From Clostridia bacterium (GTDB lineage: Bacteria > Bacillota > Clostridia > Oscillospirales > Acutalibacteraceae), in NCBI GenBank assembly GCA_017454485.1, contig JAFTCX010000060.1, positions 1-37,846 on the forward strand: 37,846 nucleotides of DNA, in the 5' to 3' direction. The notes beneath the pieces are model-generated. The model was given only the letters and a program-made list of their open reading frames with translations, searched no databases and had not been told where the DNA came from. The position numbers and the translations under genes were made by a program. The stretch's first letter is position 1, and every line of letters begins with the position of its first letter. Shown in pieces: positions 1-37,846 of this stretch.

Positions 1-97
1 CCATCGACGTCTGATAAAGCTTACCCGAACGGTGAAAGTTTTCCACGGTTTGGGTGTCTTTTAACACTTGGTTGTCTATACTTCTACGTTCTCTTCA
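1..97 (+). mobile_element. Possible right end of an IS3-family element
   Basis: The first ~97 bases do not belong to the neighbouring gene. Read inward from about base 97 on the minus strand they give TGAAGAGAACGTAGAAGTAT followed by AGACAACC. This resembles, with gaps, the left end of the IS3-like element at the right edge of the window (TGGAGTGTTATCATAAAAGT then AGAGTCGACAAA). A short reading frame closes at TAA, bases 61-63, which could be the tail of an orfB, but too little is present to recognise it. Metagenomic contigs often stop inside IS copies, so this is a plausible reading and no more. Confidence 0.3.
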
Positions 98-108
98 TTA
101 AAAACCGA

Positions 109-224
109 GCGCGCTGCAAATCTTATTTTGCAACGCGCCCAAAAACGAAGCGGCGCTTCGTTTTTCGCGCGGCATCTGCCGCGCGGTCCCGCCGCCGGTT
201 TGCGCACGGCGAACGCCGTGCGCA
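109..224. repeat. Cluster of four consecutive hairpins
   Basis: Four inverted repeats follow each other with almost no spacing: 109-119/128-138 (11 bp, one mismatch), 141-151/155-165 (11 bp perfect, 3-base loop, A-run before and T-run after, so a possible bidirectional terminator), 166-173/178-185 (8 bp perfect) and 201-211/214-224 (11 bp perfect, loop AA). They lie 3' of the minus-strand gene ending at 297 and could end its transcript. The 225-296 remainder shows nothing recognisable. Confidence 0.75.
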
Positions 225-296
225 GGGCGTTGCTGAAAAGCGCACAATGAAGTCCAGTAATACCTCGCAAAAGCCGAAGCGAAAACAGCCTGTGCC

Positions 297-1160
297 CTAC
301 ATCACCGCAAACAGCACCAGCAACTCCTCCAGCCGCCGCGCAAACACCGCAAGATCGTCCTCGGCGGAAAACGTGAACGCATTTTTCTGCTGCGTGTGCG
401 CAAACCACGGCGCAAACGTGCCGGCGCTCTCCTGCGGTGAAGGAAGTATAAACGGCACAAGCGCGCTCGCGGAAAGCATCTTTGCCGAAAGTACCGTCTC
501 CCGGTCGGCAGCGCTTTCCCCTGCCGGAAACACCTGCAGCAGCGGCGTGCCCATTTCCAGTAGCAAGGCGCGGGAAAACCGTTCCCGACGGCAAAGCTGC
601 ACCAGTGCACGCACCTCCGGCTCTGTGAGCGCAAACGCACCGAAAAAGCCCGCCGCACCCGGCGCCTGCCTTTCAGAGAGCGCCTGTGTTTGCTGCAAAA
701 GCGCAAGCTGATATGGAAACTGCCGCGTCAACTCCACCCCGGCGGCGTTGGCCTGCCAGCGTTCATCCGCGCTGTAGATCTGCCGCACAAACCTGCCCAG
801 CGACCCCGCGCCCTTTGCGCCGTTCCGGCTGATCTCCAGCCCGTCCGGGTTCATGCACGGCACCAGCGTCAGGCTGCTTTGACGAAACACGCGCGAAAGA
901 TCGACCCCGCACAAAGGCTCGTCAGCGTTCAAACACGTGCACACATGCTCCGCCCAATCGAGCAAAGCCTGCCCGGCCGTTTGTTTTGACGCGTCAAGCA
1001 TTGCAAACACCAGCGCACCGCCGGACGCTTCTCCGAACCGCAAGGCAAACAAGCCTCTGCCGCAAACGCTGCGCCCAAAGACCTCCACACGCAAAAAAGG
1101 CGCCTCGGCACGCAGCCGCGACACGGTGCGCACCAAAGCGTCATACGAAAAAGAACACAT
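297..1160 (-). CDS. M14 zinc-carboxypeptidase-like protein, probably inactive
   Basis: The 287-residue product keeps the outline of an M14 metallocarboxypeptidase: an N-terminal FGRSVCGRGL segment matching the usual G.S..GR.I element, a LVPCMNPDGLE segment matching the VP..NPDG strand, and a WQANAAGVELTRQFP segment where active enzymes have NARGVDLNRNF. The zinc ligands are missing: the strand that normally carries H..E reads LDASKQT, and the later ligand His is not visible (LLLEMGT). A pseudo-enzyme or binding protein is therefore more likely than a peptidase. ATG at 1160 was chosen because GAGGGG lies about 8 bases upstream; an in-frame GTG at 1199 lacks such a site. No signal peptide is seen. 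It is the last gene of the lipase-NUDIX-maf operon. Confidence 0.7.
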   Translation of the reverse strand: MCSFSYDALVRTVSRLRAEAPFLRVEVFGRSVCGRGLFALRFGEASGGALVFAMLDASKQTAGQALLDWAEHVCTCLNADEPLCGVDLSRVFRQSSLTLVPCMNPDGLEISRNGAKGAGSLGRFVRQIYSADERWQANAAGVELTRQFPYQLALLQQTQALSERQAPGAAGFFGAFALTEPEVRALVQLCRRERFSRALLLEMGTPLLQVFPAGESAADRETVLSAKMLSASALVPFILPSPQESAGTFAPWFAHTQQKNAFTFSAEDDLAVFARRLEELLVLFAVM

Positions 1161-1211
1161 GCCACCACCCCTCAACAAGACTATGAGCAGCGGCGGCACA
1201 ATAGAACGAAC

Positions 1212-1796
1212 CTACAGCTTGATTTTTCCTTCGATACCGAAGACGGCGAGCACACGCGCACACTGTGCAAGCGGCAGACCGACCACAGTGAAATAATCGC
1301 CCGAAAACGACTGTACCAGCACACTGCCGAGCCCCTGAATCCCATAGGCGCCGGCCTTGTCCATCGGCTCGCCGGTGGCAACATAATCATCGATCGTTTG
1401 CGCGCTCAGCGGATAAAACGTCACATCCGTTGCGCTGACAAACCGCTCGGTGCGCGTCCCGTCGGTGATGCATACGCCGGTGTAGACCGTGTGCGTTTGG
1501 CCGGAAAGGCGACGCAGCATCGCCTTTGCATCGTCTGCCGACTGCGGTTTTCCAAGCTTTTCACCGTCCAGCGCGACGATCGTGTCGCAGCCGAGCACCA
1601 CATCGCCGGAATGCTTTTCGGCAACCGAGCGCGCCTTGCGTTCGGCAAGCTGTTCCACCGCCATGGCCGGGGTCACAAAATCTGCCAGCGTCTCATCCGC
1701 GTCGGACGGTTCCACCAAAAACTCGAACCCTGCCTGCGCAAGCAGCTCGCGTCTGCGCGGCGACGCGGAGGCGACGATCAATCTGCGCTTTTTCAT
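1212..1796 (-). CDS. maf: Maf family nucleoside triphosphate pyrophosphatase
   Basis: This 194-aa protein is a full-length Maf/HAM1-fold pyrophosphatase, which hydrolyses non-canonical or excess nucleoside triphosphates (dTTP/UTP type in YhdE-like members) to monophosphates in the cytoplasm. Diagnostic motifs are SASPRR at residues 10-15, the CDT motif with the catalytic Asp at 71, GKP at 82-84, and the DKAGAYGIQG segment near residue 145. Its start overlaps the stop of the NUDIX gene by four bases (ATGA), so the two are translationally coupled. Two housecleaning nucleotide hydrolases side by side make a coherent pair. Confidence 0.95.
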   Translation of the reverse strand: MKKRRLIVASASPRRRELLAQAGFEFLVEPSDADETLADFVTPAMAVEQLAERKARSVAEKHSGDVVLGCDTIVALDGEKLGKPQSADDAKAMLRRLSGQTHTVYTGVCITDGTRTERFVSATDVTFYPLSAQTIDDYVATGEPMDKAGAYGIQGLGSVLVQSFSGDYFTVVGLPLAQCARVLAVFGIEGKIKL

Positions 1797-2341
1797 CCGA
1801 GCTTCCCCTCGTCTTTCAAACGCGCAATCTTCAGCACCAGCGCCACCGTCTTGCTGTCGCTGATTTCGCCGTCCATCACCATGCGAACCGCATCGGACAG
1901 CGCGATCTCCTCGGTGTTCAAAAACTCGTCCGCGTCCAGATGCTGTGCGGTTTTATGCAGTCCCGTGGCCAGATAAAGGTGGATGATCTCGCTGCAATAG
2001 GCCACGGTGGGATACACGCAGCCCATCGACAGCACACGGTCGGCCACCAGGCCGCACTCCTCCTCCAGTTCACGGATGCCGGCGGTCAGCGGATCTTCTC
2101 CTTTTTCCAGCTTTCCGGCAGGCAGCTCCAGCAGCACCTTGTGATAGGGGTAGCGGTACTGGCGCACAAACTGCAGCGTTTCGCTTTCACTGAGCGCCGC
2201 CACGCACACGCCGCCCGGATGCTCCACGATCTCGCGGATGGCACGGCTGCCGTTGGGCAGTTCGATATCGTCCACGTGCAGACGCAGAATTTTGCCGTCA
2301 TAAATGGTTTTTTCATTCAGTGTTTTTTCAAAAAGCTCCAT
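1793..2341 (-). CDS. NUDIX hydrolase, ADP-ribose pyrophosphatase type
   Basis: The product (182 aa from ATG 2341) carries a perfect NUDIX box, G-x5-E-x7-RELxEExGL, at residues 76-98, and the overall layout of bacterial ADP-ribose pyrophosphatases (NudF-like), including the conserved IREIVEHPGGV strand. Such enzymes split ADP-ribose to AMP and ribose 5-phosphate using Mg2+. The start at 2341 is preferred because GGAGG lies 6 bases upstream; a longer TTG start at 2353 would translate that ribosome binding site. It lies 12 bases after the lipase gene and overlaps maf by four bases. ADP-ribose is also the currency of the sirtuin/macrodomain pair at 23-25 kb, although the loci are far apart. Confidence 0.93.
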   Translation of the reverse strand: MELFEKTLNEKTIYDGKILRLHVDDIELPNGSRAIREIVEHPGGVCVAALSESETLQFVRQYRYPYHKVLLELPAGKLEKGEDPLTAGIRELEEECGLVADRVLSMGCVYPTVAYCSEIIHLYLATGLHKTAQHLDADEFLNTEEIALSDAVRMVMDGEISDSKTVALVLKIARLKDEGKLG

Positions 2342-2353
2342 ACGTTCCTCCAA

Positions 2354-3469
2354 TCAGGGCAAACAGTTGATACGGTTCAGATGCTCCAAAAACAGCGGCC
2401 GCACGCCGCGCACGATGAACAGTCCGCCCTCCGGCGCCATGTGGTCACCCTGCGTAACGGGCATGATATTCCACACGCCTCTGTGGATATTTGCCGCGTC
2501 AAAATCCTGCTGCGGGGCGTCAAAGGGCGCTCTGGCCGAGATGGTATTCACCAGCCCGTCGTTGTCGCGCCAGGTTTCGTCAAACACAAAGCCGCCCCTG
2601 GTCATGCCGTACATTGCGCCGATGATCTCCGCCGTTGCGCGGAACATCTGCTCTGTGCAGGCTTTGACCGGCGTACATTTTCCGTCTGCCTGCCGCTCGG
2701 TCGTGCAGCAGGGATAGGAGAAATAATAAAGCGACGGCGAGGTGGTCAGCTTTTCGTTGAGCCGCAGCGCGTTGTCGATGTACATATCATATTCGGCAAG
2801 GTCGTCGCCGCCGCGTCCGCGCGGCACCTTGCGCGCCAGCGATTCCATCACGGTCGTCATCGCACGCTGCAGCGGCGGGCCCATGCGCTTTTCGTTGCCG
2901 GAATGGTCGCAGTAGGCGGTTGTACCGTTGTGCGGCGTGGCAAGCGTTGTCAAGCTGTGCACCCAGTCGCCCTTGCCGCCCGTAAACAGCGGTGAAATGT
3001 CGCTGCAATGTGCAGCGGACTGCTCGTCGGCGTCGCCGTGCGCAAGCAGATGCGCGAGCATACGGATCGTTGTGCCGCCGAAGGAATGGCCGATCAGGTT
3101 GAGCTTGTGTGTTGCGTCAAACGCAGACACGAGTGCGCGGCCGGTGAAATCCTTGCCAAACCGTTCGTGACCGTATTTCTTCGCGTGGGCGCTGCCGTAG
3201 TCCACACGGGTACCGACCAACTGGGCGTAAAGCTCACACGCGCGGTCCCACGCGCTGCCGTTCGGATCGACCGACGCGGCGCAGGTGGAAAAGCCCTGCT
3301 TGTTCAAAAACGGAATCAGATCGCCGCCGAGCATGCCCCAGTACGGCATGATGCGATACGGCAGATCATAGCTCCCCCAGCCGGAAACTCCGTGCACAAA
3401 CACAAAGGTGTAGTTGGTATTCCACGCCGCCTTGTCAATTGTTGTCGGCATGGCAGGTAGCATTTGCAT
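2354..3469 (-). CDS. Staphylococcal-type alpha/beta-hydrolase lipase
   Basis: This 371-aa protein matches the triacylglycerol lipase family of Staphylococcus and Geobacillus: N-terminal FVFVHGVSGWG (oxyanion loop), YWGMLGGDL, NGSAWDRACELYAQL, nucleophile elbow GHSFGG with Ser129, and a probable Asp304 (RDNDGLVN) and His343 (QGDHM) completing the triad. The Asp-to-His spacing of 39 residues fits the family. Homologues are usually secreted, but no signal peptide is visible here, so it may act inside the cell or leave by another route. The start is supported by GGAGGGG about 10 bases upstream. It is the first gene of the operon and has a strong promoter. Confidence 0.9.
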   Translation of the reverse strand: MQMLPAMPTTIDKAAWNTNYTFVFVHGVSGWGSYDLPYRIMPYWGMLGGDLIPFLNKQGFSTCAASVDPNGSAWDRACELYAQLVGTRVDYGSAHAKKYGHERFGKDFTGRALVSAFDATHKLNLIGHSFGGTTIRMLAHLLAHGDADEQSAAHCSDISPLFTGGKGDWVHSLTTLATPHNGTTAYCDHSGNEKRMGPPLQRAMTTVMESLARKVPRGRGGDDLAEYDMYIDNALRLNEKLTTSPSLYYFSYPCCTTERQADGKCTPVKACTEQMFRATAEIIGAMYGMTRGGFVFDETWRDNDGLVNTISARAPFDAPQQDFDAANIHRGVWNIMPVTQGDHMAPEGGLFIVRGVRPLFLEHLNRINCLP

Positions 3470-3535
3470 TGATGACGTCCCCTCCTGTAGGCATTAAAAA
3501 CCGATGCCTGTAAATGTAAACTGAATTAGAAGGGT

Positions 3536-3564
3536 ATTCTATCACAAAAACCGCCCGCCGTCAA
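3536..3564 (-). promoter_or_regulatory. Sigma-A promoter of the lipase-NUDIX-maf-M14 operon
   Basis: On the minus strand TTGACG (3559-3564) is followed after exactly 17 bases by TAGAAT (3536-3541), about 65 bases before the lipase start. Confidence 0.8.
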
Positions 3565-3591
3565 ATCCTTTGCAAAAAGGCGACAAACGTC

Positions 3592-3618
3592 AAAAAAGGC
3601 GCGTCAAAAAGGGACGCC
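3592..3618 (-). terminator. Rho-independent terminator after the AlaX gene
   Basis: On the minus strand an imperfect GGCGTC...GACGCGCC stem is followed by six T, 25 bases beyond the AlaX stop codon. Confidence 0.6.
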
Positions 3619-3642
3619 GCTTTTGCAACGCCCCTTCCATCA

Positions 3643-4803
3643 TTACTGTTCCTGCAGCACCGCGCGAAGCTCCGCCTCCGACGCATCTACCGCTCCCTGC
3701 GCAACACCGTTCCTGCCGCCGCCCTTTGCGCCGAAGGAACTGCGCAAACTGCCGCACACAGCGCCGACGTCCGCACCGGTTTTGGAGATGATCACGAACT
3801 GCCGCGGCTGCGACAGGCTGAACACGGCGGCAAACGCTTCCGCCTTTTCCGCCAGCGCGTCTGCATAAAAGCGCAGTGTGTCCATCTCCGCGTCAAGGAA
3901 CGCCGTAAACACACGCTGCGGCGCCGCGGCTTTGACGCGTTCCTCCAGCACAGCGCGCTGCAGACCGACCAGCCGGAACGCGAGCGCCTCTTTTTCACTT
4001 TTCATTTTTTGAACAAACTGCGCCGTCTCGCCCTGCTTGCACGAAAGCAACCGACTGACGTGTGCGTTTTCCTGCAGCTTCTTTCGGCTGTCATGCAGCG
4101 CGCGCGCCCCGCAAAGAATCGAAAGGCGCGTCCCGGCGCGGTGCTTTTCCGCCGAAAGGATGCGGAACTGTCCGATTTCGCCGGTGCGTTTGACATGCGG
4201 CGCACAGCACGCGCACACATCCACGCCGGGGATCTCCACAATGCGCAACGGGCCGTCGATCTCCTTTTTGCTGCGATATTCCAGTGTGGCCAGCGCGGCT
4301 TCATCTGGGTAGAACACATGGACCGCAAGGTTTTTCCAGATGGCCTCGTTGACAAGGTCTTCAACTTTACATAGCTCTTTTTCCGTGAAACTGCCGTCAA
4401 AATCCACGGTCACGCCGCTTTCAGAAAGATGAAAGCCGACATTGTTGTAGCCGAAGCGGTTGTGAACGATGCCGGACAGCAAATGCTCGCCGGAATGCTG
4501 CTGCATATCGGAAAATCGCTTTTCCCAGTCCACTTTTCCATGGATTGCGACCCCTTTTTGGAACTTTTGCACATTTTCCTCGGAGTTTTCAACAAAATGC
4601 AGGATGTGACACCCCTGAATTTCCACGTTTTCCACATAGGTTTCCCCGAGCATTCCGCGGTCAGACGTCTGCCCGCCGCCTTCCGGGAAGAACGCGGTGC
4701 GGTCCACTTCCACGGCAAGCTGGTCACCCATGTTGTAAAGTTCGATCACTTTACAGTCAAACTCGGTCACACTGCTGTCCAGATCATAAAGCTTTTCTGT
4801 CAT
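3643..4803 (-). CDS. AlaX-type alanyl-tRNA editing protein with DHHA1 domain
   Basis: The 386-aa protein is a free-standing homologue of the editing half of alanyl-tRNA synthetase and should deacylate mischarged Ser-tRNA(Ala) or Gly-tRNA(Ala) in trans. The HxxxH metal-binding pair is at 103/107 (QQHSGEHLL) and the CxxxH pair at 199/203 (CACCAPH). The N-terminal tRNA-synthetase-like segment has FFPEGGGQTSD. The C-terminal third is a DHHA1 domain with a Gly-rich end (GAKGGGRNGVAQG). The length fits the long AlaX class (AlaX-L). The start has AAGGAG about 8 bases upstream. It is followed by its own terminator and sits 25 bases after the terminator of the upstream gene, so it is probably a separate unit or depends on read-through. 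Confidence 0.93.
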   Translation of the reverse strand: MTEKLYDLDSSVTEFDCKVIELYNMGDQLAVEVDRTAFFPEGGGQTSDRGMLGETYVENVEIQGCHILHFVENSEENVQKFQKGVAIHGKVDWEKRFSDMQQHSGEHLLSGIVHNRFGYNNVGFHLSESGVTVDFDGSFTEKELCKVEDLVNEAIWKNLAVHVFYPDEAALATLEYRSKKEIDGPLRIVEIPGVDVCACCAPHVKRTGEIGQFRILSAEKHRAGTRLSILCGARALHDSRKKLQENAHVSRLLSCKQGETAQFVQKMKSEKEALAFRLVGLQRAVLEERVKAAAPQRVFTAFLDAEMDTLRFYADALAEKAEAFAAVFSLSQPRQFVIISKTGADVGAVCGSLRSSFGAKGGGRNGVAQGAVDASEAELRAVLQEQ

Positions 4804-4827
4804 ACCTGCTCCTTTTTTTGAATTCTA

Positions 4828-4854
4828 AGAAAAACGGAGCCGCGAAGCCCCGTT
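4828..4854 (-). terminator. Rho-independent terminator after the GDPD-like gene
   Basis: On the minus strand an 8-bp stem (AACGGGGC with GCTCCGTT, one G-T pair), loop TTCGCG, runs into five T. It lies 17 bases beyond the stop at 4871. Confidence 0.8.
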
Positions 4855-4870
4855 CCGATTTTGATTGTTG

Positions 4871-5854
4871 TTACACCTGAACGCCAAGCTGCGAGAACAG
4901 CGCATCCATTGCAAGGGATTTGAAGATGTTCTGGAAGAACACAACGATCTTATTCCAGATGTTGCGGAAGGTGACGCTCGCCTTGGTGTAAATGCTCGCG
5001 ATAACATTTTCCTGCTCCGGCGCGTGGCGGACGATGGAGGACGAAACGATGGTGCGTGCGCCGAGACCGTAAATGAGGTCGGCGCCGAAGATCGTCGTGG
5101 TATCGTTGCCGTAAACCTCAAGATTGTGCGACGCGGCGTTGGAGATTGTCAGCGGATCGGTCAGCACGGCGGAAAAACCGACATAACCGTTGTCGATGCA
5201 TTCGCCGACCGCAAGCAGCGGCACAAGGGTGTTCAGCGCGGCACGTCCGCCGGCAGCCTGCACAGCGGAGAGCACGCTCTTTTCAGCGGAGACCACAGTC
5301 GCGGTTTTGGCAACGCCCATAAACTTGAGGGTATTGACAAGGTTGTTGATGTTTTTGATGATGATCTGCTGGCTGTCGTCGCTGCCGCCGTTGATGGTGA
5401 GCACGAGCTTCAGATTATAGAGGTTCGCCACGGTGATCGCCTGACGCAGTGTCGGGATCTTTTCGTTCGGATAATTTGCAACGCCGTTGCCGCCGGTGAT
5501 GGTCAGCTCGTTGAGCTCCGCCACCGTTGTGGTATAGACTGTACCGTTTACGCCGGTCATCGGACGCAGCGAAACGCCGGAGATGCAGACCCATTCGCCG
5601 TCGAGGGTGGGCTGAATGTCAAGCTCCACGCCGTCACAGCCGCAGCGGCCGGCCAGCGAGATTGCGGCAAGCGTGTTCGCCGGTGCAACCGCGGAAAGGC
5701 CGCGATAGGCGATCAGCTTGACCGCGTTCGGGTCGATCTTTTTGGAATCGGAAAGCAGAACGGCGCCGGCGGGCAGATCCGCAGCGAAGGCGGTCGTTGC
5801 GCAAAGCATCAGCAGCGCAAGCAGCAAAGCGAGGAGTTTTGTGATCTTTTTCAT
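4871..5854 (-). CDS. Secreted GDPD-like protein lacking catalytic histidines
   Basis: The start at 5854 has AAGGAAG about 8 bases upstream and gives 327 aa beginning with a clear signal peptide (MKKITK, Leu-rich core, ATTAFA/A). Residues ~45-290 follow the glycerophosphodiester phosphodiesterase fold: LIAYRG, NTLAAISLAG, DGVELDIQ, TLDGEWV. Active enzymes have HRG and HD; here the first His is Tyr (AYRG) and the second motif reads ISGVSL. Metal-binding ELD is kept. It is therefore probably a pseudo-enzyme or has changed chemistry. Near the end comes an aromatic amphipathic stretch (NIWNKIVVFFQNIFKSL) that recalls the C-terminal tags of three other secreted proteins here. It follows the DUF1015 gene by 14 bases, in the same operon. 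Confidence 0.8.
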   Translation of the reverse strand: MKKITKLLALLLALLMLCATTAFAADLPAGAVLLSDSKKIDPNAVKLIAYRGLSAVAPANTLAAISLAGRCGCDGVELDIQPTLDGEWVCISGVSLRPMTGVNGTVYTTTVAELNELTITGGNGVANYPNEKIPTLRQAITVANLYNLKLVLTINGGSDDSQQIIIKNINNLVNTLKFMGVAKTATVVSAEKSVLSAVQAAGGRAALNTLVPLLAVGECIDNGYVGFSAVLTDPLTISNAASHNLEVYGNDTTTIFGADLIYGLGARTIVSSSIVRHAPEQENVIASIYTKASVTFRNIWNKIVVFFQNIFKSLAMDALFSQLGVQV

Positions 5855-5868
5855 GTGAAATCTTCCTT

Positions 5869-7113
5869 TCATTTCAGTTTGTGGATAAACAAGCCGCTGA
5901 GCAGCTTGGGTTCGAACCAGGTGGATTTCGGCGGCATCACGCGGCCGGCGTCGGCAATGGCCATCAGTTCATCGAGCGACGTGGGATACATGGCGAACGC
6001 GGCGCGCATATCTTCGCCGCAGCGTTTTTCCAGCTCGCCCAAGCCGCGAATACCGCCGACAAAGTCAATGCGCTGATCGGTGCGCGGGTCGTCGATGCCG
6101 AAAATCGGCGCAATGCAGTTGGTCTGCAAAATAGAAACGTCCAGCGACGCAACCGGATCTTGCGCGTCAAACGTGCCGTCCTTCGCGGTCAGCACGTACC
6201 ACGCCCCGTCGAGCAGCAGCCCGAACTCATGCCTTCTTTGCGGCCGATACGGCGCAGTCGGCGCAGGAGCGACGTTGAACGACTGCCGCAGCTTTTCAAA
6301 GAACGCCTCTGTTGTCAGTCCGTTCAGATCGCGCAGCACGCGATTGTAATCCATGATGGCAAGCTCGTCCTTGGGGAACACAACGGCGAGGAAGAAGTTG
6401 AATTCCTCCGTGCCGTCAAAATCGGGCTTTTCCTTCCGGCGCTTTTGCCCCACGCGCACTGCCGAAGCGCAGCGGTGGTGACCGTCGGCGATGTAAAGGC
6501 TTTCCACACGCGCAAACGCCGCCTGCAGCGTTTCGCAGACCGAAGGATCATCCACAACCCAGACGGTGTTGCCGATGCCGTCGTCCGTCACAAAATCATA
6601 AACGGGCGCGTGCTTGTTTTGCCAGTCGGCAATCGCAGTCTTGACCGTGTCGCTCTCACGGTAGGCCAAAAAGATCGGTCCGGTGTTCGCGTCGCAATAG
6701 TCCACATGGTTCACGCGGTCCTCCTCTTTGTCGGCGCGGGTAAACTCATGCTTTTTGATGACGTTTCCCAAATAATCGTCAATGCTCGCGCAGCCGACCA
6801 ATCCGGTTTGGCTGCGGCCGTCCATGATCTGGCGATAGATGTAAAAGCAGGGCGCAGCGTCCTGCACACAGACGCCGTTTCGCTCCAGCGCGTCCAGATT
6901 TTCACGCGCCTTCAAATAGACCGCCCTGTCATAGGGGTCGATGTCCGGCGCAAGGTCGATCTCGGCCTTGTCCACATGCAAAAACGAAAACGGCTTGCCC
7001 TGTACTGCCCGACGCGCCTCGTCGCTGTTCATCACATCATAAGGCAGCGCGGCGACCGCGGCAGCGTGCTCCGGCGTGGGACGCAGGGCGCAAAACGGTC
7101 GAAAAACAGCCAT
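5869..7113 (-). CDS. DUF1015 family protein
   Basis: The 414-aa product is a full-length DUF1015 protein. Characteristic segments are ALPYDVMNSDEAR near residue 30, the KKHEFTRADKEEDRVNH segment near residue 130, ADGHHRCASAV near residue 210 and a C-terminal MPPKSTWFEPKLLSGLFIHKL. The family is widespread in Firmicutes and often lies near serine biosynthesis genes, but its reaction is not known to me, and no such genes are next to it here. It is cytoplasmic. ATG at 7113 was chosen because AGAGGTG lies 7 bases upstream. It is transcribed away from the spoVA operon from a strong promoter. Confidence 0.9.
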   Translation of the reverse strand: MAVFRPFCALRPTPEHAAAVAALPYDVMNSDEARRAVQGKPFSFLHVDKAEIDLAPDIDPYDRAVYLKARENLDALERNGVCVQDAAPCFYIYRQIMDGRSQTGLVGCASIDDYLGNVIKKHEFTRADKEEDRVNHVDYCDANTGPIFLAYRESDTVKTAIADWQNKHAPVYDFVTDDGIGNTVWVVDDPSVCETLQAAFARVESLYIADGHHRCASAVRVGQKRRKEKPDFDGTEEFNFFLAVVFPKDELAIMDYNRVLRDLNGLTTEAFFEKLRQSFNVAPAPTAPYRPQRRHEFGLLLDGAWYVLTAKDGTFDAQDPVASLDVSILQTNCIAPIFGIDDPRTDQRIDFVGGIRGLGELEKRCGEDMRAAFAMYPTSLDELMAIADAGRVMPPKSTWFEPKLLSGLFIHKLK

Positions 7114-7151
7114 TGAAAACACCTCTTTCCAAAAAGTCATATATATTCTTT

Positions 7152-7180
7152 ATTGTAATCGCAACCCCGCAGTTTGTCAA
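7152..7180 (-). promoter_or_regulatory. Sigma-A promoter of DUF1015/GDPD-like operon
   Basis: On the minus strand perfect TTGACA (7175-7180), 17 bases, then TACAAT (7152-7157), 39 bases before the DUF1015 start. Confidence 0.85.
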
Positions 7181-7193
7181 CCGGCAAGGCGAT

Positions 7194-7222
7194 GCATAAA
7201 CAAAAACTTTTTGTAAATAATA
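7194..7222 (+). promoter_or_regulatory. Possible sigma-G promoter of the spoVA operon
   Basis: GCATA (7194-7198), 17 bases, then AATAATA (7216-7222). This fits the forespore sigma-G pattern (GMATR, about 17-18 bases, CATNNTA) with one mismatch in the -10. The spoVA operon is a known sigma-G target. No sigma-A promoter is visible on this strand. Confidence 0.45.
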
Positions 7223-7239
7223 GCGCTGAGGTGAAAATC

Positions 7240-7686
7240 ATGTCTGTTTCCAATGAAGATTACGCGGCCATGACCAACCGCGCCGCGCCGCCCTCACCGT
7301 TGGCGCTCGATTGCCTGAAAGCGTTTCTGGTCGGCGGCAGTGTGTGCTGCTTTGCCCAAGGCGTCACCGAAGCGCTTGTGCTGCTGCGCCTTTCCCGCGA
7401 GGACGCAAAGCTGCTTGCGATGATGACGCTCATCGTGCTCACGGCCATTCTCACGGCCGCCGGTGTGTTTGACCGGTTGGCAAAGCACGCGGGCGCAGGG
7501 CTGGCGGTGCCCATCACGGGCTTTGCAAACTCTGTGGTCTCCCCCGCTCTGGAATTCAAGAGCGAGGGCTATATCCTCGGCACGGCAGCGCAGATGTTTT
7601 CGATTGCAGGGCCGGTGATCGTTTTCGGCTGCTCAAGCGCGTCGCTGTATGGGCTGATCTATTTCTTTTTGGCAGGGAGGCGCTGA
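7240..7686 (+). CDS. spoVAC: Stage V sporulation protein AC
   Basis: This 148-aa membrane protein is SpoVAC, a component of the channel that moves dipicolinic acid (DPA) into the forespore and releases it at germination; SpoVAC is the mechanosensitive member in Bacillus. It has a short cytoplasmic start, then about four hydrophobic segments (CLKAFLVGGSVCCF, LAMMTLIVLTAIL, and two after residue 100) with the family signature GAGLAVPITGFANSVVSPALEFK. ATG 7240 has GAGGTG 6 bases upstream; longer in-frame starts are not supported. It is the first gene of spoVAC-spoVAD-orf59-spoVAE; spoVAA, spoVAB and spoVAF are absent, as is usual in many Clostridia. Confidence 0.95.
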   Translation: MSVSNEDYAAMTNRAAPPSPLALDCLKAFLVGGSVCCFAQGVTEALVLLRLSREDAKLLAMMTLIVLTAILTAAGVFDRLAKHAGAGLAVPITGFANSVVSPALEFKSEGYILGTAAQMFSIAGPVIVFGCSSASLYGLIYFFLAGRR

Positions 7687-7687
7687 G

Positions 7688-8716
7688 ATGGCAACACGAC
7701 TTGGCAAACGCACGCTGCAACTGGAAACGCGCCCGCGCATTCTTGCTTCTGCCGGCGTTGCGGGAAAACGTGAAGCGCAGGGGCCGCTCGGCAGCAGATT
7801 CGACCGCATTTTTGACGACACGACCCTCGGCGAAGTCTCCTGGGAAAAGGCGGAAAGCAAGCTCCTGCTCTCGGCGGCGCAAAGTGCGCTGAACAAGGCA
7901 AAGCTGCAGCCGTCCGATGTTCAAGCGGCGTTCGCCGGCGATCTTCAAAGCCAGTGCACGTCGGCGGTGTTCGGTCTGCGCTCTCTGGGCATCCCCTACT
8001 GCGGGATTTTCGGCGCTTGCTCCACCATGGCCGAAGGGCTGTTGCTGGCGGCGCTGGCGATCGAAAGCGGCGGCTTTTCCGTGACAATGGCCGCGACAAG
8101 CTCGCATTTTTGCACAGCGGAACGGCAGTTCCGGCATCCGCTGGAATACGGCGGTCAGCGCACCCCCACGGCGCAATGGACAGTCACCGGCGCAGGCGCC
8201 GCCCTGCTTGCACGTCAAGCGGACGCAGGCGCGCCCTATATCGACAAGGTGCAGCTCGGCACGATGGTCGATCTCGGCGTGAAAGACGCGGGGAACATGG
8301 GCGCGGCAATGGCGCCGGCAGCCAAAAAGACGATTGCCGATTTTTTGCACGACACCGGAACGACCCCGGCGGATTACGATCTGATTCTCACGGGCGACCT
8401 CGGCGAAGTCGGCAGCACACTGCTGTGCGAGCTGATGCAGCGCGAGGAAGGGATCGATCTTTCGCAAAAGCAGCGCGACTGCGGACTGTTGATCTTTGAC
8501 CGCGAAAAGCAGGACGTCCACGCCGGCGGCTCCGGCTGCGGATGCAGCGCAAGCGTGCTTTGCGCCGATATCTGTCGTGCGCTGCGGGAAGACACGCTGC
8601 AATCGGTGCTGTTTGTTGCCACAGGCGCGCTGATGAGCGCGGTCTCCTCCAAGCAGGGCGAAAGCATTCCCGGCATTGCGCACGCGGTACTTTTGAAGAA
8701 AGGAGAACCCCAATGA
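7688..8716 (+). CDS. spoVAD: Stage V sporulation protein AD
   Basis: The 342-aa product has the thiolase-like fold of SpoVAD, the DPA-binding protein of the spore inner membrane channel. Recognisable family segments are FDRIFDDTTLGEVSWEKAES near residue 38, the GIPYCGIFGACSTMAEGL segment around residue 100, the HFCTAERQFRHPLEYGGQR segment near 140, the DLGEVGSTLL segment near 238 and the Gly/Cys-rich HAGGSGCGCSASVL near 280. It has no membrane segments, as expected. It starts one base after the spoVAC stop with GGGAGG 7 bases upstream. Its stop overlaps the next start as ATGA. Confidence 0.97.
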   Translation: MATRLGKRTLQLETRPRILASAGVAGKREAQGPLGSRFDRIFDDTTLGEVSWEKAESKLLLSAAQSALNKAKLQPSDVQAAFAGDLQSQCTSAVFGLRSLGIPYCGIFGACSTMAEGLLLAALAIESGGFSVTMAATSSHFCTAERQFRHPLEYGGQRTPTAQWTVTGAGAALLARQADAGAPYIDKVQLGTMVDLGVKDAGNMGAAMAPAAKKTIADFLHDTGTTPADYDLILTGDLGEVGSTLLCELMQREEGIDLSQKQRDCGLLIFDREKQDVHAGGSGCGCSASVLCADICRALREDTLQSVLFVATGALMSAVSSKQGESIPGIAHAVLLKKGEPQ

Positions 8717-8892
8717 AACTGATGAAATGTTTGATGTATGTGCTCGAATGCAAAAAAATTCTCGGCATCGCAAAGGTGCTGACCACAAGCGTGACGATCC
8801 TCGTTTTGGCCTGCACGGCGGCAAAGATGTTTTTGCTCAAGGGCGTTGACGCAAAAAAGATCGGCAAGGCGCTGAAAAAGGTGATCAAATGA
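8713..8892 (+). CDS. Unknown 59-aa membrane protein within the spoVA operon
   Basis: A complete ORF of 59 residues lies exactly between spoVAD and spoVAE, sharing ATGA overlaps with both (8713-8716 and 8889-8892). It has its own ribosome binding site, AAAGGAG, 8 bases before the ATG. The product has a short N-terminal part with two Cys (KCLMYVLECKK), one hydrophobic segment (VTILVLACTAAKMFLL) and a strongly basic end (KKIGKALKKVIK). The layout suggests a single-pass membrane peptide made in the forespore with the channel proteins. I do not recognise it as SpoVAB, SpoVAEa or any named family. Coupling and position argue strongly that it is a real gene. Confidence 0.8.
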   Translation: MKLMKCLMYVLECKKILGIAKVLTTSVTILVLACTAAKMFLLKGVDAKKIGKALKKVIK

Positions 8893-9254
8893 GCATTGTA
8901 CTGACCCTTTGCAAGGCCTTTCTCGTCGGCGGTCTGCTGTGTGTGATCGGGCAGGTGCTGATTGACAAAACGAACCTCACCCCGGCGAAGATTCTCGTGC
9001 TCTATGTGCTCGCGGGCGTTGTGCTCGGCGCAGTCGGCGTCTATGCGCCCTTGGCGGAGTTTGCCGGTGCGGGCGCAACCGTGCCGCTGACGGGCTTCGG
9101 GTTCAATCTTGCAAAATCGACCGCCGAAGCGGTGAACGAGCGCGGACTTTGGGGCGCGTTGGAGGGACCGCTTTCCGCGGCGAGCGTGGGCGTCATGACG
9201 GCGGTGCTCAGCGCGTTGATCGTGAGTGTATTCGCGCGGTCAAAGGACAAGTAG
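8889..9254 (+). CDS. spoVAE: Stage V sporulation protein AE
   Basis: This 121-aa, largely hydrophobic protein matches SpoVAE (the SpoVAEb type), a membrane component of the DPA channel, related to SpoVAC. Markers are LCKAFLVGGLLCVIGQ at the start, four membrane segments, and the signature GAGATVPLTGFGFNLAKSTAEAV near residue 65, parallel to the GAGLAVPITGF segment in SpoVAC. It overlaps the preceding small gene by four bases and has AAAGGTG 5 bases before its ATG. It ends the operon and is followed at once by a hairpin, a heptamer repeat and a terminator. Confidence 0.95.
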   Translation: MSIVLTLCKAFLVGGLLCVIGQVLIDKTNLTPAKILVLYVLAGVVLGAVGVYAPLAEFAGAGATVPLTGFGFNLAKSTAEAVNERGLWGALEGPLSAASVGVMTAVLSALIVSVFARSKDK

Positions 9255-9273
9255 GGGCGGCCAGTGGCCGCCC
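9255..9273. repeat. GGGCGGCC hairpin after spoVAE
   Basis: A perfect 8-bp stem, GGGCGGCC with GGCCGCCC and loop AGT, begins at the base after the spoVAE stop. It has no T-run. Variants recur at 11401-11417 and 15341-15359, so it is one of several copies of a short intergenic palindrome. Confidence 0.75.
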
Positions 9274-9278
9274 GTTGT

Positions 9279-9320
9279 CAGTTATTAGTCATTAGTCGGT
9301 AGTCGGTAGTCGGTAGTATT
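9279..9320 (+). repeat. TAG-heptamer array 1
   Basis: Five consecutive seven-base units starting with TAG: one TAGTCAT (9286), three TAGTCGG (9293, 9300, 9307), one TAGTATT (9314). It lies 3' of spoVAE. Because seven is not a multiple of three, three units place a stop codon in all three frames. Confidence 0.8.
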
Positions 9321-9325
9321 TTTAA

Positions 9326-9364
9326 CCCCACCGTGGATGTAGATTCCATGGTGGGGTGTTGTTT
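9326..9364 (+). terminator. Terminator of the spoVA operon
   Basis: A 12-bp stem (CCCCACCGTGGA, 9326-9337, with TCCATGGTGGGG, 9345-9356, one G-T pair) and loop TGTAGAT are followed by TGTTGTTTT. The loop and stem resemble the hairpin at 13614-13648. Confidence 0.8.
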
Positions 9365-9367
9365 TGC

Positions 9368-9430
9368 AAAAAAGCCTTCCCCTTTTCAAAGGGGAAGGGG
9401 GACCGCTCGCCCGCAGGCGAGTGGTGGATG
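9368..9430 (-). terminator. Dispersed-repeat double hairpin; terminator of the DUF6273 gene
   Basis: Two adjacent stems: 9375-9385 with 9388-9398 (11 bp perfect, CCTTCCCCTTT) and 9403-9411 with 9416-9424 (9 bp, one wobble), then TGGATGAGG. Read on the minus strand the first stem runs into C plus six T, so it can terminate the gene that ends at 9439. The same composite is familiar as a dispersed intergenic repeat in Oscillospiraceae genomes; that part is from memory and only one copy is present here. Confidence 0.7.
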
Positions 9431-9438
9431 AGGTTCGT

Positions 9439-11088
9439 TTATCTGCTGAAAAGCCTACGGAAGAAGTTCAAAATCATTTGGATCAGCTTTTGGAAGAAAT
9501 TCATATTGCCAGTGTTGTTACCGCCGTCATCCTGATTCGGATGATCGGGACTCGCAGGGTCGGTCGGTTCTTCTGCTGCAGCGTCTTTTTCAAATGTTGC
9601 AACCAAGACAACGTCTTCGGTAACAGTAAAGGTATAAGTCATGTTGTCGCTGACTTTTTCCTCATCTTTGTACCAGCCGATAAAATGATATCCATCGTTT
9701 ACTTCAACCGTTAAGGAAACAGTATCGTTGCAGCGTGCAGCGGTATTCCCGGTAACAGTTGCACCGCCGATCGGTCCGTTCAAATAGACCTTGATCGTTT
9801 TCGGCGCAATGTATTTCGCCGTCAGCGTCATGTCTTCGGTTGCGGTAAAGGTGTATTCTTCGTTACCGCTGACTTTTGTATCTCCGTCATACCACCCATC
9901 GAACAGATAGATTTCATCCGGATAAGCCCTTGCTGTCACCGGCGCTCCAAGCGCACTGACAAGACCCGAAACCGGAGACACATGGCCGCCTCGTTCGGTC
10001 GTCAAATTCACAAGCATCTTACATTTTGAAGAGAAAAGAGAAGCAGATAGTTCGGCGTTCTGCGTCAGTGACGTCAAAACACAAGCCGGGCGAATTCCGT
10101 TGTCGGTTTTGCCAACCGTAGCGCCTGCGCTTGTGACGCCGGTGTAATCAACGCTGCAAGCACAATCGGGGCGTAAACCGGCGGATCGAAGCAGCCAGAA
10201 GGAAGTTCCTTCTTCGGTAACTGACAGGCCTCGGCATTTCGCGTAATCCGTGCCGCTTGCGGTTTTTGCAGCATCCGGAACAACGCTGTTGATTGACGTG
10301 CCGAAGCCGTAGGCCGTATTGAGCGCCTGGTCATAAGACAGCAGGAAAATTTTATCGATCGTCGTTGCAGAGTCAAACTGCGCATAACGCGTGTCAAATG
10401 CTTCGTTTGTCAGCGCAGTGGTTTGGATCAAAGCTTTCTGCGCATCGCTGAATGCCGTTTCATAAAAATCATAGTTCAGCCAGTCGCGAATGGAGGACGT
10501 TGCGTAATCGTTGGCAAGAACGGAGGAGTATTTTCCTTGAAAAGATTCAATCTTTGTTTGCGGATAACTCGTTGTAATTGTGTGGAACACATTTTGATAC
10601 GGCTGGGAATCAATGATCGTTTCGCACATCACAAGACCGGTTTCAGCGTCAAGCACACGCCATTGCAGCGGTTCATACCTGAAATAATAGTAAGTGTCTG
10701 TTTCAAAGCCGTTTTCATCCTGAACAGAGTAGTACGCATCGGCTTGCCTGTTCGTTATTTGCGGTCGGAACTGCGTAAATCGAACCCGGCGATACTTTTG
10801 CGCATCACAGAAAAAGTCCGTGATTTCCACCCTCTGATTTCTTTCGGGCTCATCTTCTTTTTCTGCGCGGGAAAAATCAAAAATGAATCCGCTGTTTCCG
10901 GCGTTGTCCGCTTCATCGGCGGCGGTTTTCAATGCATCTGTTTCTGCAACGCGTGTTTGCGGATAGGTGCCGAATGCGAGTGTGTCGCCGACCTGACAGG
11001 CTGTGCCCTGTGCAAACGCCAGCGACATTCCCGATAAGGCCAGCAGGGTCGATAAAAGAATGGATACAAGCTGTTTTACGTGTTTCAT
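9439..11088 (-). CDS. Secreted DUF6273 protein with two InlB-like repeats and C-terminal amphipathic tag
   Basis: The 549-aa product starts with a signal peptide (MKHVKQLVSI..., cleavage near SLAFAQ). Residues ~33-345 fit DUF6273, a domain of Clostridial surface proteins: GDTLAFGTYPQT at the start, EPLQWRVLDAETGLVM in the middle, FWLLRSAGLRPD and NGIRPACVL at the end. Two divergent InlB/Listeria-Bacteroides-type repeats follow (~365-435 and ~438-505), each ending in a TFTATED.TLTAKY-like strand. Then come a Pro/Asp/Asn-rich linker and a final helix NFFQKLIQMILNFFRRLFSR. No LPXTG motif is present. The start has AAGGAGG 8 bases upstream. The gene has its own promoter and a long structured leader. 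Role unknown; probably surface-located. Confidence 0.85.
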   Translation of the reverse strand: MKHVKQLVSILLSTLLALSGMSLAFAQGTACQVGDTLAFGTYPQTRVAETDALKTAADEADNAGNSGFIFDFSRAEKEDEPERNQRVEITDFFCDAQKYRRVRFTQFRPQITNRQADAYYSVQDENGFETDTYYYFRYEPLQWRVLDAETGLVMCETIIDSQPYQNVFHTITTSYPQTKIESFQGKYSSVLANDYATSSIRDWLNYDFYETAFSDAQKALIQTTALTNEAFDTRYAQFDSATTIDKIFLLSYDQALNTAYGFGTSINSVVPDAAKTASGTDYAKCRGLSVTEEGTSFWLLRSAGLRPDCACSVDYTGVTSAGATVGKTDNGIRPACVLTSLTQNAELSASLFSSKCKMLVNLTTERGGHVSPVSGLVSALGAPVTARAYPDEIYLFDGWYDGDTKVSGNEEYTFTATEDMTLTAKYIAPKTIKVYLNGPIGGATVTGNTAARCNDTVSLTVEVNDGYHFIGWYKDEEKVSDNMTYTFTVTEDVVLVATFEKDAAAEEPTDPASPDHPNQDDGGNNTGNMNFFQKLIQMILNFFRRLFSR

Positions 11089-11266
11089 GGTGCGATTCCT
11101 CCTTTAAAAATAAAAATAAAAATGCGCAGCCGGAGCCACGCACCTGTAAAAATACATAACTCCATTTGCTGCGACACAAATCTTTTCAACCGAAAGTTCA
11201 TTGAAAATGAGTCTGTATCTTTACCAAGATACAAACTTTCGGTTAAAAAGCAAAGATTTATGTCGC
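11089..11266 (-). ncRNA. Structured leader RNA, candidate riboswitch or attenuator
   Basis: The minus-strand transcript of the DUF6273 gene should begin near 11266. It would first form a long imperfect stem (11171-11198 with 11234-11266; arms GCGACAYAAATCTTT and AACCGAAAGTT are nearly fully complementary) that opens into two small stems, CATT/AATG and GTATCTT/AAGATAC, making a three-way junction. Downstream, 11123-11142 folds as an 8-bp stem with loop TCCG, followed by a T-rich tract (three runs of five T) that ends at the AAAGGAGG ribosome binding site. Promoter, junction, terminator, then RBS is the order expected of a transcription-attenuating leader. I do not recognise the motif. Confidence 0.5.
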
Positions 11267-11272
11267 ATCTTA

Positions 11273-11301
11273 ACTCTACCACATCTCCCCCGAAAAATCA
11301 A
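11273..11301 (-). promoter_or_regulatory. Sigma-A promoter of the DUF6273 gene
   Basis: On the minus strand TTGATT (11296-11301), 17 bases, TAGAGT (11273-11278). The expected start, about 7 bases on, coincides with the first base of the long hairpin at 11266. The rest of the 11089-11493 gap is the leader RNA and the terminators listed separately. Confidence 0.7.
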
Positions 11302-11371
11302 GTGTTTCCCATAAAAAAACGGGCGTCTTGAAAGTGCTTTTTGCTTCCGCAACAAAATTGGAATCGCAACG

Positions 11372-11398
11372 AAAAAAAGCCCCAACGGAGCTTTTTTT
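11372..11398. terminator. Bidirectional terminator after the CD1247-type gene
   Basis: A 12-bp stem with seven A before and seven T after (AAAAAAAGC...GCTTTTTTT), loop AAC. It lies about 95 bases beyond the stop of the minus-strand gene at 11494 and would work on either strand. Confidence 0.85.
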
Positions 11399-11400
11399 CT

Positions 11401-11417
11401 GCGGCCACCGGCCGCCC
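11401..11417. repeat. GGGCGGCC-type hairpin, second copy
   Basis: GCGGCC and GGCCGC around ACC, followed by CC. It is a variant of the intergenic palindrome at 9255-9273, again close to the 3' end of a gene. Confidence 0.7.
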
Positions 11418-11493
11418 TTACAAATTCTGATGTTGATTGCGCGGCTGCGGTTTTACATCCCGCCCGCCGGCAAATTTCATTGCGACTTGCGAA

Positions 11494-11937
11494 TTATTCC
11501 TCGTCTTCCGCTTCGTTTTCGTCCTCGTCGTCTTCCATCTCGATTTCGAACTCAAGCGTTTCGCCGCAGCACGGGCATTCCACCTGGCCGTCGTCGTCAA
11601 TCTCGTCAAGGTCGATGCAGATGTTTTCGCCGCAGGCCGGGCAGGTCACTTCGATGCAGTCGTCGTCATCGCAGCAATCGCAGTCGTCGTCGCAGCAATC
11701 GCAATCATCGTCGTCGATGTCATACACAAAGTCTTCCACATCGCCGAGATCCTCGTCGATCTCTTCAATGTAATCGTTCAGCGTGTCCACATCGTCTTCC
11801 AGACCGCTGATTTCGTCGGCGATCACTTCCAGCGTGTCGAGCACGGCGGCAAGCAGCTTGCCTTCTTTTTTATCGGTGTCGATGTCAAGGCCTTCCATCA
11901 GGCCCTTCAAATAAGCAACTTTTTCACTCACAGACAT
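11494..11937 (-). CDS. CD1247-type acidic protein with zinc ribbon and Asp/Cys run
   Basis: The 147-aa product begins with the CD1247 N-terminal domain (SEKVAYLKGLMEGL, then a predicted coiled coil to about residue 72). An Asp/Cys run follows (DDDDCDCCDDDCDCCDDDDC, around residues 76-95), then a zinc-ribbon-like unit with CPAC and CPCC knuckles, and an acidic tail (EDEDENEAEDEE). The ribbon suggests zinc binding; the Asp/Cys run suggests extra metal binding, which is inference. It lies 20 bases after efp with AAAGGAAC as ribosome binding site, so both are co-transcribed. This neighbourhood is common in Clostridia, but the function is unknown. Confidence 0.85.
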   Translation of the reverse strand: MSVSEKVAYLKGLMEGLDIDTDKKEGKLLAAVLDTLEVIADEISGLEDDVDTLNDYIEEIDEDLGDVEDFVYDIDDDDCDCCDDDCDCCDDDDCIEVTCPACGENICIDLDEIDDDGQVECPCCGETLEFEIEMEDDEDENEAEDEE

Positions 11938-11957
11938 GGTTATGTTCCTTTCTGCGC

Positions 11958-12515
11958 TTATGCGCGGCCAAGATATTCGCCGGTTCTGGTGTCGACCTGG
12001 ATCATTTCGCCCTCATCGATGAAGAGGGGCACTTTGATCTCTGCGCCGGTTTCCAGTGTGGCGGGTTTGGTGGTATTGGTTGCGGTGTCGCCCTTGAAGC
12101 CGGGATCGGTCTTCGTGACCTGAAGCTCCACAAAGTTAGGCGGTTCCACGCCGAAGACCTTGCCTTTATAGGACAAAATCTTGCAGGTCATGTTCTCTTT
12201 CACAAACTTAAAGCTGTCCGGCAGATCCGACTGGTTGATGGGGATCATGTCATACGTCTCGTTGTCCATGAAATAATACAGATCGCCGTCGCTGTAGGAA
12301 TAATCCATATCCTTGCGCTCAATGTAAGCCGTGGGGAACTTCGCGGTGGGGTTGTAGCTCTTTTCCACCACTGCGCCGGTGATCACGTTCTTGGTCTTGG
12401 TTCTGACGAATGCAGCGCCTTTGCCGGGCTTCACATGCTGAAATTCCACAACCTGCAGCACGTTGCCTTCTTCTTCAAAGGTGACGCCGTTTCTGAAATC
12501 GCCTGCTGAAATCAT
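11958..12515 (-). CDS. efp: Elongation factor P
   Basis: This 185-aa protein is EF-P, which binds between the P and E sites of the ribosome and relieves stalling at polyproline stretches. The three beta-barrel domains are complete: the KOW-like N-terminal domain with the loop KPGKGAAF, whose tip Lys is residue 32; the OB domain with [20 protein letters not shown]; and the C-terminal domain ending [24 protein letters not shown]. The tip residue is Lys, so modification by a Lys-directed route is possible, but no epmA, epmB or ymfI lies in the window. The start has GGAGG 8 bases upstream and a good promoter. Confidence 0.98.
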
Positions 12516-12549
12516 AGTAGTATCCTCCGTGTTCTAAGTTTACTTTAAT

Positions 12550-12578
12550 AATGTATCATAAAACCTCCCTTTTTGCAA
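12550..12578 (-). promoter_or_regulatory. Sigma-A promoter of efp
   Basis: On the minus strand TTGCAA (12573-12578), 17 bases, TACATT (12550-12555), about 35 bases before the efp start. Confidence 0.75.
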
Positions 12579-12708
12579 GTGTTTTTTGAAACTTCCTTCA
12601 GGAAAGAACTGCAAAGATGACTTTTTTCTTAAAAATGCGGCGGGGTTCTTCTTTTTTTGCGCAATCTATGCTATGATAAGAGCATCAAAACGAAAAGGAC
12701 GATGCTTC

Positions 12709-13554
12709 ATGAAAAAATGCTTTGGTTTTGCCGCGCTGATTCTGGCTTTGCTGGGTCTGCTTTGTGCCTGCGGCAGTCAACCGCTGGAAGAGACGCCCGC
12801 ACCTTCCGCCACAGAAACAACCACCGAAGCCGACCCCGTGGTACGCGTCATGTTTCCCGAGGGCTACACCGCAGTGGAAATTGCCGAAAAGCTGGAAAAA
12901 AACGGCGTTTGCGCGGCAGCGGATTTCATGGCGGCGGTCAAAAACGCCGACGGGGTGAAAAACAGCTACGCCTTTCTGTCCGACGTAGATTTTTCCGAAC
13001 GTGCCTTTGCGCTTGAGGGCTATGTGTTCCCCGACACCTATGACTTTTACCGCGGCGAGAGCGCCCAAAAAGCTCTTTCGCGCTTTTTGAACAACATGAA
13101 CACCAAGCTCACCGAAGAGCGCAAGGCGCGCGCGGCAGAGCTGGGTTACACGATGGATGAGATCCTCACCCTCGCCTCCGTCATTCAGGAGGAATGCGGC
13201 GACCCGAAGGAGATGGCGAACGTCTCCGCTGTGATGCACAACCGGCTGGAAAGCCCGGATTACGGGATGCTGCAATGCGACGTGACGATTCATTACGTCA
13301 ACGACCGCATCACCGATTCGCCCTATCTTTCCGGCGACACCTCGGTTTTTGCGGCGCGCTATAACACCTATAAGGTGCGCGGTCTGCCTGTCGGCGCCAT
13401 CTGCTGCCCCGGGACCGACGCGATCGACGCGGCGCTGTATCCGGCGGAATCCAACAATTTCTTCTTTGTCACCGACGCGGATATGAATTATTATTACGCC
13501 GAAACGTATGCCGAACATCTTGAAAACTGCAAGAAGTGCGGGATAGATGTTTAG
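12709..13554 (+). CDS. mltG: Endolytic murein transglycosylase MltG, lipoprotein form
   Basis: MltG cuts nascent glycan strands at the membrane and so limits their length. The 281-aa product has a LysM-like segment (~residues 45-85, VVRVMFPEGYTAVEIAEKL) and the YceG catalytic domain: LEGYVFPDTYDF, then LASVIQEECGD with the catalytic-position Glu near 162, VMHNRL, a QCDVTIHY segment and YNTYKVRGLPVGAICCPG. Most MltG proteins have an uncleaved N-terminal membrane helix; this one has a lipobox-like LLCAC with Cys21 and a low-complexity Thr/Glu linker, so it is probably lipid-anchored. Starts upstream of 12709 lack an RBS; AAAGGA lies about 10 bases before the ATG. Its TAG stop is the first base triplet of a heptamer array. 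Confidence 0.92.
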   Translation: MKKCFGFAALILALLGLLCACGSQPLEETPAPSATETTTEADPVVRVMFPEGYTAVEIAEKLEKNGVCAAADFMAAVKNADGVKNSYAFLSDVDFSERAFALEGYVFPDTYDFYRGESAQKALSRFLNNMNTKLTEERKARAAELGYTMDEILTLASVIQEECGDPKEMANVSAVMHNRLESPDYGMLQCDVTIHYVNDRITDSPYLSGDTSVFAARYNTYKVRGLPVGAICCPGTDAIDAALYPAESNNFFFVTDADMNYYYAETYAEHLENCKKCGIDV

Positions 13555-13607
13555 TCGGTAGTCGGTAGCTGTTAGCTGTTAGCTGATAGCTGTTAGCTGT
13601 TAGCGGA
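13552..13607 (+). repeat. TAG-heptamer array 2
   Basis: Eight contiguous seven-base units, the first of which starts with the mltG stop codon itself: TAGTCGG twice, TAGCTGT twice, TAGCTGA, TAGCTGT twice, TAGCGGA. Same family as the arrays at 9279, 15384 and 19487. Confidence 0.85.
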
Positions 13608-13613
13608 CAGAGA

Positions 13614-13653
13614 AGCCCCGCCGTGGATGTAGAATCTGCGGCGGGGCTGTTTT
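13614..13653 (+). terminator. Terminator of mltG
   Basis: A 10-bp perfect outer stem (AGCCCCGCCG, 13614-13623, with CGGCGGGGCT, 13639-13648) is followed by GTTTTC. The loop contains TGGATGTAGA, shared with the spoVA terminator at 9326. Confidence 0.8.
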
Positions 13654-13688
13654 CAATGCGTAATTCGTAATGCGTAATGCGTAATTAT
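13654..13688. repeat. TAATGCG heptamer array
   Basis: Five seven-base units: CAATGCG, TAATTCG, TAATGCG, TAATGCG, TAATTAT. The last overlaps the 3' end of the minus-strand gene at 13685. A different heptamer, but with the same period of seven and, on the plus strand, again a stop triplet (TAA) in most units. Confidence 0.75.
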
Positions 13689-15262
13689 CTGCCGAACAGG
13701 CGGGCGAAAAGGTTGCGGAACCATTGAATGATGCGCTGGAAGAAGTTGAGGTTTTCGGCGGGTGTTTCGTCTTGCTCTTTCGGTTGTTCTGCAGCGTTTA
13801 TGGGCTGACCTCCGTCCTGCTCTTCACGCACTTCATAGGCACCGCAGACAGTGCAAAAACGGACTTCAATGCCTTTTTCGTTCGGATCGCTTGAACGGAA
13901 AGGTTTCCATTTGCCCCATTTATGGCCAGCTGGCGCTGTGATGTGGTCTGTATACGCGTAGCCGCAGACGGAGCACCTGTGGAAATCGTAGCCTTCCGCG
14001 GTGCAGGTCGGCGGAACAATGCCCACTTTATAGTTGTGACCCGTTGCCGGAATCTCACGTGTAAAGCTCTGGCCGCAGACGCCGCAGGTCGCCTTTTCTT
14101 CGCCCGCCTTTTCGCAGGAAGCAGCTTTCACAGTCGCGAAGCCGTTCGCGTCAGCTCTGTGGCCGGAAGCGGGAATAACAGCCTGTGCGATGAAGATCTC
14201 GCCGCACACGGAGCAGTGTGCGCCGCTTGTCTTGCCGTCCTTGGTGCAGGTGGCAGCAACCGCTTCGTCAACCGCGAGCGTGTGTTCGCCGGCACTCAGG
14301 GTTTTGGTTTCCTTTTCCTTGCAAACGTTGCAAACACGGGTGACGGTGCCACCATTTGCGCAGGAATAACCTGTAGGCCCAGACCAGTTGCCCCACTTGT
14401 GACCGGTCTTCGGCAGCACAGTGCCGGCGGTGATGATCTCGCCGCAGACCGCGCAGGTCATCTCGTTCAGAACGCCGTCCTTGGTGCAGGTGGCGGGCAC
14501 ATTCTTCGTGGTCGGGGTGTGCGCCGCAAGGGGCACGGTTTCCTGCGCCTTGATGGTGGTCTTGCAGGCTTCGCAGTGGCTGCCCTCAGTCAGACCGGTC
14601 GCTTTGCAGGTCGCCTGCTTTGCGGGGTCGGTCTTTACGGATTTGTGGTTTTTGGGATTGGGTTCGCCGTAGGACTGTTTGCAAACCTTGCAGATCGCCT
14701 TATCCACACAGTTGGCGGGTGTGCCTTCGGTGTGCGGAAGCTTCGGAATCACCGCGCCGCCGACATAAGGCGTTTGGCAATCTTTACAAGTACCGATGCC
14801 GGTTTTGCCTTCTTTGGTGCAGGTTGCAGGCTCTCCCGGAATCTTCACGTCGATGTTGCGGTGATTGTTCTTGTCAATCTGATCCGCCGGGCCGTTGAAC
14901 ACGAGCTTATCTGCATTTGCATTACCCTTTGCACTGGCGCCGCAGACGGAGCAGGATTTGTAGTACGTCGCAGGACCTTTGCAGTAAGCGGGATCCTTCA
15001 CATACTTGTCTTCCGCCTTATCCGTCCATTTGTGTCCGGCTGCCGGTTCGTTCTGCTTCTTTTCTCCTTCACACTTCGGGTTAGAGCAAACATAGATGAC
15101 ATAACCCGGCTCTGTACACGTCGGTTGTGTGAATCTTTTTTCGCCTGTCAAATCACTGCCGCACGTCTTACACTTGTCGACCGCGAAGGAGGTCAGCGGG
15201 AACGCGCAAAGCAGCAAAACGAGTACGAACAACAGCAACAAATAAGATTTGATACGTTTCAT
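13685..15262 (-). CDS. Secreted Cys-rich repeat protein with C-terminal amphipathic tag
   Basis: The 525-aa product starts with a signal peptide (MKRIKSYLLLLFVLVLLLC, cleavage near TSFAVD). Residues ~28-480 are about ten tandem units of 35-50 residues with the pattern A-T/S-C-x-x-x-G-x(5-8)-C-x-x-C-x(8-12)-P-x-x-GH, for example ATCTKDGKTSGAHCSVCGE. Such units occur in many Clostridial surface proteins; the paired CxxC and the His suggest metal binding or disulfides, which is inference. A polar Gln/Glu/Pro linker leads to the tail NFFQRIIQWFRNLFARLFGR at the stop. There is no catalytic domain. The start has AAAGGAG 9 bases upstream. It is convergent with mltG. Confidence 0.85.
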   Translation of the reverse strand: MKRIKSYLLLLFVLVLLLCAFPLTSFAVDKCKTCGSDLTGEKRFTQPTCTEPGYVIYVCSNPKCEGEKKQNEPAAGHKWTDKAEDKYVKDPAYCKGPATYYKSCSVCGASAKGNANADKLVFNGPADQIDKNNHRNIDVKIPGEPATCTKEGKTGIGTCKDCQTPYVGGAVIPKLPHTEGTPANCVDKAICKVCKQSYGEPNPKNHKSVKTDPAKQATCKATGLTEGSHCEACKTTIKAQETVPLAAHTPTTKNVPATCTKDGVLNEMTCAVCGEIITAGTVLPKTGHKWGNWSGPTGYSCANGGTVTRVCNVCKEKETKTLSAGEHTLAVDEAVAATCTKDGKTSGAHCSVCGEIFIAQAVIPASGHRADANGFATVKAASCEKAGEEKATCGVCGQSFTREIPATGHNYKVGIVPPTCTAEGYDFHRCSVCGYAYTDHITAPAGHKWGKWKPFRSSDPNEKGIEVRFCTVCGAYEVREEQDGGQPINAAEQPKEQDETPAENLNFFQRIIQWFRNLFARLFGR

Positions 15263-15293
15263 TTTTTATTCTCCTTTTGTTTATTTCAAATCC

Positions 15294-15322
15294 ACTTTAT
15301 CATACAAATAGGAAAAAATCAA
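15294..15322 (-). promoter_or_regulatory. Sigma-A promoter of the Cys-rich repeat gene
   Basis: On the minus strand TTGATT (15317-15322), 17 bases, TAAAGT (15294-15299), about 32 bases before the start codon. Confidence 0.75.
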
Positions 15323-15334
15323 GCATTTACACAT

Positions 15335-15360
15335 AAAAAAGGGCGGCCACCGGCCACCCT
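15335..15360 (-). terminator. Terminator of the metY-ychF unit (GGGCGGCC hairpin, third copy)
   Basis: On the minus strand GGGTGGCC, loop GGT, GGCCGCCC, then six T. It is a version of the intergenic palindrome seen at 9255 and 11401, here with a real T-run. Confidence 0.8.
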
Positions 15361-15383
15361 ACTAACAACTATGTGCGGTTTAA

Positions 15384-15453
15384 CTTGCTAACAGCTAACA
15401 GCTAGCAGCTAACAGCTAACAGCTATCGACTAACGACTATCGACTACCGACTA
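15384..15453 (-). repeat. TAG-heptamer array 3
   Basis: On the minus strand ten contiguous seven-base units start three bases after the ychF stop: TAGTCGG, TAGTCGA, TAGTCGT, TAGTCGA, TAGCTGT twice, TAGCTGC, TAGCTGT twice, TAGCAAG. The orientation is sense with ychF, as for the other arrays and their genes. Confidence 0.85.
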
Positions 15454-15456
15454 ACA

Positions 15457-16551
15457 TCACACATTAAACAGGAAATGCACGATGTCGCCGTCCTTCATCA
15501 CATACTCCTTGCCCTCCGAGCGCACCAGTCCCTTTTCACGAGCAGCGGCGAGGGAACCGCATTCCATCAGGTTGTCGAACGTGACGACCTCGGCGCGGAT
15601 GAAGCCGCGCTCAAAATCGGAATGGATTTTTCCGGCGGCCTGCGGCGCCTTTGTGCCGTTTTTGATCGTCCATGCGCGCACCTCCGGCTGCCCGGCGGTG
15701 AGATAGGAGATCAGGCCGAGCAGATGATAGGAGCGCTGAATGAGCAAGTCCAGACCGCCCTGCTCAATGCCGAGATCGGCAAGGAACATCTCACGGTCCT
15801 CCTTGGAAAGCGAGGAAATCTCCGCTTCCAGCTCCGCGCAGATGGGCAGCACTTCGCTGTTTTCCGCTTCGGCAATTTTACAAACGGCAAGGTAGTTTTC
15901 GTTGGTCTCAATGCCGTTGGTGAAATCCTCTTCGCTGAGGTTACACGCATAGATCACGGGCTTTGCCGTCAAAAGGCCGGCCTCGTCCAAAATCGCCTGT
16001 TCGTTTTCGTCGCAATCGATCGTGCGCGCCGGCTGTTCGCTTTCCAGCGCCGCTTTCACACGCTTCAAGAATTCCAGCGTGGCGGCAAGCGATTTGTCGC
16101 CCTTGAGCGCCTTGCTTGTGCGGTCAATGCGGCGGTCGATCATTTCAAGATCGGAGAGGATCAGTTCCAGGTTGATCGTCTCAATGTCGCGCTTTGCGTC
16201 CACACTGCCATCCACATGGATGATATCGTCGTTTTCAAAGCAGCGCACCACATGCACGATGGCGTCCACCTCGCGGATGTGCGAGAGAAATTTGTTGCCG
16301 AGCCCTTCGCCCTTGCTGGCGCCCTTGACCAGACCGGCAATGTCCACGAATTCTACCGTGGCCGGCGTGATCTTCACAGGCTTGTACATCTCCGCAAGCG
16401 CATCAATGCGCTTGTCCGGCACGGCAACCACGCCGACGTTCGGCTCAATGGTACAAAATGCATAGTTTGCAGACTGTGCGCCCGCATTGGTAATGGCGTT
16501 GAACAGGGTACTTTTGCCGACATTCGGCAGACCCACAATTCCGAGTTTCAT
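15457..16551 (-). CDS. ychF: Redox-regulated ATPase YchF (Obg family)
   Basis: The 364-aa product is a complete YchF/Ola1 P-loop protein, ribosome-associated and linked to stress responses. Motifs: G1 GLPNVGKS at residues 6-13, G3 DIAGLVKGASKGEGLGNKFL near 70, and in place of NKxD the YchF-specific NLSEED (NxxE) near 200, which favours ATP over GTP. A helical insertion and a C-terminal TGS domain (AWTIKNGTKAPQAAGKIHSDFERGFIRAEV) complete it. The start has AAGGA about 11 bases upstream. It lies 32 bases after metY with no terminator between, so they are probably co-transcribed. Confidence 0.98.
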   Translation of the reverse strand: MKLGIVGLPNVGKSTLFNAITNAGAQSANYAFCTIEPNVGVVAVPDKRIDALAEMYKPVKITPATVEFVDIAGLVKGASKGEGLGNKFLSHIREVDAIVHVVRCFENDDIIHVDGSVDAKRDIETINLELILSDLEMIDRRIDRTSKALKGDKSLAATLEFLKRVKAALESEQPARTIDCDENEQAILDEAGLLTAKPVIYACNLSEEDFTNGIETNENYLAVCKIAEAENSEVLPICAELEAEISSLSKEDREMFLADLGIEQGGLDLLIQRSYHLLGLISYLTAGQPEVRAWTIKNGTKAPQAAGKIHSDFERGFIRAEVVTFDNLMECGSLAAAREKGLVRSEGKEYVMKDGDIVHFLFNV

Positions 16552-16583
16552 AGTCTCTGTCCTTTCTTTTGCGTCGTCTTCGC

Positions 16584-17867
16584 TTACGCGGTCGCCACAG
16601 CGAGCGCCTGCTCCAGATCGGCGAGGATATCCTCAACATCCTCAAGGCCGACGGAAAGGCGGATCAGATCGGGCTTGACGCCGCACTCCTCAAGCTGGGC
16701 GTCGGTAAGCTGGCGGTGCGTTGTGGACGCCGGATGCAGCACACAGGTGCGCGCGTCCGCCACATGCGTGACGATGTTGCAAAGGCGCAGCGCGTCCATG
16801 AACTTGGTTGCCGCAGCGCGGCCGCCCTTCACACCGAAGGAGATCACGCCGGAGGTGCCGTGCGGCATATACTTTTGCGCTTTTGCATATTCCGGATCGC
16901 CGGGCAGACCGGGGAAGGAAACCCAGGAGACGTTTTTGTTGTTTTGCAGATACTTTGCAACTGCCTGCGCGTTTTCGCAGTGCTTCTTCACCCGCAGCGG
17001 CAGCGTTTCCAGCCCGAGATTCAGCAAAAACGCATTGTGCGGCGAGGGAATGGAACCGAGATCACGCATGAGCTGCGCCACACATTTGGTGATAAACGCC
17101 GCCTTGCCGAAGCGCTCGGTGTAGGTCACGCCGTGGTAGGAGTCGTCCGGCGTTGTCAGACCGGGGAACTTGTCGTTTTGCGTCCAGTCAAAGTTGCCGG
17201 AATCGACGATGACGCCGCCAACCTGGGTCGCGTGACCGTCCATGTATTTGGTGGTGGAATGGGTCACAATGTCTGCGCCGAACAGGAACGGGCGGCAGTT
17301 GACGGGGGTCGGGAAGGTGTTATCCACAATCAGCGGCACGCCGTGGCGGTGCGCTGCGGCAGCAAAGCGCTCGATGTCAAACACGTTCAGCGACGGGTTG
17401 GAAAGCGTTTCGCCGAACACAGCCTTGGTGTTTTCGCAAAAGGCGGCCTCCAGCGTTTCGTCGTCGCAATCGGGCGAAACGAAGGTAAAGTCGATGCCGA
17501 AGCGGCGCAGCGTAACATTGAACAGGTTGAATGTGCCGCCGTAGATCGCAGTGGACGCAACAACGTGATCGCCCGCCGAACAGAGATTCAGCACGGCAAA
17601 CAGGTTCGCCGCCTGGCCGGACGAGGTCAAAACGCCGGCCACGCCGCCCTCAAGCGCCGCGATTTTTGCCGCAACAGCGTCGTTGGTCGGATTTGCAAGG
17701 CGGGTATAGAAATAGCCGTCCGCCTCAAGATCAAACAGTGCGCCCATCGCGTCGCTGCTCTCATATTTATAGGTCGTACTTTGCACAATCGGCAGCGCGA
17801 TGGGTTCGCCGTTTTTCGGTGTATAGCCCGCGCGCAGGCATTTTGTTGCAAGTCCGAAGTCCTGCAT
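16584..17867 (-). CDS. metY: O-acetylhomoserine sulfhydrylase
   Basis: This 427-aa cytoplasmic enzyme belongs to the Cys/Met metabolism PLP-dependent family and matches O-acetylhomoserine aminocarboxypropyltransferase, which makes homocysteine from O-acetylhomoserine and sulfide. Features: RAGYTP and PIVQSTTYKY at the start, YTRLANPT near residue 55, SSGQAANLF near 82, VDNTFPTP near 181, and the PLP-binding Lys in THSTTKYMDGH near 209. The insert around LTTPDDSYHG is typical of MetY rather than MetB/MetC. GAGGCG lies 9 bases before ATG 17867. No SAM riboswitch or T-box is seen upstream; only a standard promoter. Confidence 0.95.
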   Translation of the reverse strand: MQDFGLATKCLRAGYTPKNGEPIALPIVQSTTYKYESSDAMGALFDLEADGYFYTRLANPTNDAVAAKIAALEGGVAGVLTSSGQAANLFAVLNLCSAGDHVVASTAIYGGTFNLFNVTLRRFGIDFTFVSPDCDDETLEAAFCENTKAVFGETLSNPSLNVFDIERFAAAAHRHGVPLIVDNTFPTPVNCRPFLFGADIVTHSTTKYMDGHATQVGGVIVDSGNFDWTQNDKFPGLTTPDDSYHGVTYTERFGKAAFITKCVAQLMRDLGSIPSPHNAFLLNLGLETLPLRVKKHCENAQAVAKYLQNNKNVSWVSFPGLPGDPEYAKAQKYMPHGTSGVISFGVKGGRAAATKFMDALRLCNIVTHVADARTCVLHPASTTHRQLTDAQLEECGVKPDLIRLSVGLEDVEDILADLEQALAVATA

Positions 17868-17907
17868 AAGGATCGCCTCATTTCATCAAAATCAGAGAAG
17901 TACCTGT

Positions 17908-17937
17908 ATTATAGCACGCTTTACAGAGAATGTCCAA
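17908..17937 (-). promoter_or_regulatory. Sigma-A promoter of metY-ychF
   Basis: On the minus strand TTGGAC (17932-17937), 18 bases, TATAAT (17908-17913), 41 bases before the metY start. Confidence 0.7.
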
Positions 17938-18073
17938 TCTTTTTTTCGTCAGAGCGCAAAAAGTACACAAAAAAGCGGCGGCAATCAGCAGGCACTTTGG
18001 CTTTCGTTGCGTTTTTCATTTTTATTCATTTAACATTTGTTTATTTTTTGTTCATCTTTTTTTAACTTTTCTA

Positions 18074-18102
18074 TTGTCTTTTTTAGGTTTCTCTGTTATA
18101 AT
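18074..18102 (+). promoter_or_regulatory. Sigma-A promoter of the acyltransferase gene
   Basis: TTGTCT (18074-18079), 17 bases, perfect TATAAT (18097-18102). The surrounding 17990-18110 stretch is T-rich and contains no gene. Confidence 0.8.
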
Positions 18103-18130
18103 AAACAAAAAGAGAGAGGAGATGACCGCC

Positions 18131-19489
18131 TTGACCACTCAAAATCGCAGCAGCTTCTTTTTGCCGAACGGACTGCGGCGCTGCGGCCGCTACGACACCA
18201 TTTTTTACGGCGCCTATGCCGGCATCGGCTCCACGTTTGATATGCGCGTGCGTTTTGACCTCAAACAAAAGATCAACACCGCAAAGCTGCAAAAGGCCGC
18301 CGACCGGGCGCTGCGCGCCTATCCGGAATTCGCTGTGCGCCCCGTTTTACATGAAGGCCGCATCTGCTATGAAACAAATAGTGCGCCCGTAAAGCTTGCA
18401 CCCGATGACGGGAAACGGCTGTACTTCGGCACGGAGGACACCAACGGCTATTTGTTCGTTTTTCTTTACGGCGAGCGCCATCTCTCGTTTTCGATCTTTC
18501 ACAGTCAGACCGACGCCCACGGCATGATCGGTTTTCTTGTGACCGTCATGTGGAACTATCTTGTGGCCATGTTCCCACCCGCGCGGCTGCTCGGAACCAA
18601 AATGTTCACCCGCCACGGCATCCGCGCCGACGACAGTCTGTTTTACACCATGGACGACACCGAGCGCTATGACCCGCTGACAAAATTCGCCCGCCCGGGC
18701 AACATGGTGCAGCCGGTCGATCTTGAGCGGTTGTTCCGCTTTCCGCCGGAGGACGCGCCCAAAGACTGCGCGAGCTGCCATCTGGTCAACCTCGAAATTT
18801 CCAACGCGGCGTTTCTCGCAAAGGTCAAGGAGCTTGGCACAACCTTTGCGCCGCTGCTCGGTGCGCTGACCGCCGAAGCGATCCGCGACTGCTTTGACGT
18901 GGGCGACCGCGACGTTGTTGTCATCACCACCGCCGACGGCCGCCGCGTGGTGCCCTCCAACACGCTGGGCAACCTCGCTTACAACGTCTATCTCCCTGTC
19001 ACACCCCAAATTGCGGCGCTTCCGCTGAAGACGCAGTGCGAAAAGCTTGCCGAACAACTGGCAACGCAGCGCACCGAAGCGCATGTGCGCGCAACCTACA
19101 AAGACATTTTGCGTCAGTGCGACGAAATCGACGCCATGGGCGACATTGACAAGGTCAACGCCTTCCTGACCGGCCCCGAAGGGCTTGCCAACTCAATGAC
19201 CGGCACAGGCACCGTCTTTCTCACCTACCCCGGCCGCATTGCAAACAATCCGATTTCCGGCGTTTTGCTGGACGGTCTCAGCCCGGGTATTCTCGCCGCT
19301 GAGCGCGCCATTGACGTTTATGCGCATCGGGATGCCCTCATCATTCAGTTTTCGCAAAAAAGCGACGACCCGTCGCTCATCGACGCCATGCGCCGCACGC
19401 TGAAAAAGCACGGCTTCGCCGTCAAAACGCGCGACCTCGGCCGCGTGACGCAGAATGTGTTTGATTTCGACAAGATCAAGCATGTTTAG
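18131..19489 (+). CDS. Condensation-domain-type acyltransferase
   Basis: The 452-aa product resembles the condensation/alcohol-acetyltransferase superfamily (CoA-dependent acyltransferase fold). The active-site motif reads HSQTDAHG at residues 124-131, a version of HHxxxDG with the key His and Asp spaced as expected. A second conserved region, GNLAYNVYLPVTPQ, falls where these enzymes have the bridging strand, and FLTYPGRI resembles the late NxG/F-G segment. The acyl donor and acceptor cannot be told from sequence. No NRPS carrier domain is present. ATG 18122 sits too close to AGGAG (18117-18121), whereas TTG 18131 is 9 bases from it and in frame, so TTG is preferred. It is monocistronic. Confidence 0.75.
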   Translation: MTTQNRSSFFLPNGLRRCGRYDTIFYGAYAGIGSTFDMRVRFDLKQKINTAKLQKAADRALRAYPEFAVRPVLHEGRICYETNSAPVKLAPDDGKRLYFGTEDTNGYLFVFLYGERHLSFSIFHSQTDAHGMIGFLVTVMWNYLVAMFPPARLLGTKMFTRHGIRADDSLFYTMDDTERYDPLTKFARPGNMVQPVDLERLFRFPPEDAPKDCASCHLVNLEISNAAFLAKVKELGTTFAPLLGALTAEAIRDCFDVGDRDVVVITTADGRRVVPSNTLGNLAYNVYLPVTPQIAALPLKTQCEKLAEQLATQRTEAHVRATYKDILRQCDEIDAMGDIDKVNAFLTGPEGLANSMTGTGTVFLTYPGRIANNPISGVLLDGLSPGILAAERAIDVYAHRDALIIQFSQKSDDPSLIDAMRRTLKKHGFAVKTRDLGRVTQNVFDFDKIKHV

Positions 19490-19521
19490 TCTGTAGTCGG
19501 TAGTCGATAGCTTATAGTATA
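19487..19521 (+). repeat. TAG-heptamer array 4
   Basis: Five contiguous seven-base units, the first again being the stop codon of the preceding gene: TAGTCTG, TAGTCGG, TAGTCGA, TAGCTTA, TAGTATA. Confidence 0.8.
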
Positions 19522-19522
19522 A

Positions 19523-19552
19523 ACGCCCGTCGTGGAAGGTCACGGCGGGCGT
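19523..19552 (+). terminator. Hairpin after the acyltransferase gene
   Basis: A 12-bp stem (ACGCCCGTCGTG with CACGGCGGGCGT, one wobble) and 6-base loop. There is no clear T-run, so termination is likely but weak. It follows the heptamer array as at 9326 and 13614. Confidence 0.6.
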
Positions 19553-19600
19553 CGGTATATTCGGTGATTCTTTTTGCGATCGAGCAGAGCAAGGACGGTG

Positions 19601-20014
19601 TTACAGATCAATCCAGACCGTTTTCAGATCTTTATATAATCTGCATTTTATCGCTGTAAACTTTAAGACACAATAATCAGGATCGGTTTTGCCTTTCTTA
19701 TAGAACATTGTATCTCCGGTACGCCAGATCTCGTCTTTGATACTTTGCTGCGTCAACACTTCCATTGTTCCAATAAGCATAACGCCGGTATAACTGAAAC
19801 GCCCTCGTTTATAAAAATACACGCTCGCTTTCTCATTTGCGCTATATTGTGCGACCCTTAAAGATGAAGTATTTGTTGTAAAATAAAAATCATTGCCGTC
19901 AATCTTTCGCGGCGCAAGCATCGCTTTTGTGTTGGGAAAACCGTCTTCGTCAACAGATGAGATCATCGCAGTTTTTTGCTCCTTGATGAAATCAAATACT
20001 TGTTCCTTCGTCAT
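19601..20014 (-). CDS. PNPOx-like FMN-binding split-barrel protein
   Basis: The 137-aa protein fits the pyridoxamine 5'-phosphate oxidase-like split barrel, general-stress-protein-26 type: TAMISSVDEDGFPNTKAM (first strands), DFYFTTNTSSLRVAQYSANEKASVYF (flavin-binding region), then GTMEVLTQQ and a short C-terminal part. Such proteins bind FMN, F420 or heme; the substrate is unknown. It is shorter than true PdxH and lacks its C-terminal dimer region. ATG 20014 has GGAGGC 6 bases upstream; a longer frame reaching 20269 runs into the MATE gene and is not needed. It lies 77 bases after the MATE gene, in the same direction, with a weak TATAAT between. Confidence 0.85.
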   Translation of the reverse strand: MTKEQVFDFIKEQKTAMISSVDEDGFPNTKAMLAPRKIDGNDFYFTTNTSSLRVAQYSANEKASVYFYKRGRFSYTGVMLIGTMEVLTQQSIKDEIWRTGDTMFYKKGKTDPDYCVLKFTAIKCRLYKDLKTVWIDL

Positions 20015-20091
20015 AACAAAGCCTCCGTAAACACTGATTCTTGTCTTGTTCATTATAAGCGAAAGGAATATTAACCGTCTTGTCGGCTGTA

Positions 20092-21477
20092 TCAGCCGAT
20101 GCTGCAGTCCTCTTTCGCCTCTTCCGCCCGCGGGAAAACAGCATAATCGACTCGTGTCAGATACCAGAACAAACCGGCAGCGATCAGAAACGTGATCCCC
20201 CATGAAAGCGGATAGGAAACATATAAAAACGGCAGTGTTCTTCGCATCGGCAGGAAAAAGAACACCCAAATCAAACGCAGTCCGCAGGCGCCGAACAGGG
20301 AAACGAGCATAATCTGAAAAGATCGTCCCAAGCCGCGCACGGCGCCGCAGGTCACATCAAGCAAGCAGCAAAAAACGAAAAACGGCATGATCAGTGCCAT
20401 CCGCTGTGAACCGACAGCTATGACAGCCGGATCCGTTGAAAACAGCGAAACGATCCCGGCGCGGAAAATCCATCCGAGCGTTTGAAGTGTAATGGCCGCA
20501 ACAGCAGCGCTTGCAACCGAAATGAGCCAGATCCGCCGCAGATGCGCTTTCTTTTTCGCGCCGACATTTTGTGAAATGAACGTCATTGCAGCCTGGGCAA
20601 AGCCGTTTGTTGCCGTGTAGATATAGGAATCATAATTGGATCCGGCGGATATTCCGGCCATCGCATCCGATCCGAAGGCATTGACATTTGATTGAATGAT
20701 GACGTTGGATATGGAAAACAGCGCGTTCTGCAGCCCGGCCGGAACACCGATTCTAAGGATCTCTCGCAATTCATATTTTGAAAGACGGAAAAATCCGAGA
20801 TCCAGCCGCACGTCAAGCTTCGTTTTCAGTAAATAGCGAACGGCCAACACCGCCGTGAGATACTGCGAAGAGATCGTTGCGATTGCAACGCCCGCAACAC
20901 CCCAGCGCAGTACAACAACAGAAAACAGATTCAGCGCGATATTGACAAACCCCGATGCGGCAAGATAGCGCAGCGGCCGCCTTGTGTCGCCTGTTGCGCG
21001 GATCACAGCAGCGCCGAAATTAAAAATCATCGATCCGGGCGCACCCATAAAGTAAATGCGCACATAAAGCGTAGAGAGATCGATTGTATCTGTTGGCGCC
21101 TGCATCCAGCGCAGCAGAAGCGGTGAAAGCGGAATGCCGATGCCCGCGATCAAAAAGCCGCAAAGCACACTCAGGCACATAGCGGTCTTTACGGAACGCC
21201 GCGTACCTTCTTTGTCTTTTGCTCCGATCATTCGCGCAGTAAGTACGCCTGCGCCCATTGACAGACCGGTAAACAGATTCACGATCAAGCCGATCATCGA
21301 CCCGGTGGAACCGACAGCAGCCAGTGCCGTTTTCCCCGCAAAGCGGCCGACAACCACAGTGTCTGCCGTGTTATAAACGATTTGCAGCAGGCCGGTCAGC
21401 GTGACAGGCACAGCAAACATAAGGATCTTTTGAAAAAACGGTCTTTCTGTCATATTGACCGCCGGTTTACGATTCAT
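20092..21477 (-). CDS. MATE family efflux transporter
   Basis: This 461-aa integral membrane protein has the two six-helix halves of MATE exporters, which expel drugs or metabolites in exchange for Na+ or H+. Recognisable parts are VPVTLTGLLQIVYNTADTVVVGRFAG in helix 1, GLSMGAGVLTARMIGAKDKEGTRR after helix 2, the GAAVIRATGDTRRPLRY loop between helices 4 and 5, and the second-half repeat GFAQAAMTFISQNVGAKKKAHLRR. It is of the DinF/NorM-like type common in Clostridia. It starts 35 bases after the kinase gene, with only a weak GGAA near the ATG, so coupling to that gene is likely. Confidence 0.95.
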   Translation of the reverse strand: MNRKPAVNMTERPFFQKILMFAVPVTLTGLLQIVYNTADTVVVGRFAGKTALAAVGSTGSMIGLIVNLFTGLSMGAGVLTARMIGAKDKEGTRRSVKTAMCLSVLCGFLIAGIGIPLSPLLLRWMQAPTDTIDLSTLYVRIYFMGAPGSMIFNFGAAVIRATGDTRRPLRYLAASGFVNIALNLFSVVVLRWGVAGVAIATISSQYLTAVLAVRYLLKTKLDVRLDLGFFRLSKYELREILRIGVPAGLQNALFSISNVIIQSNVNAFGSDAMAGISAGSNYDSYIYTATNGFAQAAMTFISQNVGAKKKAHLRRIWLISVASAAVAAITLQTLGWIFRAGIVSLFSTDPAVIAVGSQRMALIMPFFVFCCLLDVTCGAVRGLGRSFQIMLVSLFGACGLRLIWVFFFLPMRRTLPFLYVSYPLSWGITFLIAAGLFWYLTRVDYAVFPRAEEAKEDCSIG

Positions 21478-21512
21478 TGTTTCCGATCATCCCCTTTTTC
21501 CTTTTCTGCGAG

Positions 21513-22469
21513 TTACATTCCCACGCGGCGCATATCTTGATGAAACCGACGCACCATCTGCGGCAGGTACCAATGAATGCGGCTGCCGGTGATGATATAG
21601 GTATAAACCTCATGGTAGAGGGCATAGAATGCGGTTTTTAAGTCGCAGTTCTTTGAAACGGGGTATTTTCGCTTATATGTCTCATAGAGCCCAAACAGGT
21701 TTCCGGTCAGGTTGCGCATCTGGAACAGCTCATATTCCGGATCCGCCCACTTGCTCTCAAGCGGGTCAATGATTGCCGTCACGTTCAGTTTTTTGTCGGA
21801 CATGATATTCATCACATTCAGATCGCCGTGGATAAGGCATGCATGTTCCACCGGTTCTTCAAAGATGGCATCAAAGCTTTTCATGCCGCGCTCCATCGCC
21901 CTCAGCGCATAGCCCTCAAGCGTGCCCGCCTTTTTCATCCTGCGGGCTTCCTCCAGCACTTCAAGAGCAAAGGGTCTGTAAAAATCAAGCCAGTTGTCAT
22001 AAACGGCGTCACCTATCAGTCCGAATTTGTCATTTGTCTGCGTGTGCCAACGGTGAACAGCGGTCGTCACCTCGTCGGCGAAACGTGCCTTTGCCTGCTT
22101 TGAGCAAAGGAGCTTGCTGAAATCCGTAAAGCAATTGGTGCCTTCCACCTTTTCCATACAAAGAAAGTCCATTGGGATTTCTTTTGTTTCGAAAAAAGTG
22201 AAATACACCTTCGGCACCTTTATCACGCTGTTCCTCGCCAGCATTTGCAGTTCGGACGCCTCACGTACGCACAGTTCTCCGCAGCGAAAGCCCTTCATGA
22301 TGACCGTAGCCGGCAAATGATCGATCGTTGCCGCATACACAAATCCGAAGGAACCGCCGCCGATAAAACAAATCTCCTTCACCGCGCAGGACCATTCCCG
22401 TTCCAACACGGTTTTTGCATAATGTTGCGCTTCTTTTGCAGAAACAGGGCGCTTGTTTTTTTGCTCCAT
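21513..22469 (-). CDS. APH-family small-molecule kinase
   Basis: The 318-aa product has the aminoglycoside-phosphotransferase/choline-kinase fold. The N-terminal lobe has a Gly-rich loop (FIGGGSFGFVY, ~35-45) and Lys in VIMKGF. The catalytic loop is LIHGDLNVMNIM (~residue 214) with the usual HGDxxxxN, and the metal-binding Asp is in AIIDPLESKWADPEYELF. The substrate is not evident; aminoglycosides, macrolides, choline and fructosamine are all handled by this fold. GAGGTG lies about 8 bases upstream of ATG 22469. It heads a probable three-gene operon with the MATE exporter and the PNPOx protein. Confidence 0.88.
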   Translation of the reverse strand: MEQKNKRPVSAKEAQHYAKTVLEREWSCAVKEICFIGGGSFGFVYAATIDHLPATVIMKGFRCGELCVREASELQMLARNSVIKVPKVYFTFFETKEIPMDFLCMEKVEGTNCFTDFSKLLCSKQAKARFADEVTTAVHRWHTQTNDKFGLIGDAVYDNWLDFYRPFALEVLEEARRMKKAGTLEGYALRAMERGMKSFDAIFEEPVEHACLIHGDLNVMNIMSDKKLNVTAIIDPLESKWADPEYELFQMRNLTGNLFGLYETYKRKYPVSKNCDLKTAFYALYHEVYTYIITGSRIHWYLPQMVRRFHQDMRRVGM

Positions 22470-22518
22470 CCCAAGACACCTCTTCGTTCCGATCTCTCGT
22501 TTACTTTATCCTTTTTCT

Positions 22519-22547
22519 ATTATATTCAGAACGTGTAGATTTTTCAA
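22519..22547 (-). promoter_or_regulatory. Sigma-A promoter of the kinase-MATE-PNPOx operon
   Basis: On the minus strand TTGAAA (22542-22547), 17 bases, perfect TATAAT (22519-22524), 50 bases before the kinase start. Confidence 0.8.
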
Positions 22548-22615
22548 TCCTCAAATGCGAAAAAGTGCAGGCGTCTGCGCTGCCCGAAGAGGCGTGCAGA
22601 TTTTTTTATTCTTAA

Positions 22616-22652
22616 GACAAAAACGCTCACCGCATGACAAATGCGATAAGCG
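22616..22652 (-). terminator. Terminator of the tRNA operon
   Basis: On the minus strand a 12-bp stem (22641-22652 with 22624-22635, two wobbles), loop TTGTC, followed by five T, just 3' of tRNA-Gly. Confidence 0.85.
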
Positions 22653-22658
22653 CTTTTA

Positions 22659-22734
22659 TGGAGCGGATGACGGGGCTCGAACCCGCTACCTCCACCTTGG
22701 CAAGGTGGCGCTCTACCAGATGAGCTACATCCGC
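22659..22734 (-). tRNA. tRNA-Gly (GCC)
   Basis: A full cloverleaf on the minus strand: acceptor GCGGATG/CATCCGC, D-arm GCTC..GAGC, anticodon loop CTTGCCAAG with anticodon GCC, T-loop GGTTCGAGCCC, discriminator T and an encoded CCA (22659-22661). Last of four tRNAs. Confidence 0.97.
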
Positions 22735-22737
22735 AAA

Positions 22738-22813
22738 TGGTGCTTCCGGTCGGAATCGAACCAACGACACGTGGATTTTCAGTCCACTGCTCTACCAACT
22801 GAGCTACAGAAGC
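22738..22813 (-). tRNA. tRNA-Phe (GAA)
   Basis: Full cloverleaf: acceptor GCTTCTG/CGGAAGC (one wobble), anticodon loop CTGAAAATC with anticodon GAA, T-loop GGTTCGATTCC, discriminator A and encoded CCA (22738-22740). Confidence 0.97.
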
Positions 22814-22819
22814 GTAAAA

Positions 22820-22896
22820 TGGCGACCCGGAACGGGCTCGAACCGTCGACCTCTAGCGTGACAGGCTAGCGTTCTAACCAACTGAACTACCGGGCC
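22820..22896 (-). tRNA. tRNA-Asp (GTC)
   Basis: Full cloverleaf: acceptor GGCCCGG/CCGGGTC (one wobble), anticodon loop CTGTCACG with anticodon GTC, T-loop GGTTCGAGCCC, discriminator G and encoded CCA (22820-22822). Confidence 0.97.
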
Positions 22897-22902
22897 ATTT
22901 TC

Positions 22903-22978
22903 TGGTGGGAACAACAGGGCTCGAACCTGTGACCCTCTGCTTGTAAGGCAGATGCTCTCCCAGCTGAGCTATGCTCCC
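22903..22978 (-). tRNA. tRNA-Val (TAC)
   Basis: Full cloverleaf: acceptor GGGAGCA/TGTTCCC (one wobble), anticodon loop CTTACAAG with anticodon TAC, T-loop GGTTCGAGCCC, discriminator A and encoded CCA (22903-22905). First of the four co-transcribed tRNAs. Confidence 0.97.
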
Positions 22979-23010
22979 ACATCCTGCCGCTTTCTCGCGG
23001 CGACTCATAT

Positions 23011-23039
23011 ACTATATACGAAAAATGTGCGTTTGTCAA
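23011..23039 (-). promoter_or_regulatory. Sigma-A promoter of the tRNA operon
   Basis: On the minus strand perfect TTGACA (23034-23039), 17 bases, TATAGT (23011-23016), 33 bases before tRNA-Val. Confidence 0.85.
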
Positions 23040-23098
23040 GCATTTTTCAAAACTTTTTTCAAGTTTTTTTTGCAATGCGGCAACAGAACAAAAAACGG

Positions 23099-24022
23099 TC
23101 AGCTTTCCAAAAGGTCCTCCAGCACGGCGGCAATATCCGCGTCGATGCAGATCGAACGCTCCCGCAGCACCTCGGGCGTGTGCGCTTCGCCGCGATTGAT
23201 GCACGCGTAAGTCGCGTCCGCCCTTTGCGCGGTCATCTCCCAAAACGGGAACTTGATGATGCCCGGCGTGTTGCCGCCGACGCCAAGCTCCAAAAGCAGG
23301 AGCTTTCTCGTATGGCTGCGCAAAAACGCTGTGTAGCGCGCTGCTGCCGCGTGCCAGCCGTCATCCTCCACGAATTTGTCATCCGTGCGCAGATTCATCA
23401 CCATCGGCTTTCCGCAAACCGGACAGACCGGGTGCAGCGCCGCAGGCACCGACATGCGCGGCAGACCGGCTTCCGGCCGCAGGAGTTCGCCGTCTGTGCC
23501 GATGGTAAACCCTTGCGCGGTGACCATCTCGCGCACAGTCTGCGCGTTGTCGTAGGTGCGCGCATGGCACGGCTCGCTGCACTGAAACAGCCCGTAGTCG
23601 CCCTGGGTGTAAAACAGCCGCGATTTTTCAAAGCCCGCCTTCTGAAAGCAGTGATCCACATTCGTGGCCAGCACAAAATAATCCTTGTCCTTCACGCAGG
23701 AAAGCAGCATTTCATACACCGGCTTCGGCGCGTTCATGTAGCGGTTGATCCAAATATTCCGGCTCCAATACGCCCAGAATTCCTCCTTTTCGGGATAGGG
23801 ATAAAAGCCGCCGGAATACATATCCGAAAAGCCGTACTGCGCCGCAAAATCTGAAAAATAGGCTGCAAAGCGCTTGCCGCTGTAAAGAAATCCGGCAGCG
23901 GTGGAAAGTCCGGCACCCGCGCCGATGACGATGGTCTCGGCGTCAGAAAGCGCGCGTTTGAGCGCTTCGATGTTCTGTAAGTATGTGCCGGTATAGTCTG
24001 TCATCTTCATCCTTGAATACAT
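23099..24022 (-). CDS. sirTM: Class M sirtuin (SirTM), ADP-ribosyltransferase type
   Basis: The 307-aa product is a sirtuin: the NAD-binding GAGAGLS is at residues 34-40, TNVDHCF at 120-126 and a zinc knuckle uses C148, C152, C200 and C203. Where deacylase sirtuins have the catalytic His (HG), this protein has Gln140 (YTQGDYG). That replacement, together with Asn121, is the mark of class M sirtuins, which ADP-ribosylate proteins rather than deacetylate them. The next gene upstream is a zinc macrodomain hydrolase, the usual partner. ATG 24022 has AAGGTG 7 bases upstream; ATG 24004 with AAGGA is also possible. Either way the gene overlaps the macrodomain gene by 60-80 bases, so they are coupled. 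No GcvH-L or LplA2 gene is present. Confidence 0.88.
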   Translation of the reverse strand: MYSRMKMTDYTGTYLQNIEALKRALSDAETIVIGAGAGLSTAAGFLYSGKRFAAYFSDFAAQYGFSDMYSGGFYPYPEKEEFWAYWSRNIWINRYMNAPKPVYEMLLSCVKDKDYFVLATNVDHCFQKAGFEKSRLFYTQGDYGLFQCSEPCHARTYDNAQTVREMVTAQGFTIGTDGELLRPEAGLPRMSVPAALHPVCPVCGKPMVMNLRTDDKFVEDDGWHAAAARYTAFLRSHTRKLLLLELGVGGNTPGIIKFPFWEMTAQRADATYACINRGEAHTPEVLRERSICIDADIAAVLEDLLES

Positions 24023-24746
24023 TGAATATCACCTTGATTTTGCTGTATGTTTTTTCTTTATATGCCTTTACCGTCCGCACGGCGATCTCGGCGGCTTCCT
24101 GCTGCGGGAAACCGAATACACCGGTCGATATGCAGCAAAAGGCGATGCTTTCGCACCCGTGCGCTTCGGCAAGTGACAAGCACGAACGATAGCACGACGC
24201 AAGCAGACGGCAGTGTTCATCGGTCAGTTTGCCGGAAACGATCGGTCCGACGGTGTGCAGCACATACTTGCACGGCAGGTTGAATCCCGGTGTAATCTTC
24301 GCCTGTCCGGTCGGCTCCGCGTAGCCCTGCTTTTGCATAAGCACATCACAGGCGTTGCGCAGTGCAAGCCCGGCAAAGGTATGAATGCAGTTGTCGATGC
24401 AGTTGTGAAGCGGCTGAAAGCAGCCCAGAAGCGCGCTGTTGGCGGCGTTGACGATGGCGTCGCATTCCAGCGTTGTGATATCGCCCTGCCAAAGATAAAG
24501 CTCGCCGTCAAGCGGTGTGAGCCGGTCAAGAGTCGTAACGCCTTTTGCGGCGATCTCCTGCTGCAGATATGCGCGTTCGATTTCGAGATATTGCGCGTCC
24601 AGCGGCAAAGGCTGACGCACATTCATCAGCGCGCGCAGCAGATCCTTTTGTCCCTGTGTATCCGCCGGAATTTGCAGTCGGTCACCGTCCGGCCGTTCGC
24701 AAAGCAGCGCACGGATCAAAAACAGCCGACGTTCCTCCTGTGTCAT
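23943..24746 (-). CDS. Zinc-dependent macrodomain ADP-ribosylhydrolase
   Basis: The 267-aa product has an N-terminal helical part (1-75) and a macrodomain (~80-255) of the zinc-containing type paired with SirTM. Motifs: GDITTLECDAIVNAAN (88-103), the zinc site region GCFQPLHNCIDN with C109, H114 and C116, and the phosphate loop ISTGVFGFP (206-214). These enzymes remove ADP-ribose from proteins modified by the partner sirtuin. ATG 24746 is preferred because AAGGGG lies 6-7 bases upstream; the ATG at 24764 has no RBS. It is first in a two-gene operon and the sirtuin starts inside its 3' end. Confidence 0.9.
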   Translation of the reverse strand: MTQEERRLFLIRALLCERPDGDRLQIPADTQGQKDLLRALMNVRQPLPLDAQYLEIERAYLQQEIAAKGVTTLDRLTPLDGELYLWQGDITTLECDAIVNAANSALLGCFQPLHNCIDNCIHTFAGLALRNACDVLMQKQGYAEPTGQAKITPGFNLPCKYVLHTVGPIVSGKLTDEHCRLLASCYRSCLSLAEAHGCESIAFCCISTGVFGFPQQEAAEIAVRTVKAYKEKTYSKIKVIFNVFKDEDDRLYRHILTEHRSAQTRAF

Positions 24747-24777
24747 TTCTTCCCCTTCTTTCATTTTTTCTTATTAT

Positions 24778-24849
24778 GTACCCGCTGATTCACTCGGCAT
24801 ATGAAAATTTACCGCCAAGGTTTGCATATTCGAGTTAATCAGTGGGTAC
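24778..24849. repeat. 72-bp imperfect palindrome upstream of the macrodomain gene
   Basis: GTACCCGCTGATT (24778-24790) and AATCAGTGGGTAC (24837-24849) pair with one mismatch. Inside them ACTCG..ATATG and CATATTCGAGT continue the pairing with small bulges, leaving a loop of about 20 bases. It lies 32 bases before the macrodomain start. It may be an operator, a mobile palindrome relic or a structured leader. Confidence 0.6.
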
Positions 24850-24898
24850 TTAAAGCATATTTCGCTTTGCACCGCAATACAAGATTTCGCCCTGCACT

Positions 24899-24930
24899 AT
24901 CAAAGGGCGGCTTCATTTTGAAAACCGCCC
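24899..24930 (-). terminator. Hairpin after the giant secreted protein gene
   Basis: AAGGGCGG pairs perfectly with CCGCCCTT around a short A/T-rich loop, 10-40 bases beyond the stop at 24940. On the minus strand only three T follow, so it is a weak terminator at best. Confidence 0.5.
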
Positions 24931-24939
24931 TTGGGGTAC

Positions 24940-27900
24940 TTATTTATGGAACAGTTGATAGAAGAACCGGAAAATCTTCACCAGCAGCTCATAGATCTGC
25001 TTGAAGAAGCGGATCAGACCGTTGCCGGCGAGGCCCTTGGAGCCGATGATGTCGCCGATGTTATCATCTGCGGCTTTGATCAGCGTTTGCAGCACCGCGC
25101 GGGCAATGTCGTTGTCAATCGTGGTCAGGTGATCAACAACCTCCTTGAGTTCCCCGTTCACATGGTCATACGCCTCCACGCCGCTGCCGGACGCCTGCGA
25201 AGCGCCATAGACGGTGTAGTAGATGCTGAGCATGGCCACTTCAAAGGAGCCGAGCGAACCCATGTAGCCCGCAAGCAGATACAGGAAGGACGCAACCGCC
25301 GCAGCGCCGACGCCGTGGATCTCCGCCTTGGATTGGATGAGTGCCATCAGCGCGTCAACATTGCCGTCCACGGCCAGGAATTTCAGCACAATGCGCATGA
25401 TGATGGAGAACAGATCGCCCAGGCAGTACTTGTCAATCGTCTTATCCAAAACCATGGTATAGGCCGTTTTGCCGGTCAGGGAGTTGAACGGACGCACATA
25501 GCCGTGGGTCAGCTCGTTGACCGCAAGCGCCGCAATGGAGGTGAATTTAAACGGCAGACCGAGACCGGCCAGGAAGTTGTTGATTGCCGCGAGTGCAACG
25601 CTGAACAGCAGACGGAAGTCGATATCCTCCAGCCCGTCCACAGCCTTCCAGGTGCCGCCGCACTGCTGATAGATCTCCTTCACGTCGTCTTCCGTGACGC
25701 CGATCAGCGTATACAGCTTTTCTTTGACGAGCTTTTCCAGATTCAGCGTGCGATACAAATCGAAGCCCTGCTCGTCATACACAAGCTGGCTGATCTGCTC
25801 CTTCATCGGCTCGGCAGCGTTGGCCATGATGAGTACGCTGTGAATCAGATTCTTCACCACAGTGTCGATGCCGTTGCTGTTGATGAAGTAGACGATGGAC
25901 GGCACCAGCTCCAGAAGCTGCGTCGCTGTGGAATCCATCAGCTTTTGCAGCATGGCAACCAGCGGATGTACAACACCCTCCACGGCAAAGCTGACGTCGT
26001 TCTTCACGTTTGCGGTGTAGACCGCCGGATCGCAGATATCGCCGTCGCGCAGATTCTGCGTCAGATTCTTCGGACTGCCGTCAATGTTCAGCGCCTCAAA
26101 CAGCGGCACAAGCGCATATTTGTAGCCTTCCGCGCCGGGCAGTGTAAGCTGGATGGGTTCGGTGTTTTTGCCGAGTCCGTCACCTTCGGCGAGCATCGTG
26201 TAATCGCTCTCGGCGAGCATCCACGCCATGGCAGGCGCCACCGGCGACAGCAGCTCAACGAGCGCTTTTTCAAACACCGCGCCGTTGGCGTCCACTGCGG
26301 CTTCCGTAATGTCATCGGAGAAGCCCCAGTCTCTGCCGTTTTCATAGATACCGCCCTTAGCGTAAGCATCCCACGCGTGCAGGTCCACGCCGACCAGACG
26401 CTGAATGAAGCCTGCGATCGCGCCGTCGGGATCGTATTTGTCGAGCAGCGGCTTGATTTCGCCGAGCAGACCGGTCAGTCGGTTCATCATGTCGTTGGAG
26501 AACAGCAGTCCGCCGATGAGCGCGTGCATCAGCGAGCGCAGATCGGTGATCTTGATGCCGCCGATTTCAAGGCCGAGCAGATACAGCATATCGTTGACGA
26601 ACGATTCAAAGTTTTCCACCAGCTCCGCCGCCATCTTGCGTGTCCAGAGCTTGCCGGCATAGGGATCGACGTCAAACAGCTTGGAGAGCGTCAGCGCGGA
26701 AACGAGGTGATCGGTGTCGCTGTATTCCGTGAACAGCCAGGAGGGATCCTGATAGTCGAACTTGAAGTCCTTCAGGTTCAGCACATTGATCAGCGTCCGG
26801 CGAACGTTTTCACCGAGCAGCGCATCCCAGAATCTGGTGTTGTCGGGATCCTCCAGCAGATCGAGCGCAAGGCTTGCAAGGATTGTGAGCGTCGCCGCCT
26901 TGTCCTGACTGTTGATATAGGTCATACGGTAGGTGTCGAAATCGCAGACGGACGCTGTGTTGTAATAGATCTTACCGACGGTGAAGTTGTCAAGCAGGCA
27001 CTTTGCAAAGTCGCTCAGATGCAGCACACACGGATCAAACTGTCCGTTCTTGGACTGCGGGATGAAGATCAGCGAGAGCACTTCGGACAGCGAAACGGTT
27101 TCCAGGTTCACATCCAGACCGGTGAACCGCTTGATCATGCCGGTCAGCGTCAAGCGCTCGTCGCCCGTCTTTCCGGCGTAGTCGTTATAGAAATCAAGGA
27201 TTGCCGTGATCTGTGCGATCATGTTCTGCAGCGACACGCCGAGCGCGTTGGAGTTGACAAAATAGAGCAGATCGGGCACGATGCCGAGCACGCCGTCGAT
27301 CACCTGTTTGCCGTCGCCGGAGGTCAGCAGCGCCGTGATGCGACCCACCACGCTTGAGAGCAGGTCGTGCATCAGCCCTTCGATGTCATACACACCGTCT
27401 TTGGTATAATCGCTTGCCGGTTTCAGATTTTCGCAGCCGATCGCCTCCAGCAGCGGCAGCAGAATGTAGCGGTAGCTTTCGATGCCCGTAACGTTGACAA
27501 GGTCGTCGCGGCGGGCTCTGCGCTCTGTGACGCCGGTGGCGTTGAACAAACTCAGATTCTTGCCGAGCAGCGCGAACGCAAGCAGCGGATGCAGCGGCTT
27601 AGTCAGTGTATAGAGGATATCCGCAAGGTTTGAAAGGTTTTCCTTGATCGCCGGACGGGTCAAACCGGTCGGCATACCATTGTCATTATAATAGATGAAG
27701 GTGTCGCCGTCTTTGACGGTGCGGCCGGGGTCAATATTATATTCTGCCAGCCGAATGCCGATCACGGTCGCCGCCTTATCCAGCGCCGTCTGATACTGCG
27801 CAAGCTTGGCGCTGACCTTATGGATGATGTCCAGCGCGTCTTCGGGATGCCATCTGTTGATGTGCTTTGCGATTTCAAAGAACGCCGGGTTGTCTCTGCC

Positions 27901-30900
27901 GCACATAAAGTCGCCGAGCAGGGCGAGCAGCTTTTCGATCGTCTCGTCCGTGAACAGACCGTTGACGGCCTCCATCGCAAAGGAGCCGAGCGTGAAGCTG
28001 TCTTTGTCGGACCGGATGTCGAGCAGGTCGAGCAGCAAATTGCCAAGCAGCTTGCCGTCGCCGGCGTCGATGTTCAGCGCGTTGGTCAGCATATCGTCCA
28101 TACGCTCCGCGAGCCAGACCGCAGTATCTTCATCCCAGTCGGTCATCGTATAGCTGTCGAGGTATTTGCCGAAGTCCTTCTGTGCCGACAGCGTGCGCTT
28201 TGCGGCAACGGGGACAAAGCCGTCTTGCTGAATCTGCGCCAGCAGCGCGGCCTTTTCAGCCGCCGTGGCATTTTCGCCGAGAATGTAGGCCCAGTTGAAA
28301 TCGGTACGGTAGGTTGCGGTCAGACCGTTCATCAGCTCAACCAACGTCTTGACTACACCCTTCAGAGAAAGCATCCGATCGAGCACAGCGTCGATGACGT
28401 CTGCGTTGTTATGGTACATCAGCACTTCCATGCCCATGCTCGCCATGACAGTCAGCGCATCGCTGCCGTTGACGTTCAGACGGTATGCAGTGCGGCGTTC
28501 GCCGTCGGCGTCAACCGCCTTGGATTGATACTCTTCGCGCAGCACGGCAAGATCGGTGATTGCCGCAAAATACGGCTGCTTCACATCCAGGTAAAGGCGT
28601 TTGCCGTCTTTGGTCGGCACAGACGCGATCACACTGAGCACGGAAAGCAGACGGTTCACCGTCAGGTTCTTCAGCGAAAGCTCTGCGCCTTGCGATGCGA
28701 GCACCTGCTGCATCTCTTTGGCGCTGTTGTATTTACCAATCGTATAGGTGAAGCGGCAAAGCAGCGTGTTCACCAGCTTGTCGAGATCGATATTGAGGAT
28801 CGGGCGCAAGGTATCGAGCATCACCCACAGCGGATGCAGGAAATTCTTTGTCAGCGTTGAAACGCCTTCACCGGAAAGCGCATACATCACCTGCGCGGCC
28901 ATCTCCAGCAGATCGGCGAGGACGGTGGGCGACTCAAAGATCTCGAACAGATGATCCAGGATCATGTTGAGCAAATGCAGCAAACCGGCAGAGGTGTCGC
29001 CGATGGCTTTGAATTCTTCGGCAGAGGGCGCATCGATGCCCATGGCTTCCAGCAGCGGCAGCAGACAGTCGTTATAGCCGTCGTTGCCCTTGATGGTGAC
29101 AAGCTGACCGGCAGGCTGACCGTCTCTTGTGTATTTCATCACTTTGAAGTCGTCGCCGGTGAACAGCATGGAAAACAGCGGCCGTGCCGGTGCGAGCAAC
29201 ACGCCCAGCGCGTTCAGAATATCGGTATAAGTGGAAACCTTCTTGCCGTCGAGCTTCCATTCGACAATCGGATCGCCGTTTTCGGCCGTGCCGGTGCGTG
29301 TGCCTTCCAACCGCGGGAAGGCTTTGGTTTGCGGCGCTGCGGCTAAGGAATCAAACAGATAGGCAAAATCGTTTGTCCAGCCGGAGATGTCGATGCCGGT
29401 GGCGTCCTTTACAAGATCGGCCGGAAGTGCAAGCGTTTCGTCATAAACGCCGCTGAGCAGCTCCACGAGCAGCGTCAGATACGCCGGTTCGTTCAAATAT
29501 TTTTCCAGCAGCGGGCGCGCAAATTCACGCAGCGTTTCAATCTTTTCCGTGGACGGATTCAGGTCATACGGAATCTCCTGCAGCAGCGCGTCAAGGAAAT
29601 CGTCGAGATCGTCGGTCACAAAGGTGGCCATCTCCGTTGTCCAGTTGTTATCATATTCCAGATACGGGATCTTGCCGCCGTTGTCGGCGATGTCCTGCTT
29701 CGTCGTGTCGGGTGCGTCCGGATAGGTCAGCGTATCCGCGTAAGTGTTCTTCGGCACAAGCATTTCACTCATAACCACAAGCAGATTGTCCGTCGTCAGG
29801 CTGGAAAGGAGCTTGTCAAGGTCGAGATTGCCGTTGTCATCGCAGGCGTTTTTCAAAAGATCAGACGCCTGCAAGCCGAGAACATCCGTGCCCTCCTGCG
29901 TAATCTTTGCGAGCGCAGCCTTCACGTCGTTATAGTCCAGCCCGAGCAATTTCAAAATGCCCGTGACCGCGCGCTTGTCGGTCAGCACGCCGGAGATCAG
30001 CTTTACGCAGAAATAGAACACATCGGAGATATCCGCGTTCACATGATAGTACTCGCCGGTTCTCAGGCTGTTCCAGTGCTTTCTGTAGTTGCCGTCACGA
30101 ATGGAATTTTCCTTCTTTTTGAGTTGGCCAAGGGAGGACAGCTCGTCGAGCGCATTTTCGTTCAGCAGGTTTCTATCCAGCAGATAAACCTCGTTGCCAT
30201 CCGCGTCGGTGAGATTCTCAAGGAACCACTGAACGACCGAAGAGAGCTTATTCGGATCAAAGCCGAGCGCATCGGGCGTGAAGAATTTTGCCAGCAGCTC
30301 GGAGAAGTTCAAATCGGCAACCAACTGTGCCGTGTCGATTTCCACATCCTTCGGCCAGTTGAAATCCGTGGCTCCCGGCTTGAGCCCAAAATCGAGCAGG
30401 CCGACAACTTTTTCCAGCAGCGGACCAACCTCCGGCAGCACAACATCGCTCATGAGGCTGTTCACCGGCTTTGAAAGGTTCACAATGTTGAACCGCGCAA
30501 GCAGGTTGATGTCGATCAGGCTTAAAAAGCCCATCAGCATGGCGGCAAGCGGCTGGAACATCATATAAGCAATGCTCGTTGTGACAAGCTGGACATATTT
30601 GACAGGATTGAGCCAGTCATACCAGTGCTTCATGATCTGATTTTCAATGATATCACCCAGACCGCTGAAGAAGCTTGATGCGGAATTCGTATTGAAGGAG
30701 GTGGAGATAAACAGAGAATAGGAGCTGTTCAGATCCAGCAGCTCTGTCAGCTTGCCGTTTTGCATCATGAGCGTCAAATTCGGCAAAATGGAAAGCAGCT
30801 TTTCGATCGGATGCGTTGCAAACTGCTTGAGCAGCGTCATCAGCGGATCCATAAGCGCATCCACCGCCACGCGCGCGTTCGCAGCGGCGTCTTGGGAGGT

Positions 30901-33897
30901 GAATTTGATTTGCCTGAACTGATAGGTCGGCACTGTGCTGCCGTCGGACGGCGCAAAATCATTGACGCCGAGCGCTTCAAAAATCGGAACGATGATATCC
31001 TCATAGTAATGGAACTCGCCCGGATAGAAATTGAAGCTGCCGTCGCTGGCAAGCGGAATGGCGACCAATATCAACTGAATCAACACGGAAAAATAGATCG
31101 CCTTATCCATTTTGATCTTATCATATTGCTGAATTTTTGTGGCAAACAGCATTTCCAGCAGCGGATTGATTGCGCCGAACAGAACCGAAAGAATGCCCTT
31201 GAAATCATCAAAGCTGGAAAGATTCCAGTCGAAATCCAGCTTGTCTTCCTCATTTAAAAGCTGTTTCCAGTTGTCGCCGCAGCCGTTCAGCTTAGAGATG
31301 ATGGAGCTGTATTTGCTTTCGTTCACACTCTTCAGCAGCTTTGCAATCTGACTGGGCCAGAAGGAAAAGCCCGCGTCGCCCAGCAGTTTCTTCAGCTCTG
31401 TGGCACGGCCGCCGTTGATGTCAACGTCCAGAGAACCGCCGAGTCCGATCACGTCAAGGATATCGGTAAGCGTGCTGCCAAGCGATGCGCTGCCGCCGGC
31501 TGCAAGCGTGATCGCGTTTACAATGTCGATTCTGAGGGTGTCATTGTCAAGCTTTCTCAAAAGATCGTTCTGCGTGAGCAGCTCCGGCAAATCGTCAATC
31601 AAGCCCGTGACCGTTGGGAACACCATGGAGAACATGGTGTTGATCGTGTCGTTGTCGAGCACCTTTTGCATCAAAACGCTCATGAGCAAATCGAACATCG
31701 TCACGATTCCGTTGTCGTCATAGTCGCGGATATCCACGCCGAAGGTGTCCGGCAAAATCTTTTTGATCATGGCGACCGCTTCGGGCGAAGCGGCAAAGCC
31801 GTCAATTTGCTGCACCATCGTCTTGATGGTTTCATCGGTCACCGTATAGGTGTCGGCGTCGTTGCCCTCTTTGCGCAGCATATCATCCGCCATGGCTTCG
31901 CGCTTGGCGTAATAGCCCTGGCTGTCATAGGTCGTTTGCTGGAAACCGGTAAACGCAGCTTCCCGCAGCGCATTGATTTCACGGCGAACATTTTCCAGCA
32001 TGGCGAAGCCGACGGCGCGGCGCGTCTGCGCGTTCGACAGATCGGCGCTCTGTCCGTTCCAGACCTGTGTGGCCGTTGTCTGATAAGAAGCGTCGGTATA
32101 AGCAGTGCCGTAAAGCTTCAGCAGCAGCGTCTCGGCATTTTCCACCGCTCTCATATTGGAGCGCACGGTGTTGCGGTTTCCGGCGTCAATCCGGAACCTC
32201 TGCGGCGTCACGCTGCCGTAAAGCGTTTTCAGCGCGGCGTCAAAGAGTTCGCCCGCCAGCGCATTCAGCGCCTCTTTTGCAGTGTTATATTTTTGCTCGT
32301 AGGTCGCATAGGCTTTGAAATAAGCCTTTGTCGCGCCATATTTCACGTTCGCATACGCTTCTTCATACTGCGCCTTCTGCTTGTCGAGCATATCAAACAG
32401 CGAACCGCTTGTATCCAGCGAGCGCACGCCTTCCACTGTGACAAACTTGCCGACCAGCGCTTCCGCCGTCACGTCGGCAGCTGTCAGCTTCTGCATATCA
32501 GCGGCAAACTTCAGGAACGCATCCTCGGTGGATTTCACCGTGTTGAATTCCGCGCGCATCTCAAGAACTGCAGGCAGGCTGGTCGTGTCGCCCTCTGTCT
32601 GCTGGAGCACTGCGGCGAGTGTTTTGTCAAGAAAATCAGCGTCCACCGTTTCACCGGCCTCGCGCTTTGCCAGCAGCGCCGCCTGCATGGCCGAAAGGGA
32701 GGCGGAAATCTGCTGCAGATTTCCGATTGTCTGATGCTTGCATGTCGTTTTGCAAACCGTGCACGTTGCGCTGCCGTAGTTATCGCTGTGCGCACAGGAG
32801 GCGTAATAATCTTTTCCGCAAACGTCGCATTTGCCGTCGTTGTTGCCATCGGCGCAAGTGCCGGTGCAATAGCCGCAAACGTCGCACTTGCCGTCGGGCG
32901 CGTCCTGTGTGCCGCCGATGTCGTCTGTGTAGGTGTGGGACGCATCCTTTCCGCAAGTATCGCACTTACCGTCATTGTTCGCGTCCACACAGACATGAGA
33001 GGAATCCTGACCGCAAATGTCGCACTTGCCGTCGGGAGCGTCCTGCGTGCCGCCGGTCACATCCGTATGTGTGCCCATGCACACACCGCAGCCGTCGCAA
33101 AAGCCGTCGGCAAAGCTGTGCGCACCATTGGCGCTGCACATCTTCTTGCCGCAAACATCGCACTTGCCGTCTGCGCCGACCGTGTAGGCTTCATACTGGA
33201 TATAGCTGTACTCCGTTGTCACCGTCTTCGGGTTTCCGTTTTCATCATAGACGATGTTGCCGGCTTCATCCATTTGATTGTACGTATAAGTACCCTTCGC
33301 GTTTGTGCCGATCCACACGCCTTGCGCGTTGTAATACTTGCCTTCCGCGTCCGGGCCGGTCACCTTATCCTGCTCAGTATACTGTTTCAACGTGCCGTCT
33401 GAGCAGCCGTTCAGGCAGTAGCCGCAGGTATCGCAAATCAAATCATGGTTCTCATCCTTAAAAGAACCGTAGCCCTTCGCGCCGTAAACAACCGTGGCGT
33501 CCTTCGCGTCGTTGACCGCGAGAAACGAAGTGCCAATGTCGTTTTCCAACGCCCACTTGGCAGCCGTTTCAATCTGCGCAACCGTGTACGTCTCCCAGCC
33601 GGTGGGCTCCTCCGCTTTTTTGGGCGCTTTGAACCAGGAGCGCTTTTGGGTCGATTCTTCGCTCACAAGCTCCATCCTGCCGGCGTCATTACGCACATAG
33701 GTGCGTTTTGTGTTGCCGACAGTGATTTCAGCCGCAATCAAATCGCCCTGCAGCGGCTCGCTTTCCTCGGTTTGTGCTTCCTCGCTCTGCGCGGCGGCAG
33801 CCTTCCATTCTTCGGCGAACACCGAAAGCGGAAGCGCCGACAGCAGCATCAAAAGGCTGAGCAGCACACTCAGGGATTTACGGATGGTTTTTTTCAT
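24940..33897 (-). CDS. Giant secreted protein (2985 aa) with Cys/Asp repeats and long helical repeats
   Basis: ATG 33897 has AAGGAGG 8 bases upstream and begins a signal peptide (MKKTIRK, LLSLLMLLSALPLSVFAEE). Residues ~150-390 hold about eight short units such as DANNDGKCDTCGKD and DAPDGKCDICG, combining a DxNxDG calcium-loop-like stretch with CxxC pairs. The next ~2550 residues are mostly amphipathic helix with no enzyme motif that I recognise. Four diverged long repeats can be aligned by a core resembling Y-x-LLPLLEALG: YEDIIVPIFEALGVND (~res 963), YNDCLLPLLEAMGIDA (~1606), YRYILLPLLEAIGCEN (~2139), YKYALVPLFEALNIDG (~2589). The C-terminus is FFKQIYELLVKIFRFFYQLF plus two residues. Probably a surface or matrix protein; function unknown. 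Nearly a quarter of the window. Confidence 0.85.
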   Translation of the reverse strand: MKKTIRKSLSVLLSLLMLLSALPLSVFAEEWKAAAAQSEEAQTEESEPLQGDLIAAEITVGNTKRTYVRNDAGRMELVSEESTQKRSWFKAPKKAEEPTGWETYTVAQIETAAKWALENDIGTSFLAVNDAKDATVVYGAKGYGSFKDENHDLICDTCGYCLNGCSDGTLKQYTEQDKVTGPDAEGKYYNAQGVWIGTNAKGTYTYNQMDEAGNIVYDENGNPKTVTTEYSYIQYEAYTVGADGKCDVCGKKMCSANGAHSFADGFCDGCGVCMGTHTDVTGGTQDAPDGKCDICGQDSSHVCVDANNDGKCDTCGKDASHTYTDDIGGTQDAPDGKCDVCGYCTGTCADGNNDGKCDVCGKDYYASCAHSDNYGSATCTVCKTTCKHQTIGNLQQISASLSAMQAALLAKREAGETVDADFLDKTLAAVLQQTEGDTTSLPAVLEMRAEFNTVKSTEDAFLKFAADMQKLTAADVTAEALVGKFVTVEGVRSLDTSGSLFDMLDKQKAQYEEAYANVKYGATKAYFKAYATYEQKYNTAKEALNALAGELFDAALKTLYGSVTPQRFRIDAGNRNTVRSNMRAVENAETLLLKLYGTAYTDASYQTTATQVWNGQSADLSNAQTRRAVGFAMLENVRREINALREAAFTGFQQTTYDSQGYYAKREAMADDMLRKEGNDADTYTVTDETIKTMVQQIDGFAASPEAVAMIKKILPDTFGVDIRDYDDNGIVTMFDLLMSVLMQKVLDNDTINTMFSMVFPTVTGLIDDLPELLTQNDLLRKLDNDTLRIDIVNAITLAAGGSASLGSTLTDILDVIGLGGSLDVDINGGRATELKKLLGDAGFSFWPSQIAKLLKSVNESKYSSIISKLNGCGDNWKQLLNEEDKLDFDWNLSSFDDFKGILSVLFGAINPLLEMLFATKIQQYDKIKMDKAIYFSVLIQLILVAIPLASDGSFNFYPGEFHYYEDIIVPIFEALGVNDFAPSDGSTVPTYQFRQIKFTSQDAAANARVAVDALMDPLMTLLKQFATHPIEKLLSILPNLTLMMQNGKLTELLDLNSSYSLFISTSFNTNSASSFFSGLGDIIENQIMKHWYDWLNPVKYVQLVTTSIAYMMFQPLAAMLMGFLSLIDINLLARFNIVNLSKPVNSLMSDVVLPEVGPLLEKVVGLLDFGLKPGATDFNWPKDVEIDTAQLVADLNFSELLAKFFTPDALGFDPNKLSSVVQWFLENLTDADGNEVYLLDRNLLNENALDELSSLGQLKKKENSIRDGNYRKHWNSLRTGEYYHVNADISDVFYFCVKLISGVLTDKRAVTGILKLLGLDYNDVKAALAKITQEGTDVLGLQASDLLKNACDDNGNLDLDKLLSSLTTDNLLVVMSEMLVPKNTYADTLTYPDAPDTTKQDIADNGGKIPYLEYDNNWTTEMATFVTDDLDDFLDALLQEIPYDLNPSTEKIETLREFARPLLEKYLNEPAYLTLLVELLSGVYDETLALPADLVKDATGIDISGWTNDFAYLFDSLAAAPQTKAFPRLEGTRTGTAENGDPIVEWKLDGKKVSTYTDILNALGVLLAPARPLFSMLFTGDDFKVMKYTRDGQPAGQLVTIKGNDGYNDCLLPLLEAMGIDAPSAEEFKAIGDTSAGLLHLLNMILDHLFEIFESPTVLADLLEMAAQVMYALSGEGVSTLTKNFLHPLWVMLDTLRPILNIDLDKLVNTLLCRFTYTIGKYNSAKEMQQVLASQGAELSLKNLTVNRLLSVLSVIASVPTKDGKRLYLDVKQPYFAAITDLAVLREEYQSKAVDADGERRTAYRLNVNGSDALTVMASMGMEVLMYHNNADVIDAVLDRMLSLKGVVKTLVELMNGLTATYRTDFNWAYILGENATAAEKAALLAQIQQDGFVPVAAKRTLSAQKDFGKYLDSYTMTDWDEDTAVWLAERMDDMLTNALNIDAGDGKLLGNLLLDLLDIRSDKDSFTLGSFAMEAVNGLFTDETIEKLLALLGDFMCGRDNPAFFEIAKHINRWHPEDALDIIHKVSAKLAQYQTALDKAATVIGIRLAEYNIDPGRTVKDGDTFIYYNDNGMPTGLTRPAIKENLSNLADILYTLTKPLHPLLAFALLGKNLSLFNATGVTERRARRDDLVNVTGIESYRYILLPLLEAIGCENLKPASDYTKDGVYDIEGLMHDLLSSVVGRITALLTSGDGKQVIDGVLGIVPDLLYFVNSNALGVSLQNMIAQITAILDFYNDYAGKTGDERLTLTGMIKRFTGLDVNLETVSLSEVLSLIFIPQSKNGQFDPCVLHLSDFAKCLLDNFTVGKIYYNTASVCDFDTYRMTYINSQDKAATLTILASLALDLLEDPDNTRFWDALLGENVRRTLINVLNLKDFKFDYQDPSWLFTEYSDTDHLVSALTLSKLFDVDPYAGKLWTRKMAAELVENFESFVNDMLYLLGLEIGGIKITDLRSLMHALIGGLLFSNDMMNRLTGLLGEIKPLLDKYDPDGAIAGFIQRLVGVDLHAWDAYAKGGIYENGRDWGFSDDITEAAVDANGAVFEKALVELLSPVAPAMAWMLAESDYTMLAEGDGLGKNTEPIQLTLPGAEGYKYALVPLFEALNIDGSPKNLTQNLRDGDICDPAVYTANVKNDVSFAVEGVVHPLVAMLQKLMDSTATQLLELVPSIVYFINSNGIDTVVKNLIHSVLIMANAAEPMKEQISQLVYDEQGFDLYRTLNLEKLVKEKLYTLIGVTEDDVKEIYQQCGGTWKAVDGLEDIDFRLLFSVALAAINNFLAGLGLPFKFTSIAALAVNELTHGYVRPFNSLTGKTAYTMVLDKTIDKYCLGDLFSIIMRIVLKFLAVDGNVDALMALIQSKAEIHGVGAAAVASFLYLLAGYMGSLGSFEVAMLSIYYTVYGASQASGSGVEAYDHVNGELKEVVDHLTTIDNDIARAVLQTLIKAADDNIGDIIGSKGLAGNGLIRFFKQIYELLVKIFRFFYQLFHK

Positions 33898-33936
33898 ACA
33901 AATGACCTCCTTGTATGATGATAAATATAGCAATTT

Positions 33937-33965
33937 ATTATACCATAAAGGAACATTAAAAATCT
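33937..33965 (-). promoter_or_regulatory. Promoter of the giant secreted protein gene
   Basis: On the minus strand perfect TATAAT (33937-33942), 40 bases before the start. The -35 is poor (AGATTT at 33960-33965), so an activator may be involved. Confidence 0.5.
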
Positions 33966-34086
33966 ATGCCCATAAAGAAGATTCACCTGCAGTATTTGTA
34001 AATTTTTTGTTACTGAAACCGCTTTTTCAGCAAAGAAATCGGCAAAAAGCCGTCTTTGGAAAAGTTTTGGAAAGCGATTGCGGATA

Positions 34087-34115
34087 TTGACAAAGTTTTT
34101 TCAATCCGCTAAAAT
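34087..34115 (+). promoter_or_regulatory. Sigma-A promoter of the D,D-carboxypeptidase gene
   Basis: Perfect TTGACA (34087-34092), 17 bases, TAAAAT (34110-34115), 49 bases before the start codon. Confidence 0.85.
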
Positions 34116-34163
34116 AATAGCAGAAGAACAAAGCGCACTGCCGTGTGCGATGGAGGTTGTTGC

Positions 34164-35756
34164 ATGAAAGCAAACAAAGTCCTGTTTCTGCTGGTCGCAG
34201 CCATGCTCGCGCTGCTGCTCATTCCCGCCTTCGGCGCAGACGCCGACCCGAACACCGAACCTCTGACCGAAACCGCTGACACAACGCAGACGGAAGAAAC
34301 ACACACCTGGCTGCTCACCGAAAACGACGGCGCCGCCTGCACGGCCAAGGGCACGCTGACCTACACCTGCGCAAACTGCGGAGAAACGCGTGTACAGCAG
34401 GATGTGACGGAGCCCGGCACACACCTGCACACCGAAACCGTTCCCGCCGTGCCCGCAAGCTGCGGCAGACAGGGCGTTTCCGAAGGTGTGCGGTGCAGTG
34501 ATTGCGGTGCGTCCCTTTCCGGCTTTGACCCGCTGCCCGCGCTGCGGCACAGTTGGGTGTGCACCGTTCGGCCGGCCACGCTGAAGCGCGACGGCAAGCG
34601 CAGCTATGTTTGTGAAAACTGCGGTGCAAAAACGCAAAAGCCGATCGCCCGCATTGCAAGCGTCACGCTTTCTGAAACGGCGATCGCGAAGGACGGCAGT
34701 AAACATACGCCCGCCGTAACAGTCAAAGACGCAAACGGAAAAACGCTGAAAAAAGGCGTGGCATTCACCGTTGCCTATGACCCGGGACGCAAGCATTTCG
34801 GCACCTACGCAGTCACGGTCACATTTCAGGGCAACTACGCCGGCAGCAAAACGCTGCGCTTCACCATCGGGCTGGATGTGCCGCAAGGCATTGAAAAGAC
34901 GAATGTCGGCGCAACGATCGCCACGCTTTCGTGGAACCGCGTCCGTTACGCGACCGGCTACCTGCTGTATTACGCAGCGGAAAAAAGCGGCCCCTACACA
35001 CGCTTTGCCGAAACTGCCGCGCGCAGCTACAACATCAGCAATCTGCAGCAGCGCACCCGCTATTATTTCAAGGTCAAGGCCATCCGCCGCGAAACGGACC
35101 GTCTGATCAGCGGCCCGGCATCTGCGGCCGTTGCGCTGCGCACGGCAAAGCAGCAGCTTTCGCCTGCCGGGCGTGTTCTTGTGGAGATCACGCCGGAAAA
35201 CCGCCTGCTTGCCGTGGTCAACCACAGCCGCGAAATTCCGGCAAGCTATCAGCCGAAGCTGGCGCCGCTCAGCGAACGGGGCAAATACATGGATTGGGAA
35301 GCTGCCGCCGCGTTTGAAGCGATGCGCGCCGACGCAAGGCGCGAAGGTATCACGCTGAACGCGTATTCGCCCTATCGCTCCTATGCGCACCAGAAGGCCA
35401 GCATGGAATCCATCATCCGCGACCGCCAGTCCTGGGGCAACAGCCGCAGCCGCGCCGAAGAGCTTGCGCTGCAGGTGGTTTTGCCGCCGGGCACAAGCGA
35501 ACACAACCTCGGCCTTGCGGTGGACATCTCTTCGACCGCGCAGACGTTCAAGACCACGCGCGCCTATGCGTGGCTGCTGAAAAACGGGCAAAACTACGGC
35601 TTTATCCTGCGCTATCCCGACGGAAAGCAGGACGTGACCGGCATTTCGTTTGAACCGTGGCACTGGCGCTTTGTTGGCGTCAGCAACGCGAAAAAGATCA
35701 AAAAGAGCGGCTTGACGCTGGAGGAATACACCGCGACGCTGACCGCGCCGTATTAA
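34164..35756 (+). CDS. Secreted M15-type D,D-carboxypeptidase with Cys repeats, Ig-like and FN3 domains
   Basis: The 530-aa product starts with a signal peptide (MKANKVLFLLVAAMLALLL..., near AFGADA). Residues ~45-155 hold Cys/His repeats of the kind in the protein at 13685 (CANCGE, CSDCGA, CENCGA). Then come a bacterial Ig-like domain (~160-240, VTLSETAIAKDG...GNYAGSKTLRFTI), an FN3 domain (~243-330) and a VanY-type M15B peptidase domain. The zinc site is complete: SEHNLGLAVD with H447 and D454, and EPWHWR with E497 and H500. It should trim terminal D-Ala from peptidoglycan peptides outside the membrane. GGAGG lies 7 bases before ATG 34164. It lacks the amphipathic tail of the other secreted proteins. 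Confidence 0.92.
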   Translation: MKANKVLFLLVAAMLALLLIPAFGADADPNTEPLTETADTTQTEETHTWLLTENDGAACTAKGTLTYTCANCGETRVQQDVTEPGTHLHTETVPAVPASCGRQGVSEGVRCSDCGASLSGFDPLPALRHSWVCTVRPATLKRDGKRSYVCENCGAKTQKPIARIASVTLSETAIAKDGSKHTPAVTVKDANGKTLKKGVAFTVAYDPGRKHFGTYAVTVTFQGNYAGSKTLRFTIGLDVPQGIEKTNVGATIATLSWNRVRYATGYLLYYAAEKSGPYTRFAETAARSYNISNLQQRTRYYFKVKAIRRETDRLISGPASAAVALRTAKQQLSPAGRVLVEITPENRLLAVVNHSREIPASYQPKLAPLSERGKYMDWEAAAAFEAMRADARREGITLNAYSPYRSYAHQKASMESIIRDRQSWGNSRSRAEELALQVVLPPGTSEHNLGLAVDISSTAQTFKTTRAYAWLLKNGQNYGFILRYPDGKQDVTGISFEPWHWRFVGVSNAKKIKKSGLTLEEYTATLTAPY

Positions 35757-35764
35757 GCAGCAAA

Positions 35765-35813
35765 CAAAAAAAGCGCTTTCTTCAGAATGCTCTGAAAAGA
35801 AAGTGCTTTTTTC
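35765..35813. terminator. Bidirectional terminator between convergent genes
   Basis: A long stem with flanking A-run and T-run (AAAAAAGCGCTTTCTT with AAGAAAGTGCTTTTTT, inner CAGA/TCTG, loop ATGC). It lies between the stops at 35756 (plus) and 35819 (minus) and serves both. Confidence 0.9.
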
Positions 35814-35818
35814 ATGCT

Positions 35819-37579
35819 CTATTCATGCAGCGCATACCGCTGCGCATAAGCCTCATACGCCGCGCGAAAATCCTTGTCTTCGCCCGTGTGCAGCGCATGG
35901 GTGTAGCCGTGCGCCTGAATGCTGCTGTCGTGCAGCTCAATGGTGGCCAGCGCAATGTTCGAACAATGGTCGGAGATGCGCTCAAAATTCGTCAGCAGAT
36001 CGTTGAACACAAAGCCCTGCTCCACCGTGCACGCGCCGCGCTGCAGCCGTCCGACATGGCGGCGCTTCATTTCGCCGATCAGCTCGTCGATCCGCTCCTC
36101 AAGCGGCTCCACAAGCTTTGCGGTTTCCTTTTCATCCGTTTCAAACGCGCGCACCGTGATATGCAGTATCTCGTTCACGGCGTTTGTGAGCACGGCGAGG
36201 TCCTCCCCTGCCTGCGCGGAGAGCGACAGCTTTTTTTCGTTCAGCTCTCTTGCGCTTTCCGCAAGGTTCAGCGCGTGGTCGGACAAACGCTCCAAATCGG
36301 TCAGCGCACGCAGATTTTTTGCCACAGCGGCGTTCTGCCGTTTGGTCAGCTCGGTGCGCGTGAGCTTCATCAGATAGGCGCTCAGCTTGTCCTCATAAAG
36401 ATCCACCGTGTTCTCCAGCGACGCCACAGCGGCAAAGCCGTCTTCGGAATATGCGCCGAGCAGCTTGATCGCTCTGCTCACGGATTTGCGCGAGAGCTTC
36501 GCCATGTCGCTGATCGCCATGCGCACCTGCTCCACAGCGAGGGCAGGATGGCTCAAAAAGCGTTCTTCCAACCGCAAAGAGGGCTCGTCCGGCTGCGTCT
36601 GCGTTTTTTCCTTGACCAGCAGCGTGACCAGCGCTTCAATCGCGCGATAAAACGGCATCAGCAGCAGCGTCATCGCCACACGCAGCGCACTGTTCACCGC
36701 CGCAACGGAAAACGGCGAAACGGTCAGCGAGAGAAATGAAAACGAAACCGCGGCGTTCAGCGCATAAAACACTGCTGCGAGCGCACCGATGCCCAGTACG
36801 CTTGCCACCGGATACACCAGCGCGGCGCGTTTGCCTTCCACCCCCGCGCCGAGCGCAGAAAGCAGCACCGGCGCCGATGCGCCGATCGTGATGCCCATCA
36901 GCAGCGGCAGCGCTTCACGCACGCTCATCACACCCGTCACGGCCAGCGCCTGCACAATGCCCACCGCGGCGCTTGCGCTTTGCAGCACAGCGGTAAAGAC
37001 GGTGCCGACAAGGATGCCGAGCAGCGGATTTGAGAGCCGCGCGAGCAAGCCCGTAAACCATGGCGCGCTGCCAAGCGGGCTGACGGCAGCGCTCATGGCG
37101 CTCATACCGAACATCAGCACGGAAAAGCCCATCAGAATGTCGCCGACATGGCGCTTGGTCATGGATTTTGTGAACATCCGCAAAAGGATGCCGATCACGG
37201 CGACCGCCCCGGTCAGCGTGGCTGTGGAAAGCAGACTTTGCCAACTGCCCGCTCCGTCGAGATAGCCCAGACAGATGACCCAGCCGGTCACGCTTGTGCC
37301 GAGAATCGCTCCAAGGATCACGCCGACGCTTTGGCGCACCTTCATCATGCCGGAATTGACAAAGCCAACCACCATGACCGAGGTCGCGCATGAGGACTGG
37401 ATCACAGCCGTAACGCCCGTACCGAGCAGCAGCCCGCGCAAGGGTGTGCCGGAAAGGCGATATAAAAACAGCTCCAGCCGGTTGCCCGCCACGCGCTTGA
37501 GCCCGTCCCCCATTGTGGTCATTCCGAATAAAAACAGCGCCACGCCGCCCAGCAGCGCGATCACCTGTGAAATCGTCAT
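35819..37579 (-). CDS. Na/phosphate cotransporter with PhoU-like domain
   Basis: The 586-aa protein is of the NptA/YjbB type: a Na/Pi-cotransporter II membrane part in two repeats (MTISQVIALLGGVALFLFGMTTMGDGLK, then the QSSCATSVMVVGFVNSG motif near residue 60 and the parallel QSASAAVGIVQAL near 205), followed by a soluble PhoU-like helical domain (~365-560). It should import phosphate with Na+, or export it as shown for YjbB of E. coli. ATG 37579 has GGGGAGG 5 bases upstream; the longer frame upstream is not supported. No pst or pho genes are near. It is a single-gene unit. Confidence 0.95.
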   Translation of the reverse strand: MTISQVIALLGGVALFLFGMTTMGDGLKRVAGNRLELFLYRLSGTPLRGLLLGTGVTAVIQSSCATSVMVVGFVNSGMMKVRQSVGVILGAILGTSVTGWVICLGYLDGAGSWQSLLSTATLTGAVAVIGILLRMFTKSMTKRHVGDILMGFSVLMFGMSAMSAAVSPLGSAPWFTGLLARLSNPLLGILVGTVFTAVLQSASAAVGIVQALAVTGVMSVREALPLLMGITIGASAPVLLSALGAGVEGKRAALVYPVASVLGIGALAAVFYALNAAVSFSFLSLTVSPFSVAAVNSALRVAMTLLLMPFYRAIEALVTLLVKEKTQTQPDEPSLRLEERFLSHPALAVEQVRMAISDMAKLSRKSVSRAIKLLGAYSEDGFAAVASLENTVDLYEDKLSAYLMKLTRTELTKRQNAAVAKNLRALTDLERLSDHALNLAESARELNEKKLSLSAQAGEDLAVLTNAVNEILHITVRAFETDEKETAKLVEPLEERIDELIGEMKRRHVGRLQRGACTVEQGFVFNDLLTNFERISDHCSNIALATIELHDSSIQAHGYTHALHTGEDKDFRAAYEAYAQRYALHE

Positions 37580-37633
37580 AAAATCCTCCCCTTCATGCCC
37601 GGCACACCGCCGAAGCAAAGCGCTCTCATCTAT

Positions 37634-37662
37634 AGTGTACCACAAAATAAAGGGACAATCAA
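37634..37662 (-). promoter_or_regulatory. Sigma-A promoter of the Na/Pi cotransporter gene
   Basis: On the minus strand TTGATT (37657-37662), 17 bases, TACACT (37634-37639). Confidence 0.75.
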
Positions 37663-37708
37663 GGAAAAGGGGAAAAGAGGGGGCGCATGACAGATGAGGG
37701 AATACATG

Positions 37709-37846
37709 GAGTGTTATCATAAAAGTAGAGTCGACAAACTCACCAAAAGATGATAGAATAAAAACCAAAGAAAGGTGAGTTCAAATGACGTATGAGAAAA
37801 GTTTTAAAATTGAAGCAGTAAAACTGTCCGATGAAATCGGGATCAA
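37709..37846 (+). mobile_element. Left end of an IS3-family element, cut by the window edge
   Basis: A probable terminal inverted repeat starts near 37709 (TGGAGTGTTATCATAAAAGT, continuing AGAGTCGACAAACTC) and is followed about 55 bases later by the start of a transposase ORF. The other end lies outside the window, so the boundary is approximate. Confidence 0.6.
37785..37846 (+). CDS. IS3-family transposase OrfA, N-terminal fragment
   Basis: Only 20 codons are present, MTYEKSFKIEAVKLSDEIGI, running off the end. The pattern (a short basic start, then F+.EAVKLSdEiG) is that of the helix-turn-helix OrfA of IS3-family elements, which binds the IS ends and is joined to OrfB by frameshifting. AAAGGTGAG lies 5 bases before the ATG. 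The gene is open at the window edge, so whether the element is intact cannot be judged. Confidence 0.7.
   Translation, partial: MTYEKSFKIEAVKLSDEIGI

Follow-up and report, generated by a model that had tools for sequence, protein, structure and literature searches.

A recurrent C-terminal amphipathic tail on unrelated exported proteins of a Clostridia genus, likely an in-plane membrane anchor

Tailed genes of the window

The window, by which we mean the whole stretch of 37,846 nucleotides analysed (contig JAFTCX010000060.1, from a gut Clostridia bacterium of the Acutalibacteraceae), carries four minus-strand genes whose products end, or nearly end, in an amphipathic helix. The gene at 9439..11088 (minus strand) encodes a signal peptide, a DUF6273 domain, two InlB-type repeats, a linker of 25 codons rich in Pro, Asp, Asn and Gly (9502..9576, minus strand, its limit set by eye) and the tail NFFQKLIQMILNFFRRLFSR (9442..9501, minus strand), directly followed by the stop codon. 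The gene at 13685..15262 (minus strand) specifies a signal peptide, CxxC repeats that match no Pfam family, a Gln/Glu/Pro-rich linker (13748..13828, minus strand, limit likewise by eye) and the tail NFFQRIIQWFRNLFARLFGR (13688..13747, minus strand), which is found unchanged in two other genes of the same genome and is also directly followed by the stop. A secreted protein of 2,985 residues, without Pfam match, is encoded at 24940..33897 (minus strand) and ends in FFKQIYELLVKIFRFFYQLFHK; its tail, RFFKQIYELLVKIFRFFYQLFHK (24943..25011, minus strand), is a diverged one. The fourth gene, at 4871..5872 (minus strand), encodes a signal peptide, a GDPD domain and a C-terminal extension holding the amphipathic helix NIWNKIVVFFQNIFKSL (4913..4963, minus strand). 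This last helix is not terminal, since 13 further residues precede the stop, and a similar amphipathic stretch occurs in nine homologues.

An earlier note on this DNA had described the first two tails as closely matching ends of unrelated secreted proteins, each preceded by a signal peptide, unrelated domains and a polar linker and directly followed by the stop, and had pointed to similar helices at the end of the 2,985-residue protein and close to the end of the GDPD protein. All of this is borne out. NFFQKLIQMILNFFRRLFSR and NFFQRIIQWFRNLFARLFGR are identical at 12 of 20 positions without gaps, a score reached by only 2 of 200,000 shuffles of one tail, and the two proteins have no Pfam domain in common (DUF6273 and InlB-type repeats in one, no match in the other). 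None of the 21 other genes of the window shares more than 4 of 20 residues. The hydrophobic moments of the four helices, calculated at 100 degrees, lie between 0.38 and 0.45. When each helix was shuffled 5,000 times, 0 to 3% of the shuffled sequences attained its value. Among the 21 other genes, a single C-terminus (gene 21513, without signal peptide) has a comparable moment, 0.36. The 2,985-residue protein aligns at 23-27% identity with six proteins of as many other genomes to within 9 residues of its end, and there the six have tails closer to the canonical form. Its tail is therefore to be regarded as a diverged member of the family and not as a chance resemblance. As the earlier note also stated, the tail sequences hold neither an LPXTG motif nor a transmembrane helix, and an NCBIfam scan of five window proteins returned no sorting domain at the tail.

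Two neighbouring regions deserve mention. The gene at 34143-35756 encodes a VanY-type carboxypeptidase that has an fn3 domain and a signal peptide, probably a cleavable one, but no tail; tagging is therefore not universal among exported proteins. Genes of the SpoVAC/SpoVAEB type and spoVAD lie at 7174-9254, and on this ground the organism may form endospores.

Spread, cargo and limits of the tail family

A profile made from the two window tails (9439 and 13685) and run at E<=10 over the 2.42 Mb of the bacterium's own genome gave 23 matches, one gene being counted twice, of which 22 lie within 16 residues of the stop; the sole non-terminal one is in L026. A wider profile of 42 tails, built partly from the genus genomes on which it was then run, gave 21 matches at E<=0.01 in 20 genes of the own genome, all C-terminal when read. 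Across the genus, a match to the own-genome profile at the lax threshold of E<=1 was present in 34 of 34 genomes (among the matches listed), and the wide profile, at E<=0.01, found between 1 and 25 matches per genome in 32 of the 34. Seventy-nine matches from 24 other genus genomes were examined, taken from outside the own genome and mostly the best-ranked among those listed. Six of comparable E (to about 0.007) were skipped, five of them in frames of 8,291-10,726 residues the other at G141:C237; of the weaker matches, L100 and L101 were included and the rest, like the unlisted ones, left out. In this set 78 matches lie within 18 residues of the stop, L084 being the one away from the C-terminus. 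This C-terminal concentration, together with the shuffles, rules out a chance resemblance of the tails. Open frames of 8,291-11,501 residues, very large for bacteria, match the tag in nine genus genomes among the matches listed (G147:C2, G149:C6, G148:C1, G122:C17, G131:C6, G142:C7, G127:C19, G125:C12 and G136:C249); the C-terminal end was read in the G149 frame only (L090).

The proteins that carry the tail are diverse. A Pfam scan of 30 of them, 10 from the own genome and 20 from the genus, found 14 domain types: LRR_5, CHAP, alkaline phosphatase, papain-type peptidase with a lectin-like domain, DUF6273 with InlB repeats, GDPD, GDSL lipase, Cthe_2159, M6 peptidase, CotH, DUF285, Big_2, metallophosphoesterase and LCAT, of which LRR_5 and DUF285 overlap in one protein (L110) and may be related. 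Eight of the 30 had no Pfam match, and no known anchor or wall-binding family appeared among the matches obtained. The cargo domains being unrelated, one homologous domain shared by all the tailed proteins is ruled out as the source of the tails. Signal peptides were scored by a simple rule (a hydrophobic stretch and an [AGSTVC]xA site) and not by SignalP. By this rule, a signal sequence is present in 60 of the 78 genus matches at C-termini, 59 of the 60 also having an [AGSTVC]xA site, while 14 lack their N-terminus in the DNA fetched and 4 have no signal (two of them being frames of 30 residues or fewer). Among 19 tagged proteins of the own genome, the same rule finds a signal sequence in 17 and a cleavage site in just 14. 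The 25 residues ahead of the tail in 79 tagged proteins are enriched 4.2-fold in Pro, 2.7-fold in Gln and 1.5-fold in Glu. Thus, the profile search that the earlier note had proposed turned out as it had anticipated: the matches concentrate at C-termini, on signal-peptide proteins with unrelated domains.

The same note had envisaged a search across the Oscillospiraceae, and here its expectation held for the genus, in which the tail is numerous, but not beyond it. In samples of the family, order and class, which overlap, matches were found in 3 of 119, 10 of 393 and 17 of 390 other genomes, respectively; among the 119 is one member of the genus itself, which gave no match. Outside the genus there is nearly always one match per genome, and only G517 had more in the order and class samples. 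Nineteen of the 28 matches from these wider samples lie within 20 residues of the stop, and five of the 19 sit in frames of 67 residues or fewer and may be spurious. The sampled genomes thus give stray matches, and wide use of the tag across the family, order or class is unsupported; as a numerous family the tail is a feature of the genus and not of the Oscillospiraceae in general. When a named genome collection was searched with a DNA pattern encoding the core FFxxIIxWFxxxF, 49 matches in 47 stretches came up, mostly from metagenome-assembled genomes (MAGs) labelled Clostridia, Oscillospiraceae or Ruminococcaceae, many of them from the gut of goat, sheep, deer, buffalo, yak or horse. Forty-five of the 49 lie within 13 residues of the frame end, four of these in frames of fewer than 50 residues.

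Exchange with other anchors in two enzyme families

Two families in which only some members are tailed made it possible to compare the two ends of each protein. For the GDPD proteins all 40 genus matches were taken, and their N-terminal types were assigned by the simple rule, corrected by a reading made with knowledge of the C-terminus. So assigned, the 24 proteins read as having a cleavable signal peptide all carry a C-terminal extension of 30-104 residues, mostly amphipathic; the 15 read as having an uncleaved N-terminal anchor all lack one, their stop falling 4-8 residues past the domain. One further protein without a readable N-terminus (L310_7), which stops 9 residues past the domain, stands outside the comparison of 24 with 15 and is included in the tree. 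By the raw rule, the extension is present in 15 of 17 proteins with an AxA site, 5 of 5 with a lipobox, 4 of 8 scored as uncertain, 0 of 9 anchored ones and 0 of 1 with no N-terminal feature; each of the five lipobox-scored proteins has an A-rich site further on. A moment of at least 0.34 occurs within the last 40 residues of 20 of the 24 extensions. The weaker ones, below 0.34, are those of L304, L306, L307 and L308, and the extension of L290 is net acidic. One of the 15 N-terminally anchored proteins (L309) also reaches 0.34. At L310, in G127, two GDPD genes lie side by side, one with signal peptide and tail, the other without a readable N-terminus and without tail.

For the alkaline phosphatases, 27 of 28 family homologues were retained, L232 being dropped as truncated. 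Signal peptide and C-terminal helix occur together in five of them, the helix of L220 being weak. In a sixth, the signal peptide goes with a sortase-type C-terminus and there is no tail. A tail is likewise missing from eight proteins taken to be lipoproteins, six of which the rule classes so, and from thirteen that read as anchored at the N-terminus; one tail-less phosphatase, L241, scores as uncertain by the raw rule. In the trees, the extension changes 2-3 times among the GDPD proteins (at least 3 when all branches are counted) and the tail 2 times among the phosphatases, fewer changes being forced by the well-supported branches alone in either case. Independent pairs on well-supported branches number one for the GDPD proteins and two for the phosphatases, too few for a sign test, and in one of these pairs the tail does not follow, the member with a signal peptide having a sortase-type end.

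The earlier note had taken the tail for a sorting or anchoring tag that might insert sideways into the membrane or bind a partner. The exchange with other anchors in two families is the chief functional evidence on the tail; comparative as it is, it favours anchoring over partner binding. Docking onto a protein partner, or of the tailed proteins onto each other in a helix bundle, as on a surface scaffold, would be in keeping with the strong hydrophobic face and the conservation of sequence within the genus; but basic borders and a variable face suit lipid better, the exchange is with membrane anchors, and the profile matches a tail of the PBP5 type (see below), so that we hold docking to be quite improbable.

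Shape of the helix and probable mode of action

Helix-wheel counts were made on 35 distinct tails (from 41 proteins, out of 98) that had been chosen by a pattern fixing the hydrophobic positions; these positions are circular by selection, and it is the free ones that are informative. Basic residues occupy positions 5, 11 and 16 in 89%, 71% and 83% of the 35 tails, respectively, and acidic ones never do; acidic residues occur chiefly at positions 4, 8 and 12 (23%, 20% and 40%). On a wheel of 100 degrees basic residues line the two edges of the apolar face, and acidic residues point toward the middle of the polar face, an arrangement known as "class A" in apolipoproteins. A large hydrophobic residue stands at every second to third position of the tail, in fixed helical phase, and among the tails the helix is freely extended, doubled or altered by substitution. 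An AlphaFold model of a tagged CHAP protein, built from three aligned sequences with a mean pLDDT of 44, was too poor and was left unused.

In the three genes that share the NFFQRIIQWFRNLFARLFGR tail (13685, L004 and L005), the 20-residue tails are identical with 6-7 synonymous codon differences, while the 150 residues upstream have 25-37% identity over 43-102 aligned residues. It follows that the amino-acid sequence of the tail is under selection. Such conservation seems greater than a plain lipid anchor would require, a point against simple anchoring.

The tail is likely to be a portable in-plane amphipathic membrane anchor of exported proteins, similar in action to that of PBP5/DacA, as far as sequence comparison can tell. 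After export and removal of the signal peptide, the final 18-26 residues of the protein, borne on a flexible linker rich in Pro, Gln and Glu, would fold into an amphipathic helix lying on the outside of the cytoplasmic membrane, with Phe, Ile, Leu and Trp entering the lipid and Arg and Lys at both borders of the apolar face binding anionic headgroups. In this way the tail would replace other means of retention: the uncleaved N-terminal helix, the lipobox or the sortase signal. The C-terminal position, the unrelated cargo, the signal peptides found by the simple rule, the amphipathic pattern and the exchange in two families are the observations behind this reading; folding of the helix in the membrane, the membrane face and retention on the cell are what we infer from them.

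A known parallel is Escherichia coli PBP5, whose last 18 residues form an amphipathic helix that holds it at the membrane; lacking this helix, the protein is soluble and localizes poorly (PMC2909392). The tagged proteins likewise are exported, have a C-terminal amphipathic helix of about 18 residues and no transmembrane segment, and would be attached to the membrane by it, as PBP5 is (PMC2909392). Unlike the PBP5 helix, which is confined to one protein family, the tag is a suffix of unrelated proteins with a Pro-rich linker, and it is numerous in one genus only among the samples searched. The wide profile matches the last residues of a Peptidase_S11/PBP5_C protein (L205) from another family of the order, with E 0.0068. 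These domains were seen only in that protein, which is outside the genus, and in the DacA of the own genome; neither the four window proteins nor the 30 tagged proteins scanned by Pfam have them. DacA proteins of the genus, found by BLAST, end in short, mostly basic segments loosely similar to the tag, and the DacA tail of the own genome is not among the profile matches, which counts against the anchoring reading. Most likely, the tail is a portable suffix that has grown common in one genus and acts like the PBP5 helix without belonging to the PBP5 family. Another in-plane amphipathic anchor is that of the pestivirus glycoprotein Erns, a single viral glycoprotein for which we claim no homology; there, lipid affinity alone does not set the fraction retained (PMC4536213), which speaks against the anchoring reading.

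The exact conservation bears on the other readings. We would give a small chance to a broader proposal, a genome-wide system of surface retention in which the tails are read sequence-specifically by an undescribed receptor or processing enzyme, that is, a new sorting system and not a lipid anchor alone. A narrower form, in which an undescribed enzyme recognises the tail and cuts it off or transfers the protein to wall or lipid, as sortase, exosortase and rhombosortase do, is improbable. Like the LPXTG, PEP-CTERM and GlyGly-CTERM signals, the tail is a genome-wide suffix common to otherwise unrelated signal-peptide proteins, present in only some members of a family and replaced elsewhere, and the identity of three tails recalls the conservation of LPXTG and CTERM signals (PMC3237569). 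But the tripartite C-terminus of LPXTG and CTERM proteins (motif, transmembrane helix, basic cluster) is absent: the tail has no signature motif and no transmembrane helix, its basic residues are spread along the helix, and extensions, doublings and substitutions are tolerated. The GDPD members, moreover, have at least 13 residues behind the helix. The earlier note had also proposed to look for a co-occurring protease or sortase-like gene. A search of the own genome for sortase PF04203, the only enzyme sought, gave two genes (G000:C71, L032 and L033); they lie beside a gene for a 314-residue protein whose long linker is made of Pro/Thr repeats and whose C-terminus is of the sortase type, so that it has the layout of the tagged proteins with a different terminal device. 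The tagged proteins are thus unlikely to be substrates of these sortases, and the search yielded no enzyme dedicated to the tail.

Two further readings start from the charge of the helix. Binding of the basic tail to anionic wall polymers such as teichoic acids, instead of the membrane, would agree with the net positive charge of the canonical tails but would not need phased large hydrophobic residues, and is very unlikely. That the tail is a membrane-active or lytic peptide directed against other cells is scarcely credible: its composition is cationic and amphipathic, but linkers join it to repeat proteins and enzymes, no site at which it could be cleaved free was recognised, and the exchange with anchors would be left unexplained.

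On the anchoring reading, the tagged proteins probably stay on the membrane. Having none of the usual marks (LPXTG, lipobox, SLH, transmembrane helix), they would be called soluble and secreted; this affects phosphodiesterases, phosphatases, proteases, BspA-type repeat proteins and very large proteins of the genus. A C-terminal amphipathic tag independent of its cargo would be a simple signal for surface display and a class missing from localization predictors. A literature search, by sequence and by subject, in a collection lacking most subscription journals found no description of it.

Similar ends occur elsewhere. Two DPANN archaeal proteins with an N-terminal hydrophobic segment, from Woesearchaeota and Pacearchaeota records, end in FFAKIINWFKNLF and FFKRIINWFKDLF, and a protein from a Clostridioides MAG ends in FFDKIINWFKNLF (the three being the group L175, L195 and L177); these tails are probably convergent. 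DUF1002 proteins of other Clostridia (L207, L208, L314, L315, L318, L325 and L328, assigned by Pfam for four of the seven and by resemblance for the rest) also end in similar amphipathic helices. Like the tagged proteins, those of L207, L314, L315 and L328 are secreted and carry a profile-matching amphipathic helix at their end; unlike them, they belong to one family, with a single profile match in each of those genomes.
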